Of a DNA stretch of 64,000 nt, positions 1-64,000 are shown piece by piece (within the stretch, counting starts at the first letter, position 1; every line of letters starts with the position of its first letter). The stretch is taken from the NCBI RefSeq assembly GCF_000378045.1, contig NZ_KB899093.1, positions 1-64,000 of the forward strand. The letters are read 5' to 3'. The stretch comes from Marinobacterium rhizophilum DSM 18822 (GTDB taxonomy: Bacteria > Pseudomonadota > Gammaproteobacteria > Pseudomonadales > Balneatricaceae). The notes below the pieces were generated by a model. It searched no databases, was not told the origin of the DNA, and worked only from the letters and a program-made list of their open reading frames with translations. The position numbers and the translations under genes were made by a program.

Positions 1-15
1 TATTGTACAAGTTTT

Positions 16-132
16 GCTTGGCGACAATAGAGCTGTGGAACCACCTGATCCCATCCCGAACTCAGTAGTGAAACGCGGTATCGCCGATGGTAGTGTGGGG
101 TTTCCCCATGTGAGAGTAGGTCATCGCCAAGC
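16..132 (+). rRNA. rrf: 5S ribosomal RNA
   Basis: A full-length 5S rRNA of about 117 nt. The 5' and 3' ends pair (GCTTGGCGAC with TCATCGCCAAGC), and the conserved core with CCACCTGATCCCATCCCGAA and ACGCGGTATCGCC is present. It lies at the window edge, so the 16S and 23S genes of the operon should be just outside on the left. A terminator follows directly. Confidence 0.95.
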
Positions 133-146
133 ATTTATTCAACGAA

Positions 147-176
147 AACGCCTCGACCTTCGGTCGGGGCGTTTTT
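147..176 (+). terminator. rRNA operon intrinsic terminator
   Basis: CGCCTCGACC, a TTCG tetraloop and GGTCGGGGCG form a strong GC stem followed by a T run. It sits 14 nt after the 5S rRNA and ends the rRNA operon. Confidence 0.93.
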
Positions 177-319
177 GTCTGTGCAATGGAAAAAATCGTT
201 GCAGAAAGTGAAGGCAAAGAGCCGCCTGATCCTATCCGCGCTTTATCCGACGCGGCGGTCGTGCGCGACCGCTCCTGAGCATCCCTGCTCCTGCGGAATT
301 AGTGCATCCTTGCAACGTC

Positions 320-392
320 AACGCGGTATCGCCCGGGGTCGTGCATTGTGAGTGCTCGAGGGGCATACCGGGTCGATCATAGACACGCATTT
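320..392 (+). pseudogene. degenerate 5S rRNA-like relic
   Basis: AACGCGGTATCGCC at 320-333 matches 14 consecutive bases of the intact 5S (72-85). The spacing and order of later landmarks are similar: a TCAT near 377, then GCATTTA at 387 followed by an A-rich run and a terminator, as in the real 5S and its 3' flank. CCGCCTGATCCTATCC near 223 may be the 5' half. The middle is not conserved, so this is read as a decayed second 5S copy. Chance similarity of part of it cannot be excluded by eye. Confidence 0.4.
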
Positions 393-400
393 AATTACGT

Positions 401-430
401 AAACCCCGGTCTCATTGAGGCCGGGGTTTT
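401..430 (+). terminator. intrinsic terminator after the 5S-like relic
   Basis: AACCCCGGTCTC, loop, and GAGGCCGGGGTTTT form a strong GC hairpin with a short T run. It is placed relative to the 5S-like relic as the first terminator is to the intact 5S, which supports an old duplication of the 5S-terminator unit. Confidence 0.8.
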
Positions 431-1032
431 CCGCATGGGGCCATGAAAAAGCATCGAATAAGTGCAGAGCTAAATGGTGTATTGGCGTAAGCGTCGCAAG
501 GGGGCATTTAATCCCGCTTTGGCCCGTATCGGTTGGAGGCTCGATGTGGCTGGAAGACGCCGTCTGTAAGGCAGGTAAGAGCCCCCGCACCATCCTTGGA
601 TTTGGGGGCATCTGTGCAGGATGTTGCTGGCGCTCCTTGCCGGTACTGGCGGTCATCCATCGCCATCAGATCCCTCTGAACCCTTGCACAGGACCAAGTA
701 TGGTCGATCTTCACTCGCTCGCCATAGGAAAAACTCCTAAACGGATCCTTGTACGAAGACTTGTTTAGTTGGCTGGTACTGACTGGGAGCGAGGCATGTC
801 TTCTCGCGGGCGCGGTCGATGGCCGACCCGCACGGGCTATTCAGCGAAGCCTGACCGGGCGAGCTTGTGTGATCAGTTCCCCTGTACGTTGCGAGTACAA
901 GGCGACGTCGCCTTCTGGCTCTGTCAAATGTCGCTTTTAGGCCGGACAGAATGTATACAACATGATATGTTAAGCCCATCGTGCCTACTTTTTGGCCAGG
1001 CTGAAGCAGAATAAGAGTGAGTGAGGTTTTAA
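431..1032. other. 600 nt without a recognisable gene
   Basis: Short ORFs exist in several frames, but none has a good ribosome binding site, recognisable motif or family resemblance. The stretch is probably the decayed spacer between the rRNA operon and moaA. The moaA promoter should lie near its right end but was not resolved. Confidence 0.5.
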
Positions 1033-2028
1033 GTGGCGACTGACCAACTGATCGATCCCTTCGGGCGCCAGATCACCTATGTACGGATGTCGGTAACGGA
1101 CCGCTGTGACTTTCGTTGCGTCTATTGCATGGGCGAAGACATGACCTTCCTGCCGCGTCAGCAGGTGCTGACGCTGGAGGAAATTCAGAGCATTGCCCAG
1201 GCCTTTACCGAGCTGGGTGTTCACAAGATTCGCCTTACGGGGGGTGAGCCGCTGGTTCGGCGTGACGTTATTCGTCTGTTTGATGGTATCGGCACGCTGC
1301 AAGGCCTGCGTGAGTTCTGCGTCACCACCAATGGCTCGCAGTTGCGCCGCTATGCCCGACAATTGGCGGATGCCGGTGTCAACCGCCTGAACATCAGCCT
1401 GGACAGTCTGCAGCCGGATCGTTTCCTGCGGCTTACCCGTACCGGACGTCTCGAGCAGGTGCTGGATGGAATAGAGGCGGCACGGGAAGCGGGCTTTGAG
1501 CGTATCAAGCTCAATGCCGTGGTACTCAAGGGGCGTAACGACGATGAAGTGCGCGACCTGGTGAGCTATGCCCGGGACCGCTCGCTGGATATCAGCTTTA
1601 TCGAGGAAATGCCCCTGGGGCAGATATCCGAACATGATCGCGCCGAGACATTCTGTTCCAGTGATGATGTACGGGCGCTGATTGAGCAGGACTATCCGCT
1701 GTTGCCAACAACCGAGTCCAGCGGCGGGCCCTCAAAATACTGGCGCATGGCGGACAGCCAAAGCCGTATCGGTTTTATCTCGCCCCATAGCCATAACTTT
1801 TGCGGTGACTGTAACCGGGTACGTGTGACGGTGGAAGGTCGTTTGCTATTGTGTCTGGGCAACGAAGACTCACTCGATCTCAAGGCGCTGTTGCGCCGCT
1901 ACCCCGGTGATGTCGAGCGCCTCAAGGCGGGCATCGTCGAGGCGATTCAGCACAAGCCCGAGCGTCATCATTTCAGCAATGAGGGCGAGGTACAGATAGT
2001 CCGGTTCATGAACATGACCGGCGGCTGA
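1033..2028 (+). CDS. moaA: GTP 3',8-cyclase MoaA
   Basis: Radical SAM enzyme of molybdenum cofactor synthesis. It rearranges GTP to 3',8-cyclo-7,8-dihydro-GTP, which MoaC then converts to cyclic pyranopterin monophosphate. The N-terminal radical SAM cluster motif is CDFRCVYC (residues 26-33), followed by the GGEP motif (LTGGEPL). The C-terminal second 4Fe-4S site starts at FCGDCNRVR with a further Cys in LLCLGNE. The protein ends in the GG tail (MNMTGG) needed for activity in the family. At 331 residues it has family length. The start is GTG, with a purine-rich GAGTGAGTGAGG upstream. It stands alone, convergent with the sulP-like gene; no other moa gene is in the window. Confidence 0.96.
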
Positions 2029-2082
2029 ACAGCCTATTTATTAGTTACGCTCTGATACCTATGCGTTGCAGCGCATGGTCTG

Positions 2083-3642
2083 TCAGAGGACTCGACGCTG
2101 CCGTCTGTCAGCCTTGCTGTGCTTGACTCGCTTGCCAGTGCGGCGGTCGATACCGCTGCGCCTGTCCATGAAGCGAACCTTTTCATTTTTCCTGACTTCC
2201 GCCAGCCAGCGTACGCCCTCCGGGTCTATGTGGTGTACGGCAGAGAAATCCACCACCAGTTCATCCGTCTGGTTCAACGCCCTGTGAAACAAGGATTCGA
2301 TCACGGGCAGCGAACCATAATAGATATTTCCCTGGATACGCAGAATATTACCCTTGAGGGATACGTTGGGATGGGCCTTTTCCCATTTTGCGTATGCAAG
2401 CGCCAGCAGCGAGCCGCAGATTACTGCGCCAAACAGCCCGAATACATGCACCGATATGAAGGACGCTGAAAACACGATAGCTTCGGGCAAGTTGTGGAAG
2501 TGTGGCTTGATGTCTGACCACTTAATCATGTTGGCGCCAACGATCATTATGGTGGCCGCCATGGCGGGGATCGGAATAATCGCGATCAGGTCGGATAAAA
2601 ACAGTATCAGTAGCAGTAATATCAGGCCTGAAAACACGGCGGCCAGTCGGCTGACCGCCCCCATGGAATGCATCAGCCACATGCGATTGAACGAGGCACA
2701 GGTCGGCAGCGAAGAAATAAAGGGCAGCAGACAGTTGCTGATACTGTCGGCGAAGATGCCATGGCGCGCGCTGATGTAATGACCCTGTTTGCGATTCATG
2801 CGGCGCATGGCGGCGACCGTCTGGAACAGCCCCAGCAATGCCAGGGTGATGGCGCCGGGAATAATGCTGATCAGGTCGGGCATGGCCTCCTGGGTAAAGA
2901 GTGGGATGGATGGAAAGACGAAGCCGATGGCGGACATGTCGGCGGTCTGCTCGATCAGGGTGTTTTCCAGTCCGTAGCGGCTATTGAGATACTCTGACAA
3001 CAGGGTGCCGGCGATTATCCCCAACAGAATGGCGGCATTGCGAATGGGCTTGAATTGTCGTGCCACTATGGTGACAACCAGGGTTACCAGACCGATGTGG
3101 ATGGCATGCATATTGCCGATTTCGAGCACAGCGAGGAAAGTCTGCCAGGCAATCCACAGCGGCCATTCCACCTCGGTATTGATCGGCAGTCCGGCAAAGC
3201 CTGCAAACGATTTGAAGATCAGGAACAGACCGATACCGCAGATCATTCCATTGATCACGGGCTCGCTGAGAAAGTCCAGCATGCGCCCGAGGGCCGGTAT
3301 CAGCAGGAAAAGCAGCTGGAACACGCCAGCCATCAGTATAAGGCTGAGGGCATAGCCAATATAGTCGTTGCCAAATTGCGGCGCCACGGGCAGGAGGGTG
3401 ACGCCAATCACCGCCGACATAGCGCTGTTCGGGCCGCCATGGAACACCTTTGACGGATTAAGCAGGGCTGTGAACAGTACGCCCCAGATCGCTGCATAGA
3501 TGCCGAAGTAGGGGGGGAGTCCAGCCAGGGTGGTGGAAAAGGCGATGGCCTGTGGCAGTACCACTATCGCCAGGGTAAGCCCCACCAGCAGGCTATTGCC
3601 TATTGCGTAGTCTTTTCCACGGGTCATCAGGGAGGCGTGCAT
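2083..3642 (-). CDS. SulP-family anion permease with shortened STAS domain
   Basis: A 519-residue inner-membrane transporter of the SulP/SLC26 family (sulfate, bicarbonate or dicarboxylate type). About ten or more hydrophobic segments fill residues 15-410, with the family-typical LPQAIAFSTTLAGLPPYFGIYA near residue 30. The C-terminus has a STAS start with DFSAVHHIDPEGVRWL. About 20 residues later the STAS fold is replaced by a basic tail (RRSGIDRRTGKR and KADRRQRR), so the STAS domain looks truncated. It is the last gene of a five-gene operon, 14 nt after the TsdA-like cytochrome. That suggests uptake or export of a sulfur oxyanion handled by the cytochromes, which is inference. AGGA precedes the ATG. 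Confidence 0.87.
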   Translation of the reverse strand: MHASLMTRGKDYAIGNSLLVGLTLAIVVLPQAIAFSTTLAGLPPYFGIYAAIWGVLFTALLNPSKVFHGGPNSAMSAVIGVTLLPVAPQFGNDYIGYALSLILMAGVFQLLFLLIPALGRMLDFLSEPVINGMICGIGLFLIFKSFAGFAGLPINTEVEWPLWIAWQTFLAVLEIGNMHAIHIGLVTLVVTIVARQFKPIRNAAILLGIIAGTLLSEYLNSRYGLENTLIEQTADMSAIGFVFPSIPLFTQEAMPDLISIIPGAITLALLGLFQTVAAMRRMNRKQGHYISARHGIFADSISNCLLPFISSLPTCASFNRMWLMHSMGAVSRLAAVFSGLILLLLILFLSDLIAIIPIPAMAATIMIVGANMIKWSDIKPHFHNLPEAIVFSASFISVHVFGLFGAVICGSLLALAYAKWEKAHPNVSLKGNILRIQGNIYYGSLPVIESLFHRALNQTDELVVDFSAVHHIDPEGVRWLAEVRKNEKVRFMDRRSGIDRRTGKRVKHSKADRRQRRVL

Positions 3643-3656
3643 GTTTGATCCTAGGA

Positions 3657-4733
3657 TTAGGGCTTGTTGGCGTGAAAGTTTTCAACGGCGGCCACCAGGG
3701 GGGGCATGACAAACATCATCACCTGCTGCCAGGCTGCGGCGAGGGGGCCCTGCTTGTCTCCGGCAGGCCTTGGCAGGTTGCTGATATAAAAGGCGATATC
3801 ACGGCACTCCTGGGGGGCGAGCGTACCCTCCTGGCCGAGGGGCATATTGCGGCAGATAAAGCCCGGCAGGATGGTGGATACGAAGGAAAAGTTGTTACGT
3901 GACTGCAGGTTAAATGCGTTGGGTCCCGCCACGGCGGGAAACAGAACCTGGTCGTTCACTACGGTACCCAGGCCCTGCTGTCCGTGACAGGTGGCGCACT
4001 TTTCCCGGAACAGTGACTGACCACGTACATAGTCGTCGCCGCGCTTGTCGGTCATGGACGCGGTGACTTCGTCGATGCCCTGTTCGGGGTAGCGGTTACC
4101 GATGCGCAGATCCAGTGCAGCCGACAGAAAACGGCTATAGGCGGTGACATCACTGATCAGGTCATCGGCGATATTGGGCTTGTAGCCATTGGAGGAATTG
4201 ATAAAGCACTGCATCTGGCGCAATTCAAAGGGCAGCAGGATGCCGGTAAAACGGTCATACATATCCGCCATGACCCAGGAAGCCCCCAGGCTCAGAGAAC
4301 CTGTCTGGGGTGTGCCATCGCTGCCTTGCTTGTCGCCAATGCCCTGATGACAGTGATCGCAGCTGGTCTGGTTTCCGCGCACAAAACGGGTCGAGTTCCA
4401 GCGCTCCAGCCGGTTATCCTCTGCATGCTGGCCTTGCAGGTCGTCAATGATATTGCAGCCCCGCTCGATTGCACGTACGTCCTCGGGGCTGTAACCCTGC
4501 TTCACCACCGACTGGCCGGTTTTTTGCTGAATGTAGGGCGAGATGTAGTAATCGCCGGCACGGAGCCCGTAGCCTTTCAGCTTGGCCTGACACCCCGGCG
4601 TCAGTGCTACTGTGCTTCGGCGTATTTCAGCCCGTTCGTTGTGATACCCCTGGGCGATACCGTACAGGCCGGCCAGCAGAGCGAGCAGCAGCGTTATCTT
4701 GAGTCCGTTTATTGCTCCGGCAGACAGGTGCAT
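3657..4733 (-). CDS. TsdA-like dihaem cytochrome c (thiosulfate dehydrogenase/tetrathionate reductase family)
   Basis: A periplasmic, membrane-anchored dihaem cytochrome c of 358 residues. One N-terminal hydrophobic segment (residues 10-28) is followed by two CXXCH haem sites, CDHCH at 125-129 and CATCH at 246-250. The layout follows TsdA: GN-x-SC-x-x-CH, then an MQCFINSSNGYKP stretch equivalent to the family's ING-C-x-x-R-S-x-N-G segment, then V-AY and a second cytochrome domain ending with the NMPLG methionine loop. TsdA couples thiosulfate to tetrathionate; extra cysteines here (48, 93, 176, about 300) are unusual. The gene start overlaps the stop of the upstream monohaem cytochrome (TGATG), implying translational coupling. 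Family assignment is by eye. Confidence 0.75.
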   Translation of the reverse strand: MHLSAGAINGLKITLLLALLAGLYGIAQGYHNERAEIRRSTVALTPGCQAKLKGYGLRAGDYYISPYIQQKTGQSVVKQGYSPEDVRAIERGCNIIDDLQGQHAEDNRLERWNSTRFVRGNQTSCDHCHQGIGDKQGSDGTPQTGSLSLGASWVMADMYDRFTGILLPFELRQMQCFINSSNGYKPNIADDLISDVTAYSRFLSAALDLRIGNRYPEQGIDEVTASMTDKRGDDYVRGQSLFREKCATCHGQQGLGTVVNDQVLFPAVAGPNAFNLQSRNNFSFVSTILPGFICRNMPLGQEGTLAPQECRDIAFYISNLPRPAGDKQGPLAAAWQQVMMFVMPPLVAAVENFHANKP

Positions 4734-5302
4734 CAGGGCGCGTCTCGCAAAGTGCCTTCGCCAAGCTGGAGGTGATGAGCCACCATGCGGGCAAAGATCC
4801 GCACGTCTCGTACCGCCGGATCGTAAATCGTCGGAATAAAACCATCCAGGTGTTTCACATAACAGCGCATCACGCTTTCCTCGAATGAGATACGTCGGTT
4901 TAGCTCCGGTACGAAACGGTCGCCGTTGACCAGGGCGTAGGCCAGATCTTCATTGCTGTGGCAGCTGCTGCAGCTGTTGTTGCTATCGGTGGCTGATTTT
5001 CGAGTAAATCGCCAAGCATATTCAGGCGTATGCTGAGTCAGGTTGTAGCCATTTTGCACTGCTCGAACAAAATAACCATCCTCGCCAAAGCGGTCGACCT
5101 GGTAGGTCTGGCGAAAGGATTCCCAGCCGGCTTCCGTGTGTGTCTGGTGGACAAAGGTCGTCAACCCCGAGCCCAGGTGTGCCCAGAGCACAAACAGTAA
5201 CAGAATTGCGGTACATAACAGCGGTCGAACCGCAGCACTCAGCGTCTCTTTGCGAGCCGCTCTGGCGCGCAATACTGCAGGCGAAAGGGCGGATTGTTGC
5301 AT
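4733..5302 (-). CDS. membrane-anchored monohaem cytochrome c, partner of the TsdA-like protein
   Basis: A 189-residue protein with one transmembrane anchor (about residues 27-47) and one haem motif CSSCH (111-115). The part after the haem (NRRISFEESVMRCYVKHLDG, then RDVRIFARMVAHHL) resembles the half of TsdA after its first haem (RI-x-x-CM-x-R-x-x-NG, then M-x-AY). It may therefore be a duplicated, single-domain relative rather than a TsdB. It probably exchanges electrons with the downstream dihaem protein. AGGAGAT lies about 10 nt before the ATG. It starts 6 nt after the GGDEF-EAL gene. Confidence 0.78.
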   Translation of the reverse strand: MQQSALSPAVLRARAARKETLSAAVRPLLCTAILLLFVLWAHLGSGLTTFVHQTHTEAGWESFRQTYQVDRFGEDGYFVRAVQNGYNLTQHTPEYAWRFTRKSATDSNNSCSSCHSNEDLAYALVNGDRFVPELNRRISFEESVMRCYVKHLDGFIPTIYDPAVRDVRIFARMVAHHLQLGEGTLRDAP

Positions 5303-5308
5303 GCTGAC

Positions 5309-7372
5309 TTATATCTCCTGGTCATTGCTTAATCGCCTGGTGACACTGTGGGGCAGTGTTGCCTGATAGGCACTGGCCGTCATGGGGCGGGCAAGCAGAT
5401 AGCCCTGCAGGAAATCACAACCCTGCTGGTGAAGGAAGTTACGCTGCTCGATGGTTTCCACGCCTTCAGCGACCACGCGCAGCCCCAGTCGGTGGGCCAT
5501 CACCACGATGGCGCCGATAAGAGCACAACCGTCCTCATCCTGCGGCAAACCCTGAATAAAGCTTCGGTCTATCTTGAGAGCATCAAACGAAAAGCGTCGC
5601 AGGTAGCTCAGGGATGAGTAGCCGGTGCCAAAGTCGTCCAGACTGAGCTTGAGCCCCATGGTCTGTAGCTGATTCAGCGTTTCGCTGACCTGGACGTGAT
5701 CATCGAGCAGAATGTTTTCCGTCATTTCCAGTTCGAGCATGTGCGCCGGAATGCGGTGTTGAGTTATCAGGTCGCGAATGACCGAAATCAGCCGCTCCTG
5801 CAGTTGCAGGCGGGATATGTTGATCGCCAGAGTGCCGGGGGATAGGTCCAGATCCAGCCAGTGCCTTAGCAGGGACGTGGCTTGCGCCAGTACCCAGTCG
5901 CCAATGGGAACGATGAGCCCCGTGGACTCGGCCAGGGGGATAAAGGTTGCCGGGCTGATAATGCCGTTTTGCGGATGCCGCCAGCGCAGCAGGACTTCAG
6001 CCCCAATGGGCCGACACTGGTCGGCCCGAAAAATCGGTTGAAAATAGACCTCCAGTTCACCCCGTTCAAGCGCCAGGTGCAGGTCCTGCTCGAGCTGCAG
6101 ACGTTCGCGCACGCGCAGGTTCATTTCCTGGGTGAAAAAGCAGATCGGCAGTTGGCCGGGCGCCTTGGCCTGATACATGGCATTGTCGGCGTTGGCCATG
6201 AGTTCTTCGGCGCAGGAGCCATCATCCGGATAGAGCGCGATACCGATACTGCAGTGCACGATGACTTCGCGGCTTTGCAGCAGCAGGCGTTCGGAGGTGA
6301 CTTCCAGCAGTCGGGTCGCGATCAGCTTGACCTCATCAAGATTCTTTACGCGCGGTAGCAGCACCAGAAATTCGTCGCCGCCCAGGCGGGCCAGGGTATC
6401 AACATCCCGAAGTTGCGACGAGAGCCGGGAGCCGATAGTCATCAGTAACTGATCGCCCGCAGCATGGCCCATGGTGTCGTTGACCATCTTGAAGTTGTCG
6501 AGGTCGATGAAGATAACCGCGATCAGCTCGTTATGGCGTCTGGCTGTGCGTAATTCGTGGTCGAGCCGTTCGATGGCCATCATGCGGTTGGGCAGTGACG
6601 TCAGCGCATCATAGTTGGCCTGGTAATGCAGCTTCTCCTGCTCCTCACGGATGGCATGAATCATGGTGTTGAACGTCTCTGCCAGACTGCCAAGTTCGTC
6701 CCGCGATGTTACGACCACCTCCTCCAGCTCGCCGAGGCTTACATTGCGGGAGGCTGCCATCAGGCTATTGACCGGGCCCATGACCTTGTAGCGGAAAACC
6801 CAGAAGATGGCACTGCACAGGAACAGGATGATCAGGCTGTATATCGAACCCTGAATAAACAGCTGGCTTTGGATCCGGGAATGCAGTTGTTCACGACTGA
6901 TACCCACCTTGAGCTGCCCCAGCGGGCGGTCTCCGTGGCTGATCGGGAATTCCATGGGCAGCAGGTCGTACACGCTGGAAGACAGACGTGTGACCAGCCG
7001 CGCGGTTTTCGGCGGTGTCAGCGGAGCCGTGTCTTGATCCAGTTCGAGAGACTGCAGTGCATCCAGTACGTGGGGGTCCTGGCGATTGAAATAGGATGTC
7101 AGCGGGATGCCCTTGTCATTAACGATGACGCCGTAGACGACATCACGCTGGCGAGAGACTTCACGGGCATATTCGTTAAGGGTCAGGAAATCGAAGCTCA
7201 GCATGGCTTCTGGGCTGATCAGGGCGATGAGATGCCCAAGTACCCGTCCGCGCTCATTAAGTTGTTGCTCCAGCAGCTGATTCTGACTGTGGATAAAATA
7301 GTAGGTATTGAGTGCGAGTGTCACCGATAGGATGCCGCTGACAATGAGAATAAACTTGGAGGTTAAACGCAC
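5309..7372 (-). CDS. membrane GGDEF-EAL c-di-GMP protein with HAMP domain
   Basis: A 687-residue signalling protein. TM1 spans about residues 7-27, followed by a periplasmic sensor of roughly 150 residues, TM2 near 175-195, and HAMP. The GGDEF domain has LGGDEFLVLLPR, which keeps the catalytic GGDEF. The EAL domain signature reads EVL (GAEVLLRWRH), and the metal/catalytic DDFGTGYSSL and the KIDRSF lysine are retained. Both cyclase and phosphodiesterase activity are thus possible. It is encoded 15 nt after a periplasmic PhnD-like binding protein and 6 nt before cytochromes, so its periplasmic domain may read the binding protein or redox state. That link is inference. Confidence 0.92.
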   Translation of the reverse strand: MRLTSKFILIVSGILSVTLALNTYYFIHSQNQLLEQQLNERGRVLGHLIALISPEAMLSFDFLTLNEYAREVSRQRDVVYGVIVNDKGIPLTSYFNRQDPHVLDALQSLELDQDTAPLTPPKTARLVTRLSSSVYDLLPMEFPISHGDRPLGQLKVGISREQLHSRIQSQLFIQGSIYSLIILFLCSAIFWVFRYKVMGPVNSLMAASRNVSLGELEEVVVTSRDELGSLAETFNTMIHAIREEQEKLHYQANYDALTSLPNRMMAIERLDHELRTARRHNELIAVIFIDLDNFKMVNDTMGHAAGDQLLMTIGSRLSSQLRDVDTLARLGGDEFLVLLPRVKNLDEVKLIATRLLEVTSERLLLQSREVIVHCSIGIALYPDDGSCAEELMANADNAMYQAKAPGQLPICFFTQEMNLRVRERLQLEQDLHLALERGELEVYFQPIFRADQCRPIGAEVLLRWRHPQNGIISPATFIPLAESTGLIVPIGDWVLAQATSLLRHWLDLDLSPGTLAINISRLQLQERLISVIRDLITQHRIPAHMLELEMTENILLDDHVQVSETLNQLQTMGLKLSLDDFGTGYSSLSYLRRFSFDALKIDRSFIQGLPQDEDGCALIGAIVVMAHRLGLRVVAEGVETIEQRNFLHQQGCDFLQGYLLARPMTASAYQATLPHSVTRRLSNDQEI

Positions 7373-7387
7373 GTGGTGGCTCCGTCG

Positions 7388-8344
7388 TCAGTGACGAACC
7401 TGTCTGGGCGGCATGACCTGTTCGATGATACGCCTGTGGGGGGCATAACTCTCGTCATTGGCAATTCCGATGCCGGTCATTTGGGCCTGCTTGAGAATGG
7501 CCTGGCCTTCCGGGCTGGCCCCAAGATCGGTGAGCAAGGTCTGAATCCGTGTCGCCTCGTCTTCGGGCATGGTGCGCAGAACGGCCCATGGCAGATGCAG
7601 CAACTGCTCGGTGATGGCGAGGTGCGTCAGCTGGCTGGTGTCCACGCTGTCTTTGACGATCTTCAGGTCGATCAGGATATCGCCGGCGCCACTGGCCTGG
7701 GCCTGGTCATAGTACAGTGCGATCAGTGAGTTGGGTGGGCTTTTGGCAAAAACGGCCTGATAGTCGCCGGGCTGCAGCCCGGCTTGCAGCAACAGGTACT
7801 GCGGCAGGATATAACTCATCATGGCATCTTTACCACCGCCAAAAATAATCATCTTGCCGCGTAACTGTTCGACCCGCGTGATACCGCTGTCCTTCTTCAC
7901 GTAGAGCGCGCCGGCCACGGTGCTGCGGCCGAACTCCTCGTTATGTGCAATGACGCGGTACTGAGCGGATGAGTGCACATAGTGATACTGGTTGTAGTGC
8001 ACTATATCGAAACGGCCATCCTCGACATCCTGATGAAAGGATTCAAAATCTTTCGATGCTACCAGCTGTACGTCGCGTCCAAGTGATGTGCTCAGGTAAT
8101 TCACCAGAGGGGCAAACAGTTCCGTCGTAAGAGTGGCGTTGCGCCTTGGCAGTACGCCCAGTGTCAGCGGCTCAAGGGTTGCGGCTCTGGGGGCCAGTGT
8201 CAGGGCGTCGGCGAGCACGCTTGCGAGCAACAGCATAAAGATGCCAGCCCATCGAATAATAATGGCTGAGCTGTGCTTTGGATGGCGCTTGAAGGGCAGT
8301 GGCGACGGGCTGGATGCGCAGGTATAAGCGTACCGATCTGACAT
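7388..8344 (-). CDS. PhnD-like periplasmic phosphate/phosphonate-type binding protein
   Basis: A solute-binding protein of the PhnD/PtxB fold (about 318 residues): N-terminal hydrophobic export segment, then LTLGVLPRRNATLTTELFAPLVNYLS and FDIVHYNQYHYV, both typical of the family. No ABC permease or ATPase is adjacent. Instead it heads an operon with a GGDEF-EAL sensor, as PhnD-like proteins do when they act as sensory co-receptors. The start is placed at the internal ATG at 8344 because AGGAGG lies 7 nt upstream; an in-frame ATG at 8368 lacks such a site. The ligand is not predictable from the sequence. Confidence 0.82.
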   Translation of the reverse strand: MSDRYAYTCASSPSPLPFKRHPKHSSAIIIRWAGIFMLLLASVLADALTLAPRAATLEPLTLGVLPRRNATLTTELFAPLVNYLSTSLGRDVQLVASKDFESFHQDVEDGRFDIVHYNQYHYVHSSAQYRVIAHNEEFGRSTVAGALYVKKDSGITRVEQLRGKMIIFGGGKDAMMSYILPQYLLLQAGLQPGDYQAVFAKSPPNSLIALYYDQAQASGAGDILIDLKIVKDSVDTSQLTHLAITEQLLHLPWAVLRTMPEDEATRIQTLLTDLGASPEGQAILKQAQMTGIGIANDESYAPHRRIIEQVMPPRQVRH

Positions 8345-8389
8345 CCTGTTGCCTCCTGCGTGATTCATACGTTTGTTTGGATCGCATCG

Positions 8390-8419
8390 ATACTAGAGTA
8401 GGTGCTGGAATCCTGTCAA
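8390..8419 (-). promoter_or_regulatory. probable sigma-70 promoter of the PhnD-like/GGDEF/cytochrome/SulP operon
   Basis: On the minus strand TTGACA (8419-8414) and TAGTAT (8395-8390) are separated by 18 nt. The start would fall near 8383, about 40 nt before the chosen ATG at 8344. The DNA just upstream is AT-rich. Confidence 0.6.
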
Positions 8420-8592
8420 ACATCAATATATAACATATTGAATTTATTGTGTTCTTTGTAACATGTGGCGATGCATGGCAGCCTCGCTTGTCGGTAGTTG
8501 GCGACGGTCGCTTTTGGCCTTAAACGGAAGAGACTGAAGTCCTCAGGTGACTGATGTTGACCCCTTCGTAAAGATGGGGGTAGGGTGGGATT

Positions 8593-9093
8593 ATGACAAA
8601 TATTGGATCTTTTACCTTTCAGTACGATCAGAGCGAGGATCGCATTCGGCTGATCGGCAATATGAGCAATGGTCAGCAGAGGATAGATTTCTGGCTGACA
8701 CGACGCCTGTGCCTGCGCATTCTGGGAGCGGCGGAGCAGCTGATTAGCCAGACCTCTAAACAGGTCAGTCGAAGTCCGCTGGAACATCGCGAAGCCATCG
8801 CCCAGTTTGAGCATGAACAGGCCCGTGAGGCATTGCAGGTGCATGAGGCGCCCCTGCAGACGAAGGCACAGGCGGTAGTGCTGCACAGGCTTGACGCCAG
8901 CTTTCGCGACGGGCGTTACAAGTTGAACTTTTTTGCCGGGGATAACGAGCATGCCATTGCCTCGAGTGTGCTCACTTACGCCGAGCTGCATCAGGTTCTG
9001 CATCTGATTCATCGTGGTTGCCAGTCTTTGGACTGGGGCGCGCCCGCGCAGCTGTTTGATACCCGGGCTCAAACCAGCCAGACTCTGCAGTAG
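8593..9093 (+). CDS. hypothetical protein, 166 aa
   Basis: A soluble protein with no signal peptide or membrane segment and no motif I can name. The N-terminal half (residues 1-55) looks like beta strands followed by an arginine-rich helix; residues 60-95 are charged and helical. A GGGTAGGGTGGG purine stretch precedes the ATG. An equally long ORF on the opposite strand (8416-9117) has poorer protein-like composition and is treated as a shadow. The gene is divergent from the PhnD operon. Confidence 0.6.
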   Translation: MTNIGSFTFQYDQSEDRIRLIGNMSNGQQRIDFWLTRRLCLRILGAAEQLISQTSKQVSRSPLEHREAIAQFEHEQAREALQVHEAPLQTKAQAVVLHRLDASFRDGRYKLNFFAGDNEHAIASSVLTYAELHQVLHLIHRGCQSLDWGAPAQLFDTRAQTSQTLQ

Positions 9094-9253
9094 TCTTCCT
9101 CCATACAAACTTATCACTGCCTGCTATTCCCGTCGATACAGAGATGTCTGTCACCGGACATGGCGGGGGTGACCGTGCCGGCTGTGCATGTCTTCCCTGC
9201 TCGCGGTATGATTCGCACCCTGATCCCTGCCAGTACACGAGTCGGTTGCTTTT

Positions 9254-9955
9254 ATGTCCTTTCTGTCTGCGCCGCTGCGTAAGCCCTTTGTTGCCCGCGG
9301 TTCGAGAGTCACCCGCTGCGAACACTGCCTGATGCCACAGGTGCGCTGCATCTGTGAATACCGCGTTAAACTTCAGGCACAGGCACGCTTCTGGTTGCTG
9401 ACACACCGCAATGAAGTTTACAAACCAACCAATACTGGCCGGCTGATTCTGGATACCATTGCCCATTCCCGTACCTTTCAGTGGAGCCGGACCGAGCCTG
9501 AGCCCGACTTGCTGGAACAGCTTGCCAGCCCGGAACTTGATCCCTATCTGGTCTTCCCGGCGGCACCGGATTATGACCAGCGCATGGTTGAGTTTGAGCC
9601 CAAAGAGGGCCGTGAGCCGGTGTTTATCATCCTCGATGGTACCTGGCGCCAGGCACGGCGAATGTTCCGTCACAGTCGTTATCTGGATCAGGTACCTGTG
9701 ATTGAACCCAGGACGCTACGGCAAACGCGCTACGATCTGCGAACTCAGGCTGAGGACCATCATCTGTGTACCTGCGAAGTGGCGGCGGCATTGCTGGAGC
9801 AGATAGGCGACACACAAAGCGCTGAGGTGCTGGATGCCTATTTCGAGGTATTCAATGAGTACTATCATGCTTCGCGCCGCAAGCGTCCCATGACTGATCT
9901 CTCGGCGCCCAAGGCGCGTCTGGCTCAAGCGCGGGCGCAAGTTTCCATTCCTTGA
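9254..9955 (+). CDS. tapT: tRNA-uridine aminocarboxypropyltransferase (DTW domain)
   Basis: DTW-domain protein of the TapT/YfiP family, which transfers the 3-amino-3-carboxypropyl group of SAM to U47 of tRNAs (acp3U47). It shows the N-terminal Cys cluster CEHCLMPQVRCIC (zinc-type), HRNEVYKPTNTGRL, and the signature LDGTWRQARRM that gives the family its name. The 233-residue length fits. No strong Shine-Dalgarno sequence is seen before the ATG. It sits upstream of ald in the same direction but is separated from it by a hairpin. Confidence 0.9.
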   Translation: MSFLSAPLRKPFVARGSRVTRCEHCLMPQVRCICEYRVKLQAQARFWLLTHRNEVYKPTNTGRLILDTIAHSRTFQWSRTEPEPDLLEQLASPELDPYLVFPAAPDYDQRMVEFEPKEGREPVFIILDGTWRQARRMFRHSRYLDQVPVIEPRTLRQTRYDLRTQAEDHHLCTCEVAAALLEQIGDTQSAEVLDAYFEVFNEYYHASRRKRPMTDLSAPKARLAQARAQVSIP

Positions 9956-10040
9956 CGGATCGGTCGCTCGCGCGTCTTGGGCAACGCCAGTGCGCCGGTG
10001 AGTTCTACCTGTGAGCGCAATTTCCTCCTAATCTACAAGC

Positions 10041-10066
10041 AGGCTGAGTTGAGATACTCAGCCTTT
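10041..10066 (+). terminator. hairpin between tapT and ald
   Basis: AGGCTGAGT and ACTCAGCCT form a perfect 9-bp stem with a 6-nt loop, followed by only three Ts. It could be the weak terminator of tapT or an attenuator in the ald leader. Confidence 0.55.
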
Positions 10067-10147
10067 GATGACAGGTGCCACATAGCAGAGAGCCCACCGG
10101 GTTTGATCTCGCAGCCGAACCAAAAAAGAACCACGGGAGTGCTGACA

Positions 10148-11257
10148 ATGCTAATCGGAGTCCCAAAAGAGATTAAGAACAACGAGTACCGCGTGGGCAT
10201 GGTTCCGGCAAGCGTGCACGAACTGACCTCACATGGTCATCAGGTACTGGTTGAAACCCAGGCGGGTGCCGGCATTGGCTTTGCCGATGATGATTATGTC
10301 GCCGCCGGCGCCACGATTGCGGCGACTGCGGCGGATGTCTTTGCCAAGGCCGAGATGGTGGTCAAGGTCAAGGAACCGCAGGCAGTGGAGCGCAAGCAAC
10401 TGCGGGCGGGACAGGTGCTGTTTACGTATCTTCATCTGGCGCCGGACCTGGCGCAGACCGATGATTTGCTGGCCAGCGGTGCCACCTGCATCGCCTACGA
10501 GACGGTGACCTCCGAGCGCGGCGGCCTGCCATTGTTGGCGCCGATGTCGGAAGTGGCAGGTCGCATGTCGATTCAGGCAGGTGCGGCCTGTCTTGAAAAG
10601 TCCCACGGTGGATGTGGCATGTTGCTTGGGGGGGTACCGGGGGTCGAGTCGGCCAAGGTGGTCATTATCGGGGGGGGCGTGGTGGGCACGAATGCGGCGC
10701 GCATGGCCATTGGCCTGGGGGCCCAGGTTGTTGTACTGGATCGATCCGTCGATGTACTGCGCCGACTGATATCCGAATTTGGCACCCAGGTACGTACTGT
10801 CCACTCGAGCAAGGCGGCAGTGGAGGAGCATGTGCTCTCGGCGGACCTGGTGATTGGGGGGGTGCTGATTCCGGGCGCAGCGGCCCCAAAACTTGTCACC
10901 GCTGCAATGGTTAGGCGCATGAAGCCGGGCTCCGCGATTGTGGATGTGGCGATTGATCAGGGTGGCTGCTTCGAAACCTCCCATGCCACAACGCATCAGA
11001 ACCCTACCTATATCGTTGATGACGTTGTGCATTACTGCGTTGCCAACATGCCGGGAGCCGTGGCGCGAACCTCCACCCTGGCACTGAATAACGCCACCTT
11101 GCCGCATATTCTGGAGTTGGCAGAACTGGGATGGGAGGAAGCGATGCGGCGGGATGTGCATCTGGCCCATGGCCTCAATATTCATGCAGGACAGGTGACC
11201 TGCAAGGAAGTTGCCGAGGCCCTAGGAAAGGATTTTGTTCCTTATGTGGCAACGTAA
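10148..11257 (+). CDS. ald: alanine dehydrogenase
   Basis: NAD-dependent L-alanine dehydrogenase (L-alanine plus NAD+ and water to pyruvate, ammonia and NADH), 369 residues, the usual length. It begins with the family start [20 protein letters not shown] and contains the lysine/histidine active-site region VKVKEPQ and FTYLHLA, then the Rossmann [13 protein letters not shown]. The C-terminal [11 protein letters not shown] is diagnostic. The ATG at 10148 is chosen because homology starts there and GGGAG precedes it; the frame is open upstream to 9977 but codes no family sequence. Likely role: alanine catabolism or ammonium assimilation. Confidence 0.97.
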
Positions 11258-11279
11258 ACAATACCGCTGGTCCGAAACC

Positions 11280-11299
11280 GCCTGAACACTCGTTCGGGC
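11280..11299 (+). terminator. hairpin after ald
   Basis: GCCTGAAC, loop ACTC, GTTCGGGC form an 8-bp stem with one G-U pair, 22 nt after the ald stop. There is no T run, so it is a weak or factor-assisted terminator at best. Confidence 0.45.
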
Positions 11300-11338
11300 G
11301 CTTGCCTGCCGCTGGTCAGTGAGGGTTGCCGGCGGGGC

Positions 11339-11367
11339 TTGGCATCCGTTCGCGGTGCGCTTAAGAT
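11339..11367 (+). promoter_or_regulatory. probable sigma-70 promoter of the FMN riboswitch-ribH transcript
   Basis: TTGGCA and TAAGAT are spaced by exactly 17 nt. The predicted start is near 11374, about 30 nt before the riboswitch aptamer. Confidence 0.6.
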
Positions 11368-11403
11368 AGCGGGCTTGTTGCGAACGGTTCGCAGCAATTA
11401 TGT

Positions 11404-11569
11404 GTTCTCAGGGCGGGGTGCAAGTCCCCACCGGCGGTAAAGGCGATGCGTTGCCAAGCCCGCGAGCGCCCGGCAATGTCGGCATCCGATGGGATGATTG
11501 GCAGGCCGGGGTCAGCAGATTCGGTGCAACTCCGAAGCCGACGGTAATAGTCCGGATGAAAGAGAACGG
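11404..11569 (+). promoter_or_regulatory. FMN riboswitch (RFN element)
   Basis: All conserved parts of the RFN aptamer are visible in order: TTCTCAGGGCGGGGTGCAAG, TCCCCACCGGCGGTAA, AGCCCGCGAGCGCC, GGTCAGCAGATTCGGTG, AACTCCGAAGCCGACGG, and the closing GTCCGGATGAAAGAGAACG. The ends TTCTC and GAGAAC pair. FMN binding normally represses the downstream riboflavin gene, here ribH. Confidence 0.97.
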
Positions 11570-11577
11570 TTCCAGCG

Positions 11578-11596
11578 ACTGACGATGATCGTCAGT
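11578..11596 (+). other. hairpin in the riboswitch expression platform
   Basis: ACTGACGAT-G-ATCGTCAGT is a perfect inverted repeat 9 nt after the aptamer, inside the 145-nt spacer before ribH. There is no T run, so it is not a classical terminator. It may be part of the switching structure. Confidence 0.45.
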
Positions 11597-11713
11597 GGCA
11601 CGGATGTGTTCGAAAAGTACTGTGGCACGCTGCAAAGTGATGTCGAGGGTACGTTTTTGGATACACCCAGGTTCCGCATGCCCTGATTCTGGTGACTATC
11701 AACGAGGACAACC

Positions 11714-12211
11714 ATGAATCAGACGTACCCCCCAAAACTCAGCAATGAGACCCGCGCCCAGCGCGTTGCCTTTATTCAGGCCCAGTGGCACAGCGACATC
11801 GTCGGTCAGGCCCGAGAGGCCTTTATCGCAGAATGTGAAACCCAGGGCCTTGCCGCTTCGCAAGTGGATACCTTCACCGTGGCCGGAGCCTATGAGATTC
11901 CACTGCAGGCCAAGCTGCTTGCCAGAAGTGGCCGCTACGGTGCCATTGTTGCCGCAGGCTTCGTTGTCGATGGCGGTATTTATCGGCATGAATTTGTTGC
12001 CCAGGCCGTTATCGAAGGTCTTATGCAAGTACAGCTGGATACCGAAGTTCCGGTGCTCTCTGCCGTACTGACACCGCACCACTTCCATGAGCACGGCACG
12101 CATCAGGATTTTTTCTATCGTCATTTCAGCAGCAAGGGTACCGAAGTTGCCCAGGCCTGCCTGAGCACAATGGAAAACCTGCAGAACATCCGTTGCCTCA
12201 CTGAGCGTTAA
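11714..12211 (+). CDS. ribH: 6,7-dimethyl-8-ribityllumazine synthase, RibH2-type
   Basis: Lumazine synthase condenses 5-amino-6-ribitylaminouracil with 3,4-dihydroxy-2-butanone 4-phosphate, the penultimate riboflavin step. It shows GAYEIPLQAK and the phosphate/substrate region AAGFVVDGGIYRHEFVAQAVIEG, and the catalytic-His region LTPHHFHEH. The VVDGGIYRHEFVA pattern is that of the decameric type II enzymes (Brucella/Mesorhizobium RibH2) rather than the usual icosahedral RibH. It is 165 residues. It is the only gene behind the FMN riboswitch and is followed by a strong terminator. Confidence 0.93.
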   Translation: MNQTYPPKLSNETRAQRVAFIQAQWHSDIVGQAREAFIAECETQGLAASQVDTFTVAGAYEIPLQAKLLARSGRYGAIVAAGFVVDGGIYRHEFVAQAVIEGLMQVQLDTEVPVLSAVLTPHHFHEHGTHQDFFYRHFSSKGTEVAQACLSTMENLQNIRCLTER

Positions 12212-12238
12212 TTCCACTCACTTCCGCTGCTCGAACAG

Positions 12239-12271
12239 AGCCCGGGTTCTGATGCAGACCCCGGGCTTTTA
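12239..12271 (+). terminator. ribH intrinsic terminator
   Basis: AGCCCGGG, loop, CCCGGGCT followed by TTTT, 28 nt after the ribH stop. Confidence 0.9.
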
Positions 12272-12352
12272 TTAAGGCGCGCCAGACATGGCGCGTAGTG
12301 CCTTGGCTTGGGCCGTTCCGGTCTGGCGTGGTGGTGGCCGAATGACTTTAAT

Positions 12353-12381
12353 GCAAAAAAACAGCACCCGCAGGTGCTGAA
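12353..12381 (-). terminator. intrinsic terminator, usable on both strands
   Basis: The stem CAGCACC-CGCA-GGTGCTG is flanked by an A run on the left and AAAAAG on the right. Read on the minus strand it ends in seven Ts, so it terminates the 12437-13114 gene. Confidence 0.85.
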
Positions 12382-12436
12382 AAAGGGCTAGCTTTCGCCG
12401 GAGATGATCGGAGCGCTTGCTTTACACGTGCATGGC

Positions 12437-13114
12437 CTAAGCTACAGCGTTTCTCATCTGTTGTGCCAGCATGCGCCTTGGCCACCAGTCGCCCTGTGCC
12501 AGCAGGCGGGTGACAGCCTGCTGTTCCTGCGCGCTGCCGTGGCATGATGCGGGCGTTTTGTTACAGAACCGGGGTATCAGGTTTATCAGACGTTGGCGGC
12601 ACTCAGGGTGCCAGGCCCTGTAGTCGGAGCTGGCCCTACGGGTAATAGCATATGGAAAAACAGGTAGCTGTGGGCACAGGAAGAACAGGAGCCAAGTGGT
12701 GCAATGCAGGCGCTCCGAACTCTGGAACACCTGTGTTTGCATTTGTTCCACCAGGTGCAGGGTGAGTTGATGGCGTTCTTCATGTTCCAGCTTGTCCAGG
12801 TCGTCCCAGCGGGGTTTCAATTCTGTGCGTATAAAGCTGTCCAGCCGTGCGGCCAGTTCATCGAAGCTGGTGCCGGCGGATTCCAGCCCCTGTGTTGCCC
12901 AGAGAATGCGCAGGTAAGTCTTGTCAATCAGGGTACGGCCAGCATTGAGCCAGCCAAAACGTGCAGCCTTTTCGAGACTGCCATACATCAGTACCAACAA
13001 CGCGTTTTCGCTGCTGCGGGCATCCTGACCCGAGGTGAACGCAGGGTGAGGTTGGCGCCAGTACTGCAGTATGGTGGCGTAGGGCGCCTGAGGCGCGGGA
13101 TTCATGGCATTCAT
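12437..13114 (-). CDS. hypothetical protein, 225 aa
   Basis: A soluble, mostly helical protein with no named motif. Residues 60-75 (TLIDKTYLRILWATQGLE), 95-125 (charged, helical: RWDDLDKLEHEERHQ) and a hydrophobic LLFFLCPQLPVFPY near 140-155 are the notable stretches. It ends in an Arg/Gln-rich helix. A weak AAGAG precedes the ATG; a second in-frame ATG lies three codons on. It has its own terminator and stands alone. Confidence 0.65.
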   Translation of the reverse strand: MNAMNPAPQAPYATILQYWRQPHPAFTSGQDARSSENALLVLMYGSLEKAARFGWLNAGRTLIDKTYLRILWATQGLESAGTSFDELAARLDSFIRTELKPRWDDLDKLEHEERHQLTLHLVEQMQTQVFQSSERLHCTTWLLFFLCPQLPVFPYAITRRASSDYRAWHPECRQRLINLIPRFCNKTPASCHGSAQEQQAVTRLLAQGDWWPRRMLAQQMRNAVA

Positions 13115-13421
13115 GGCGAAGCTCTTTATGGATCACAATAATTAAGCTGTCGGCGGGACAGGAAACGGCCAAGTGTCGCAGACCGGTTAACTATAGGGGG
13201 CGGAGTCTGCGGGGCGTAGCGCCAGCATTCCTGAATAGTTGGAGCCAGCCGGTCTTGCGCGCACCCGGGCGTGGCGTTGAGGCTGTATTTATATTCTTTT
13301 AAGGGCTAAACAAGGAATATTCTATTCCATTACATGCTATAGGGTATTGCCTATACTGGCTCCACTGCCTTCGTTAGGGGGTCTGCCAGTTAGAATAGCC
13401 AAAACCGCAGGAGGCCTGAAC

Positions 13422-13595
13422 ATGAGTGCAAATCTGAGCGTACGGTTGGAATTATCCCAGCAGACTCCGAGTCAACTTGGCGTACAGCTTTTGGCTCAGG
13501 TTCGCGAGCAGCGTAATGCCCGTATGCAGTCAATGTACAAGAAGCCGTCTGAAGCTACGGTGCCCCATTGCGACTTTGTCGGCATCGCTGGATAA
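13422..13595 (+). CDS. small hypothetical protein, 57 aa
   Basis: A small ORF with a near-perfect AGGAGG 8 nt before the ATG and an intrinsic terminator just after it, which together argue for a real gene. The peptide is soluble: MSANLSVRLELSQQTPSQLG, then a helix VQLLAQVREQRNARMQSMY and a short tail with one Cys. It resembles no family I recognise. The frame is open upstream to 13347 but the ribosome binding site decides the start. Confidence 0.65.
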   Translation: MSANLSVRLELSQQTPSQLGVQLLAQVREQRNARMQSMYKKPSEATVPHCDFVGIAG

Positions 13596-13627
13596 AGATG
13601 GCAAGCCATACTGCTACCTCTCATGTT

Positions 13628-13661
13628 AAAGCCTGTTATCTCTCAGTAACGGGCTTTTTTG
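13628..13661 (+). terminator. intrinsic terminator of the 57-aa gene
   Basis: AAAGCCTGTTA, loop, TAACGGGCTTTTTT, a classical hairpin plus T run. Confidence 0.85.
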
Positions 13662-13780
13662 CGGGCGCTTTTTAACACAGAGCCGCATGGGTGCTATTGC
13701 TGCGGGCTGGGTTTCGAATGCCGAATATGGATAATGGGCTGCGTGGATTAATAGCGTCAATGGCAAGGTGGTAGTGGCTG

Positions 13781-14263
13781 ATGAGTGACAGTTTGATGTT
13801 TTGGGCGACGGTGCTGGGCCTGGTAATCATAGTGGCATTGTCCTGGTATATCGTCGTTCATGTGCGCGCACTCCGCCAGCAAAAGCGCAAGCGAGCAGAA
13901 CTGCAGCGTCAGGCGGAAAAAAAGGCGCGGGAGCAGCGCCAGTATCTGATCGACAGTATTCGGGTGATCTCCCGAGCCATGTCTGAAGATGAAAAAATGA
14001 CCCTGACCGAAGGCTGCATCCGTTTGAAGGTACTGCTGGATAACCTGATGCCGGAGCTGCATCATAATCCCGACTTCACAATCATATCGGTGCACTACGA
14101 GGCTACGCGGCACATTCCCTATCTGAAAGAGTGGAAGTCGCTGGAGCGCTCGCAGCAGCGGCGTTACAGGCACGAAATGGACCGGCTGGAGCAGGAGAAT
14201 CGGGCTGCGCTGTTGCTGGCGGCCGCCAAGCTACACGAATATCCACTCGACCGGATGCACTGA
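13781..14263 (+). CDS. DUF2489-family membrane protein
   Basis: A 160-residue protein with one N-terminal transmembrane segment (residues 7-27), a basic coiled-coil stretch (RQQKRKRAELQRQAEKKAREQ) and a soluble domain starting LIDSIRVISRAMSEDE and LTEGCIRLKVLLDNLMPEL. This pattern is that of DUF2489 proteins of gammaproteobacteria, whose function is unknown. The next gene starts 3 nt after the stop, so the two are probably co-transcribed. Confidence 0.75.
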   Translation: MSDSLMFWATVLGLVIIVALSWYIVVHVRALRQQKRKRAELQRQAEKKAREQRQYLIDSIRVISRAMSEDEKMTLTEGCIRLKVLLDNLMPELHHNPDFTIISVHYEATRHIPYLKEWKSLERSQQRRYRHEMDRLEQENRAALLLAAAKLHEYPLDRMH

Positions 14264-14266
14264 CAG

Positions 14267-14641
14267 GTGGTTTTCCTGGCGGCATTTGGCGTGACGCTGG
14301 TGCTTCTTTGTCTGATGGCCGCGGCGCTGTATTTTGGACGTGCGCCGACCTATCGCCCGTCCAGGGCCGAGGTGCTGGCCCTGCTGCAGGGTGTGCTTGA
14401 TGGCACTACAACGCGCCAGCGCTGGGATCTGTTCGTTGGCATGCCCTTGCGGCATGATCCGGAGCTCGAAGAAGTACGGTTGCGTTGCCTTGTGCTGCAC
14501 GAGGGCGACGAAAACACGCCCGCGGCCGGAGAGGGCGTCGATGGGCACCTGTTCGACCGCGCCGGCCGAAGCCGGTTGCGTGTTATTGTTGCAGACCTGC
14601 AGCAGCTGATTGCCAAGGATCCGGTGTACCGCGAATTCTGA
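14267..14641 (+). CDS. hypothetical membrane-anchored protein, 124 aa
   Basis: A GTG-initiated ORF starting 3 nt after the DUF2489 gene. It has one N-terminal transmembrane segment (MVFLAAFGVTLVLLCLMAAA) and a small soluble domain (PSRAEVLALLQGVLDGTTT, RWDLFVGMPLRHDPELEEVR). No family is recognised. Operon position suggests a common function with the DUF2489 protein. Confidence 0.6.
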   Translation: MVFLAAFGVTLVLLCLMAAALYFGRAPTYRPSRAEVLALLQGVLDGTTTRQRWDLFVGMPLRHDPELEEVRLRCLVLHEGDENTPAAGEGVDGHLFDRAGRSRLRVIVADLQQLIAKDPVYREF

Positions 14642-14668
14642 TGCCGGAGCAGCTGATTCTGCCGTGCG

Positions 14669-17323
14669 TTATACCGAATGTGTATCAGGTGGCGGAATGG
14701 GCTGTTTACTGAGCCGTTGCAGGCGCCAGAGAGATTGCCATAGCTCACGTAGTGATTTGCCCCTGTTTACACACTGGTGGAACTCGGCGGTCAGGGCCTC
14801 GAGTTCTGGCCAGTTGCAGAGCCCGCTGATGCCCAGCAACTGGTGGGCATGATGACGCATTCGGGTTGTGTCCCTGGCTAAAAAGGCCTGCTGGCAAGCA
14901 TCCAGCTGGCGCTGTATTTCCTGCTGTATTTCGGCATGACTTAGCAGGGGGGCGGCGGAGTCGTGGTCTGCAGGGGCGTGCGGTGCAGGCGTTTCGTAAA
15001 GGCGGCTGCAGTGGCGCTTCACTGCCTCGAGCAGCTTGGCTTCATTGATGGGCTTGAACATAATCTTGGTGATACCGGCATCCTGCAGTGCCTTGTGCTC
15101 TCGCGGCACCACATTCGCTGTCAGCGCGATAATGGGCAGGTTCGGGTAGGCCATGCGCAGGCGTCGGGTCGCTTCGATGCCGTCCATCTGGGGCATGTGA
15201 ACATCCATCAGGATCAGATCCGGAACCTTTTGTTTGACTTCTGCCAGTACTTCCAGCCCGCTGCTGGATTGCCTTGAGCGGATGCCGGCGCGGCCGAGCA
15301 CCTTCATGATCAGCAGGCGGTTCAATTCGTTGTCTTCGGCAATGAGCACATCAAAATCGTTGTCGACCAGTACCTCGCTGGTGGTTTTATCCTGTGCCTC
15401 GCGGGCTTTCATATTCAGCGCCCGAAGCAAATTGTGGGGGCGTACCGGCTTGTGCACGATCAGCGTGTTGTCATCCGGTTGCAGCGCGCTGATGCCGCTG
15501 GAACACAGGATAATCAGGCGCGCGCTGCAGTTCTGCCGCAGGCGTTGCAGCCGTGTCTTGAACTGCTCGGCGTTGCTGGCCGGGCTTTCCCCCCAGATCA
15601 GGCTGTCGTACTGCCTGGCCCGCTGGCAAAATTCGTCAAAGCTCAATGCGATGTCGGCCTGAATGTGCAGGCGCGACAGCAGCGTCTGGAGCGACTTGCG
15701 CATGTCCGGGTGTGGCTCGTACAACAGGATACGCGTGCTGTCGGACTGTGCTGCCGGTCGGGGCTGGGTAACGGATGTGCCGGTGGTAAAGGGGATGTCC
15801 AGGCTGATTTCGGTACCCCGGTTGAGCTCGCTGCTGAGGGTGATTTTGCCGTCCATCAGGCTGGTCAGCTTCTGGGTAATGACCAGGCCCAGGCCCGAAC
15901 CGCCGAAACGACGGGTGATTGAGGTGTCGGCCTGCGTAAAGGCCTTGAATAGCTTGTCTTTCTGGTCTTCTGCAATGCCAATGCCTGAATCCTGAACCCT
16001 GAATTTCAGCAGGCTCTGGTGCGGGCCAAGAATCTCGGCCTCCACAAATACCTGGACCTCGCCTTTTTCGGTGAACTTGATGGCGTTGGCAACCAGGTTG
16101 GTGAGGATCTGGCGCAATCGGGTTGGGTCACCCAGCACGGTATCGGGTGTCCCGGGAGCGTAGTGCAGAATGAGTTCCAGGCCCTTGTTGTGTGCCAGCG
16201 GCGCCTGCATTTCCAAAACGTCGAGTAGCAGTTCCTCAAGGTTCAGCGGTATCTTTTCGAGTTTTATGGCATCGGACTCGAGCTTGGAGAGGTCGAGTAT
16301 ATCGTCGATGATGCTGAGCAGGACCGTGGATGTCTGGTTGATGATGCGCGTGTATTCGCGCTGTTCTTCGTTGGCATCGGTGTCGTTTAGCAGGCGCGCG
16401 AACCCCAGTACCGAGGTCATGGGGGTGCGCAGTTCATGGCTCATGCGTGCCAGAAATTCATCCTTGGCACGGTTGGCGGTGTCGGCCTTGACGCGGGCCA
16501 GCTCCAGCTCGTGGTTTTTTGTCTCCAGATGGTTCAAGGTGGCGCGCAGACGCTTGGTGGTGGTCTCGACCTTGGTTTCCATCATGGCGTTGGATTCCTG
16601 GATACGCGCCGCCATGCGGTTGACGCCACGGGCAAGTGTGCGCAGTTCGCCGGTCAGGGATACTTCGGCGCGGGTATTGAGCTGGCCGTCCTGCAGGCGT
16701 TCGATAACATGACTGAGTCCCTGTATGGGTTGCGTGATGCGTTGGCCAAACCGATGGGCAATGACGGCGGTAATGCCGAAGGTGCCTATCATGAGCAACA
16801 ATCCGGTAATCAGGATGCTGCGCTGACGGGTGCGTGTCTGTTCATCTGACAGAATGACGATGACCCAGCCAATGGTATCCAGGCGATCCTGGGCATCCGG
16901 GTATTCGGGAAAGTCCTGAAAGGAGATGCCGGTGACCCTTACCGGTTGGGCAAAATACCAGTGATTGTTGTCCTGGTAGACGAAGGGCCCCTGCGGCTTT
17001 AGCTTGAGCTCGAAAGCCCGGGAGCGGGTAATCAGTTCAAACTGGCTGTTCAGGAAAGCGACGTCGGCAACATCAGGCTCCTGGCTCATGCCCTTGCCAA
17101 GATTGCGCAGTAGCTCGTGGTTGCCGAGCATGAGGCCGAACTCCGACGCGGATGCCAGCAGTCGGCTGATGGACTGGCCGCGCTCGAGCAGTGAATGCTG
17201 GGTGTCATCAATTCGGGTACTGATGAAATAGCCCCCCAGCACGAGGGCGAAGAGTACCATCGGCAGCAACGAGATCATCAGAACGCGCTGGCGGATACCG
17301 AGGGTTTTAAACTGGCGCTTCAT
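14669..17323 (-). CDS. BarA/GacS-like hybrid sensor histidine kinase
   Basis: A tripartite hybrid kinase of 884 residues: TM1 at about 13-35, a periplasmic or CHASE8-like sensor, TM2 at about 168-190, HAMP, a coiled coil, HisKA with phospho-His 296 in MSHELRTPM, and an HATPase with GIGIAEDQKDKLFKAF and GGSGLGLVI. A degenerate receiver follows (ILLYEPHPDMRKSL, with the aspartate position occupied by WGE), then a functional receiver with LMDVHMPQMDG. The C-terminal HPt has the His in HAHQLLG. Its start overlaps the stop of the upstream periplasmic binding-protein gene by 4 nt, so the binding protein probably feeds this kinase. No cognate response regulator is in the window. Confidence 0.93.
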   Translation of the reverse strand: MKRQFKTLGIRQRVLMISLLPMVLFALVLGGYFISTRIDDTQHSLLERGQSISRLLASASEFGLMLGNHELLRNLGKGMSQEPDVADVAFLNSQFELITRSRAFELKLKPQGPFVYQDNNHWYFAQPVRVTGISFQDFPEYPDAQDRLDTIGWVIVILSDEQTRTRQRSILITGLLLMIGTFGITAVIAHRFGQRITQPIQGLSHVIERLQDGQLNTRAEVSLTGELRTLARGVNRMAARIQESNAMMETKVETTTKRLRATLNHLETKNHELELARVKADTANRAKDEFLARMSHELRTPMTSVLGFARLLNDTDANEEQREYTRIINQTSTVLLSIIDDILDLSKLESDAIKLEKIPLNLEELLLDVLEMQAPLAHNKGLELILHYAPGTPDTVLGDPTRLRQILTNLVANAIKFTEKGEVQVFVEAEILGPHQSLLKFRVQDSGIGIAEDQKDKLFKAFTQADTSITRRFGGSGLGLVITQKLTSLMDGKITLSSELNRGTEISLDIPFTTGTSVTQPRPAAQSDSTRILLYEPHPDMRKSLQTLLSRLHIQADIALSFDEFCQRARQYDSLIWGESPASNAEQFKTRLQRLRQNCSARLIILCSSGISALQPDDNTLIVHKPVRPHNLLRALNMKAREAQDKTTSEVLVDNDFDVLIAEDNELNRLLIMKVLGRAGIRSRQSSSGLEVLAEVKQKVPDLILMDVHMPQMDGIEATRRLRMAYPNLPIIALTANVVPREHKALQDAGITKIMFKPINEAKLLEAVKRHCSRLYETPAPHAPADHDSAAPLLSHAEIQQEIQRQLDACQQAFLARDTTRMRHHAHQLLGISGLCNWPELEALTAEFHQCVNRGKSLRELWQSLWRLQRLSKQPIPPPDTHSV

Positions 17324-18255
17324 TCTGCACCTTCCTCCAGCCGTTGATGCAGGGCGCTGTTGTCGGGTTCAGGCAGCTCCAGGGTGCGGGCCACGATCGG
17401 ATTGCTGCTGACATTAAAATATTTCGGGTAGGCCGGTTGCGGCAATGGCTGTGACAGGTCCAGTTCGCGCAGCAGCTCTCCGGTCTGCCGGCCGATCTGG
17501 GCCGGCGTGGAATAGACGGCGGCCAGGGCACCGGCTTCGACATAGGTTTTGGAAAAACCGATGACCGGCACCTTTTGCTGCAGGGTGATGTACAGCAGCC
17601 ATTTGGCGGTCGCGCGGTTGAACAACGCGCGATCTGGCAAGGCAAGGAAGACGTCGCTTTGCTGGATAAGTGGTTTCAGTCGCTCGATCGGGTTGTCTGA
17701 ATCGTCCAGTGTGATGGACACCGGTGTCAGGTGTTCCGTCAGAGCCGTCAGGTCAAACAGACTCTTGGACTGTGAAGAAAAGGGGCCAAACATGGTACCG
17801 ATACTTTTTGCATCGGGCGCCAGGAGGCGTGCGAGACGCAACTGGCGTTGCAGCGGCTGGTCCAGATACACCGCGCTCAGGCGGCGTTGCCCGTTGCTGT
17901 AGAGTGAGGACAGGGATTGAAAGGTGGTACTCGGAATAAAGGTGCAGATCAGGTCGGCATTGCCGCTGTGTTGCAGCAGCTGTTCGCATGCTCTGGCGCC
18001 GATGGCAATATTGAGTCCCTCGTCGAGCCGCGCCTGGGATGGTGCGCTGTCTGCACTGTACAGCTGTATGGGCTGCTTGTAACTTCGCCTGATCTCGTCG
18101 GCAACGAGCTGATAGAGTGCGCTGTTTTCACTCATCAACACCAGCGGCGAGGCGGCAGCGACGGTGCCGCTGAGCAACATTAACAGCGCCAGCAACAGCT
18201 GCCCCGATCGCCAGAGGTATGGGTACCGCCTGTATGATTTATCCGATGCCTGCAT
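17320..18255 (-). CDS. periplasmic ABC-type substrate-binding protein
   Basis: A 311-residue exported protein with an N-terminal hydrophobic signal segment (LLLALLMLLSGTVAAASPLV). The body resembles the PF04392 (TrpX/YtrF-type) binding proteins: early LVLMSENSALYQLVADEI, then LLAPDAKSIGTMFGPFS, QSDVFLALPD and VPVIGFSKTYVEAGALAAVYS. It sits between a TonB-dependent receptor and a hybrid kinase with no ABC permease, so a co-sensor role is more likely than transport. The stop overlaps the kinase start (ATGA), implying coupled translation. Confidence 0.78.
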   Translation of the reverse strand: MQASDKSYRRYPYLWRSGQLLLALLMLLSGTVAAASPLVLMSENSALYQLVADEIRRSYKQPIQLYSADSAPSQARLDEGLNIAIGARACEQLLQHSGNADLICTFIPSTTFQSLSSLYSNGQRRLSAVYLDQPLQRQLRLARLLAPDAKSIGTMFGPFSSQSKSLFDLTALTEHLTPVSITLDDSDNPIERLKPLIQQSDVFLALPDRALFNRATAKWLLYITLQQKVPVIGFSKTYVEAGALAAVYSTPAQIGRQTGELLRELDLSQPLPQPAYPKYFNVSSNPIVARTLELPEPDNSALHQRLEEGAE

Positions 18256-18284
18256 TCAGCGTTTCCGTTCGCGTCGCTCGGTGA

Positions 18285-20339
18285 TCAGAATTCGAGTTGC
18301 ACTTGCAGATAAGTCCGCTGATCGAACTCACTATACTGGTAAAATTCAGAAAATTCGTTGCCCAGCAGGTTCTGAACAATCAGTGCCCCCGACAGGCGCT
18401 GACTGGCCGGCAGATCCCATTCCCTGGCCAGGCGCAGGTCTGTACGGTTGTATCTGCTCCGGTAACCGCCTTCATCCCACTTCACTTCATCCACGTAGTA
18501 CTGCGCCAGGCTGAGATCCCAGCCTGGCGCGAAATTGTAGTTCATCAGCATGGAGGCCGTATGCAGCGGTGTCTGTGGGGCATGCGCCCGCACCAGACCT
18601 TTTTTGGCGGGGCCTTCATCCTGCAGAAAGTCAGTGGTGTTGATGTAGCTGTAATTCAGTAGTAGCCAAAACTGCTCGATTGGCTGCAGGCGCAGTTGCA
18701 ACTCGGCGCCGTGGTTGCGCCAGGACGTGGAGTTGGCACTATAGCGCAGGCGGTTGTCCAGATCATCGGTGAAGTCGCGGTAGCTGTTGATGGCTCTTTC
18801 CACATCTTCGACAAAGATCCGTACGTCGACATGCCCGGCAATATCCTGGAAGGCTCGATAATAGCCGACTTCCGAGGTGAGGATGCGCTCCGGGCCTATG
18901 TCTGAATTCGGTATGACGACGACATCCCAGACATCGCCGCTTGTGTCGTAGATGAACGATTGATTGTTCTTGTCCAGCAGCGAGGGCATGCGGTACGCCC
19001 GGCTGTAGGCCGTGCGGATAACGGACTGCTCATCGGGCCTGTAGTTCAGGGCAACCCGGGGGGAGATTTTCGTGCTGTCGGCGCTGGTGGTGCTGCGCTC
19101 GGCCATGGCACCGAGGTTGAAGGTGAGGGCGTCGGCGGGCTGCAGCTCCAGATTGCCGAACAGGCGCCAGCGGTCCTCATTGATGCGCCCCTGCTCCTGT
19201 AGCAAAACGTCGCTTTGTGCGCTCTCGTAACGGTAGCCCAGCCCCCAGAGAAAGGTGGCCCGGTTCGGAATCCAGTACTGGGTTTGCTGCAGCTCGATAT
19301 CGTACAGTTCCGTTTTGCCGTCCTCGTTGTCCAGTCGAAACTGCGGGTTCTGTAACAGTAAGGCTTCGGCAAAGTCGGCGGGCAGGCCTTCATACTGCAC
19401 CAGCTCGGCTACGGTGGCGACCGGTGTCGAGAGGTTAAGGTAGTTGTGGTAGGCCGCCAGCTGGGTTTCGCGGGAGCTGTCGCTGATATGGCTCCAGCGC
19501 AGGTACTGGTAATTCGACTGGTGGTCTCGCGCGACAACGGGCTTGTCGGTGTCATCCATATCACCGCGGTCGGCGTAGCCCTTGCTGAATCCGGCCTGCA
19601 TCAGCAGGGTGTCGGCCAGCGTGGGGGCCAGAGTGCTGCTCAGGTTGAGGTACTCGCTGCGTGCGCCGTCCTGAAACCGGTTGCTGCCGTCGTTCTGGTC
19701 ATGGCCTGCGGTTACCCTGAGCTGGGCATTACCCGCGGGCACGCTGAAACGACCTTCCACGCGACGGGTGTCCTGGGAGCCCCCCAGTACCTTGAGCGAG
19801 GCGCCGCTTTCGCTGTAGGGCGAGCGGGTGACAATATTGATGGCGCCCAGGAAGGCATTGGAGCCATACGCGGGCACGTTGGAACCCCGTACCACTTCGA
19901 TACGCTCAATATCATCGAGACTGAGCCCCAGGGAGTTCCAGTCGACCGTGGACAACAGCGGCAAATAGATGGAGCGGCCATCCACCATGACCTCAAGGCG
20001 GCGGGGGAAGTCATCGCTCACGCCATGGTAGGTTGCGCCAAACTTGTTCGCATTGACATGAAATACCTGAAAACCGGGCACCAGTCGCAACAGGTCCGGA
20101 ATGGTAATGGCGCCGGAGGCGCGGATCATGTCGCGGTCAATCAGGCTGATAGAGGCCGGTGCCTCCGTCAGCTTCTGGGTAATGCGGGTCGCCGAAACCA
20201 CCTCAGGAATCACCGCATAGAAATCGGATTCGCTGAACATCACCGTATCCTGCTCATCGGCAATGGCGCAAAACGGGGTCAGAGTCAGCAACATCAAGGC
20301 TGCGCGACCCGACTTCAAGCGTGATTTAGTGGTAATCAT
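18285..20339 (-). CDS. TonB-dependent outer-membrane receptor
   Basis: A 684-residue outer-membrane receptor. After the signal peptide and a short linker (VVSATRITQKLTEAPASI) comes the plug domain with RASGAITIPDLLRLVPGFQV, then DIERIEVVRGSNVPAYGSNA and GAINIVTRSP. A beta-barrel follows, ending with an aromatic-terminal strand (RTYLQVQLEF). It belongs to the vitamin/siderophore-like class by plug sequence, but the substrate is not predictable. It is followed 29 nt later by a binding protein and a sensor kinase: a receptor-sensor operon. Confidence 0.92.
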   Translation of the reverse strand: MITTKSRLKSGRAALMLLTLTPFCAIADEQDTVMFSESDFYAVIPEVVSATRITQKLTEAPASISLIDRDMIRASGAITIPDLLRLVPGFQVFHVNANKFGATYHGVSDDFPRRLEVMVDGRSIYLPLLSTVDWNSLGLSLDDIERIEVVRGSNVPAYGSNAFLGAINIVTRSPYSESGASLKVLGGSQDTRRVEGRFSVPAGNAQLRVTAGHDQNDGSNRFQDGARSEYLNLSSTLAPTLADTLLMQAGFSKGYADRGDMDDTDKPVVARDHQSNYQYLRWSHISDSSRETQLAAYHNYLNLSTPVATVAELVQYEGLPADFAEALLLQNPQFRLDNEDGKTELYDIELQQTQYWIPNRATFLWGLGYRYESAQSDVLLQEQGRINEDRWRLFGNLELQPADALTFNLGAMAERSTTSADSTKISPRVALNYRPDEQSVIRTAYSRAYRMPSLLDKNNQSFIYDTSGDVWDVVVIPNSDIGPERILTSEVGYYRAFQDIAGHVDVRIFVEDVERAINSYRDFTDDLDNRLRYSANSTSWRNHGAELQLRLQPIEQFWLLLNYSYINTTDFLQDEGPAKKGLVRAHAPQTPLHTASMLMNYNFAPGWDLSLAQYYVDEVKWDEGGYRSRYNRTDLRLAREWDLPASQRLSGALIVQNLLGNEFSEFYQYSEFDQRTYLQVQLEF

Positions 20340-20385
20340 GGTGACTATTCGTTGTTGTCGGTAAATTGGCTTTCAGCGTTGTGGA

Positions 20386-20475
20386 TCAGATCCGAGTGCC
20401 GACATAGATCAGTACTGCAACCAATAGCAGCGCTTCCAGAATGAAACCATTGGTCGTCAGTATCCAGTCAAGCAT
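20386..20475 (-). CDS. 29-codon hydrophobic small ORF upstream of the TonB receptor
   Basis: ATG at 20475, stop TGA at 20386-20388. The peptide starts MLDWILTTNGFILEAL and continues with a hydrophobic run ending in YVGTRI, giving a single transmembrane helix with a charged C-terminus. GGGACGGGG lies just upstream. It ends 46 nt before the receptor start, same strand. It could be a small membrane protein of the receptor-sensor operon or a leader peptide. Confidence 0.5.
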   Translation of the reverse strand: MLDWILTTNGFILEALLLVAVLIYVGTRI

Positions 20476-20797
20476 GGCCCCGTCCCGTTGACGGCAACGT
20501 GAAAAAGTTTAGTTAACGTACCACAATCCCTGTAAGCAGCCTATGTGAGCTGCATTTGCGAGACGATGAAGGTGTGACTGGTATTGGCCAGGGTTAACCC
20601 GGCGGACGAATAGGCTCTGTGCCTGTTTGTGCATCACCCCGGATGCTCTTTAGCGAGAAGGAACGGGCGCAGGTGCGCGGACATGCTGGAGGCTTCGAAG
20701 GGGAAGAGGTGGGGTTCGCATTGGGCCATTTTTTCCAAGGAAGGCTCAATGGTACAGCGTTCCTTGGTTTCTTTCGCCAACGCTTTTCCGTCGCCTG

Positions 20798-22159
20798 CTA
20801 GAGCGCTTCGGCGATGCTTGTTTCGTGCTGTAACAGCTGCAATGCGGCTTTCAGGGCGTAAAAGCAGTCGGCATCGATGGCGCTGCCGATCTCTGCCTCC
20901 ATGATTGCCAGTGCCGCAGGGATGGGGATGGGACCGCGGTAGGGGCGATCGGCGGTGATGGCGTCAAAAATATCGGCGGTGGTGATAATGCGGGTTTCCA
21001 GACTGATTTGTGCCGCGGCCAGCCCGCGAGGGTAGCCTTTGCCATCCAGGCGCTCGTGATGGGCGCCGGCAATTCTGGCCAGCCGCGAAAAGGCATTGAT
21101 CCGGATCAGAATATCTTCGGTGAAGGCCGCATGCTGCCGTACGCACGCCCATTCAGCCTCATCCAGCTTGCCGGGTTTGTCCAGGATGCTGTTGCTGACG
21201 CCAAGCTTGCCGATATCGTGCAGCAGGGCACCCCGCTTGAGCCAGCGGCGGTCATTTTCAGATACATTCAGTTGCTCGCTGATCATGTCCGTATAGAGTG
21301 CAACCCGTTCACTATGGCCCGCGGTATAGGGACTTTTTGAGTCGACCACCTGGCCAAAGGCGGCCGCAATTTCGTCCAGATAGTCTTCGTCCAGTGCGAC
21401 TTCATGCTGCGCCGGTTCGAGCTTGAGTACTTCTTGCACCAGATCGGGGTCGCGCAGCAGTGACCAGAAGTTGTCCCGGGCAGAAACCCGTTCAAATGCC
21501 TGTACCATTTGCGGGTCAAACCAGCTGCCACTGCGATGGCGGACTTCTTTCAGTGCCTGTGACGGGGATGCGCTTGCCTGAAACACATCCACCACCTGGG
21601 CCAGCAGGGCGATGCGCGCATAGAGCGGGATACTGTCGCCGGCCAGGCCTTGGGGCTTGCCGTTACCGTTCCAATGTTCATCCAGCGCTCTTATGCCATC
21701 GGCCACGCCGTCAGAGAAGCGCAGCTTTTTTGCGATGTCTGCACCGCGTTCGCAGCGGGTCTGAATCAGTTCATCGGCAATTTCGGAACCATCGCGCAAA
21801 ATGGTCAGCAGAGCCCGAAAACGCTCTGCGAGGCCGCCGGTAAGCCTGGTATGACGCATGACGAAACGCAGTACCTGGGACAGGCTGCCGTCTATTTCCT
21901 TGAAGTCGTGCTTGAATTTGAGGTCGTCTGTGGCATAGAGCTGGCAGATACGGGCGGCATTGCTGCTGCAGCCCAGGTCTTTCAGTAACAGGGTGTAATA
22001 AAGCTCCCACTGCTCATGAGCCGGCATGCCAAGCTCATGGCCAATATGCATGCCGATCCAGCAGCAGCGCACACAGTGCCCCTTGGGCTGGCCCTCGGTC
22101 ATATCCAGGGCATGACTGAGGGCGCTGATAAGTTCTGACATTCTTAAATCACTGAGCAT
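20798..22159 (-). CDS. HD-GYP domain cyclic-di-GMP phosphodiesterase
   Basis: A 453-residue protein with a degenerate N-terminal HD-like half (CVRCCWIGMHIGHELGMP) and a C-terminal HD-GYP domain: AGHSERVALY, LLHDIGKLGVSNSI, HHERLDGKGYPRGL and IITTADIFDAITADRPY. These keep the metal ligands and the GYP loop, so c-di-GMP hydrolysis is expected. No membrane segment is seen, so the protein is cytoplasmic. The start is placed at the ATG at 22159, preceded by AGAGGG; an upstream in-frame ATG at 22225 would add 22 unlikely residues. Confidence 0.9.
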   Translation of the reverse strand: MLSDLRMSELISALSHALDMTEGQPKGHCVRCCWIGMHIGHELGMPAHEQWELYYTLLLKDLGCSSNAARICQLYATDDLKFKHDFKEIDGSLSQVLRFVMRHTRLTGGLAERFRALLTILRDGSEIADELIQTRCERGADIAKKLRFSDGVADGIRALDEHWNGNGKPQGLAGDSIPLYARIALLAQVVDVFQASASPSQALKEVRHRSGSWFDPQMVQAFERVSARDNFWSLLRDPDLVQEVLKLEPAQHEVALDEDYLDEIAAAFGQVVDSKSPYTAGHSERVALYTDMISEQLNVSENDRRWLKRGALLHDIGKLGVSNSILDKPGKLDEAEWACVRQHAAFTEDILIRINAFSRLARIAGAHHERLDGKGYPRGLAAAQISLETRIITTADIFDAITADRPYRGPIPIPAALAIMEAEIGSAIDADCFYALKAALQLLQHETSIAEAL

Positions 22160-22225
22160 GTCTTGACCCTCTGACGGGAACTGCAGCTTTACAGCGTGCA
22201 AGTTGCCTACGCAATTTTTGGCCAT

Positions 22226-22526
22226 TTGGGTTGGCAGTCTAGCGCTTTAACCTGATTACCCGGGCGTTCAGCAATTAAAAAGGCTCTTCCTGAACGGAAT
22301 TAGCGGTTTCTAATGCCGTGTACACAGGGCAGTGCAATTCGATGATGTCGTCGTTTTGCGTATACCGGTGCCGGCGCCTGGCTCTGTTTCGGTGCGGCCC
22401 GCGCATTGATCGCCCTTTATAACCGCACCGGTCGAGCCATGGCGAGTGAATACATACGGCTTTTAAGGGCACCGTGCTGCCGCGGGGCGCCTGCTTTCGC
22501 CGCTTGTGCCGGCGTTAAGCTGTGCC
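22226..22526. other. 300 nt intergenic, no gene seen
   Basis: Divergent spacer between the HD-GYP gene and the nitrite/cyanate operon. It should carry enhancer sites for the sigma-54 promoter that follows. No convincing NtrC GCAC-N7-GTGC pair was identified by eye, only isolated GTGC/GCAC half-sites. Confidence 0.4.
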
Positions 22527-22542
22527 GGGCACGACTATTGCT
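22527..22542 (+). promoter_or_regulatory. sigma-54 promoter of the channel/kinase/cyanase operon
   Basis: GGGCACG-ACTA-TTGCT matches the sigma-54 consensus TGGCACG-N4-TTGCW at all but the first base, with the correct GG-to-GC spacing. It points toward the formate/nitrite-family gene 218 nt downstream. Sigma-54 (NtrC) control is expected for nitrogen-assimilation genes. Confidence 0.7.
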
Positions 22543-22606
22543 TTAGCTTTTCTGTTTTTAGGGAACTGTCATTGGGCCGGCCCGGGCCCTTACAAACTGA
22601 GTTTAC

Positions 22607-22661
22607 GGACAACGGCGTCCTTACTGACCTGCTTCAGCAGCTCGGCTGTGGGCGCTTTTTT
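22607..22661 (+). terminator. leader terminator overlapping an ANTAR-like hexaloop
   Basis: GGCGTCC (22614-22620) pairs with GGGCGCT (22650-22656) around an inner CTGC-TTCA-GCAG hairpin and is followed by six Ts, making an intrinsic terminator inside the leader. Its 5' arm is also part of GGAC-AACGGC-GTCC (22607-22620), a hairpin with a six-base loop having A at position 1 and G at position 4, the signature bound by ANTAR antiterminators (NasR, NasT, EutV). A clear first hexaloop was not found. Confidence 0.6.
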
Positions 22662-22759
22662 GTGTCTGGGGAAAATAGGGATACCAGACAGCCGTGAGCG
22701 CATAAATGGGCCGGTACCGGATTGAAGTTACAAAATTATCGCTGAATGAGGCAATAGAT

Positions 22760-23584
22760 ATGGCTTATCTAATTCCGTCCGAGTTTGTAACAAAAATGGT
22801 TGATGCGGGTGAATCCAAGGTTCACATGTCGACTCGAGATACGTTGATCCGGGCCTATATGGCGGGTGCCATTTTGGCATTGGCGGCGGTTTTCGCCGTT
22901 ACCGTCGCTGTTCAGACCGGTGTCTTCCTGATTGGCGCCATCCTGTTTCCGGTGGGCTTCTGCATGCTCTACCTGATGGGCTTCGACCTGCTAACCGGGG
23001 TTTTCATGCTGACGCCGCTGGCCTGGCTGGATCGTCGCCCGGGGGTTACCGTTAAGAGCATTCTCAGAAACTGGGGTTTGGTGTTTCTGGGGAATTTTGC
23101 CGGCGCGCTGACCGTTGCCTTCATGATGTCCTTCGTCTTTACCTACGGTTATAACACTGACGGGGGCGCAGTGGCCGCCAAGGTATCCGGTATTGGTGAG
23201 TCCCGTACCCTGGGTTATGCCCAGTACGGTATAGAAGGCTGGTTCACCATCTTCATTCGCGGCATGCTGTGCAACTGGATGGTTTCCCTGGGTGTTGTCG
23301 GCGCGATGATCTCCACCCATGTCAGTGGCAAGGTACTGGCGATGTGGATGCCGATCATGCTGTTCTTCTTCATGGGCTTCGAGCACTCCGTCGTTAACAT
23401 GTTCCTGTTTCCGTTCAGCATGATCATGGGCGGTGATTTCTCCATCATGGACTACTTCATCTGGAATGAAATCCCCACCGCGCTGGGTAACCTGGTCGGC
23501 GGCCTGGCCTTCACCGGTCTGACGCTCTACACCACCCACGTGCGCACCGCCAAAAAGCGTGCGGTACAGCCCATCTCTGTCTAA
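22760..23584 (+). CDS. formate/nitrite transporter (FNT) family channel
   Basis: A 274-residue inner-membrane protein with six hydrophobic segments. It has the FNT marks GFEHSVVNMF (with the conserved pore histidine) and NWMVSLGVVGAMIS. FocA/NirC proteins move small monovalent anions such as formate and nitrite. Nitrite (or cyanate) uptake is the likely role here because a sigma-54 promoter precedes it and a kinase/phosphatase and cyanase follow. The ATG at 22760 has GAGG 8 nt upstream; the frame is open further upstream without family sequence. Confidence 0.9.
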   Translation: MAYLIPSEFVTKMVDAGESKVHMSTRDTLIRAYMAGAILALAAVFAVTVAVQTGVFLIGAILFPVGFCMLYLMGFDLLTGVFMLTPLAWLDRRPGVTVKSILRNWGLVFLGNFAGALTVAFMMSFVFTYGYNTDGGAVAAKVSGIGESRTLGYAQYGIEGWFTIFIRGMLCNWMVSLGVVGAMISTHVSGKVLAMWMPIMLFFFMGFEHSVVNMFLFPFSMIMGGDFSIMDYFIWNEIPTALGNLVGGLAFTGLTLYTTHVRTAKKRAVQPISV

Positions 23585-23595
23585 TGCCCGCTGAG

Positions 23596-23619
23596 CCCCG
23601 GCCACGCCCGTGGCCGGGG
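23596..23619 (+). other. strong intercistronic hairpin
   Basis: CCCCGGCCAC, loop GCCC, GTGGCCGGGG: a perfect 10-bp stem between the channel and kinase genes, without a T run. It ends 9 nt before the next ATG. It may stabilise the channel mRNA or lower expression of the kinase. Confidence 0.65.
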
Positions 23620-23628
23620 TGTTGGATA

Positions 23629-25353
23629 ATGCCCATGAGCAGCCGTTTAAAAGTATCCGTGGGACAGCATTCCGATAAGGGTCGCAAGGCGGCCAATCAG
23701 GATTTTCATGCCTGTTATCTGCCCTGTGAGCCGTTACTGAGTCTCAAGGGTGTCGCTTTTGCCATGGCAGACGGTATCAGCAGCAGTGAACTGAGTCATA
23801 TTGCCAGTGAAACGGCGGTGACCAATTTTCTTGACGACTATTTCTGCACCTCGGATGCCTGGTCGGTGCAGAACGCCGTGCAGCGGGTCGTGACGGCCTG
23901 TAATGCGTGGCTGTACAGCCAGACTATGAACAGCCCCTACCGGTACGACAAGGACAAGGGCTACGTCTGTACGCTTAGCGCCCTGGTGATCAAATCGACC
24001 CGGGCGCATATCTTTAATGCCGGCGACACCCGCATATACCGGGTGCATGGCAGGGGTCTGGAGCAGTTGACCAATGATCATCGGCTCTGGGTATCGCAAC
24101 AGCAAAGCCACCTCAGCCGCGCGCTGGGCGTGGAGTCCCGGATCGAACTCGATTATCAGTCGCGGCCGCTCAGCCTTGGTGACATCTACATACTGGCGAC
24201 CGATGGCGTTTATGAGCACGCCGATACGGGTTTTATCCTCAACAGTATTGAAACAAGCAGCGACCTGGACGCCGCCGCCAGGGATATTGTCGAGCATGCG
24301 CTGGAACGGGGAAGTGAAGACAATCTCAGCATTCAGATAGTGCGCATTGACGCGCTGCCCCAACCGGGTTCGAATCCGCTTCACCTTGAGGCTGAGCAGT
24401 TGGAACTGCCGCCCATTCTGGCGCAAGGCGCGCGCTTCGATGGCTACAAAATCCTGCGTGAGCTGCACGCGACCAGTCGCAGCCATGTCTATCTGGCGCT
24501 GGATGAGGCAACGGATACACGGGTGGTGCTGAAAATCCCTTCCATAGATTTGCGCGGTGATCCGGCCTATCTGGAGCGGTTTCTGATGGAGGAATGGACG
24601 GCCCGGCGCATAAACAACACTCATGTGCTCAAGGCGGGCCCGCAGAGCCGCCCACGCCAATATCTCTACACGGTGATGGAGTTCATCGAAGGGCAGACCC
24701 TGAAACAATGGCTTGTGGATAACCCCAGACCCGAGCTTGAAACGGTGCGGGGCATTGTCGAGCAGATTGCCAAGGGCCTGCAGGCGCTGCATCGCATGGA
24801 GATCCTGCATCAGGATATCAAGCCCGATAACATCATGATCGACAGCAGCGGCACGGTAAAAATTATAGATTTTGGTGCCGCCCGGGTGGCCGGTATTGTG
24901 GAGGCCGACCTTGCCCTGGAGCAGGACGATATCCTTGGCACCGCACTCTATACGGCGCCCGAGTATTTTATGGGGGAGGTCGGCACGACGTGCTCCGATC
25001 TGTATTCCCTGGGCGTGTTGACCTATCACATGCTGTCGGGCGCTTTCCCGTACGCAAACCAGGTGTCCAAATCCCGCACCGCGGCGGCACAGCGACGCCT
25101 GCAGTACGGCTCGATTCTGCATGATGAGCGGGAAATTCCCGCCTGGATTGATGAAACCCTCAGGAAAGCCGTGCATCCCAACCCCTACAAGCGTTACCAG
25201 GAACTGTCCGAGTTCATGGCCGATCTGCGCCAGCCGAACAGGCAGTTTTTAAACAGGACCCGGCCGCCGCTGCTCGAACGCAACCCGGTTCGATTCTGGC
25301 AGGGCATTTCGGTCGTTCTGGCCGGCATTATCGTTGTGCTGCTGAACCGGTAG
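23629..25353 (+). CDS. bifunctional PP2C phosphatase/Ser-Thr protein kinase
   Basis: A fusion of about 574 residues. The N-terminal PP2C domain has MADGISSS (metal Asp), AGDTRIYRV and GSEDNLSIQIV. The C-terminal Hanks-type kinase has the ATP lysine in VVLKIPS, the catalytic loop HQDIKPDNIMID, DFGAARV in the DFG position, and an activation segment with GTALYTAPEYF. One C-terminal transmembrane helix (ISVVLAGIIVVLL) anchors it. This architecture is found in nitrate-assimilation clusters next to NasA-type transporters (e.g. Pseudomonas), so it probably adjusts the adjacent channel. GGGG precedes the ATG at 23629; another ATG lies two codons later. Confidence 0.92.
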   Translation: MPMSSRLKVSVGQHSDKGRKAANQDFHACYLPCEPLLSLKGVAFAMADGISSSELSHIASETAVTNFLDDYFCTSDAWSVQNAVQRVVTACNAWLYSQTMNSPYRYDKDKGYVCTLSALVIKSTRAHIFNAGDTRIYRVHGRGLEQLTNDHRLWVSQQQSHLSRALGVESRIELDYQSRPLSLGDIYILATDGVYEHADTGFILNSIETSSDLDAAARDIVEHALERGSEDNLSIQIVRIDALPQPGSNPLHLEAEQLELPPILAQGARFDGYKILRELHATSRSHVYLALDEATDTRVVLKIPSIDLRGDPAYLERFLMEEWTARRINNTHVLKAGPQSRPRQYLYTVMEFIEGQTLKQWLVDNPRPELETVRGIVEQIAKGLQALHRMEILHQDIKPDNIMIDSSGTVKIIDFGAARVAGIVEADLALEQDDILGTALYTAPEYFMGEVGTTCSDLYSLGVLTYHMLSGAFPYANQVSKSRTAAAQRRLQYGSILHDEREIPAWIDETLRKAVHPNPYKRYQELSEFMADLRQPNRQFLNRTRPPLLERNPVRFWQGISVVLAGIIVVLLNR

Positions 25354-25444
25354 GCGTTTGGACGCACCGCGCCGGTCAGGAGGCGACTGAATACTTTTTA
25401 AACGCTGAAAATCAGACCCATCTCAATCACAGAGGATGCCATCA

Positions 25445-25894
25445 ATGATCAGTAATCGTGACGAAGTAACCCAGATGATTCTGAGTGCCAAGGTCGCCAA
25501 GAGTGTTAAATGGAGCGACGTTGCCGCGGCCATCGGCTTGTCGAAGGAATGGACGACGGCCGCCTGCCTGGGACAGATGACCTTTAACAAGGCGCAGGCC
25601 GAGATTGTCGGTGAACTGTTTGGCCTGCCAGATGAGGCGGTGGCCTGGCTGCAGGTAACGCCGAGCAAGGGCTCTTTACCGACGGCGGTACCGACAGATC
25701 CGCTGATCTATCGCTGGTATGAACTGGTCAATGTGTACGGCAGCACTATCAAGGAACTGATCCATGAAGAGTTTGGCGATGGCATCATGAGCGCAATCGA
25801 CTTCTCGATGGACCTGCAGCGCCAGCCAGATCCCAATGGCGACCGTGTGCAGGTGGTGATGTCCGGCAAGTTCTTGCCTTACAAGACCTTTTGA
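25445..25894 (+). CDS. cynS: cyanase (cyanate hydratase)
   Basis: CynS converts cyanate and bicarbonate to ammonia and CO2, supplying nitrogen and removing toxic cyanate. The 149-residue sequence has the N-terminal helical domain and the catalytic C-terminal domain. The catalytic Arg and Glu lie in YRWYELVNVYG and the Ser in GIMSAIDFSMD. The ATG at 25445 is chosen since AGAGG lies 9 nt upstream; the ATG at 25436 overlaps that site. It is the third gene of the channel/kinase/cyanase operon and is followed by a strong hairpin. No cynT carbonic anhydrase or cynX transporter is present. Confidence 0.96.
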   Translation: MISNRDEVTQMILSAKVAKSVKWSDVAAAIGLSKEWTTAACLGQMTFNKAQAEIVGELFGLPDEAVAWLQVTPSKGSLPTAVPTDPLIYRWYELVNVYGSTIKELIHEEFGDGIMSAIDFSMDLQRQPDPNGDRVQVVMSGKFLPYKTF

Positions 25895-25911
25895 ATTCCC
25901 GCCACCTGTCC

Positions 25912-25944
25912 GGGGCACAGAGCAGCCGCTGTTCTGTGCCCCGC
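25912..25944 (+). terminator. strong hairpin after cynS
   Basis: CGGGGCACAGA and TCTGTGCCCCG form a perfect 11-bp stem around an 11-nt loop, 17 nt after the stop. There is no T run, only a pyrimidine-rich tail. It marks the end of the operon. Confidence 0.7.
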
Positions 25945-26309
25945 GTCCTCTATCTTCATTAGTGCCACGTCATTAGTTGTCTCTTCAGGGCCCGTCCCGC
26001 GTATTGCCAAGGCCGCTATCGCTGCCGTGTCAGTTTTGTGTGGGTGATGCAGAGTACTGTTTGAATTTTCCTCCTCGTCCCCGTCATGTACCTCGCTGGC
26101 GGGTATTATCCCTATCACCTGGCTGTGCGGCAGAATTAGGCTACGTTACTGGTGCGCAGGTTTCGATATCGGGCAACCTTCCTGGCGTAACGCGGTATCG
26201 AATCCAACGGGGCTGATACTGTCCTTGCCTTCGCGAATCGTTACGTTAGCCTGTCACGTGTGGGTTATCCGCCTGTTGCCAATACCCTATAAAAAGGAGC
26301 CTTGCTCGA
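25945..26309. other. 365 nt intergenic, no gene seen
   Basis: Between the cyanase terminator and the DASS transporter no ORF has coding character. AAAAAGGAG at 26290-26298 is the ribosome binding site of the next gene. Confidence 0.45.
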
Positions 26310-27827
26310 ATGAAATCGGCCGATACCAACGAAAACGTGATGCCGGTGGATGAGGCCGTGAGTCTGCCTCAACCGGCTCAGCCCGCCGCAGGTGGGCATC
26401 GTTATCGCTTTGCCGCACTGCTGGCCGGTCCGTTAGCCGCCCTGTTGCTGTATCTGCTTCCTGCCCCCGAGGGCATGAACACCGAGGCCTGGCGTTTGGT
26501 TTCCCTGGCTGCCTGGATGGTTATCTGGTGGCTGGGAGAGGCGGTACCGATTCCGGCGACGGCGCTGTTGCCAATACCACTGATGCCGCTGTTTGGCATT
26601 GCCGACATGACGCCGGTTGCCGCCAATTTTGCTCACCCGCTGATCTTCCTGTTTCTGGGCGGCTTTCTGCTGGCCGCCGCGATGCAAAAGTGGGGGCTAC
26701 ACCGGCGTATCGCCCTGCGCATTGTGGCGGTTGTCGGTACCACGCCTGGCAGCGTCATCGGCGGCTTTATGCTGGCAACGGCGTTCTTGTCCATGTGGAT
26801 TTCAAATACCTCGGCGACCATCATGATGTATGCGGTTGGCCTGTCGGTCATCGATTTTGTCGCGCGCAAGACGGCGGATGACAAGGCGGTGCGCAATTTC
26901 GGCGTGGCGCTGATGCTGGGTATTGCCTATAGCGCGTCCATCGGGGGGGTCGGCACACTGATTGGCACGCCTCCCAACGCCCTGCTCGCCAGCTTTCTGT
27001 CCACAACGTACGGTATAAAGATCGATTTCTTTACCTGGATGCTGTTTGGGGTTCCGATTGTGCTGGTGATGCTGCCACTGAGCTGGTTGATGCTCACGCG
27101 GATCATTTTTCCCTCCAGTCAGATTCGTATTGGCGATGTGAGCCAGGTGGTCACCACTGAGCTCGCCGAGCTGGGTGCCATGAGCAAGGCTGAGAAAATT
27201 GTCGGTGCGGTCTTTCTGGCCGCGGCATTGGGCTGGATCTTTCGTACGCCGCTGGTTACGCTGACCGGCCTTCCCATCAGTGATACCACCGTGGCATTGC
27301 TCGCCGCGCTGGTACTGTTCGCCTGGCCGCTGTCGCGGGAAAAAGGCGAGTTCGTGCTCGATTGGAGCGCAGCCCGGGATCTGCCCTGGGGCGTACTGCT
27401 GTTGTTTGGCGGTGGCCTGGCACTGGCGGGCGCGTTCAGCAGTACGGGGCTGGCAGGCTGGATTGGGTCTTCGGTCTCAAACTTTGATGTCAGCAGCTGG
27501 TTGCTGGTGCTGGTGGTTAGCGGGTCTATTGTTTACCTCACGGAAATTACGTCGAATACGGCGTCGGCGGCGACTTTTTTGCCGATTCTCGGCGCCGTGG
27601 CCGTGGGTCTCGGGCTGGATCCCCGCCTGCTCGCGGTGCCGGTCGCGGTCAGCGCTTCAATGGCGTTCATGATGCCCGTCGCCACGCCGCCGAACGCCAT
27701 CGTCTTTTCCTACGAAAGGATGCAGCTTCAGGATATGGTCAAGGCAGGTTTTTGGCTGAACATTATCGCTGTGGGGGTCACTTTCGTAGCCATGTACCTG
27801 CTTTCAGGCGTCGTATTTGGTATTTAG
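26310..27827 (+). CDS. DASS (SLC13) family sodium:anion symporter
   Basis: A 505-residue inner-membrane symporter with about eleven hydrophobic segments. Both sodium/carboxylate SNT signatures of the SLC13 family are present: SNTSATIMM around residue 170 and TSNTASAATFLP around residue 415, each followed by a P-loop (GTPPNALLASF; ATPPNAIVFS). Members carry C4-dicarboxylates, citrate or sulfate; the substrate cannot be chosen from sequence. It stands alone with its own ribosome binding site. Confidence 0.92.
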   Translation: MKSADTNENVMPVDEAVSLPQPAQPAAGGHRYRFAALLAGPLAALLLYLLPAPEGMNTEAWRLVSLAAWMVIWWLGEAVPIPATALLPIPLMPLFGIADMTPVAANFAHPLIFLFLGGFLLAAAMQKWGLHRRIALRIVAVVGTTPGSVIGGFMLATAFLSMWISNTSATIMMYAVGLSVIDFVARKTADDKAVRNFGVALMLGIAYSASIGGVGTLIGTPPNALLASFLSTTYGIKIDFFTWMLFGVPIVLVMLPLSWLMLTRIIFPSSQIRIGDVSQVVTTELAELGAMSKAEKIVGAVFLAAALGWIFRTPLVTLTGLPISDTTVALLAALVLFAWPLSREKGEFVLDWSAARDLPWGVLLLFGGGLALAGAFSSTGLAGWIGSSVSNFDVSSWLLVLVVSGSIVYLTEITSNTASAATFLPILGAVAVGLGLDPRLLAVPVAVSASMAFMMPVATPPNAIVFSYERMQLQDMVKAGFWLNIIAVGVTFVAMYLLSGVVFGI

Positions 27828-27963
27828 AAGTGATTGGCAACACGCTTTTTGATGCCCGAACTTAAATGTCATGCTGCCGGTATCAGGATCTGCACCCGAC
27901 AGCCTCATGACGAATCGATTAGGAAGTATGGAGACACAGGTGTTGCCAGCATGAGGGAATAGC

Positions 27964-29040
27964 GTGGGACAGCATAATTCAGGCGCGGATGATGTGGTTC
28001 GTTTGTCGGATAACCTCAGGAGTCTGTTGACGCTGAGTGACCAAAAACGGCCCTGGGGCTTTCTGACAATGATTGCCCTGTCCACGGGACTTCCTGTGTT
28101 CCTGGGCGCCTGGGTGGACGAGTTTGCACTGGGAATTCTTGGCAGCATGGGCGGATTGGTCATGCTGTATATGCCACAGACGCCGATTCCCCATCGCATG
28201 GTCACAATGGCACTCTGTGCCTTCGGCTTTGCTGTCAGTTTTACCCTTGGCGTGCTTACCAGCTTTGATGTCTACCTGTCGGCCGGGACCCTGGGGCTGA
28301 CCGCCTTTTTTGCGACCCTCGTCAGTCGCCATTTTGCGTTGCCGCCACCGGGCAGCTTTTTCTTTATTCTCGTGGCCTGCCTTGGCAGAACCCTGCCGTT
28401 TGATTTATCGCTGGCACCGGAGCGAGTGGGGATATTACTGTTCGGCACCATGGGAGCCTGTGTGCTGGCACTGGCGTACAGCATTGGCCGGACGTATGTT
28501 CTCAACCGGGCACTTGATACGCCGCCAGGGCCGCCCGATCGCAATATCAACGCCATTATTCTTGAGTCGAGCGTCATCGGCATCTTTATCGGCGGCAGCT
28601 ATCTGTTCGCCCTGCTGATCGGGCTGGATAACCCCTACTGGGCGCCGGTAAGTTGCGCTGCCATCATGCAGGGGGCGAGTTTTCGACTGGTGTGGCAGCG
28701 CAATGTGCACAGGGTGGTCGGCACTGTTATCGGTATGGGCCTGGCATGGATCATTCTGTCCTTGTCGCCCGGCGTCTGGATGCTGGTGCTGATCATTACG
28801 GGGCTCAGCTTTATTATCGAAAGCCTTATCACGCGAAATTACGGTCTGGCCGTGATATTCATTACGCCGCTAACGGTCATTTTTGCCGATTCCACAGTCG
28901 CGGTCGGAGCGCCTGACACGCTGATCCTGTCACGGCTGATCGACATCGTGCTGGGCAGTAGTTTTGGCTTTGTGGGTGGCTGGGTGATCCACCACCCCAA
29001 GTTTTTCCGGGCGCTGGAAGCCCGAATGAAGCCGCGCTAG
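27964..29040 (+). CDS. FUSC-family inner-membrane protein
   Basis: A 358-residue GTG-started protein with two blocks of about five hydrophobic helices (residues 45-165 and 195-345). The second block, LDNPYWAPVSCAAIMQGASFR-type followed by HRVVGTVIGMGLAWI, is the signature of FUSC/aromatic acid exporter proteins (PF13515). It lacks the large cytoplasmic domain of AaeB. It probably exports an organic acid or drug. It stands alone between the DASS symporter and an AT-rich spacer. Confidence 0.8.
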   Translation: MGQHNSGADDVVRLSDNLRSLLTLSDQKRPWGFLTMIALSTGLPVFLGAWVDEFALGILGSMGGLVMLYMPQTPIPHRMVTMALCAFGFAVSFTLGVLTSFDVYLSAGTLGLTAFFATLVSRHFALPPPGSFFFILVACLGRTLPFDLSLAPERVGILLFGTMGACVLALAYSIGRTYVLNRALDTPPGPPDRNINAIILESSVIGIFIGGSYLFALLIGLDNPYWAPVSCAAIMQGASFRLVWQRNVHRVVGTVIGMGLAWIILSLSPGVWMLVLIITGLSFIIESLITRNYGLAVIFITPLTVIFADSTVAVGAPDTLILSRLIDIVLGSSFGFVGGWVIHHPKFFRALEARMKPR

Positions 29041-29540
29041 GGGCCTGTCCGCGTCACCAGTCACGCTGCGCCGTTGCGTTGCTGAGAGTCTTTACCATTG
29101 CGTCCTTCTTTTGTAATTGCCAGGCCCAGTGGAGGATCGTCGTAGTGGCGACTTCCGCTGAGTGATAGGTGTGCATTAATGAATCCCCTTATCCAGTCTC
29201 CTTATCGGCTCCCTAGCAGGCCGCGACATGCTCAAATGCTGCCAAGAGCGTTCCGTGTAGTCTTGCCCATGAACTCTTTTTCTCGCTCTGTATCCCCAGA
29301 TTTAGCCCATTAAGCGACCGCAAACGTCCGATCCTGCAGGAGTCATCCGTGATGTCAAAGGCCTAGGGAGTCCATGCCATTTCCCATGTAGTCGATGAGT
29401 GGTCGCCAATAGAAGACTTAAGGGGAAGACTTCCTCGTCTGCGTAAAATTTCACCGCACATGAGAAATAATTAACCACCATCCTGTCTGTATTTAATGGT
29501 TTGTATATGTAAGTCATTGTTAAGTAATGATTTTTTATAT
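29041..29540. other. 500 nt spacer turning AT-rich, no gene seen
   Basis: No coding ORF is supported. Base composition drops toward AT from about 29400, just before the sigma-54 promoter, as is common at the left edge of an inserted catabolic region. No integrase or direct repeat was seen. Confidence 0.45.
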
Positions 29541-29556
29541 TGGCATAGCGTTTGCT
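29541..29556 (+). promoter_or_regulatory. sigma-54 promoter of the sugar-acid island
   Basis: TGGCATA-GCGT-TTGCT fits the sigma-54 consensus TGGCAYR-N4-TTGCW exactly. The -12 element ends 31 nt before the kinase ATG. A PrpR-type sigma-54 activator encoded at 43002 is the obvious candidate regulator. The site also shows that the upstream-extended reading frame from 29527 is not translated. Confidence 0.85.
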
Positions 29557-29586
29557 TTTACAGTCAGGACAGGAGATGACAATAAG

Positions 29587-30768
29587 ATGAAAAAATACCT
29601 TGTTCTGGCTGATGATTTTACCGGCGGCCAAGAAGTTGCCGGAAAATTAAAGCAAAAGCACATCACAACCGGCGTGGCGCTGTCCGTAGAGGGTGTGGAA
29701 AGCCTGTTCTCACAGCATCAGGTTGTTGTGCTTAATACCGACAGTCGATTGATGAGTGAAGATGAGCTGCGTGAATGTTATCACCGCATATTTCATACAC
29801 TCGATATGAGTCGGTACTGCGTGGCGAAGAAGATAGATTCGTTGTTGCGCGGCCCTATCGGCTTTGAACTGGCGCAGATCAAGTCCTACCTACCGAATGC
29901 CAGGTTTATCGTCTCGGTGCCGGTGCTTAGTGAAGGTCGCACTGTGATGAACGGCGAGGTGCTCATCAAGGGCGTCAGGCTGACTGAATCTGAACTCGCG
30001 CATGATCCCCTGAATCCGATACTCACTTCATCGATTGCCGAGAAAATCGTCAGCGATTCAGCGATGACCGTGGCCTCTGTTCCCAATGGGAATGATGAGC
30101 ACAATCTCCACGCTTGCATCGCTGAACAGCTCAAAACCCACGATGTTGTTGTGGTCGATGCCGTGTCCCAGGACGACCTGAATTCTATTCCCACCTTGTT
30201 GCCCGATACGGTGCTGGTTGGATCGTCTGATGTCATTTCTCTCGTGGGGTCTACAGCCGGGAAGTGGCTGTTTGTGGTGGGAAGCCTTCACCCTCGCTCC
30301 CGTCAGCAAGCTGATTACATGGTGGAGACCCTCGGTGCTGTCGATGTATCAGTGGATGTCATCAGTTGGCAAAAAGATCCGTTGGATTACCTGGATCGAC
30401 TGGTTGCCGTTGCACTGGAGTGTGCTGAATCTCAGCGGTACTTCATCATCAGGACGCAGTTGCCGGAATCCGGCGTTATCACCAAATCGGATTCGCGCAA
30501 TGCCGCCAATTGTCTGGCTGATATGGCGCAACGCATTGCGTTGGCTCTGCCAGTGCTTCAAATCGTATGTTGTGGTGGCGAAACGACCGCTGTACTGCTG
30601 CATCGCAGTGGGGCTCAGGCGGTCTCGATGGAACATGCCAGTGAAAAGACGATGCCCCTTGGAAGAGTCGAGGGGGGTGTTTTTGATCGCGCCTATATTG
30701 CGTCTAAACCCGGCTCCTTTGGCGAGCCCGAACTGTTTGTGAGGATGGTAAACCATGCTACAGCCTGA
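29587..30768 (+). CDS. DUF1537 four-carbon acid sugar kinase family protein
   Basis: A 393-residue kinase of the DtnK/OtnK/LtnK family, which phosphorylates C4 sugar acids (threonate, erythronate) at O4. N-terminal ADDFTGGQEVAGKL matches the family's DDxTGA-type start; KKIDSLLRGPIG is the conserved K-DS-LRG motif; the C-terminal nucleotide domain has VVGSLHPRSRQQ and VCCGGETTAVLL. CAGGAG lies upstream of the ATG at 29587. It is the first gene after the sigma-54 promoter and overlaps the next gene by 14 nt. Together with PdxA2 in this island it points to a 4-phospho-threonate/erythronate route, but the exact substrate is open. Confidence 0.88.
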   Translation: MKKYLVLADDFTGGQEVAGKLKQKHITTGVALSVEGVESLFSQHQVVVLNTDSRLMSEDELRECYHRIFHTLDMSRYCVAKKIDSLLRGPIGFELAQIKSYLPNARFIVSVPVLSEGRTVMNGEVLIKGVRLTESELAHDPLNPILTSSIAEKIVSDSAMTVASVPNGNDEHNLHACIAEQLKTHDVVVVDAVSQDDLNSIPTLLPDTVLVGSSDVISLVGSTAGKWLFVVGSLHPRSRQQADYMVETLGAVDVSVDVISWQKDPLDYLDRLVAVALECAESQRYFIIRTQLPESGVITKSDSRNAANCLADMAQRIALALPVLQIVCCGGETTAVLLHRSGAQAVSMEHASEKTMPLGRVEGGVFDRAYIASKPGSFGEPELFVRMVNHATA

Positions 30769-31891
30769 TCTGATCGCGAATGTTTTAAGCGGCTATCAAA
30801 GTTTCAAGAATATAGCGCATTACATTGCCAAGGGTGACAGAGTTGTTGTTGTCACCTCGCAGGCGCTGAAGGAACTGGATGCCGTAAAGCAGCTGGTAGC
30901 GCTCGTCGAAGAGTGTGCTTCAGTGGTTCGTATCGTAGACGACGTGCCGGCGGAGCCCAGGGTATTCGATATGGCGGCGATCGCCTCGGCTATAGGTGAC
31001 GAACCGGTCGATCAGGTGATCGGTATCGGCGGTGGCAGCGTGCTGGATACCGCCAAGGTGTTGGCCGCGCTGGTGCAGGGCGATCTGTCGCTGGAGGCGA
31101 TGCTGAGCGGGACTCCGCTGTCGGCACGCAAAGGGTTGATCCTTATACCTACGACGGCCGGTACCGGTTCTGAAGCGACGCCGAACGCGATATTTGCGGT
31201 ACCGGAGAAGAATAATAAGGCAGCGATCATCAGCCACATGCTTAAGCCTGATCTGGTAATTCTCGATCCCTTTTTCCTTGAATCACTGCCTAAATCTTTG
31301 ATCGCCTCCACCGGCTTCGATGCGCTGGCGCACTGTCTGGAATGCTTCACATCGAGCAAGGCTAATCCTATCAGTGATTTCTACGCCTTCAACGGGGCGA
31401 TTGCGCTGCTGAAGAACATTCGTGCGGTGCACAACGATCCCCATGATGTGGCTGCGTGGCAGAAGATGTTGTTTGCCTCCTATTGTGGCGGATCTGCCAT
31501 TGCCTATGCCGGCACCCATATTGTGCATCTGCTGTCTTATCCTCTGGGAGGGCGTTACCACGTGCCCCATGGAGTTGCCAACGCGATGTTACTGGTGCCC
31601 TGTTTTCAAGAACACCTGCCCAGCTACAGCGGAAAACTTGCGCAGATCGCCAGCTCGCTGTTCCCCGCAGAGAAACGCGCTGACCTGGATATGAGCAAAC
31701 TGCTGATGAATTATATTGAGGACTTGTCTGGCGAATTTGAACTGCCAACCTCCTTTGCCGGATGCAATCTGCCCAGCGTTGATGTGGATGGCTTGATTAC
31801 AGATGCAATGACGATTCGGCGTCTAATTGAAAACAGCCCGGTTCCCATTACGCCGGAAGATGCGAAAAATATATACTCGCAGTTTGCTTGA
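30755..31891 (+). CDS. iron-containing alcohol dehydrogenase
   Basis: A 378-residue group III alcohol dehydrogenase. The NAD site is GIGGGSVLDTAKV, followed by IPTTAGTGSEATPNAIF. Iron ligands lie in TGFDALAHCLE (Asp, His), in GTHIVHLLSYPLGGRYHVPHG (several His) and nearby. It would interconvert an aldehyde and an alcohol, for example the aldehyde released by the downstream aldolase or an entry-step hydroxy acid. It overlaps the kinase gene and is 46 nt upstream of the aldolase gene. Confidence 0.9.
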   Translation: MLQPDLIANVLSGYQSFKNIAHYIAKGDRVVVVTSQALKELDAVKQLVALVEECASVVRIVDDVPAEPRVFDMAAIASAIGDEPVDQVIGIGGGSVLDTAKVLAALVQGDLSLEAMLSGTPLSARKGLILIPTTAGTGSEATPNAIFAVPEKNNKAAIISHMLKPDLVILDPFFLESLPKSLIASTGFDALAHCLECFTSSKANPISDFYAFNGAIALLKNIRAVHNDPHDVAAWQKMLFASYCGGSAIAYAGTHIVHLLSYPLGGRYHVPHGVANAMLLVPCFQEHLPSYSGKLAQIASSLFPAEKRADLDMSKLLMNYIEDLSGEFELPTSFAGCNLPSVDVDGLITDAMTIRRLIENSPVPITPEDAKNIYSQFA

Positions 31892-31937
31892 GTTAGTTGC
31901 GGATTAGCTAAATAACAAATAATAAAGGGCGATTTTT

Positions 31938-32807
31938 ATGGGTGTGTTTACAGGTGTTTATACAGCGATCATTACACCTTTTGCTGACGATGAAGCTGTT
32001 AACTTTTCTCAGCTTTCAAAACTGGTCGAGCGGCAGATAGGGTTTGGTAATAACATTTTTTGTAACGGTACCAATGGCGAGTTCTACGCGACAACCTTTA
32101 GTGAAAAAATTGATATCACAAGGCAATGCGTCGAGGCGGTCTCCGGCAGGGCAAAGGTTATTGCCCATATCGGGTGTGCCTCCACTCGCGAATCGATCCT
32201 GTTGGGTAAGGAAATACAGCGGCTTGGCGTCGATGCCGTATCCGCCATTACGCCTTATTTCATTCCGTGCACGCAAAGCGAGATAGAGCGTCATTACGCG
32301 ACCTTAGCCGATGCGCTTGAGGTGCCGTTGTTCCTCTACACCATTCCTGCGCGCACGGGTAATACCCTGGAGAAAGCGACGGTGCGCAAACTGTCCGAGC
32401 ACCCCAATATTGTTGGCATAAAAGACAGTACAGGCACCCAGGAGAGCCTGGATGGTTACCTTGAACTGCGGCAAGAGTGCAACATCGAGGTCATGACCGG
32501 GCCTGACTCCCTGATCCTGCACGGATTTCAGAATGGTGCCAGTGGCTGTGTGTCGGGTCTGGCCAACGTGCTGGGCCAGGAGGTCAATGATATCTGGCGT
32601 AACTTCAGCCAAGGTAATGTGGAACAGGCTTCTGCCGCTCAGGACAAGGTTACCGCCATGCGCCAGTCGCTGTATTCGCTAGGCTTTCCGCCCGATATGG
32701 TGAAGGAAGCGATGTATGCAATTAATACTGAAAATGGACTGAGCAGAAGTCCCAAAGGTCAACTGCGTGATCTGAGTGAGACTGTCAGGGATTTACTTAA
32801 AAGCTGA
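31938..32807 (+). CDS. DapA/NanA-family pyruvate-dependent aldolase
   Basis: A 289-residue TIM-barrel class I aldolase of the dihydrodipicolinate synthase/N-acetylneuraminate lyase family. It has the Schiff-base Lys in IVGIKDSTG, the catalytic Tyr in LFLYTIPARTGN, and the carboxylate-binding loop GTNGEF. Context (sugar-acid kinase, ADH, PdxA2) argues for a catabolic 2-keto-3-deoxy acid or hydroxy-keto acid aldolase that releases pyruvate, not for lysine synthesis. AATAAAGGGCG precedes the ATG. Confidence 0.88.
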   Translation: MGVFTGVYTAIITPFADDEAVNFSQLSKLVERQIGFGNNIFCNGTNGEFYATTFSEKIDITRQCVEAVSGRAKVIAHIGCASTRESILLGKEIQRLGVDAVSAITPYFIPCTQSEIERHYATLADALEVPLFLYTIPARTGNTLEKATVRKLSEHPNIVGIKDSTGTQESLDGYLELRQECNIEVMTGPDSLILHGFQNGASGCVSGLANVLGQEVNDIWRNFSQGNVEQASAAQDKVTAMRQSLYSLGFPPDMVKEAMYAINTENGLSRSPKGQLRDLSETVRDLLKS

Positions 32808-33007
32808 TTTATTCGATACGATGGTTGGCCTTTTTTTGAAGGTCTGATGTGCTATCTAGTGAGGTATGAGGATGAATAAATGTGAACCGGGTTTTACATG
32901 ATAAAAAAGCTAGGATCGTGACTAGGATGCCTGGAAAGATTTGAGTATTCTGGCGCGAAAATAATAAGTACGAGTCATTTTTGAATAAGAATAAAAGGAG
33001 TAATACC

Positions 33008-34516
33008 ATGCGCAATTTATTCGCATGCATGTTCGGTGTCGCTGTTTCTGCTATGTCCGCTGCGCCGACGTTCGCCGCGTCCAACGACGTCACTATCGTT
33101 CTGAGTGAAGACCTGGACGTTATGGATCCTTGTATGTCATCCCGATCTAACATCGGGCGTGTCATTCTGCAAAATATATCTGAAACACTGACAGAACTGG
33201 ACGGCAGTGGCGGGGGTCTTCGTCCCCGTCTTGCTCAGAGCTGGGAAGCGGTCGATGATCTGACCTGGCGTTTTCACCTGCGTGAAGGCGTCAAGTTCAC
33301 CGATGGCTCCAGTTTCGATGCCGAAGATGTAGCCTATTCGCTTGAGCGTGCTACCAGTCCCAAGCTTTCTTGCGAGATCGGTGCAAAATACTTCGGCGGT
33401 ATCGAACTGACGCCCAAGATTATCGATGCGCACACAATCGACTTCACTGCCAAAGTCGGACAGCCGATCCTGCCGCTGCTGATGTCCTCGTTGACGATTG
33501 TCCCCTCGGGGCTCAGTCCGGACGCCTTTATGCGCGTGCCGGTCGGCACCGGGCCCTATGTTTTCAAATCCCGCGCTATCGGACAGAACATCGTTCTGAC
33601 CCGCAACAACGACTACTGGGGTGAAAAGCCGGACGTCGAGAATGCCACCTATATTTTCCGCTCCGACATCGCGGTGCGGGCGGCGATGGTGCAGACCGGT
33701 GAGGCCGATATTGCACCGAGCATCTCGCAGGAGGATGCGAACAACTCGGCAACTGACTTCTCTTATCCAAACTCGGAAACCCTCTATCTGCGACTGGATA
33801 ATGAGATCCCGCCGCTGAACGATCGTCGCGTACGTGAGGCGCTCAACCTGGCGATCGACCGAGATGCCTTCCGTGGCACCGTGCTTCCGAAGGACGTGAT
33901 CCTGGCGAGTCAACTGGTTCCGCCAACGACCATGGGTTGGAATCCGGATGTGCCGGTACAGCCATACGATTTGATGAAGGCAAAGGCACTGCTGGCCGAA
34001 GCAAAAGCGGATGGCGTTCCGGTTGAGACTGAGCTGGAACTGGTGGGCCGCGCGAACATGTTCCCGGGCTCAACGGAAACGATGGAAGCCATCCTGTCCA
34101 TGCTCCAGGAAGCCGGCTTCAACGCCTCTCTGAGAAACTTCGATGTGGCCGAGTGGGTTAACATGTACACGAAACCCTATGCTGAGAACCGGGGGCCTCA
34201 GCTGATCGAAGCGCAACATGACAACGCCAAGGGAGATCCGGTATTCACCATGTACTGGAAATACCACAGCCAGGGAGAGCAGAGCACGATCAGCGATCCG
34301 ACTGTCGATAGCCTGATTGAAGCGGCGACCAGCGCTACCGGTGAAGAACGCGAGCAGCTCTGGAAGAAAGTGGCAGCCGAGGTCAACGACCGGATCCTGT
34401 CAGATGCCGTGCTCTTCCATATGGTGGGCTTCAGCCGAGTGTCCGAGCGACTTGATTTCAAACCGACCATTTCCACCAATAGTGAACTGCAGTTGGCTCA
34501 GATCAAGATCAAGTAG
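33008..34516 (+). CDS. family 5 ABC transporter substrate-binding protein
   Basis: A periplasmic binding protein (502 residues) of the DppA/OppA/nickel family. The signal peptide runs to about FAAS; then DDVTIVLSEDLDVMDPCM-type N-terminus, VKFTDGSSFDAEDVAYSLERA, VPVGTGPYVFK and RVREALNLAIDRDAF are all family hallmarks. AAAAGGAG lies before the ATG at 33008, while the frame extends upstream without signal-like sequence. It belongs to the island's ABC importer; members of this family also carry opines, sugars and oligosaccharides. Confidence 0.93.
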   Translation: MRNLFACMFGVAVSAMSAAPTFAASNDVTIVLSEDLDVMDPCMSSRSNIGRVILQNISETLTELDGSGGGLRPRLAQSWEAVDDLTWRFHLREGVKFTDGSSFDAEDVAYSLERATSPKLSCEIGAKYFGGIELTPKIIDAHTIDFTAKVGQPILPLLMSSLTIVPSGLSPDAFMRVPVGTGPYVFKSRAIGQNIVLTRNNDYWGEKPDVENATYIFRSDIAVRAAMVQTGEADIAPSISQEDANNSATDFSYPNSETLYLRLDNEIPPLNDRRVREALNLAIDRDAFRGTVLPKDVILASQLVPPTTMGWNPDVPVQPYDLMKAKALLAEAKADGVPVETELELVGRANMFPGSTETMEAILSMLQEAGFNASLRNFDVAEWVNMYTKPYAENRGPQLIEAQHDNAKGDPVFTMYWKYHSQGEQSTISDPTVDSLIEAATSATGEEREQLWKKVAAEVNDRILSDAVLFHMVGFSRVSERLDFKPTISTNSELQLAQIKIK

Positions 34517-34609
34517 GCCCGCGAGAAAGCCTGTTCATTGCTCGTACGTACTGGGCATGGAGTGAGCCAATAGACTGGAAAGCGCGCAAGCGATTTCAAA
34601 GTCGAAAAG

Positions 34610-34631
34610 ACCAGGGAGTCCGCTCCCTGGT
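34610..34631 (+). other. hairpin between binding-protein and permease genes
   Basis: ACCAGGGAG, loop TCCG, CTCCCTGGT: a perfect 9-bp stem without a T run. Such hairpins commonly protect the binding-protein mRNA and keep permease expression lower. Confidence 0.7.
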
Positions 34632-34664
34632 TACCCCTGAACATAACTTCAGGTCCCCGAGGCT

Positions 34665-35582
34665 ATGATGAAATCATTTATAGGCAGAAGAGCGATAAGC
34701 AGCGCAGTCTCGCTTGGCGGTCTTATTGTGCTGGTATTTTTCCTTACTCGCCTAACCGGCGACCCGACGAATCTGTATCTTCCACTCGATGCACCGATGG
34801 AAGCGCGTGATAATTTCCGGGTGCTGCATGGACTCAATGATCCGCTGATCGTGCAGTTTGGCAGCTACGTCTACGATGTTCTGCACCTTGATTTTGGTGA
34901 GTCAATCCGCAAGGCGCGTCCTGCGCTTGAGGTGGTGCTGGAGGCATTCCCCTGGACGCTGACCTTGGCTGTGGTGACGATGGGGTTGGTTACCCTGTTC
35001 GCTATCATCATCGGTTCTCTTGCAGCGGCCAGGGTCGGCGGTGTATTCGATCGTCTATCCGGCATCATGTCCCTGATTGCCGCCAGTACGCCGGAGTTCT
35101 GGGTTGCAATCGTCGGTATCTTTATTTTCGCGGTTAGCCTGGGCTGGTTGCCCACATCCGGTACCGGAACCATCTGGCACTGGGTGCTGCCGATAACTGT
35201 CCTGTTTATTCGACCCTTTGGCTTGATTCTTCAGGTCGTGCGCGGCTCGATGATCTCGGCGCTTTCCTCGCCGTACGTGAAGACAGCACGCGCCAAAGGG
35301 GTTCGTCAGCGGGCTATCATTTTCGTTCACGCCCTGCGTAACGGCATGCTTCCGGTGATCACTGTGATCGGCGATCAGGCCGCGGGTATGCTAAACGGCG
35401 CCGTCGTGATCGAAACCATTTTCGGTTTTCCCGGTGTCGGAAAGCTCATGATCGACAGTATTCTGCAGCGCGATTTTTCGGTCGTGCTTGCCTCGATCAT
35501 GGTAACGGCGCTGGCGATATTCATTATGAATCTTCTGATTGACCTGCTGTACGCAGTGCTCGATCCCCGAATCAGGTATTGA
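34665..35582 (+). CDS. DppB-type ABC transporter permease
   Basis: A 305-residue permease with six transmembrane segments. It has the family N-terminus (RRAISSAVSLGGLIVLVFFLTRLTGDP), a binding-protein-dependent transport EAA-like loop (YVKTARAKGVRQRAIIFVHALRN), and the C-terminal DLLYAVLDPRIRY typical of DppB/OppB proteins. Two ATGs are in tandem; the second is better spaced from GAGG. It pairs with the DppC-type permease 4 nt downstream. Confidence 0.93.
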   Translation: MMKSFIGRRAISSAVSLGGLIVLVFFLTRLTGDPTNLYLPLDAPMEARDNFRVLHGLNDPLIVQFGSYVYDVLHLDFGESIRKARPALEVVLEAFPWTLTLAVVTMGLVTLFAIIIGSLAAARVGGVFDRLSGIMSLIAASTPEFWVAIVGIFIFAVSLGWLPTSGTGTIWHWVLPITVLFIRPFGLILQVVRGSMISALSSPYVKTARAKGVRQRAIIFVHALRNGMLPVITVIGDQAAGMLNGAVVIETIFGFPGVGKLMIDSILQRDFSVVLASIMVTALAIFIMNLLIDLLYAVLDPRIRY

Positions 35583-35585
35583 GTC

Positions 35586-36524
35586 ATGGCCGCATCATCC
35601 ACGAACTGCACCGGAGTGGCTCCGATGCTTGAGGTACCCCGACATCCCGCCCTGACAATAATGAAATTGTTATGGGCCGATAAATTTGCATGCATCGCAG
35701 CGCTGTTCCTGGTCCTGATTGTGGTTTGTGCTGCGATTGGCCCTTACTTTCTGGAAGACGCAGCAAGCAAGCTGAACCTGCGTGGCCGCAATGCCCCTCC
35801 ATTTGACTGGAGCCAGGGTTGGTTATTCATGCTGGGGGCCGACTCGCTGGGACGCAGTATCCTGGCGCGCATCGCGGTTGCTGCGCAAAATACGATCCTG
35901 ATTGCCAGCTGCGCTGTGTTTGCATCGCTGGTGATCGGCGGAGCGCTGGGCCTGATCGCCGGTTACTCGTCGCGCCGTTTGGGTGACACGATTATGCGCC
36001 TGGCCGATGTGATCATGAGTTTCCCCTCGCTGCTGCTGGCGGTGATCGTACTCTACATGATGGAGCCGAGCGTACTGAATCTGGTGCTGGTGCTAGCGAT
36101 CACCCGCATTCCGGTTTATCTGCGCACCACACGTGCGGAGGTGCTGGAGATTCGTGAGCGGATGTTCGTGCAGGCGGCTATCGTCATGGGCGCATCCCGT
36201 ATGCGCATCATCTTCGGACATATGTTGCCGATTGTCGTGCCGACCCTGATTACCATCGGTACGCTCGACTTCGCCTTTGTCATGCTGGCCGAATCCGCGC
36301 TGAGTTTCCTGGGTATCGGCATTCAGCCGCCTGATATCACGTGGGGACTGATGGTGTCTCAAGGCAAGGCTTACCTGCATCAGGCGTGGTGGCTTTCATT
36401 TTGGCCTGGGATCGCGATCATCTTGACGACCATGTCTCTCAATCTTTTGTCGGGGTGGTTGCGTATCGTGCTCGATCCGGTGCAGCGCTGGCGGCTTGAA
36501 ATGGGGGGGAAGAACAATGACTAA
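35586..36524 (+). CDS. DppC-type ABC transporter permease
   Basis: A 312-residue permease. It has an N-terminal TM followed by a periplasmic loop with LGADSLGRSILARI, then the core of five TMs with the coupling loop YLRTTRAEVLEIRERMFVQAA and IIFGHMLPIVVPTLI, and a C-terminal LNLLSGWLRIVLDP. An in-frame ATG at 35625 has GGAG 8 nt upstream and may be the true start (299 residues). The stop overlaps the ATPase start. Confidence 0.92.
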   Translation: MAASSTNCTGVAPMLEVPRHPALTIMKLLWADKFACIAALFLVLIVVCAAIGPYFLEDAASKLNLRGRNAPPFDWSQGWLFMLGADSLGRSILARIAVAAQNTILIASCAVFASLVIGGALGLIAGYSSRRLGDTIMRLADVIMSFPSLLLAVIVLYMMEPSVLNLVLVLAITRIPVYLRTTRAEVLEIRERMFVQAAIVMGASRMRIIFGHMLPIVVPTLITIGTLDFAFVMLAESALSFLGIGIQPPDITWGLMVSQGKAYLHQAWWLSFWPGIAIILTTMSLNLLSGWLRIVLDPVQRWRLEMGGKNND

Positions 36525-38178
36525 CACCAATAGCCAGTACCGGCACATTCTAGAAGTGAAGGAGCTCGCCGTTGAGTTCCACACGGCTAACGGCCGTTTT
36601 CAAGCGGTCAAGAATGTCAGCTTCCACCTGGATCGGGGTGAAACCCTGGCGATCCTGGGCGAAAGCGGTTCCGGTAAGAGTGTGTCTGCATCGGCGATCA
36701 TGAACCTGATCGATACACCGCCGGGCTATATCACCCAGGGTTCGATCCATTACCGCGGGCAAGACCTGCTCAACATGAGTGATGTACATCGGCGTGACAT
36801 CAATGGCGCCAAGATTGCGATGATCTTCCAGGATCCGCTGGCGCACCTGAATCCTGTGTATCCGGTCGGGTGGCAGATTGCCGAAAGCCTGCGTGTGCAT
36901 GGTGTCGATAAGGACAAGGCAAACCAGCGCGCGCTCGAGTTGATGAAACGCGTTGGCCTGCCTGACGCGCAGGAGAAGTTTGATGCCTACCCGCACCAGT
37001 TTTCTGGCGGTCAGCGCCAGCGTTTGATGATCGCCATGGCACTGGGGTTCGAGCCGGATATCCTGATCGCTGACGAGCCGACCACAGCGCTGGACGTTAC
37101 CGTTCAGGCGCAGATCCTGGAATTGCTGGAGGAGCTGCAGGCGGAAACCGGCATGGGGATATTGCTGATTACGCACGACCTCGGTGTTGTCGCTGAAACT
37201 GCCAATCGGGTGGTGGTGATGAACCAGGGGGAAATTGTCGAAAGCGGTCTGACGCGCGAGGTGTTCAAGAATCCGCAGCATTACTATACCCGAAAGCTGA
37301 TAGCAGCCGCGCCTGGACATCTGGGGCGTCAGGGCGGAGCGACCGGTTTGCGTGAGGGGCGGGATGCGCTGCTGAGTGTCGAGAACGTGGTCAAGTACTA
37401 CGGCAAATTCAAGGCAATTAAAGGCGTCAGCTTTGACCTGATGCCGGGTGAGACCGTCGCCATCGTCGGTGAATCGGGCTCCGGCAAGTCGACCATGGCC
37501 AAGACGCTGCTGCGGCTGGAGGAACCCAGCGAAGGTAAGGCCCTGTACAAGGGACGTGACCTGTTTGAACTCAATCCGAAGGAACTCTTTGAACTGCGTC
37601 GTGAGATTCAGATGGTGTTCCAGGATCCGACCCAGTCGCTCAATCCCCGCATGACGGTGGAGAAACTGGTTTGTGAAGCCTGGAAGATTCATCCACAACT
37701 CCTACCCAGGGCTAAATGGAAGGAGCGCGTCGCTGAGCTGCTGGTGCAGGTTGGGTTAAGTCCCGAGCATGCGGCGCGTTATCCCCACCAGTTTTCCGGT
37801 GGTCAGCGTCAGCGCATAGCAATCGCCCGAGCGCTGGCCTTGAGCCCGGAACTGATCGTCTGCGACGAAGCGACCTCTGCGCTCGACGTCTCGATCCAGG
37901 CTCAGGTGATAAAACTGCTGAGCGATCTGCGCAGGGATCTGGGGCTGTCCTTTATTTTTATTGCGCATGATCTGCCGGTGGTACGCGACTTCGCCGATCG
38001 AGTAATTGTCATGAAGGATGGCGAGATAGTGGAAGTCGGGGAGGTCGAGCAGATCTTCAACCATCCTGCTCATCCCTATACACGGGCGCTGCTGGATGCG
38101 AGCCCCGACGCCGACCCGGATGTACAGGCACAGCGGCGTGAAAAACGGGAGCGTGAGCGACGCATGGCGGTGGTGTAG
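36517..38178 (+). CDS. fused DppD-DppF double ABC ATPase
   Basis: One polypeptide of 553 residues carrying both nucleotide-binding domains of a peptide-type importer. Half 1 has GESGSGKSVSAS (Walker A), the signature FSGGQRQRLMIA and ADEPTTALDVT. Half 2 has GESGSGKSTMAKT, FSGGQRQRIAIARAL and CDEATSALDVS. All catalytic motifs are intact in both. The family-5 C-terminal PAHPYTRALL tail ends half 2. The ATG at 36517 follows GGGGGGAAG and overlaps the previous stop by 8 nt; a TTG start at 36496 is less likely. Confidence 0.94.
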   Translation: MTNTNSQYRHILEVKELAVEFHTANGRFQAVKNVSFHLDRGETLAILGESGSGKSVSASAIMNLIDTPPGYITQGSIHYRGQDLLNMSDVHRRDINGAKIAMIFQDPLAHLNPVYPVGWQIAESLRVHGVDKDKANQRALELMKRVGLPDAQEKFDAYPHQFSGGQRQRLMIAMALGFEPDILIADEPTTALDVTVQAQILELLEELQAETGMGILLITHDLGVVAETANRVVVMNQGEIVESGLTREVFKNPQHYYTRKLIAAAPGHLGRQGGATGLREGRDALLSVENVVKYYGKFKAIKGVSFDLMPGETVAIVGESGSGKSTMAKTLLRLEEPSEGKALYKGRDLFELNPKELFELRREIQMVFQDPTQSLNPRMTVEKLVCEAWKIHPQLLPRAKWKERVAELLVQVGLSPEHAARYPHQFSGGQRQRIAIARALALSPELIVCDEATSALDVSIQAQVIKLLSDLRRDLGLSFIFIAHDLPVVRDFADRVIVMKDGEIVEVGEVEQIFNHPAHPYTRALLDASPDADPDVQAQRREKRERERRMAVV

Positions 38179-38224
38179 GTCCGCCGATCAGGATTGTGTT
38201 TGGCGACAATGGGTCATTGATTAA

Positions 38225-38264
38225 GGGGGCTTCTGCACTTTAAGTCCCCCCATGCAGAAAGGGA
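38225..38264 (+). promoter_or_regulatory. alternative hairpins in the TerC gene leader
   Basis: GGGGGCTT (38225-38232) can pair with AAGTCCCCC (38242-38250), or TTCTGCA (38231-38237) with TGCAGAA (38253-38259). The two are mutually exclusive because they share bases and the second encloses one arm of the first. The second ends next to the GGGA ribosome binding site. This could be a small translational switch. Confidence 0.4.
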
Positions 38265-38271
38265 TTCAGTC

Positions 38272-38913
38272 GTGTTTGATGCGATATCGCTGGATGTGAT
38301 GAGCAGTCTTTTGCAGGTTGTCATGATCGACCTGGCCCTGGCCGGCGACAATGCCGTGGTGATTGGTCTGGCCGCCGCCGGTCTGCCCGCCAGCCAGCGC
38401 AATAAGGCGATTGCTATTGGCATAGCAGCGGCCACCATTTTGAGAATACTGCTGGCAACTGTTACCACTGAGCTACTTGACGTCATCGGTTTGCTGCTGG
38501 CCGGCGGGTTACTGCTGCTGTGGGTGTGCTGGAAAATGTTCGGTGAACTCCAGGCCTTGAGGAAGGCGGCGCTGGTCGCCGTCGAGGCGCAGGGACATCT
38601 GTCGTCTCAGTCGGGCGGGGCAACCAAGTCCCTGCGACAGGCTGCGGTGCAGATCCTCGTCGCCGATCTCTCCATGTCTCTGGACAACGTGCTGGCCGTA
38701 GCGGGCGCTGCACGGGAGCATCCTGGCGTGTTGATTTTTGGTCTGGCGGTATCCATCGGCATGATGGGACTTGCGGCCAACTATATTGCCGGACTTCTGC
38801 AGCGTCACCAATGGATCGCCTATATGGGGCTGATCATCATTTTGTATGTCTCGCTCGACATGATCTGGCGCGGCACTATGGATCTGGCACCCCATGTTGC
38901 ATCCCTGTATTAA
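38272..38913 (+). CDS. TerC/YjbE-family membrane protein
   Basis: A 213-residue inner-membrane protein of about seven TMs with the two family motifs IDLALAGDNAVVIGLAA (residues 18-34) and ADLSMSLDNVLAVAGAA (about 129-145), whose acidic residues bind metal. YjbE/Alx/TerC proteins are linked to manganese export or to metalation of secreted proteins. The start is GTG with GGGA 7 nt upstream. It sits downstream of the ABC ATPase on the same strand; a role in the catabolic island is not evident. Confidence 0.88.
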   Translation: MFDAISLDVMSSLLQVVMIDLALAGDNAVVIGLAAAGLPASQRNKAIAIGIAAATILRILLATVTTELLDVIGLLLAGGLLLLWVCWKMFGELQALRKAALVAVEAQGHLSSQSGGATKSLRQAAVQILVADLSMSLDNVLAVAGAAREHPGVLIFGLAVSIGMMGLAANYIAGLLQRHQWIAYMGLIIILYVSLDMIWRGTMDLAPHVASLY

Positions 38914-38971
38914 CCGGGATCTTGCCGTGCGGCGCCGTTGGACAATTTGAACAAATAACAGGAGCTGCTTC

Positions 38972-39718
38972 ATGTTGTTAAAAGGTAAGGTGGCTATCGT
39001 AACAGGCGCCAGCCGGGGTATTGGCAGAGCCGTGGCGATGACGCTCGCCCGCAATGGCGCCTGCGTGCTGATACACGGTACCAATGAAATCAAGCTTAAT
39101 GCGCTGGCAGACGAGATAGCCACTTTTGCCGACAGGCCCCTGGTGTTTGCCGGCGATGTTGCTGACGTTGCAACTGCGCAAGGGGCAGTGTCGCTGGTGC
39201 ATGAGCGGTTTGGGCGCGTGGATATACTGGTCAATAATGCGGGTATCAACATGAGAAGCTCCACCCTCGATATGCGTATTGAGGAGTGGCAGAGGGTTGT
39301 CGACGTCAACCTCAACGGTACCCTTTATTTCTGCCAGGCTGTGTTGCCGTTGATGATCGAGCAGGGTGCCGGCCGCATTATCAATGTCAGTTCGACGACG
39401 GCCAAAACCGCACACAAGAATGCGGCCCCGTCATACGGTGCATCCAAGGCGGCGGTCAACTATCTGACGATGCATCTTGCGCTGGAGATGGCCGGTCACG
39501 ACATTCTGGTGAATGCAGTCTGTCCAGGCCCGGTGGAGACGGATATGAGCGAGCAGTGGAGCGAGGAGTATCGCCAGAGGGTCGTAGCCGGAGTGCCCCT
39601 TAAACGGCTCGGCACGCCGCAGAATGTGGCAGATGTCGTACTGTTTCTGGCCAGCGAGATGTCGGGATTCGTAACCGGAGAGTTGATCAACGTCAATGGC
39701 GGAACCTACATGAACTGA
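38972..39718 (+). CDS. SDR-family oxidoreductase (FabG-like)
   Basis: A 248-residue classical short-chain dehydrogenase. It has the NAD(P) motif TGASRGIGRA at residue 12, NNAGIN, the catalytic Ser in NVSSTT, the YGASK active site, and the C-terminal FVTGELINVNGGTYMN. In this island it most likely oxidises a hydroxyl of the sugar acid or its alcohol precursor. CAGGAGCTG precedes the ATG, and a terminator follows, making it the last gene of the plus-strand block. Confidence 0.9.
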   Translation: MLLKGKVAIVTGASRGIGRAVAMTLARNGACVLIHGTNEIKLNALADEIATFADRPLVFAGDVADVATAQGAVSLVHERFGRVDILVNNAGINMRSSTLDMRIEEWQRVVDVNLNGTLYFCQAVLPLMIEQGAGRIINVSSTTAKTAHKNAAPSYGASKAAVNYLTMHLALEMAGHDILVNAVCPGPVETDMSEQWSEEYRQRVVAGVPLKRLGTPQNVADVVLFLASEMSGFVTGELINVNGGTYMN

Positions 39719-39789
39719 TTCGGCGTCGATCTGAGTCATCAGATTGCCAGTTAAAACTTGCCGGAGCCAGAACCTTTGGCATCCTTGTT

Positions 39790-39815
39790 AGCCGCCGTCC
39801 CAGCGGCTTTTTTTT
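39790..39815 (+). terminator. intrinsic terminator after the SDR gene
   Basis: AGCCGC, loop CGTCCCA, GCGGCT followed by eight Ts, 71 nt after the SDR stop. It ends the plus-strand catabolic block. Confidence 0.92.
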
Positions 39816-40406
39816 GGGCTAATCGCGCGGTGCCGGGAAATGCTGCTCTGGTCTTCGGGAGACTGTCGTCCCTGTTCCGCTATTCTTGCGTCATCCGCTT
39901 GAACATCTTGATGCTGATTCATCCCTTTCAAAGTGTAAACCCCGCTGTTTCGGTGCCCGCCATTATCAAAGCTCAGCCTGTTGTTATATAGAGCGAGCAG
40001 GCCAACCGTCAGGGCTGCTTGCGACTTTCCATGGTCATCCCGCACCCATGGTCCAGCGTGTGAGGAAAGCGTTTTCGCTGGGCATTTATCGCATCGCGTT
40101 TAACCGGCTTTCCTGCCGCTGGGCTGGTGTTCTCGGCATTTTGCAACGAACCGCAACGAACCGATGTGCCCGAAGGGTAATGATCGATGGCTGGGGGAAT
40201 ATGAGGTGAGAAGGGGCCGGTTCCCGACGTATGCAGGTCGGGAACCGGACGTTAAAAATGGATATTGAGCCGGTGGCAAATGACGTCGTCAGCACCGGTT
40301 TAATACAGGGGTGCAGGACACGCCACCCTTGGCCAATGGCCAATGCGAGCCCTTGAAAAATCGGGGGGTCACAAAATTCCGCCCCGATTATCAAGGGCAA
40401 CGATGG
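39816..40406. other. 590 nt without a gene, containing a long hairpin
   Basis: No coding ORF is supported. At 40217-40248 CCGGTTCCCGAC and GTCGGGAACCGG make a perfect 12-bp stem with an 8-nt loop and no T run on either side. Its function is unknown. Confidence 0.5.
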
Positions 40407-40427
40407 AACGGGCCAGGACGGCCTGTT
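40407..40427 (-). terminator. hairpin after the BNR protein gene
   Basis: AACGGGCC and GGCCTGTT form an 8-bp stem with one G-U pair, 20 nt past the stop of the minus-strand gene. There is no clear T run. Confidence 0.45.
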
Positions 40428-40446
40428 TCATCGCCCGGTTGATAGA

Positions 40447-41631
40447 TTAATTGCCGGTCTGTTTGATCCACGCCTCATCAAGTACGAAGTGCCGGATGAA
40501 CTGGCGGTGGTAGGTAAAGGCCACATGGATACGGCCGTCTGCCGCCTGGGTTACCGAGGGGTAGGAAAACTCTCGGTTGAGTTTGCGTTCAGAGTTATTG
40601 GTCATGCAGTAGCCGTCGCCCCGCATGATGTCCCTTTTGTACTGCCAGCTGCGGCCGCCGTCGCTCGATAGGGCAATGCTCATCGGTGCCCTGGGCGTTC
40701 CCCAGAAGGCGGAGCGTTGTTGCATGTTGGCGAGGTCGGGAAGGGTGGCGCTATCGTCTTCGTCCTCAATTTCGTCGTACAGCGAGACGCGGCGCTCGGT
40801 CTGTTCATCCGCCTGAGAATGGTTGTAAACCAGGGCCAGGTGGCCATTGTGGAGCTTGACGAACTGGATCGACGAGTTGTTGTTCGGCAACTCGGTTGGC
40901 TCAGGTTCACTCCAGGTTCGGCCGTTATCTTCGGAGCGACTGCAGTAAATCCAGTCGGCCCAACGGCTGCGATACAGTGCGATCAGGCTGCCGTCATTGA
41001 GCTGTTGAATTCCCATATGAACACATCCAACACTGTTGGGAACTTCAACTTCACTCCAGGATAGACCGCCATCAGTGCTGATCTTGACCGCGCTGATGTC
41101 ATTGTTCCCAACCCACTTTTCACCAGGCTGGGTACAACAGTAGAAGAGGGGAAGCAGCAGGTCGCCGTTTTCCAGGATCACCGGAGGTTCGCGGACAAAA
41201 GTTCCGGGCTGGGTGAACAGGTCCTCGACCGGTCCCCAGGTCTGGCCATCGTTGTCGGAGATGCGGCGCCGGACGATGGACGTGTCCTGATTACCGGATT
41301 TCTGCGCGGTATAGAGAAGCCAGAGACGAGCGTCCGGCGCTCTGAACAGAATGGGATTCTGCTCCGAACGAGTGGGGTCGTCCGACAGCTGGATCGGTGC
41401 GTCCCACACCATGGTGCCCGCTGGGAGCCGGGACATCATCACCGATATATCGGACATTCCTTCCTGGGTGCCGCCAAACCATACGCAGAGCAGGTCGCCA
41501 TTGCCAAGTGGCAACAGATTGGCAGCATGGTTTTGAGGATAAAGCGAAGGAATATCGGCGTATGGTAGTTCGGCGATGTATTCAATGCTGGTATCGGACA
41601 GGGTGTTATTGTTGTCTTGTAGAGAGGTCAT
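40447..41631 (-). CDS. BNR/Asp-box sialidase-like protein
   Basis: A 394-residue beta-propeller of the sialidase/neuraminidase-like fold (PF13088 type). Four Asp-boxes (S-x-D-x-G-x-x-W) are visible: SDNDGQTW, STDGGLSW, SEDNGRTW and SSDGGRSW. There is no signal peptide or anchor, so the protein should be cytoplasmic, acting after uptake by the ABC transporter. Catalytic Arg triad assignment is uncertain. The gene lies 32 nt downstream of pdxA2 and shares its operon. It may cleave a glycoside or lyase-type product; sialidase activity itself is not implied. Confidence 0.82.
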   Translation of the reverse strand: MTSLQDNNNTLSDTSIEYIAELPYADIPSLYPQNHAANLLPLGNGDLLCVWFGGTQEGMSDISVMMSRLPAGTMVWDAPIQLSDDPTRSEQNPILFRAPDARLWLLYTAQKSGNQDTSIVRRRISDNDGQTWGPVEDLFTQPGTFVREPPVILENGDLLLPLFYCCTQPGEKWVGNNDISAVKISTDGGLSWSEVEVPNSVGCVHMGIQQLNDGSLIALYRSRWADWIYCSRSEDNGRTWSEPEPTELPNNNSSIQFVKLHNGHLALVYNHSQADEQTERRVSLYDEIEDEDDSATLPDLANMQQRSAFWGTPRAPMSIALSSDGGRSWQYKRDIMRGDGYCMTNNSERKLNREFSYPSVTQAADGRIHVAFTYHRQFIRHFVLDEAWIKQTGN

Positions 41632-41663
41632 CGTATTCGTCCAGAACTGATTGAATTGAATTA

Positions 41664-42677
41664 TCAGGCTGCGTGGCTGCTTTTCTCGCGGTTGGCCAAT
41701 TCGATGGCTTGCCTGAGCGCTTCGAGCAGGCTGCGTTCGTCGGCGATACTCTTGCCGGCAATATCAAACGCGGTACCATGATCGACCGAGGTGCGTATCA
41801 CCGGCAGACCTACGGTAATATTCACGCCGGCTTCCAGTCCCAGCACCTTGACCGGGCCATGCCCCTGATCGTGATACATTGCGACGACGATGTCGAAGTC
41901 ACCGCGCCCGGCCCGGAAAAACAGGGTGTCAGCCGGCAGGGGACCTTCGACGTTCCATCCCCGGCTATGGGTTTCCTTGATCGCCGGAATGATTTTATCT
42001 TCCTCTTCACCGTAGCCAAACAGACCGTTTTCACCGGCATGGGGATTGATGCCACAGACCCCGATACGCGGATTCTCGATACCGGCGCGTTGAAGTGTGT
42101 CATGTGCTCGTTCAATGGTACGCAGTACCAGGCCTGGCTCGATCTTGTTGATTGCGTCAATCAGACCGATATGGGTGGTCACGTGGATGACGCGCAATCC
42201 GGGTGCGGACAGCATCATCGATACCTCTTCTACCCCCACCAGGTGGGCCAGAATCTCGGTGTGACCGGGGAATATATGACCGCCGGCATGCAGGGCTTCC
42301 TTATTCAGCGGGGCCGTGCAGATCGCCTGCAGTTCTCCATCCTTGATCAGGTCAATCGTCCGTTCGATATAGCGATAGGCTGCATCACCCGCGACAGGGG
42401 ATATCTTGCCGAACGGCAGATCCTCTGGTATCAGGCCCAGGTCGATACAGTCTACGGTTCCAGGGGTAAACAGTGCATCTCTGGGGTGCTCGATGGTATT
42501 AAATTTTAACCCTGTACCGACGATCTCATCGGCTTTCTGCAGCCGCTTCGTATCGCCGATGATCAGCGGATGGCAGGTGTCATAGAGTTCCGGGTGGGCC
42601 AGACTTTTGACGATGATCTCCGGTCCGATTCCCGCCGCATCGCCCATGGTGATGCCAATTACAGGTTTTAAAGCCAT
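41664..42677 (-). CDS. pdxA2: PdxA2-type 4-phospho-threonate/erythronate dehydrogenase
   Basis: A 337-residue metal-dependent NAD dehydrogenase of the PdxA family. It has the N-terminal ITMGDAAGIGPEII, ICTAPLNKEALHAGGHIFPGHTE and C-terminal AMYHDQGHGPVKVLG with VGLPVIRTSVDHGTAFDIAG. PdxA2 proteins act in C4 sugar-acid catabolism: they oxidise 4-phospho-D-threonate (or erythronate), which decarboxylates to dihydroxyacetone phosphate. The DUF1537 kinase at 29587 is the usual partner. GGAG lies 7 nt before the ATG. It heads a minus-strand unit with the BNR gene, divergent from the sigma-54 activator. Confidence 0.9.
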   Translation of the reverse strand: MALKPVIGITMGDAAGIGPEIIVKSLAHPELYDTCHPLIIGDTKRLQKADEIVGTGLKFNTIEHPRDALFTPGTVDCIDLGLIPEDLPFGKISPVAGDAAYRYIERTIDLIKDGELQAICTAPLNKEALHAGGHIFPGHTEILAHLVGVEEVSMMLSAPGLRVIHVTTHIGLIDAINKIEPGLVLRTIERAHDTLQRAGIENPRIGVCGINPHAGENGLFGYGEEEDKIIPAIKETHSRGWNVEGPLPADTLFFRAGRGDFDIVVAMYHDQGHGPVKVLGLEAGVNITVGLPVIRTSVDHGTAFDIAGKSIADERSLLEALRQAIELANREKSSHAA

Positions 42678-42697
42678 GATTTACTCCAGCGGTGATG

Positions 42698-42726
42698 TTA
42701 TCGTACGATAATGACTGAAACAGTCA
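42698..42726. promoter_or_regulatory. two adjoining palindromic operators before pdxA2
   Basis: TTATCGTACGATAA (42698-42711) is a perfect 14-bp palindrome, immediately followed by TGACTG-AAA-CAGTCA (42712-42726), a perfect inverted repeat. They lie 20-50 nt upstream of the pdxA2 ATG in the divergent spacer. The DeoR-type repressor or the PrpR-type activator of this island are the likely binders. Confidence 0.7.
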
Positions 42727-43001
42727 TAATATGATCGAATCAATCTATTTGTGCAAGTGATTTGGCTACTTTTTGGGCAGTCAGGGTGGCTTTGCTGAGG
42801 GTAAGCGGGGCTTCAGACCGTATCGTTTACTGTCTTATACTGATTTGATCGGTTCTGTCATTTCTGGAGGGTTTGGTCACCGACGGTGGCTTCAGGTCTC
42901 GGTGGGACTCAATCGTGCGCGCCGAAAACATGATAACTTGTGATACTGAATAAAAAATCTATCCCTCCATGGGGACCCGAAGAGTCAAGGCAAATCAGCT
43001 T

Positions 43002-44822
43002 ATGCATCCCGTATGCTTCATTGCACCTTATAAAAAACTGGCCAATCTGGCTTCTCGTCGTGCCGCTGCGCTGGCGTTGAACATTGACGTTATAGAAGGC
43101 GATCTATACGAAGGGCTCGCCGCAGCTCGCAACGGTATCCGCTTCGGCAATCAGATTGTGATCAGCCGTGGCGGTACCGCTCAGCTGATCGATGATCAGC
43201 TCGATGTCAAGGTGGTGCATCTGCGTTACACGCCGTTCGATTTTCTGGAGCACCTCGGGAATTTGCCGGGCCGTACCTGTGCCGTGATCGGCTTTGCCGA
43301 CCTGGTGCCTACTGCTGAGAAAACCTATGGCGCCCTGGGTTTGTCATTGCTGTATATCAATCTGGATATGCATCAGGATCAGGAGAGCCTGACGGAGCTT
43401 ATCCGTCTCAAGGGTGTGAACCTGATCATCGGTGACGCGGCGGCGGGCAACATTGCCATGCGGGGCGGTGTGGATTTCAAACTGGTGGAGACGGGGGAGT
43501 CATCGATTGATGAAGCCCTGAAGTCCGCGTCCGAATACTACCAGTACATGTTTGACATGAGTCAGAAGCAAAGTCAGTTGGTGCAGATCACCAACGCAAT
43601 CGACTGTGGTTTTCTGCTCGTGGACGAGAGCCTGAATATTGTGCGCTCCAAGGATCACTATGATCTCAATATTCAGTCCCCGACCGATATCGACCAGAAG
43701 ATCAGCCGGCTGATCCAGGAAAAACGTGAGGTCAAGGGTGAGGTGTTTCATCGACAGGGGGATGATTACACCTATTCGATCTATCCGATTTATACGATGG
43801 ATCAGTGGGACGGTGCGCTGATACTGATGCACGCAGTCGAGCAGCTCAATGACATCAGCGGCCGCGTGCGCAAGAACCTGCGTTCCCGGGGGTTTTATTC
43901 CAAATACCGTTTCAGTGACATTCTGCATAACAGCAAGGTAATGGCCGCTTGTGTCGATAAGGCAATGAGCTATGCCGTTACCGCCAGCAGCATTATGATC
44001 AATGGTGAGTCCGGAACCGGCAAAGAGTTACTTGCCCAAAGCATCCACAGTCACAGTGCCTTCAGCGAAGGTCCCTTTATCGCTATCAATTGCAGTGCGA
44101 TTCCCGCCGGGCTCGTAGAGAGTGAGCTGTTCGGATATGCCGAAGGCGCCTTTACCGGCGCGCGGCGCAGCGGCAAGGCGGGGTTGTTTGAACAGGCACA
44201 CGATGGAACCCTGTTTCTTGACGAGGTGGATGCGCTCGATATGAGCGCGCAGGCGAAGATACTGCGTGCGCTACAGGAGCGGGAGATCGTCCGGGTCGGA
44301 GACAGCAAGGTGATACCGGTGAATATCCGCATCATCTCCGCCTCCAACAAGTGCTTGCCGGACGAGATCAGGGGCGGGCGTTTTCGTCAGGATCTGTATT
44401 ACCGCCTCAACGTATTGCACCTCAAGATCCCGCCGTTGCGCGAGCGTTTGGAAGACCTTGTGCCGATGTTCACCGCGTTCTTCGAGCGGTTGTCCGGTGA
44501 GCGTCGAGAGCCAGCGCTTGGTGCACGGGAAATAGAACAGCTCCAGCAGCATAGCTGGCCCGGCAATGTGCGTGAGCTGCAGAACATTTGTGAGCGCTAT
44601 TTTCTCACCGGCGCACTGGATTTTGACGCCTTCGACCAGTCAGAGGAGGCAGAGGGCGGCACAGCGCTCGACCTGTACCGGCCGTTAAGAAAGATTGAAG
44701 AACAGATAGTTCTGGCGCTGTACGATGCCGAAGGCAGTATCAGCAAGGTGTCGACTATTCTGGGCATCGACCGTGCGACGGTGCGTAAAAAGCTGAATGA
44801 GTCGGGCACGGACGCATCCTGA
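43002..44822 (+). CDS. PrpR-type sigma-54-dependent transcriptional activator
   Basis: An enhancer-binding protein of about 606 residues. The N-terminal PrpR_N sensor domain starts [20 protein letters not shown] and includes [13 protein letters not shown], then a short PAS-like linker. The AAA+ domain has [16 protein letters not shown] (Walker A), [13 protein letters not shown] (the sigma-54 contact loop GAFTGA), [10 protein letters not shown], and [13 protein letters not shown]. The C-terminal Fis-type HTH is [19 protein letters not shown]. It probably activates the sigma-54 promoter at 29541. The ATG at 43002 starts the domain; an upstream ATG at 42969 has no better ribosome site. Ligand unknown. 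Confidence 0.93.
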
Positions 44823-44838
44823 AACCTGGCCATCAGGT

Positions 44839-45600
44839 TCAGGCCAATTGTAGCCTTATATGGGGCTTCGTCCTGAAAGGTTGCAGGAAGTCGGCTGCCT
44901 CATCTGCATCGGTGATCAGGGTCCAATCGAAATGCATCGGTGTCCAGTAGGGCTGATTACCTTCGCCGATCTTGGAGCTGTCGGCCAGAACAAAGGTCTG
45001 TGCAGCCCGGGCAATCATGCACTCCTTTAGATACGCCTGCTCCTCGCTTGCCTCGCACAAGCCCCTGTCGGCAACCACGCCATCGGCGCTGAGGAACACC
45101 TTGTCGGCGCTAAAGCGAGTCAGCGCGTTCTGAGCAACCGGGCCAAAGGTGGACATGCTGGAGCTTCTCAATTCGCCACCAAGGAGTGTCAGTTTGATCT
45201 CGGGGTTGGCGGTCAACAGGGGGACAGCGAGCAGGTTATTGGTGATGACGTGCAGCTGTGTGCGGCCGGACAACAGATTGGCCAGCGCACAGAGGGTCGT
45301 TCCACCATCGAGAATGATCACATCGCCATCATTGATGAACGACATCGCCACTTTGGCGATGCGCTTTTTCTCCTGGTTGTAAAGCTCGCGTCTGTGCTCT
45401 ACCGGCATCTCTGGCACGTGGCTCTGGCGCTGCTGGGCGCCGCCGTAAGTGCGAATAATCGAGCCTTCTTCAGCCAGTGCTGTCAGATCGCGCCGGACCG
45501 TCGCCTCCGATACGCCCAGGCGCGAGCATAGCTCATTAACATTACTCACTCCGGCGTGCACCAGTTCGAGTATGGTTCGGCGTCTGTTCGCTACTTTCAT
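44839..45600 (-). CDS. DeoR-family transcriptional repressor
   Basis: A 253-residue DeoR/GlpR regulator. The N-terminal winged HTH has RRRTILELVHAGVSNVNELC and VSEATVRRDLTALAEEG with RTYGGA, the family signature. The C-terminal DeoRC sugar-phosphate sensor has ILDGGTTLCALANLL and VFLSADGV with VLADSSKIGE. It should respond to a phosphorylated sugar intermediate, fitting the kinase-led pathway. The ATG at 45600 is used; a GTG at 45612 would add four residues. It is convergent with the sigma-54 activator. Confidence 0.9.
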   Translation of the reverse strand: MKVANRRRTILELVHAGVSNVNELCSRLGVSEATVRRDLTALAEEGSIIRTYGGAQQRQSHVPEMPVEHRRELYNQEKKRIAKVAMSFINDGDVIILDGGTTLCALANLLSGRTQLHVITNNLLAVPLLTANPEIKLTLLGGELRSSSMSTFGPVAQNALTRFSADKVFLSADGVVADRGLCEASEEQAYLKECMIARAAQTFVLADSSKIGEGNQPYWTPMHFDWTLITDADEAADFLQPFRTKPHIRLQLA

Positions 45601-45814
45601 GGCTGAGCACACTTACATTGCTTTGAATTACAAAAAGTTATACTCGTATCTCCGGGAAGATTGCAACGCTGGATCGGGAGAGCGGCATTTCTACTGTTGT
45701 GTCATTCAGCTCAGGGGCCGTGTTCGTCGGGTCGATTCGGCTCAGACCCGGGCGCCTGCTCGAGTAGCAGGCTTCCCACGCACCTGTGCTGGCCCCCTCT
45801 CATAAAACCTGTGC

Positions 45815-46120
45815 TCAGCGCTGCGCGGCGGCCTGTCGCAAACAGTCGATCAGCCGAGCGCAGGTCGGCGTTCTGATTCGGCCGCGCATCGTGATGATGC
45901 CCACCGGCGGCAATTCAATATGCATCTCCAGCGCCAGTACTTTCAGTAACCCCTGCGCCTCGAAATGTTGCGCGACGTCCCGTGCCAGGTAGCCGATGGC
46001 TGGTCGCTGGCGCACGAAGGTAAGGATGGTCAGAAAGGATGCCGATTCGATCAGGTCAACCGGCGGGTTGAGGCCGTGCTTGTAGAACATCTGGTTTAAC
46101 TTGATGCGTGACGAGGCCCA
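45815..46120 (-). pseudogene. LysR-family regulator, C-terminal remnant
   Basis: The last 90-100 residues of a LysR effector domain: homology starts about SSRIKLNQMF, then VDLIESASFLTILTFVRQRP and IGYLARDVAQHFEAQG, and IITMRGR near the end. The HTH and the first two-thirds are missing. The break coincides with the broken 5' end of the divergent dehydrogenase remnant, which fits a single deletion. It is not expected to bind DNA. Confidence 0.75.
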
Positions 46121-46151
46121 GGGGGGGCGGCACTACCCAGGGCAGGGGGAG

Positions 46152-46643
46152 TCCAACGCCCAGCGCCACAGCATGGTGTTCTGGGACGAAATGACCGACC
46201 GCGTTGCGGCCGATTATCCGGACGTCGAAGTAACCCGCTACCATGTCGATGCCATTGCCGCGCGCATGATCACCAATCCCGAGACACTTGATGTCGTGGT
46301 TGCATCCAACCTGTTCGGCGACATTCTCACGGATATCGGTGCGGCCATTCAGGGGGGGCTTGGTTTTGCGGCCTCGGCCAATATCAATCCGGTGAGCGGT
46401 GGTCCCGGCATGTTCGAGCCGGTGCATGGATCGGCGCCCGACATTATGGGCAAGGGGCTGGCCAACCCGCTGGCGACGCTTTGGGCCGGTGCCCTGATGC
46501 TGCAACATCTTGGTGAAGCTACCGCAGCCGAGTCGCTGATGAATGCGCTTGAGGCGGTTACAGCCTCGGGTGCCGGTACGCCGGATATGCACGGCAGCCT
46601 CACGACCGCCGAACTGGCGCAGGCGGTGCAGGCCGCACTCTGA
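46152..46643 (+). pseudogene. tartrate dehydrogenase-type (isopropylmalate dehydrogenase family), C-terminal remnant
   Basis: The C-terminal half of a beta-decarboxylating dehydrogenase of the TtuC/DmlA group: SNAQRHSMVFWDEM, then VDAIAARMITNPETLDVVVA, SNLFGDILTDIGAAIQGGLG and MFEPVHGSAPDIMGKGLANP. About the first 190 residues, including the early substrate arginines, are absent. An ATG at 46101 opens the frame, but the codons before 46152 have no family sequence. A good terminator follows. Loss of this gene suggests that tartrate/malate use was lost. Confidence 0.78.
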
Positions 46644-46666
46644 TAGCAGCACGCTGGTGTCTTTAT

Positions 46667-46692
46667 AAACGGGCCGCTCTGGCCCGTTTTTT
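46667..46692 (+). terminator. intrinsic terminator after the dehydrogenase remnant
   Basis: AAACGGGCC, loop GCTCT, GGCCCGTTTTTT: strong hairpin plus T run. Confidence 0.92.
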
Positions 46693-47331
46693 CGTGATAG
46701 AGAGGGGATGTCGGTGTCCGGCACACCCTGCCGTATCCCGTTGAGTGCAGAGAACTACCACGTGGCTCGGCCACGGCAGGCCCTTATTTTGGGTATAAAT
46801 AATTTGCGTGAAGCGCGTCAAGATATCGTTAGAAGAATATGACCAAATAAAGGGCGTCGCATTTGGTGATATTTACCAGTAGCAGTCATTATGTTGTCCG
46901 CCGGATAAATAGGTTATTCGGTTATTTTGGCTTCTGGATAACAAGGGCTACTTTTATTTTTGGTGGATAGTATTTTTTATTTTTCTATTTGGCGCCGGAA
47001 TTCTGATTTGTTTGGATTTAAATTATCGTTACATACGGCTACTTTCGGCTGTACCCTGGTGGCTCGCATAGGTTTGAGCGAGGCTGCGGCTAAGCTATTA
47101 ACCTACCGTACGAAAAGGAATCAATCCGCCGGATTAATAATATAAAATGTACGGAGTCGGTTTTAAATCTGTACATAAAATTACCTACGGCAGATTTTTG
47201 GGTCAGAACCGCTGAAACTTGGAAAAATCAGAGGATCATAAATCTGATGTGCAGGACAGCAAGCGCGGCCGTGAAGAAATCCCGTTACTCAGCACAGTAG
47301 GTTGTCTTTGCTCTGCAACAGGCTAAATGAT
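46693..47331. other. 640 nt intergenic, AT-rich middle
   Basis: No gene supported. The part from about 46790 to 47180 is distinctly more AT-rich than its surroundings and may be foreign or decayed DNA. No transposon end or direct repeat was recognised. Confidence 0.45.
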
Positions 47332-47356
47332 ACGCGGGGCCTGTAAGGCCCCGCGT
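47332..47356 (-). terminator. hairpin after the TRAP operon
   Basis: ACGCGGGGCC, loop TGTAA, GGCCCCGCGT is a perfect 10-bp stem, 24 nt past the large-permease stop. There is no T run on the minus strand. Confidence 0.65.
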
Positions 47357-47379
47357 GGGTGGTGGATGGATGCGGATCA

Positions 47380-48705
47380 TCAGGGCCCGTATAGCACTTC
47401 TGGAAGCCAGAGCGCTATTTGCGGAAATGCCAGTAACAGACCAAGACCGATAATCTGCAGCACAATGAAGGGCACTGCCGCTTTGTATAGGTCATAGATG
47501 GTGACTTCAGGCGGTGCCACCGATCGCATATAGAACAGGTTGTAGCCGAAGGGTGGCGTGAGATAGGCACACTGCATACTCACGATAAAGAGTACGGCAA
47601 ACCAGATCGTATCGAAGCCGAGTGACTCTACAATCGGCACGAACAGCGGAACCGTGATAAACACGATGGCAAAGTCGTCGAGGAACATGCCGAGCACGAA
47701 GTAACAGCACAGCATCATGATAATGACCCACATTGGCGAGAGGCTGGTATCCTCGACAATATCCTGCAGCAGGAATCCGGCATCCAGACCAATGTAAACC
47801 TTGCTGAAGAAGATGGCCGCCACTGTTATCCAGATCAGCATGCCCATCAGGCGGGTGGTGCTCAGTAATACATCCTTGAGCATCGCAAACGTCAGCGTTC
47901 GGTAAATGGCGGCACAGAGAATGGCGCCGGCTGCGCCGATCGCGGAGGCTTCGGATGGCGCCGTGATCCCCGAGATAATACAGGTCAGTACTGTAGTAAT
48001 CAGTGCCCCTGGCAGCACCAGTGCCTTGAGTGACTTCAGCTTACCGACCCAGTCGACCTGTTCTTCCTTGGGTACCGGGGGGGCCAGAGACGGGTTGATA
48101 CGGCTGCGGATCAGCACATAGAGGATGTAGATGCCGGCGAGCATAAGCCCCGGCATCAGCCCGGCAGCAAACAGTTTGCCGACGGACTCCCTGGCCAGGA
48201 ACGCATAGAGGATCATCAGCACGCTGGGGGGAATGAGAAACCCGAGAGCGCCACCGGCCATAATCGTGCCCGTGACCAGTTTCTTGTCATAGCCACGTTT
48301 GAGCATAGCGGGCAGGGCAATGACGCCGAGGCTGACCGTTGCGGCGCCTGACACGCCCGCCATGGCGGCGATCAGCGCGCAGATGATGACAGTACCGATG
48401 CCCAGTCCGCCCGGGATCTGCCCCATCAGCTTGTTCATCATCTCGAACAGGTCGTCAGTGATGCCTGATCGTTCCAGCATCAGCCCCATGAAAATAAACA
48501 TCGGCAGGGCAACGAGCAGAAAGTTGTCCATAGCCGCAAAAGAGCTGATGGTCAGCAGTTCCAGAGAGCCAGGTCCCCAGAGGGAAAAGGCAAATACGAT
48601 ACCGACGCTGAGCAGCGACCAGGCTAGTGGGGCGCCCAACATCAGCATCACGAACATGGCTCCGAACATGCCTATCGTAATGAGTAACGGATCAAGTTCT
48701 GACAC
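47380..48705 (-). CDS. TRAP transporter large permease (DctM-type)
   Basis: A 441-residue inner-membrane protein with about twelve hydrophobic segments, the sodium-coupled translocation subunit of a TRAP importer. LGAPLAWSLLSVG near the start, MAGVSGAATVSLGVIALPAML, GALGFLIPPSVLMILYAFLA and C-terminal LTPPFGYNLFYMRSVAP are DctM hallmarks. It is the third gene of a DctP-DctQ-DctM unit, 53 nt after the DctQ stop. Confidence 0.95.
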   Translation of the reverse strand: MSELDPLLITIGMFGAMFVMLMLGAPLAWSLLSVGIVFAFSLWGPGSLELLTISSFAAMDNFLLVALPMFIFMGLMLERSGITDDLFEMMNKLMGQIPGGLGIGTVIICALIAAMAGVSGAATVSLGVIALPAMLKRGYDKKLVTGTIMAGGALGFLIPPSVLMILYAFLARESVGKLFAAGLMPGLMLAGIYILYVLIRSRINPSLAPPVPKEEQVDWVGKLKSLKALVLPGALITTVLTCIISGITAPSEASAIGAAGAILCAAIYRTLTFAMLKDVLLSTTRLMGMLIWITVAAIFFSKVYIGLDAGFLLQDIVEDTSLSPMWVIIMMLCCYFVLGMFLDDFAIVFITVPLFVPIVESLGFDTIWFAVLFIVSMQCAYLTPPFGYNLFYMRSVAPPEVTIYDLYKAAVPFIVLQIIGLGLLLAFPQIALWLPEVLYGP

Positions 48706-48758
48706 CTTGAATTCCTTTGAATGTCTTGGTGATAGGGTGTTTTATGACTTTGCGCGTT

Positions 48759-49295
48759 CTATGTCGCGTTACTGGCGTCGTCAGCGGGTGCGAGATTAAA
48801 GGCCATCAGGATGTCTCTGATCCAGTTTGCAAAGCCCTGCAACCAGACCAGGCCGACCCCCAGGGGCAGCATGGTTTTGAACGGATAGACGGGCGGCCCC
48901 CAGGTGCTCTTCGACGACATTTCGTTGTTTTGCCAGGATTCAAGCGCAAACTCGCAGGCAGCGTAAAAGAAGACCGCGAAGACGACGAGAACTACAAACC
49001 CGGTTATGACATCCAGAATTGCACGGCCGCGTTGGGAAAACAGGTGATAGACGACTTCGCTACGCACATGGGCCTGATGCCGGTGGGTATAGGCGCCGGC
49101 CAGTATGCAAAAAGTGCCATACAGCATGGTGGTGGTTTCGTGAGCCCAGGAGGTCGGGTTGAGGAAGAAATAACGGGCCGCGATTTCATAGAGCAGGACG
49201 CCAATCATGACAAGGCACATCCAGGAGACGGCCTTGCCAATGAATTCGGATATCCCGTCGATTGTATCGAGCAATCGAGATATCCCTGTCATCAA
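48759..49295 (-). CDS. TRAP transporter small permease (DctQ-type)
   Basis: A 178-residue protein with four hydrophobic segments and the DctQ pattern: an N-terminal TM with LVMIGVLLYEIAARYFFLNP, and then SWAHETTTMLYGTFCILAGAY with HRQAHVRSEVVYH. It overlaps the DctP stop by 4 nt (ATGA), so the two are translationally coupled. Confidence 0.93.
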   Translation of the reverse strand: MMTGISRLLDTIDGISEFIGKAVSWMCLVMIGVLLYEIAARYFFLNPTSWAHETTTMLYGTFCILAGAYTHRHQAHVRSEVVYHLFSQRGRAILDVITGFVVLVVFAVFFYAACEFALESWQNNEMSSKSTWGPPVYPFKTMLPLGVGLVWLQGFANWIRDILMAFNLAPADDASNAT

Positions 49296-50302
49296 GCTCT
49301 CCCGGTTGCCTTGGCGGCGGCCTTGAGAATATCGATGGCCTTCTTGTTACGCTCGGACTTGGCCGCTTCCTCTTCCCAGATTACCTCTGCCGCCTTGCGC
49401 AGGCGGGCCGAATCTTCCGGTGACAGGGAGCTCATAACGAAGTGGCCGGTGGCAGAGGCATCGATGGAGCCGCTGACCATCCAGGTATGCATCTTGCTCG
49501 CGTGCTTGGCAAATGCCAGCTCGATGCACTTGCGCTGCTCCTCGGTGAGGGACTTCCATTTGTCCATGTTGACCAGAATCTCGTCTGTATAGCCGGGGTT
49601 GACCATGTTCAGCGAGGTATAGTGCTTGGCAGCTTCGTAAAGCTTCATCGACAGGTATTCGTTGGTGCCGGCGTAAATGACGCCATCGATAGTGCCGGTG
49701 CTAAGACCGACATAGAGCTCGGATCCGGGCAGGAATACGGTCGGGATGTCGAACTGCTCAAGAATCTTCGCGACACTGGGGGTGGCGCGTATTTTCATCT
49801 GCTTCAGGTCGTCCAGGCTGTTCACCGGTTCCTTGGTCAGCAGGTCGAACGGGCCACCCATAATCGGGCCCAGGTAATGCACGTTGTGTTCGGCGTAGGA
49901 CTCGCGAATCAGGTCAGCCAGGCCCTTTGTATCCATGATGTACATGGCTTCGTCGTAGTTGGTCCAGGCGGCGGGAAGACCGGCTTCGATGGATGCAATA
50001 TCGAGCTGCCCCGGCCAGTAACCGGCATAGCCCTGGCACATGTCGATGGTGCCTTTGCTGACCGCCTGGAACATCTCCGCATCGGGTACCAGGGAGCTGC
50101 CGGTGTAGCGACGTACCCTGAGCTCCTCATTGGATGCGATTTTCACATCATCGGTAAACGCATCGAAAATATCGTTGGCTTCCTTGCCCCAGTAAGTTTG
50201 CATGCGCAGGGTCGTTGCAGCACTGGCTGAGGTGGCGCTGATTGCCAGTGGAGCAGCGACAAGCCCGGCGGCGGCGGTTCTGATCAAATCGCGTCGTTTC
50301 AT
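49292..50302 (-). CDS. TRAP transporter substrate-binding protein (DctP-type)
   Basis: A 336-residue periplasmic binding protein. The signal has a twin-arginine-like MKRRDLIRTAAAGLVAAP. The body follows the DctP fold: an N-terminal LRMQTYWGKEANDIF, LVPDAEMFQAVSKGTIDM, the binding-site segment MKIRATPSVAKILEQFDI, and LSTGTIDGVIYAG. The arginine of the K-x-R-x-x motif, which binds the ligand carboxylate, is present, so an organic acid is expected. The neighbouring dehydrogenase and LysR remnants may once have supplied the matching catabolism (inference). Confidence 0.94.
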   Translation of the reverse strand: MKRRDLIRTAAAGLVAAPLAISATSASAATTLRMQTYWGKEANDIFDAFTDDVKIASNEELRVRRYTGSSLVPDAEMFQAVSKGTIDMCQGYAGYWPGQLDIASIEAGLPAAWTNYDEAMYIMDTKGLADLIRESYAEHNVHYLGPIMGGPFDLLTKEPVNSLDDLKQMKIRATPSVAKILEQFDIPTVFLPGSELYVGLSTGTIDGVIYAGTNEYLSMKLYEAAKHYTSLNMVNPGYTDEILVNMDKWKSLTEEQRKCIELAFAKHASKMHTWMVSGSIDASATGHFVMSSLSPEDSARLRKAAEVIWEEEAAKSERNKKAIDILKAAAKATGRA

Positions 50303-50949
50303 GTCTCGGGGATTCCCTGTTGGTTATTATTGCTGAAGCCGTAGCCATTGTTGTCAGGCTGATCGATATCCCGTGTGTTTGTATGCGACATGGATCTGCC
50401 ACGTTGCGGCCAGGTGACGACTTAACTGAACACTAGATGCTTTTGGTCAAATTACCAGTTGGATGCCGTGTGATTAAAATTTTTCCGACGTACTGACATG
50501 CGATTGCTCAGACTCACGCACCTCTTTAAGCGCTACCTAATTGACACTGGGGCCATTGGGCGAATGACCTGTTTTTAGGGGCGTTTAAAAGGAGATCCGC
50601 GTAGCTCTGCTGCCAGGGGAGGTCCGTTCGACCGATGTTTTCAATGGCCTGTCTCTGCGAAAAAGCCATGCGATCGGCGTGCTAGGCTGCAGTCATCGGG
50701 GGTATGACTGCAAGACAGCCTGCCTGGTCTCAGGCTCGGCGCACCCGGCAGGCTGTTGCCTGCGTATGCATTTTGCTGGACGTATTAATCCGTTGACGAT
50801 GCGGAGTCAGGGCTATACGGGCGTACCTGATCGGGTTCGCCGTTGCGTAATACGTTGTAAGGCTTTGTCTTCGTTGAAAAATGCCAACGTCGCTGATGTT
50901 CGACTATGCCGGTGTCCTTGTTGTCGCGCTCATCCGTGAAGAACCGCGT
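50303..50949. other. 650 nt without an intact gene
   Basis: Spacer between the TRAP operon and the MarR remnant. CAGCCTGCC (50716-50724) and GGCAGGCTG (50747-50755) form a 9-bp stem with a 22-nt loop. Minus-strand DNA just below 50950 may be further decayed MarR sequence, but its frame is broken and I could not prove homology. Confidence 0.45.
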
Positions 50950-51123
50950 TTATGGAACCGCCAGGTTTTGGCTGCTTTGGCTGCATCCTTTCCCAATTGT
51001 GTCCAGCGCAAGCATTGCAACCCAGCGGCTTTGAGTCAGGCCCAGCTCGGCCATGTGCCTGTCAACCACGGTGCGCCACAGAAGGGCCGTACGGTTCACC
51101 AGCCAGCCCAGATTACTTTCCAT
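50950..51123 (-). pseudogene. MarR-family regulator, truncated after 57 codons
   Basis: ATG at 51123 with a perfect AAAGGAGGAG site. The peptide starts MESNLGWLVNRTALLWRTVV and continues RHMAELGLTQSRWVAMLALD, a typical MarR/SlyA N-terminus (helices 1-2). The frame then goes astray (GCSQSSQNLAVP) and stops at TAA 50950-50952 just where the recognition helix should begin. It is therefore a broken gene of a normally 140-150-residue protein, left with intact translation and operator signals. Confidence 0.75.
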
Positions 51124-51139
51124 ATTCTCCTCCTTTATC

Positions 51140-51179
51140 TTAGCGTGCTAAGCAATACGGCAAGTGGTTAGCATGCTAA
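51140..51179. promoter_or_regulatory. two MarR-type palindromic operators
   Basis: TTAGCGTGCTAA (51140-51151) and TTAGCATGCTAA (51168-51179), 28 nt apart centre to centre, sit just upstream of the MarR remnant. The second is a perfect palindrome and the first differs by one base. Sites of this form are typical autoregulatory operators of MarR-family proteins. Confidence 0.7.
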
Positions 51180-51301
51180 GCAAGTGAGGGTGAATTCGAT
51201 TCTCAATGGGCAGCGCGATATTCACAGACGCCTGCGAGTACAGGCTCACAGCATCCAGTCGCCTCGAATCAGCATAAAAAGTGCGGCAACTGCCCCGTTG
51301 A

Positions 51302-52204
51302 TTACGGGTACCGTCCTGTCAGCCGGTTCTCGACCAGTTCAACCAGTATGGTATTAACAAGGCGCATCACCGCATTCGGGTTCTCGCCCCGTCGGCGCGA
51401 GGCGATGACGGGTACGGTGATGTTGTGGTCCTCCAGGGGCATGTACTCCACGCCTTCGCGACTGAGTTTGCGCACCTGTTCCGGTACCAGGGTAAAGCCC
51501 ATATCCGAGGCTACGAGAGACAGCGCTGTCTGAAGGTCATTGACCTGCTGACTGACGCGGACTTTCAGACCTCGGCCATGAAACAGGCTCTGGGTAATGG
51601 CGGCAAAGTTTGGTCCCGGACCCGAAGGGAAAACGACCATGGGCCACTCCGACAGCTCCTTCATTGAAGGGGGGTGGCGAGTCAGTACGTGGCCAGCAGG
51701 GATCGCGGCAATGATCGGTTCATTAAACAGCAGTTCCTGCTCGACATCGGGGTCTTCAATGCTGACCCTGCCGAAGCCAATGTTGATCTTGCCCGCTTTC
51801 AGGGCTTCAACCTGCTCCCGGGTTTTCAGTTCATGCAGGACGATCTCCAGGTTTTTATTCTGTCGCAGCCGTCGAACCATCATGGGTAGCTGTCCGTAAA
51901 AGACCGACGGCACGAAGCCAATGGAAAAGACGGTCTTGCGGTGCTGGGCAATGCGTCGAGTGTCCTCCACAGTGACCGATACCTTGTCCAGAATCTGGCG
52001 GGCCTGTTCCAGAAAGTATTCACCGCCGCTCGTAAGCTCCAGCCCCCGGGGTTTGCGGATGAAAAGCTCCACCCCCACTTCCTCCTCGAGCTGCTTGATC
52101 TGCCGCGTCAGCGGTGGCTGCGCAATAAACAGCTTTTTTGCGGCCCGGGTCAGGTTGCCTTCCTCCGCCACCGCGACGAAGTACCGTAGGTGTCTCAGCT
52201 CCAT
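51302..52204 (-). CDS. catR: LysR-family regulator of catechol/benzoate degradation (CatR/BenM-like)
   Basis: A 300-residue LysR protein. The HTH is MELRHLRYFVAVAEEGNLTR with AAKKLFIAQPPLTRQIKQLE, the exact style of CatR/CatM/BenM. The effector domain has IGFVPSVFYGQLPMMVRRLR. It is divergent from catB with a consensus LysR box between them, so it activates the cat-ben operon with cis,cis-muconate (and perhaps benzoate) as inducer. Whether it is CatR-like or BenM-like cannot be decided by eye. Confidence 0.9.
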   Translation of the reverse strand: MELRHLRYFVAVAEEGNLTRAAKKLFIAQPPLTRQIKQLEEEVGVELFIRKPRGLELTSGGEYFLEQARQILDKVSVTVEDTRRIAQHRKTVFSIGFVPSVFYGQLPMMVRRLRQNKNLEIVLHELKTREQVEALKAGKINIGFGRVSIEDPDVEQELLFNEPIIAAIPAGHVLTRHPPSMKELSEWPMVVFPSGPGPNFAAITQSLFHGRGLKVRVSQQVNDLQTALSLVASDMGFTLVPEQVRKLSREGVEYMPLEDHNITVPVIASRRRGENPNAVMRLVNTILVELVENRLTGRYP

Positions 52205-52206
52205 CC

Positions 52207-52242
52207 ATACCTCCAGGGTATTGGTCAGTACTTAATCAATAT
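52207..52242. promoter_or_regulatory. CatR/BenM binding sites
   Basis: ATACctccaggGTAT (52207-52221) matches the ATAC-N7-GTAT consensus perfectly. A second, imperfect site GTACttaatcaATAT (52228-52242) lies 21 nt further, two helical turns away. This is the usual strong-site/weak-site arrangement of BenM/CatM promoters. The strong site begins 3 nt before the regulator's own ATG, so it also allows autorepression. Confidence 0.8.
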
Positions 52243-52269
52243 TGGATCGCCTCTGCGAAACTATGTAAT
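52242..52269 (+). promoter_or_regulatory. probable catB promoter
   Basis: TTGGAT (52242-52247) and TGTAAT (52264-52269) are spaced by 16 nt, directly downstream of the weak LysR site. The start would be near 52276, about 35 nt before the catB ATG. Confidence 0.55.
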
Positions 52270-52310
52270 TTTCGAATCACAGCATTTCTTACTTGCGATT
52301 CGGAGAGCCC

Positions 52311-53432
52311 ATGTCCTCGACCATTCAATCCATTGAATCCATTCTGGTCGACATCCCGACCATCCGCCCTCATAAGCTCTCCATGACAACCATGGGGGTT
52401 CAGAGCATGGTTATCGTGCGGATGAAGGACTCCGACGGCCTCGAAGGGCTGGGCGAAGCCACTACGATTGGTGGTCTGGCCTACGGTCCGGAAAGCCCGG
52501 AGAGCGTGAAACTTACCATCGACACCTATTTCAAACCACAACTGATTGGCCAGTCTGCGGATCAAATCAATACTCTAAGGGTAATGTTAAACCGCTCGAC
52601 CCGCGGCAACAACCTGGCCAAGTCCGCCATTGAAACGGCCTTGCTTGATCTGCAGGGCAAGCGCCTGAACCGCCCGGTATCCGATCTGCTCGGCGGCGCC
52701 GTTCAGCAGCACCTTCCGGTGCTCTGGACCCTCGCCAGCGGCGATACCGCCAAGGATATCAAGGAAGCACTCGACCTGATCGAAACCCGCCGCCACTGTG
52801 CTTTCAAGCTCAAGATCGGTTCCCGTGCGCTGATGGACGATATCCGCCATGTCGCGGCGATCAAAGAGGCCCTGGGCGAGGCCGCCAGCGTGCGGGTGGA
52901 TGTCAACCAGGCCTGGGACGAGTCCACTGCCGCCAAGGGGATGGCGGAGCTGCAGGCCGCTGGAGTTGACCTGGTTGAGCAGCCTACGCCGATGAAGGAT
53001 CACGCCGCACTGGTGCGCCTGTCCGAGAGGTTCCATATCCCCATTCTGGCCGATGAAGCCGTGGCGGATGCGAAGGATATGTACAACCTCGCCGCCGCCG
53101 GTTTTTCCGGTGCCGTTGCCCTGAAAATCGCCAAAGCGGGTGGCCCTGTTCGAGCCCTGGAACAGGCCGCCGTTGCTCAGGCCGCCGGTATCGGCCTGTA
53201 CGGCGGCACCCTGCTGGAGGGGACCATCGGTACCGCTGCATCCCTGCATGCCTGGTCGACCCTCGAGACCCTGCACTGGGGCACCGAGATGTTCGGCCCG
53301 CTGCTGATGAAAGACGACATCGTGGTCAAGCCGCTGAATTTTCATGACAACGGCGTGGACCTGCCGACAGGCCCGGGCCTGGGTATCGAGATTGACGAAG
53401 ACAAGCTGGCCCTCTATCGCCGAAAAGACTGA
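52311..53432 (+). CDS. catB: muconate cycloisomerase
   Basis: CatB lactonises cis,cis-muconate to muconolactone, step two of the catechol branch of the beta-ketoadipate pathway. The 373-residue enolase-superfamily protein has the capping domain start IESILVDIPTIRPHKLSM, the catalytic K-x-K (FKLKIGSR), metal ligands in RVDVNQAWDE, VEQPTP and ILADEAVADA, and the late lysine in ALKIAKAGG. GGAGA precedes the ATG at 52311; an in-frame upstream ATG at 52293 is unlikely. First gene of the operon. Confidence 0.96.
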   Translation: MSSTIQSIESILVDIPTIRPHKLSMTTMGVQSMVIVRMKDSDGLEGLGEATTIGGLAYGPESPESVKLTIDTYFKPQLIGQSADQINTLRVMLNRSTRGNNLAKSAIETALLDLQGKRLNRPVSDLLGGAVQQHLPVLWTLASGDTAKDIKEALDLIETRRHCAFKLKIGSRALMDDIRHVAAIKEALGEAASVRVDVNQAWDESTAAKGMAELQAAGVDLVEQPTPMKDHAALVRLSERFHIPILADEAVADAKDMYNLAAAGFSGAVALKIAKAGGPVRALEQAAVAQAAGIGLYGGTLLEGTIGTAASLHAWSTLETLHWGTEMFGPLLMKDDIVVKPLNFHDNGVDLPTGPGLGIEIDEDKLALYRRKD

Positions 53433-53466
53433 GATGCCGCAACGATCAGCAAACAGAGGAAAGCAC

Positions 53467-53757
53467 ATGCTGTTCAAAGTTGAGATGAAGGTGAACATTC
53501 CGCAGGACATGCCTGCCGACGTAGCTGCGCAAATCAAGGCGCGGGAAAAGGCCTACGCCCAGGAGCTGCAGCAGCAGGGCAAGTGGCGCCACCTGTGGCG
53601 GGTCGCTGGCAGCTACGCCAATGTCAGCATCTTCGATGTGCAGGACAACGCCGAGTTGCAGGACCTGATCAGCAATTTGCCCCTGTTCCCGTACATGGAT
53701 ATCACCGTCGCGCCGCTGTGCCGGCACCCGTCTTCTATCCATGAAGATGACCGTTAA
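53467..53757 (+). CDS. catC: muconolactone delta-isomerase
   Basis: CatC isomerises muconolactone to beta-ketoadipate enol-lactone. It is a 96-residue decameric-type enzyme with MLFKVEMKVNIPQDMP, ARE-KAYAQELQQQGKWRHLWR and SIFDVQDNAELQDLISNLPL, FPYMDITVAPLCRHPS. The length is normal. AGAGGAAA precedes the ATG, 34 nt after catB. Confidence 0.97.
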   Translation: MLFKVEMKVNIPQDMPADVAAQIKAREKAYAQELQQQGKWRHLWRVAGSYANVSIFDVQDNAELQDLISNLPLFPYMDITVAPLCRHPSSIHEDDR

Positions 53758-53823
53758 ACCAATGCACCATTGCCTGCTGAAGGGCTGTTTTTCACAACAA
53801 CAAGAGCACTGAGGATAACAACA

Positions 53824-54765
53824 ATGACCGTTAAAACCATGCAAACCGCCGAAGTGAAGGACCTGCTGGAGAAAGTTGCCGGCTTTAATAAAGAGGGCGG
53901 CAATGAGCGCGTAAAGACAATCGTTCACCGCGTCATGCACGATGTTTTCCAGACTATTGAAGACCTCGATATCACTCCGGATGAATTCTGGCAGGCCGTT
54001 TACTACGTCAACGCACTGGGCCAGAACGGTGAAGCCGCTCTGCTGGCACCGGGTCTGGGCATGGACAAGTACCTGGATATCCGCATGGATGCCGAAGACG
54101 CGCAGGCCGGCCTGGCCGGTGGTACTCCGCGCACTATCGAAGGTCCGCTGTATGTGGCTGGCGCACCGAAGAGTGAAGGTTTTGCCCGCATGGATGATGG
54201 TACTGACGAGACTGCAGAGACCATGATCCTGACCGGCCTGGTCACCGATGAAAATGGTCAGCCGCTGGCGAACGCCGTTGTTGATATCTGGCACGCGAAT
54301 ACCAAGGGTGCTTACTCCTACTTCGACCAGTCCCAGAGCGAATACAACCTGCGCCGCCGCATCGTGACTGATGAGAACGGCCGCTACACTGCCCGTTCCA
54401 TCATTCCGGCTGGCTATGGCTGCCCGCCCGAAGGTTGCACCCAGCAGCTGCTGAACGAGCTGGGCCGTCATGGCAACCGTCCTGCGCACATTCACTTCTT
54501 TGTCTCCAAGCCGGAATACAAGCATCTGACCACCCAGATTAACCTGGCCGGAGACGAGTACACCTATGATGACTTCGCCTTCGCAACCCGTGAAGAACTC
54601 GTGGTTGATGCCGTTCGCGTCGAGGATGCTGCGAAAGCGGAACTGTTTGGCCTGAACGGGCCGTTCACCCAGGTGGAATTCAATATCCAGCTGGTCGCTA
54701 CCGACAAATCAGCACTTCAGGCACGCCACGAGCGCAAGCGCGCACTTGAAGGCGAGACTGCCTGA
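53824..54765 (+). CDS. catA: catechol 1,2-dioxygenase
   Basis: CatA is the intradiol ring-cleaving non-haem Fe(III) dioxygenase that turns catechol into cis,cis-muconate. The 313-residue protein has the N-terminal helical dimer domain and the catalytic domain with VVDIWHANTKGAYSYFD, a tyrosine in the SIIPAGYGCPPEGCTQ loop, and the histidine ligands in HGNRPAHIHFFVSK. GAGGATAAC precedes the ATG at 53824. Confidence 0.97.
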   Translation: MTVKTMQTAEVKDLLEKVAGFNKEGGNERVKTIVHRVMHDVFQTIEDLDITPDEFWQAVYYVNALGQNGEAALLAPGLGMDKYLDIRMDAEDAQAGLAGGTPRTIEGPLYVAGAPKSEGFARMDDGTDETAETMILTGLVTDENGQPLANAVVDIWHANTKGAYSYFDQSQSEYNLRRRIVTDENGRYTARSIIPAGYGCPPEGCTQQLLNELGRHGNRPAHIHFFVSKPEYKHLTTQINLAGDEYTYDDFAFATREELVVDAVRVEDAAKAELFGLNGPFTQVEFNIQLVATDKSALQARHERKRALEGETA

Positions 54766-54811
54766 ACGGCCTGTCCGACCAACCCCCCAAGGTTCTAGTT
54801 TCTGTGATTGG

Positions 54812-54831
54812 CCACCCCTGTGAAGGGGTGG
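54812..54831 (+). other. intercistronic hairpin between catA and benA
   Basis: CCACCCCT, loop GTGA, AGGGGTGG is a perfect 8-bp stem without a T run. It may separate mRNA segments of the cat and ben parts of one operon. Confidence 0.65.
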
Positions 54832-54889
54832 TCCCGGGGAGGCTCACGCCTGAAAACGGGTATCACAAAAACAAAAGGAGTCAGAAGAC

Positions 54890-56266
54890 ATGAGCAACAA
54901 ACTCGAACAACTCGCAGACAAGGTCCGCAATGCGGTTGTTGCGGATCCGGCAACCGGCCGCTACCAGTGCGATCGCGGGATTTTCACCGACCGCGAACTG
55001 TTTGACCTGGAGATGAAGCACATCTTCGAAGGCAACTGGGTCTACCTGGCCCATGAGAGCCAGATCCCGAATCCGGGCGATTACTTCACAGTGACCGTCG
55101 GACGTCAGCCAGTGGTCGTTACCCGCACCAAGGAAGGCGAGCTGAAAGCAATCCTGAACACCTGCTCGCATCGTGGTGCCACCCTGTGCCGCAAGAAGCG
55201 TGGCAACAAGGCTTCCTTTACCTGCCCGTTCCACGGCTGGACCTTTCGCAACGACGGCAAACTGCTGAAGGCAAAGGATCAGAAGAAGGCCGCGTACCCG
55301 GAGCAGTTCAACACCGACGGTTCTCACGACCTGAAAGAAATGGCGATGTTTGGCAACTACCGTGGCTTCCTGTTCGGTAGCCTGAATGCTGATGTCGTGT
55401 CGCTGGAAGAGCACCTGGGTGAGACCACCAAGATTATCGACAACATCGTTGACCAGTCCGAGGACGGCCTGGAAGTCCTGCGTGGCAGCTCTACCTACAC
55501 CTACGAGGGCAACTGGAAGTTGACCGCGGAGAACGGTGCCGATGGCTATCACGTCAGCACGGTGCACTGGAACTACCTGTCCACCATGGGGCAGCGGAAC
55601 TATGAAAAGGGCGGTACCGAGGCTGTGGACGCCAAGAGCTGGTCTGCCGAAGGGGGCTTCTACTCCTTTGAAAACGGCCACATGATGCTGTGGACCCGCC
55701 TGCTGAACCCGGAGGCGCGTCCGATCTTCAGTCAGCTGGAGCGGCTCGAGAAAACCTACGGCAAGGCCCGGGCAGACTCCATCGCCCGCACAACGAAGAA
55801 TCTGTGCCTGTACCCGAACGTATACCTGATGGATCAGTTTTCGACCCAGATCCGCGTGACGCGTCCGATCGACGTCAACAAGACCGAAGTCACCATCTAT
55901 GCGTTCGGTCCGAAGAATGAGCCGGCAGAGCTGCGCACCAAGCGTATTCGCCAGTACGAGGACTTCTTCAACGTGTCCGGCATGGGTACGCCGGACGACC
56001 TGGAAGAATTCCGCGCTTGCCAGAGTGGCTACGAAGCCCGTGGCATGCGCTGGAACGATATGAGCCGTGGCGCCACACAATGGATCGACGGGGCGGACGA
56101 GCACGCCAAGCAGCTGGACATGAAGCCGGCCATGAGCGGTGCCAAGCCTGAAGACGAAGGCCTGTACGTGAACCACCACCGGCATTGGCAGTACGAAATG
56201 CTCCGCGCCATTGACGCTGAGCGTGCCGGTTTCATTCCCGTGACTGAAGAGGAGGTGTCCGCATGA
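54890..56266 (+). CDS. benA: benzoate 1,2-dioxygenase, large (alpha) subunit
   Basis: BenA with BenB forms the Rieske oxygenase that adds O2 to benzoate, giving the cis-diol 1,2-dihydroxycyclohexa-3,5-diene-1-carboxylate. It is 458 residues. The Rieske 2Fe-2S ligands are in CSHRGATLC and CPFHGW; the mononuclear iron site is in [27 protein letters not shown] precedes the ATG. It is followed by benB with a 4-nt overlap. Confidence 0.97.
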
Positions 56267-56754
56267 GCCTGAGCTACCACGACATCGAGCAGTTCATCAC
56301 CCGCGAGGCTCGTTACCTGGATGACCGTGACTGGGACCGCTGGCTGGCGTGCTATCACGAGGACGTCACCTACTGGATGCCCGCCTGGGATGACAACGAT
56401 GAGCTGACCGAAGATCCGCAAAGCGAGATCTCTCTCATCTACTACGCGAACAGGGATGGCCTGGAAGACCGGATTTACCGGATCAAAACCGAGCGTTCCG
56501 GTGCCAGCTCGCTGCCAGAACCGCGCACCAACCACTTCATCAGTGGTCTGGAGGTTCTGTCCCAGGACGAGAATGAGGTACAGCTGCGGTTCAACTGGCT
56601 GACCAAATCCTATCGCTACCAGACGACGGCGGAATACTACGGAACGTCTTTCTACACCCTGGATGTACGGGGCGGTGAACCGCTGATTCGGTTCAAGAAG
56701 ATTGTTCTGACCAACGATTGCATCAATCAGGTCGTGGACGTTTACCACCTGTAA
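56263..56754 (+). CDS. benB: benzoate 1,2-dioxygenase, small (beta) subunit
   Basis: A 163-residue structural subunit of the ring-hydroxylating dioxygenase (SnoaL-like fold). It starts [20 protein letters not shown], with [15 protein letters not shown] and C-terminal [20 protein letters not shown], all typical of BenB/XylY. It overlaps benA (ATGA) and ends 20 nt before benC. Confidence 0.96.
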
Positions 56755-56774
56755 TTGATGGGGAGAGCATCATC

Positions 56775-57806
56775 ATGAGTTACAACATCGCGCTTAACTT
56801 TGAAGACGGCGTCACTCGAGTAATCACGTGCAACGAGGGTGAAACAGTACTCGATGCCGCCTACCGCGCGCAGATTAATCTGCCGATGGACTGCTCCGAC
56901 GGTGTCTGTGGTACCTGCAAGGGAGCCTGCCGCCAGGGACAGTTCGACTTGGGCGAAGAGTACATCGACGACGCGCTGTCCGATGAGGAAGCCGCACAGG
57001 GCATGGTCCTGACCTGTCAGATGGTGCCCTCCAGTGATTGTGTGGTGGAAATTCCCGCCGCGGCTTCGCTCTGCAGCAAATCCGCCAACGCGGCGGTGAC
57101 CGGCACTGTGGACGAGGTCAACCTGATCTCGCCCAGCGCCATCGAACTCAAGATCACCGCGGATGCAGATATCGGCTTTTTGCCGGGTCAGTACGTGAAC
57201 ATCCAGGTGCCGGGCAGCGACAAAACCCGCGCCTACTCGTTCAGTTCCCGTCCGGGCAGTCGTGAGCTGAGCTTTCTGATCCGCAACGTGCCGGGCGGCC
57301 TGATGAGCTCCTGGCTCGTAGGCAAGGCGAGGACCGGTGACAAGGTGACGCTGACCGGCCCGATGGGGGTGTTTTACCTGCGCCCGGTTGAGCGTCCGGT
57401 GCTGATGCTGGCGGGCGGTACGGGCCTGGCGCCGTTCCTGTCCATGCTCGAAAGCCTGAAAGAAAAAGGCTGTGACCAGCCGGCTCACATGATCTACGGC
57501 GTGACCGGTGATGCCGATCTGGTCTGTGTGGCGGCGCTGGAAGCCTTTGCCGAAGACGTTGAAAACTTCACCTTCAAAACGGTGGTTGCCAGCGAAGAGA
57601 GCAACCATCCGCGCAAAGGTTATGTAACCGGTCACATGGAAGACGCGCCCATCAACGAGGGTGATGTGGATGTTTACCTCTGCGGGCCTCCCCCCATGGT
57701 GGATGCCGTACTGGGTTACTTCCGTGAGCAGGGTATCGAGCCCAACTCGTTCCATTACGAGAAGTTCGCGCCAAGCGCGCCGGCGGTGAAGGAGAAGGTC
57801 GCATGA
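56775..57806 (+). CDS. benC: benzoate 1,2-dioxygenase electron transfer component
   Basis: BenC is the NADH reductase that feeds BenAB. It has 343 residues: N-terminal plant-type 2Fe-2S ferredoxin (CSDGVCGTCKGAC plus LTCQM), an FAD-binding domain with RAYSFSSRPG, and an NAD domain with GGTGLAPFLSML and VYLCGPPPMV. GGGAGAG precedes the ATG at 56775. The stop overlaps benD by 4 nt. Confidence 0.97.
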   Translation: MSYNIALNFEDGVTRVITCNEGETVLDAAYRAQINLPMDCSDGVCGTCKGACRQGQFDLGEEYIDDALSDEEAAQGMVLTCQMVPSSDCVVEIPAAASLCSKSANAAVTGTVDEVNLISPSAIELKITADADIGFLPGQYVNIQVPGSDKTRAYSFSSRPGSRELSFLIRNVPGGLMSSWLVGKARTGDKVTLTGPMGVFYLRPVERPVLMLAGGTGLAPFLSMLESLKEKGCDQPAHMIYGVTGDADLVCVAALEAFAEDVENFTFKTVVASEESNHPRKGYVTGHMEDAPINEGDVDVYLCGPPPMVDAVLGYFREQGIEPNSFHYEKFAPSAPAVKEKVA

Positions 57807-58582
57807 CTCCGCGTTTCACCCAAAAGGTGATGGTCATTACGGGCGCAGCCCAGGGCATTGGCAAGCGGGTGGCTGAACTCGCTGCTGCCGAGGGCGCCCG
57901 CCTGGTGCTGGTGGACATCTCGGATTTCGTGCAGGGCGTTGCTGCTGAGCTGCGCGACCAGGGCGCCGACGTCCTGGTTGTGCAGGCTGACCTGGAAACC
58001 TGGGAAGGCGCCGAGAGGGTCATGAGCAGGGCCCATGAGCAGTATGGCCGCATCGACATTCTGATCAACAACGTCGGTGGCACCATCTGGGCCCGGCCGT
58101 TCGAGCATTACCAGCCGGAACAGATCCAGAAAGAGATCCAGCGGTCCCTGTTTCCGACGATGTGGTGCTGCCGTGCGGTACTGCCTTACATGCTGGAGCA
58201 AAAGGGCGGTGCCATCGTGAACGTGTCTTCGGTGGCTACTCGGGGGCTGATGCGTGTGCCCTATGGTGCCGCCAAGGGGGGGGTTAACGCCATGACCGTT
58301 AACCTGGCCTTTGAATACGCCGAGCATGGCATTCGCATCAACGCCACGGCACCGGGCGGCACTGAAGCGCCGCCCCGCCTGACCCCGCGCAATACCGAGG
58401 CGCAGGGCGAGCAGGAGAAGGCCTGGTACCAGACCCTGATCGATCAGACCAATGCAACCAGCTTCATGCACCGCTACGGCACCCTCGATGAGCAGGCTGA
58501 GCCGATTCTGTTCCTGGCTTCGGACGCGGCCGGTTACATGACCGGCACCATCCTGCCCGTGGCTGGAGGCGACCTGGGTTAA
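57803..58582 (+). CDS. benD: benzoate diol dehydrogenase
   Basis: BenD, a 259-residue SDR enzyme, oxidises and decarboxylates the benzoate cis-diol to catechol, producing NADH. It has TGAAQGIGKRVAE, NNVGGTIWARP, the active-site Ser in NVSSVAT and YGAAKGG for the YxxxK motif, and a C-terminal MTGTILPVAGGDLG. The start overlaps benC (ATGA). Confidence 0.96.
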   Translation: MTPRFTQKVMVITGAAQGIGKRVAELAAAEGARLVLVDISDFVQGVAAELRDQGADVLVVQADLETWEGAERVMSRAHEQYGRIDILINNVGGTIWARPFEHYQPEQIQKEIQRSLFPTMWCCRAVLPYMLEQKGGAIVNVSSVATRGLMRVPYGAAKGGVNAMTVNLAFEYAEHGIRINATAPGGTEAPPRLTPRNTEAQGEQEKAWYQTLIDQTNATSFMHRYGTLDEQAEPILFLASDAAGYMTGTILPVAGGDLG

Positions 58583-58874
58583 GGAACTCATTAACGAGCC
58601 AAACGGCGGGGTCCGAAGCGCGCCTGCTGCGTGACGGCCTTTTGAAAAGGTGCAAGACCAATGTGCCCTTTGGGGGATTCCCGGCACATTGTGTCTCTAT
58701 GCCGCATCACTTGCATCGACAGGCATCAGGACTCGCAGGGGACCGCCGGGACTTGTTTGCAGCTTCCCCAGGGCGTCTGGCCACCCCAGAAGCCCACCCG
58801 ATAACACACAACATGTTTACCGCTTGCCCTTGCCAGCGCACTCCACAGAACTAAAACAAACGGGGTAACACACC

Positions 58875-60212
58875 ATGAGAAACATAGACGTCAACGACGT
58901 TATTGATAACGCAAAGTTTAATGCGTTCCACTGGAAGGTGCTCTTCTGGTGCACGCTAGTCATTATTTTCGATGGTTACGACCTGGTGATCTACGGCGTG
59001 GTTTTGCCGCTGCTGATGGAGCAGTGGGGTCTGAGTCCGTACATCGCCGGTTTGCTGGGCAGCAGTGCGCTGTTTGGCATGATGTTTGGCGCCATGGGAT
59101 TTGGCATGCTGTCCGACAGGCTCGGGCGCAAAAGAACGATTCTGATGTGTGTGGTGCTGTTCAGCCTCACGACCGTCATCAACGGCTTCGCGACGACACC
59201 CTGGGAGTTCGGCATTCTGCGCTTTATTGCCGGCCTGGGTATTGGCGGGGTCATGCCCAATGTGGTCTCGTTGATGAGCGAGTACTCACCCAAGAAGAGC
59301 CGCAGTACCCTGGTGGCCCTGATGTTTTCCGGCTACGCCGTGGGTGGCATGATGTCCGCCGGGCTGGGTATCTGGATCGTTCCCAACTATGGCTGGGAAA
59401 TCATGTTCTACCTGGCCATCGTGCCGATGCTGATGCTGCCGCTCATGATGAAGTTCCTGCCGGAATCCGTTGCCTTCCTGATGACCCAGAAACGTGAGGG
59501 GGAAGCCCGTGCCATCCTGCAAAAGGTTGCGCCGATGCGTGAAATCAGCGAATCGGATCACCTGAAAGTGCCGCCCACTGCCGAAAGCAAGGCGCCCGTA
59601 CTGGAACTGTTTCGCGATGGCCGTGCCTTCAGTACCAGCATGTTCTGGGTTTCTTTCTTCTGCTGCCTGCTGATGGTCTATGCCCTGGGCTCCTGGTTGC
59701 CGAAGCTGATGTCCATGGCCGGTTACGCTCTGAGCTCCAGCCTGATGTTCCTGATGGTGCTTAACATTGGTGCGATCATCGGCGCCGTGGGCGGTGGCTG
59801 GCTGGCGGATCGGTTCTCGCTGCGCTCGGTGCTGGTGAGCTTCTTTATTCTGGGTTCGGTGTCGTTGATTATGCTCGGCTATGAGAATCCGATGTGGTTC
59901 CTGTACACCCTGATGGGCATTGCCGGCGCCACCACCATTGGTTCCCAGATACTGCTGTATGCCTACGTGGCCCAGTACTATCCCACCAGTATTCGCTCTA
60001 CCGGACTGGGCTGGGCATCCGGCATCGGCCGCAACGGCGCCATTGTCGGACCCATACTCGGGGGGACCTTGCTGGCACTGGCCCTGCCGCATCATGTGAA
60101 CTTCCTGGCTCTGGCCATTCCTGGCGGCATTGCCACCATTGCCATCGCCCTGGTTGGCCGCCGCTTCAGTGCGAAGCCCGAGGGAGGCGTCAATCTGGCA
60201 ACAAGCAACTGA
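58875..60212 (+). CDS. benK: benzoate MFS transporter
   Basis: A 445-residue twelve-TM MFS protein of the aromatic acid:H+ symporter family. It has the family's DGYDLVIYGVVLPLL in TM1, the loop 2-3 signature GMLSDRLGRKRTI, and the loop 8-9 copy GGGWLADRFSLRS. BenK/PcaK proteins import benzoate or related acids. Placement after benD with a 292-nt gap supports BenK. Confidence 0.93.
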   Translation: MRNIDVNDVIDNAKFNAFHWKVLFWCTLVIIFDGYDLVIYGVVLPLLMEQWGLSPYIAGLLGSSALFGMMFGAMGFGMLSDRLGRKRTILMCVVLFSLTTVINGFATTPWEFGILRFIAGLGIGGVMPNVVSLMSEYSPKKSRSTLVALMFSGYAVGGMMSAGLGIWIVPNYGWEIMFYLAIVPMLMLPLMMKFLPESVAFLMTQKREGEARAILQKVAPMREISESDHLKVPPTAESKAPVLELFRDGRAFSTSMFWVSFFCCLLMVYALGSWLPKLMSMAGYALSSSLMFLMVLNIGAIIGAVGGGWLADRFSLRSVLVSFFILGSVSLIMLGYENPMWFLYTLMGIAGATTIGSQILLYAYVAQYYPTSIRSTGLGWASGIGRNGAIVGPILGGTLLALALPHHVNFLALAIPGGIATIAIALVGRRFSAKPEGGVNLATSN

Positions 60213-60332
60213 TTAAGTTGATGCGACCCAGAAGGAGACGTTCTGTCTGACTTCTCATCGGCCCCGGCATGCAGATGTTTGGGGTCTTTTTGCTTTCTGT
60301 CTTCGATGCTTGATAACGATTAGGAACCCCAT

Positions 60333-61523
60333 ATGACGCGTTTTCTGAGGGATCTCTCTTTGCCGGCGGCGGTCGCAGGCTTTCTGGCGGTTCTCGTTTC
60401 CTATTCCGGACCTTTGGCCATTTTCTTTCAGGCCGGTGCCAGCGCCGGTATTTCACAGGACATGATGACCTCCTGGGTCTGGGCCATTTCCATGGGGGCC
60501 GCAATCTCCGGCATTATCCTCTCCATCTGGCTCAAGGTACCGGTGGTTACCGCCTGGTCAGCGCCGGGCACGGCCCTGTTGGTCGCGTTGTTTCCGGACC
60601 TTTCTCTTCAGGAGGCCGTTGGCGCGTACATTACGGCGGCGGTGGTGATCTTCATTATCGGTGTGACCGGCACCTTTGATGCCTTTGTGAAAGCCATTCC
60701 CAAAGGGGTGGCTGCCGGCATGATGGCAGGCATCCTGTTCCAGTTCGGGGCGGGGGCTTTTGCGGCGATAGAGACCACGCCCGCGCTGGCGATTGGAATG
60801 TTGGTCGTCTATGTGGTTTTCAGGCGGCTGGTCCCCAAATACACGCTGGTATTGCTGCTCGTTGCAGGTGTGATCCTCGCGGTGGTGCTGGAAGATGCTT
60901 CCCTGGCAGGGATTCGCTGGAACATCGCCATCCCCCAGTTCATTACTCCGCACTGGACTATTGGTTCCACGCTCAGTCTGGCCATCCCGTTGGTGCTTGT
61001 CAGCCTGACCGGCCAGTTCCTGCCCGGCATGGCGATACTGCAGGGGGCCGGATACAGGGTGAGTGCCAGACCGGTCATTGGCGTGACCAGTCTCGTCTCA
61101 GTGCCAATGGCATTTTTTGGAGGCATCACAACCGTTGTTGCTGCAATTACTGCGGCCATCTGCACAAGCACCGATGCCCACGAAAACCCCTCCCGCCGCT
61201 ATGTGGCAGGTGTGTTTAACGGTGTGTTTTACCTTGTTGGCGGTCTGTTTGCCGGTACCATCGTCAGTCTGTTCACATCCTTGCCGGCGGCTTTCGTTGC
61301 GGTGCTGGCCGGTCTGGCCTTGCTAGGCGCGATTGCGGGCAACCTTTTTGCGGCACTGGAGGATGTCAGGCAGCGCGAAGCGTCATTGATCACGTTCATC
61401 GTGACCGCGTCGGGACTGTCGCTGTTTGGCTTGTCGTCTGCGTTCTGGGGCGTCGTGATTGGCTATGGCTGTTACCTTGTTCTGAACGGCGAGGCCAGGA
61501 AAGCAGTCAGGATCCGCGTCTGA
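60333..61523 (+). CDS. benE: BenE-family benzoate transporter
   Basis: A 396-residue membrane protein of about twelve hydrophobic segments matching BenE (PF03594): an N-terminal LSLPAAVAGFLAVLVSYSGP, PVVTAWSAPGTALLV, and GGITTVVAAITAAICTSTDAHENPSRRY. A second benzoate carrier beside BenK is common in these operons. It is the last gene of the cluster and is followed by a hairpin. Confidence 0.95.
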   Translation: MTRFLRDLSLPAAVAGFLAVLVSYSGPLAIFFQAGASAGISQDMMTSWVWAISMGAAISGIILSIWLKVPVVTAWSAPGTALLVALFPDLSLQEAVGAYITAAVVIFIIGVTGTFDAFVKAIPKGVAAGMMAGILFQFGAGAFAAIETTPALAIGMLVVYVVFRRLVPKYTLVLLLVAGVILAVVLEDASLAGIRWNIAIPQFITPHWTIGSTLSLAIPLVLVSLTGQFLPGMAILQGAGYRVSARPVIGVTSLVSVPMAFFGGITTVVAAITAAICTSTDAHENPSRRYVAGVFNGVFYLVGGLFAGTIVSLFTSLPAAFVAVLAGLALLGAIAGNLFAALEDVRQREASLITFIVTASGLSLFGLSSAFWGVVIGYGCYLVLNGEARKAVRIRV

Positions 61524-61608
61524 GAGCTGGATTTCACCAGGGCATTGCATTGACCGGTGAGGGTGGGGATCTAACAGCTTGGCTAGGCACCCCTGATTAA
61601 GCCGTCAT

Positions 61609-61629
61609 TGCGGCGCAGGGCCGCAATTT
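61609..61629 (+). terminator. hairpin after benE
   Basis: ATTGCGGC, loop GCAGG, GCCGCAAT: a perfect 8-bp stem, followed by a second GC-rich stem at 61632-61651 (CCGCGC/GCGCGG). The T run is weak. They probably end the cat-ben transcript. Confidence 0.6.
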
Positions 61630-61917
61630 CCGCGCGCTCAGCAGCGCGGCCAATGTGCCAGGTACTCGGCATGCGGGCGGCCCTGGTGTTATTTCAAAGC
61701 CCCTGGTTTGCATACGGACTAAGCTTTGAGTGAGCGCAGGCCTGCAGCGGGCGGGCGCCTCGCAGGCATGCTGAAAAATCCGTGCAGGGCAGTGAACGCT
61801 GAACGGGAAAGCCCTTTTGGACACGACCACGCCGCGATGTGCTTCAGCTCGCAAAACCGCACTGTTGGCGCGATGTCCTGATCGAAAGCCGGCCATGCCG
61901 CCGGAACGAGGTGAACC

Positions 61918-62157
61918 ATGAGTCAGAAGTTTATTGAGGTTACGACCGATCATCCGACCACCGAAGAAGAGTACAAGCTGCTGTTGCAGATCGAACAGAT
62001 TGTGCAGGTGCGCCCGGAAATCATTATGAATACCGAATCCAAGCATGATCCGATTGCGATCGTGATACTGGCCACGGGCGAGACGCTGGCCCTGAAAAAC
62101 AGCTATGCCAGCGTGGTCGCCGAGCTCGACGAGGTGAACATGGTGGTCAGGCCCTGA
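61918..62157 (+). CDS. hypothetical protein, 79 aa
   Basis: A small soluble protein, MSQKFIEVTTDHPTTEEEYK, with an alternating beta-alpha pattern (LLLQIEQIVQVRPEIIM, PIAIVILATGETLALKNSYA, VVAELDEVNMVV). GAGGTG lies 7 nt before the ATG and a terminator follows. No family is recognised; it is not an obvious member of the benzoate pathway. Confidence 0.6.
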   Translation: MSQKFIEVTTDHPTTEEEYKLLLQIEQIVQVRPEIIMNTESKHDPIAIVILATGETLALKNSYASVVAELDEVNMVVRP

Positions 62158-62234
62158 TGGCGTTTGCGCTCAGCTGTAGTCGCGAGGGGTACAAAGGATC
62201 AACCGACCCACGTATAACAACCGGGCACAGAAGG

Positions 62235-62261
62235 GGCCGGCGTTACGCGGCCGGCCGCTTT
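62235..62261 (+). terminator. probable terminator of the 79-aa gene
   Basis: GGCCGGC, loop GTTACGCG, GCCGGCC followed by GCTTT. GC-rich stem with a short T run. Confidence 0.6.
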
Positions 62262-62485
62262 GATTGTCGCAAACCTTGTGGCGCGTCAGCGTAACGCCGT
62301 GACGCGCCGCCATATCATCCGCTTTTTCAATTTCAGCGGTGGACATGTTACCGGGCCTATAAATGCCGCCGCTCGGTCATCTGGCGAACACATCGGTGCC
62401 CGGATTCATTGAACCGCTGCAGATCGTGACTGCCCTTAACGTCGAGCTGAAAAGTAGAGTCAGGGGGATTGGAGTAGAGCTTTAT

Positions 62486-63391
62486 CTATGAGCGGATACT
62501 CGATACCTGCTTGTTCATCCAGCGGACGCCTTCCAAAATTCCACCGAATGGATAGAGGTGGTAACGGATATCGCCAAGGTTTTGCCGCGCCGCGCCGGTC
62601 ACAAGATCTTTCCAATAGCGATCAGAGACGGAGTGGCGCAAAAGGTTGGTCAATGAGAAACCATATCGCCGGGCGATTGCCGTTGATGTTACGACGCCAA
62701 ACTGCTTCGCGTATCGAAGGAGCTTCCCGACATCTGCCGGTCCTGGTACGCCGATACGAACGGGCGCGTCAATGCCTTCATCGCGTAGCCGTTGAGTCCA
62801 GTGAAGGGCGGCATCGGTATCGAAACCAAACTGGGTGGTTATCTCCACCGTGCAGCCGCTGTCCCGAAGAAAGCGATGTTTCCATTTAAGAGATCGCCAG
62901 AGGGTATCCGTATCGATCTTAGGGTGCCCTTCGGGATAGCCGACGATTCCGACATGACGAATGGCGTGACGTTGTACAACCCCGCTTGCAAGGAGCGCCA
63001 GCGAATCCCTGTACGGGCCTGCAGGCATGGAAGGATCGCCCCCTACAAAAATGAAGCGTGAAGGACTGGCGGCCTCGTTGAGCAGGTTGAGCAGGCTGTC
63101 GAGATCCCGTTCGGAGCGAAGGCGACGAGACGAGATAATCGGCACAGGCTCGAATCCGTATTTCCGTATGACCCGGGCGGCATTAACGCGCTGATCGTGG
63201 GTTTCATTTCCCAAGAACGCGATGTTGATCGATGTGCCCGGCGGAATCTCCGATGCGGACACCTCGACCTGACGGATGTCCTTACCCGTCACTTCAAGCG
63301 TATACGCCGGTGCTCTCCGTTGGTTTTGGGAATGCGCCTCGCTCCCGGTATTGACAGTATGCATTGGTCGACTTCCCAGAAAATAATTCAT
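62486..63391 (-). CDS. methylenetetrahydrofolate reductase-family protein
   Basis: A 301-residue flavoprotein of the MetF/LigC-type family (TIM barrel). FIFVGGDPSMPAGPYRDSLALL, HVGIVGYPEGHPKID and EITTQFGFDTDAALHWTQRL keep the family's GD-P, G-YPEGHP and TQ-FFD-type motifs. Such orphan copies usually recycle methyl-tetrahydrofolate formed by demethylases of methoxy-aromatics or methylated amines, rather than serving methionine synthesis. The start could also be the ATG at 63364, which has GGGAAG 7 nt upstream. No demethylase is in the window. Confidence 0.82.
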   Translation of the reverse strand: MNYFLGSRPMHTVNTGSEAHSQNQRRAPAYTLEVTGKDIRQVEVSASEIPPGTSINIAFLGNETHDQRVNAARVIRKYGFEPVPIISSRRLRSERDLDSLLNLLNEAASPSRFIFVGGDPSMPAGPYRDSLALLASGVVQRHAIRHVGIVGYPEGHPKIDTDTLWRSLKWKHRFLRDSGCTVEITTQFGFDTDAALHWTQRLRDEGIDAPVRIGVPGPADVGKLLRYAKQFGVVTSTAIARRYGFSLTNLLRHSVSDRYWKDLVTGAARQNLGDIRYHLYPFGGILEGVRWMNKQVSSIRS

Positions 63392-63845
63392 AAGCGATTG
63401 AATATTTGATCGAAATCACCTGGATCGCCCCTGGCGTTTCAGGCTGGCCAACCCGTTAGTGCGTCTTCGTCGATATCCCATCGGCAGCCAGTTACTCCGG
63501 GCCAAAAAGACGGTTATCTACCTGCCCGATCTGCTGAACGCAAATCAAGCGGGCAGGAGCGGAGTTCTCGTTGATGGCGAGATGATGTCAAAGAGTAAAC
63601 ACTGGGTGTACGCCACAACCGGTAATGCGCGCTATGTCGGCGGGTATCAGCAGGGCGCAGAGCTGCGTCAGGGTACTATCCACTGAGGTCTCCTGGCCCA
63701 GGAGGCGAACACTGCGCCGAAGCAATATCAAGCTGTTCTTGTCCATGACAGTTGCTGGTCTGTAAATCTGACTAGAACGGGCTCGATTCTGGTGCAGGCA
63801 CAAACAAAGTGTGTGATCTGTATCGAGAGCGAAAGGCTTTTTGGA
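63392..63845. other. 450 nt without a recognisable gene
   Basis: Short ORFs occur on both strands, but none has a good ribosome site or family motif. Confidence 0.45.
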
Positions 63846-64000
63846 TCAATGCTCACGTGACCACGCGACAGAGAACTTGTTCTTCAGCTTCCCTTGCCCT
63901 CCCAAAAGGATGAAAACACCAGACACAACAATCAGACCGCACCCCATAAACATTGTAAAACTCAACTGTTCGCCGAACAGGAAAACGCCGAAGAAAAGGC
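63846..64000 (-). CDS. EamA/DMT-family permease, C-terminal part (cut by window edge)
   Basis: The stop is at 63846-63848; the frame runs open off the right edge. The readable 51 residues, including LFFGVFLFGEQLSFTMFMGC and a final helix GLIVVSGVFILL followed by a basic tail, match the last two TMs of EamA/RhaT drug/metabolite transporters (FGE-x-L then G-x-x-L-I-x-x-G). Substrate unknown. Confidence 0.7.
   Translation of the reverse strand, partial: LFFGVFLFGEQLSFTMFMGCGLIVVSGVFILLGGQGKLKNKFSVAWSREH

Follow-up and report, generated by a model that had tools for sequence, protein, structure and literature searches.

The closest described system is the D-threonate pathway of DtnK and PdxA2, for which Zhang et al. 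in 2016 reportedly worked out the biochemistry of the steps from the kinase to dihydroxyacetone phosphate. Kinase and PdxA2 together make up this pathway, with dihydroxyacetone phosphate as product (PMC10971088, PMC10079672). The island analyzed here lies in a 64,000-nucleotide stretch of Marinobacterium rhizophilum DSM 18822 (the window; contig NZ_KB899093.1, positions 1 to 64,000) and shares with that pathway a DUF1537 kinase, PdxA2 and the expected product, but it adds an upstream aldolase, a reductase, a BNR protein and importers that vary among relatives (Table 1); D-threonate would therefore arise within the pathway instead of being the compound it starts from. Like E. coli nanATEKQ, clusters of this kind combine a NanA-family aldolase with a dedicated symporter, and many relatives also have a YhcH-family ring-opener, but they differ in having a DapA-type arginine in place of the NanA leucine and a branch for a four-carbon acid, and in having no amino-sugar kinase or epimerase. 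The Paracoccus 5-dehydro-4-deoxyglucarate (KdgD) route resembles the island in its 3-deoxy-2-keto-aldarate chemistry, its DapA-family enzyme and a related ABC importer (binding protein 54% and ATPase 70% identical), but it handles a C6 diacid by dehydration and decarboxylation followed by an ALDH, and the Paracoccus stretch has neither kinase nor PdxA. The island looks like a variant of a pathway widespread in bacteria, which probably degrades an unusual seven-carbon acidic sugar, possibly from plant pectin, via D-threonate.

Table 1. Features of the island, in window coordinates
Feature	Position	Strand	Remarks
Sigma-54 type -24/-12 element TGGCATAGCGTTTGCT	29541..29556	+	1 mismatch vs TGGCAC-N5-TTGCW; ~31 bp upstream of likely kinase ATG
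DUF1537 four-carbon acid sugar kinase, putative D-threonate kinase	29587..30768	+	Longest ORF 29527-30768
Fe-dependent alcohol dehydrogenase (Fe-ADH), putative four-carbon aldehyde-acid reductase	30755..31891	+	Pfam/NCBIfam
DapA/NanA-family aldolase, putative pyruvate-releasing retro-aldolase	31938..32807	+	DHDPS family 2e-58; Lys162 and DapA-type Arg139 present
Family-5 ABC solute-binding protein (SBP_bac_5)	32981..34516	+	TTG start as called
ABC permease 1	34665..35582	+	BPD permease domain
ABC permease 2	35586..36524	+	BPD permease domain
Fused double ABC ATPase, 560 aa	36496..38178	+	Two ABC stretches
TerC family (YjbE type) membrane protein	38272..38913	+	Between ATPase and SDR
SDR oxidoreductase	38972..39718	+	Pfam/NCBIfam
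BNR/Asp-box protein, sialidase fold	40447..41631	-	BNR_2 1e-68; predicted target: ring/glycoside form of 2-keto acid
PdxA2-type dehydrogenase, putative 4-phospho-D-threonate dehydrogenase (decarboxylating)	41664..42677	-	PdxA 1e-107
PrpR-type sigma-54 activator, GAFTGA motif	42969..44822	+	PrpR_N and sigma-54 activator domains
DeoR-family regulator	44839..45612	-	Pfam/NCBIfam

Each gene named in the first-pass annotation, from the kinase to the DeoR regulator, was borne out by Pfam and NCBIfam searches, but that inventory had passed over the TerC-family gene. The start it quoted, 29541, proved to be where a -24/-12-like sequence begins; since this sequence sits inside the longest kinase ORF, the kinase more likely begins at the ATG at 29587. 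The description of the island as sigma-54-controlled has support upstream of the kinase, where there is one good site; searches upstream of pdxA-BNR and upstream of the importer found none. Across the whole window, -24/-12 sites with at most 2 mismatches were not enriched (12 found compared to 15.6 expected). Sites with 1 mismatch also occur in a duplicated fragment (L008) and upstream of the Lucifera kinase (L027), and a search for inverted repeats upstream of the window kinase found none. The window activator has the PrpR_N domain, AAA domain and GAFTGA loop of a PrpR-type protein, and scores 310 bits with the PrpR-specific NCBIfam model TIGR02329, below the cut-off of 499. Among the related loci described below, DeoR-like matches were present in 54 of 80 and sigma-54 activator-like matches, counted irrespective of a PrpR_N domain, in 7 of 80.

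We examined the distribution of these genes in 80 loci retrieved with the BNR protein, using flanks of up to 10 kb and a tblastn-based layout with identity thresholds that we set for each family. An ORF-based layout placed the kinase in 39 of 80 loci, an undercount due to fusions and shadow ORFs, and the tblastn counts are used instead. Kinase, PdxA2, Fe-ADH and aldolase were all present in 59 of these 80 BNR-selected loci, in Proteobacteria and Bacillota; thus, the grouping of the core enzymes is not chance, and the parts that the first-pass annotation had joined into one island co-occur widely outside this strain. The S. meliloti plasmid pSymB has the same core and a related ABC importer, and a comparable regulator-PdxA-kinase-Fe-ADH stretch was matched in 1044 of 5426 complete E. 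coli genomes. Counting against the pathway, the kinase is absent nearby in Pantoea ananatis (L010, L076) and on a piece of a P. stewartii contig (L071), where the rest is present.

Judging from sequence, we consider the chances about even that the pathway degrades a seven-carbon 3-deoxy-2-keto-aldaric acid, most likely 3-deoxy-D-lyxo-2-heptulosaric acid (DHA), a seven-carbon diacid sugar of pectin RG-II. It is D-threonate as the four-carbon acid, together with the stereochemistry, that leads to DHA as parent. We propose more tentatively that the island may be a complete, undescribed DHA pathway, in which aldolase, tetruronate reductase, D-threonate kinase and PdxA2 would produce pyruvate and dihydroxyacetone phosphate; we found no described DHA pathway in the open-licence literature. 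After import, by the family-5 ABC system in the window and by SSS, SLC13, MFS or perhaps TRAP transporters in relatives, the BNR protein, in many versions with an SDR or YhcH, would ready the ring or glycoside form. From the open form, the DapA-like aldolase would release pyruvate, leaving a four-carbon aldehyde-acid (threuronate) whose aldehyde Fe-ADH would reduce to D-threonate. The DUF1537 kinase would then form 4-phospho-D-threonate, which PdxA2 would oxidize and decarboxylate to dihydroxyacetone phosphate, two steps known for relatives. The first-pass outline, in which an acidic sugar is imported and cut by the aldolase and its four-carbon part phosphorylated and decarboxylated, fits these findings, but it lacked a role for Fe-ADH, D-threonate as the likely four-carbon acid, the likely seven-carbon diacid parent and the wide distribution. 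Its further suggestion that the BNR protein opens the imported compound is a possibility. We counted as support for DHA the DapA-type arginine, the YhcH-family ring-openers that recur in related clusters, the D-threonate kinase names of relatives and the sialidase-fold BNR protein. Among the sampled neighbors, we identified no DHA-releasing enzyme beside the clusters.

The window kinase passes the Pfam gathering thresholds for both of its domains (SBD_N, 117 bits vs 25, 1e-33; NBD_C, 55 vs 28, 2e-14), and its residues D9, D10, R54, K82, D84, E94 and G330-G331 are common to all 15 aligned cluster kinases. Relatives carry the name D-threonate kinase, and the kinase of the Pectobacterium cluster differs little from PDB 4xfm, deposited as an uncharacterized protein, which we take to be the P. 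atrosepticum D-threonate kinase. Counting against D-threonate and DHA, identity between the window kinase and the 15 aligned cluster kinases is 16-25%, and the window kinase scores 135 bits with the D-threonate kinase (DtnK) model NF047819, short of the equivalog cut-off of 450, which was passed by 3 of 8 cluster kinases tested (L020, 616; L065, 489; L013, 520 bits). The window PdxA likewise falls short with the D-threonate 4-phosphate dehydrogenase (PdxA2) model NF002891 (334 bits vs a cut-off of 583), which also counts against, and passes the general PdxA model TIGR00557 (365 bits vs 290).

The aldolase belongs to the NanA/DapA superfamily, with the positions of the Schiff-base Lys161 and Tyr133 invariant in 27 of 27 aligned aldolases, which were picked by likeness to that of the window (L042 and L057 excluded). 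It scores 188 bits with the DapA model TIGR00674 (cut-off 206) and 122 bits with the NanA model TIGR00683 (cut-off 382), below both cut-offs, and all 27 aligned sequences have Asn for the second Thr of DapA and Phe for Tyr107. The carboxylate-binding arginine of DapA is retained in most cluster aldolases, which counts for DHA; in two related clusters (G148 and Rhizobium ACO-34A), the aldolase has no basic residue there, which counts against it. Aldolase paralogs also exist elsewhere in the window's own genome.

Comparison with GH33-type sialidases revealed that the BNR protein has the sialidase propeller fold, in which R221, R314 and Y357 align with Arg, Arg and Tyr of 9eob, but not the Tyr/Glu pair and three arginines of that family, columns whose catalytic roles we presume. 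It differs from GH33 enzymes in having His205 at the glutamate column (relative to both 9eob and NanC), no signal-like N terminus by eye, and 18% identity over 312 residues. By hand alignment, the first-arginine column looks like His35; two chains that are almost the same as 9eob have Gln in the tyrosine column. As a lead, the BNR protein gave a weak profile match (E 0.043) to 5mqr, presumably a Bacteroides RG-II enzyme. The window SDR belongs to the same subfamily as the SDR of eight Bacillota loci (57-68%); by the references used, an SDR is absent from 16 of the 80 BNR-selected loci, which counts against the proposed pathway.

The window binding protein is 58% and 62% identical to S. meliloti and Alloyangia proteins from the same kind of cluster, and the transporter type differs between related clusters. 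TerC matches occur in 4 of the 80 loci, plus the E. coli cluster that we inspected; all four are among the 9 loci that have no SSS symporter, compared to 0 of the 71 others (P = 8e-5, with loci that are non-independent and the gene in L017 3.5 kb from the cluster). We considered that TerC might replace SSS as the substrate importer and rejected this, since TerC accompanies an SLC13 permease in the E. coli cluster; thus, TerC is more likely accessory. Three further candidates were set aside: the TRAP genes at 47380-50302 as cluster members (DctM is 29% identical to a TRAP-like protein in G148), the SLC13-like gene at 26310-27827 as equivalent to the SLC13 of E. coli (30% over no more than 147 residues), and siderophore uptake as a theme (the FecCD and Peripla_BP_2 genes look like ordinary neighbors).

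Other readings of the island share part of this evidence. The same chemistry could act on a different 3-deoxy-2-keto-aldarate or its conjugate, which we regard as unlikely, though with an appreciable share of the probability. The D-xylo epimer would likewise yield D-threonate, and the D-lyxo and D-xylo parents are not distinguished because the C4 stereocenter is lost on cleavage; the BNR protein or SDR may also convert some other precursor. Moreover, the BNR protein is separated from the core in 14 of 80 loci, accompanied in 12 of the 14 by symporter and SDR, and transporters vary; what is imported may therefore differ from the aldolase substrate. What speaks for DHA here is that it is, to our knowledge, the only natural member that can be named. 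Somewhat less probable is an island for the use of D-threonate (or D-erythronate), with aldolase, Fe-ADH and BNR protein acting on separate substrates: kinase and PdxA2 alone already form a known pathway, but the four genes occur together in the 59 loci and as a block at a second site in 5 genomes, and Fe-ADH adjoins the aldolase on the same strand in 57 of the 62 loci where the two are present.

That the island degrades KDO, sialic acid or some other 2-ulosonic monoacid seems improbable, even though the NanA-family aldolase, SSS symporter, YhcH and sialidase-fold protein resemble sialic acid operons. Cleavage of a monoacid yields an aldose or amino sugar, whose reduction cannot give D-threonate; the NanA leucine is found at the Arg138 position in none of the 27 aligned aldolases, although the two of other subfamilies have I or L; and ManNAc or arabinose genes were not found in the annotated clusters examined. 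It seems similarly improbable that the importer is a metallophore system and that the island takes up and degrades a metal chelate. In NCBIfam, the binding protein best matches nickel and glutathione binding proteins, in every case at a score far under the cut-off, and TerC, Nramp and DUF475 genes recur around the clusters, but the core enzymes are sugar-acid enzymes, and SMb20144, an S. meliloti ABC gene possibly in the pSymB cluster, is classed under organic acids/alcohols (PMC2848018).

D-threonate kinases are known, yet it is not obvious where D-threonate comes from in nature; the DHA pathway, if it is as proposed, would supply a source inside the cell. With it, E. coli of the gut, rhizobia, soft-rot bacteria and bacilli would share a means of degrading a plant cell-wall sugar that is among the rarest, and it would add a sialidase-fold enzyme with histidine replacing the catalytic glutamate. 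Moreover, it would account for the natural purpose of D-threonate kinases and for the variant carried by a fifth of complete E. coli genomes.

Profile searches of the window recovered every gene that the first-pass annotation had named in the island: a DUF1537 kinase, an Fe-ADH, a DapA-family aldolase, an SDR and a family-5 ABC importer with a fused double ATPase, followed on the opposite strand, after the SDR, by a sialidase-fold BNR/Asp-box (BNR) protein and PdxA, with a PrpR-type sigma-54 activator and a DeoR regulator completing the list. The island is made of ordinary enzyme families, and the order of its genes is the informative part. The position at which the island had been said to begin does mark a -24/-12-like sequence, one that lies within the longest kinase ORF; the kinase itself probably starts further on (see table).

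Coordinates of features in the window and in fetched loci (L-numbers)
Feature	Location	Remarks
FMN riboswitch	window 11400-11571	108 bits
-24/-12-like sequence	window 29541
Kinase translation start	window 29587	probable
TerC-family gene	window 38272-38913	overlooked in first-pass annotation
TRAP transporter (DctM, DctQ, DctP) and LysR regulator	window 47380-52204	immediately downstream of island
Second copy of kinase promoter and ~first 60 codons	L008 (G000:C9, around 151220-151408)	same genome; 87% DNA identity to window 29446-29765; adjoins apparent IS110-type transposase start (by eye)
Kinase-PdxA2 fusion	L012:7094-9400
Klebsiella cluster	L009:6504-12000	BNR, Fe-ADH and SDR frames broken (sequencing error or decay)
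Hydantoinase-like protein and family-5 binding protein	L031:12525-18073	Symbiopectobacterium; after the cluster; similar layout in Serratia L033
GH78 (rhamnosidase family) gene	L119:1-2575	Alloyangia; adjoins cluster
TerC, DUF475 or Nramp gene	L119:15121-16155
TerC, DUF475 or Nramp gene	L052:8545-9915

A one-mismatch -24/-12 site precedes the kinase in the window, in the duplicated fragment L008, which suggests a trace of rearrangement or a second copy, and in a Lucifera locus (L027). The other six loci with an activator-like gene had no site in four cases and two-mismatch sites only in L060 and L062; where the activator is absent, two-mismatch sites occurred at six of 113 kinase and aldolase starts and one-mismatch sites at none. 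No such site was found in two second-site Bacillus clusters (L109, L110), and the pattern was not enriched window-wide. On this survey the kinase operon is probably under sigma-54 control, and we limit to it the earlier description of the entire island as sigma-54-controlled.

The first-pass annotation had proposed a neighbourhood check on co-occurrence in other genomes. Genome contigs scanned with an alignment of several BNR proteins as query yielded 355 relatives, the best 80 of which were retained as loci and scored by tblastn with cluster proteins as queries. We found the kinase in 62, PdxA in 64, Fe-ADH in 63 and the aldolase in 63 of these 80, and all four core genes jointly in 59; the core was partial in 7 (5 on contig pieces <14 kb) and absent in 14. 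Four-gene loci include members of Enterobacterales, Burkholderiales, Rhodocyclaceae, Alphaproteobacteria and Bacillota. Further BNR-bearing versions occur in plasmid records of Klebsiella, Azospirillum and Caballeronia, on S. meliloti pSymB, in Alloyangia, in Pantoea ananatis (no kinase near by) and in Rhizobium ACO-34A (fetched stretch ending short of any kinase); in Pantoea vagans the core stands without an annotated BNR neighbour. A stretch comprising the regulator, pdxA, the kinase and the beginning of Fe-ADH has matches in 1044 of 5426 complete E. coli genomes, and one record has, between glnS and nagE, genes for DeoR, D-threonate 4-phosphate dehydrogenase, dtnK, Fe-ADH, a DapA-like protein, TerC, BNR, YhcH and an SLC13 permease. 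Since a close BNR protein was present in 2 of 244 sampled genomes of the window's order (its own included) and a close kinase in none of six genus mates examined, the island was probably acquired.

Twelve of the 14 loci lacking a nearby core gene consist of symporter, BNR and SDR. Among 13 of these genomes searched (all except that of L077), three Pantoea and two Bacillus had the four core genes grouped at a second site, a sixth had a fetched kinase region without another core gene, and in the remaining seven kinases were distant or absent. Thus, the core can occur apart from the upstream part (importer, BNR, SDR or YhcH), yet many genomes pair the two. Of 61 neighbouring kinase-PdxA pairs among the best 80 loci, 21 (L012, L036 and L040 among them) are fused into a single reading frame of ~700-835 residues, chiefly in Burkholderiales.

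The upstream part varies. In the best 80 loci, SSS importers occur in 71, YhcH-family proteins in 31 and TerC in 4 (and in the E. coli record), and no SDR was found in 16 (or in that record). The window, S. meliloti, Alloyangia and Rhizobium have ABC-5 importers, E. coli SLC13 and Pantoea vagans MFS; a TRAP-like gene adjoins the cluster of genome G148. The top plasmid DNA match of the window ABC genes is in Paracoccus, alongside a 5-dehydro-4-deoxyglucarate dehydratase. The window-type SDR is found in eight Bacillota loci (57-68%), and most proteobacterial loci have another type. Genes of the TerC, DUF475 or Nramp type turn up repeatedly within these clusters or next to them (also L017, L018, L038, L089 and L122). 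According to PMC8141875, YhcH-family proteins supply an aldolase with a cyclic 2-keto-3-deoxy acid in its open form, and Neu5Ac anomerisation is faster with transition metals.

The BNR structure model (pLDDT 87) has a sialidase fold. In profile alignments R221, R314 and Y357 align with Arg, Arg and Tyr of sialidase 9eob, and His205 with a glutamate in 9eob and NanC; the tyrosine column is Gln in two chains nearly identical to 9eob. We read the protein as an enzyme for a 2-keto acid in ring or glycoside form, without calling it a proven sialidase.

A Pectobacterium cluster kinase matches PDB 4xfm, filed as an uncharacterized protein, end to end (862 bits), and this kinase and 2 of 7 other cluster kinases tested passed the D-threonate kinase model; 9 of 10 E. 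coli records among the matches listed carry that name in RefSeq. Because the window kinase and PdxA both fall below the D-threonate-specific cut-offs, we infer from these relatives that they act in the D-threonate route.

Fe-ADH family reductases convert aldehydes to alcohols. If Fe-ADH takes the aldolase product and gives D-threonate, that product would already carry a carboxylate; being a four-carbon aldehyde-acid, it would imply that the aldolase splits pyruvate from a 3-deoxy-2-keto-heptarate. Among 27 cluster aldolases picked by likeness to the window enzyme (L042 and L057 left out), 21 have R and 6 have K at the position of DapA Arg138, which in DapA binds the aspartate semialdehyde carboxylate. 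R also stands there in the cluster enzymes of E. coli, S. meliloti and Alloyangia, and L in E. coli NanA; this residue agrees with a diacid substrate. Against this reading, the G148 and Rhizobium ACO-34A clusters use another aldolase subfamily without that basic residue. With D-lyxo C4-C6 drawn left, left, right, removal of C1-C3 and reduction of C4 gives D-threonate, as does the C4 epimer; the same operations on KDO give D-arabinose. The natural sugar with this D-lyxo configuration is presumably 3-deoxy-D-lyxo-2-heptulosaric acid (DHA). DHA is a constituent of pectin RG-II, according to PMC6353982. No DHA pathway description was found in the open-licence papers searched. The clusters probably represent a widespread pathway that breaks down a seven-carbon sugar diacid and whose final steps would be the known D-threonate route.
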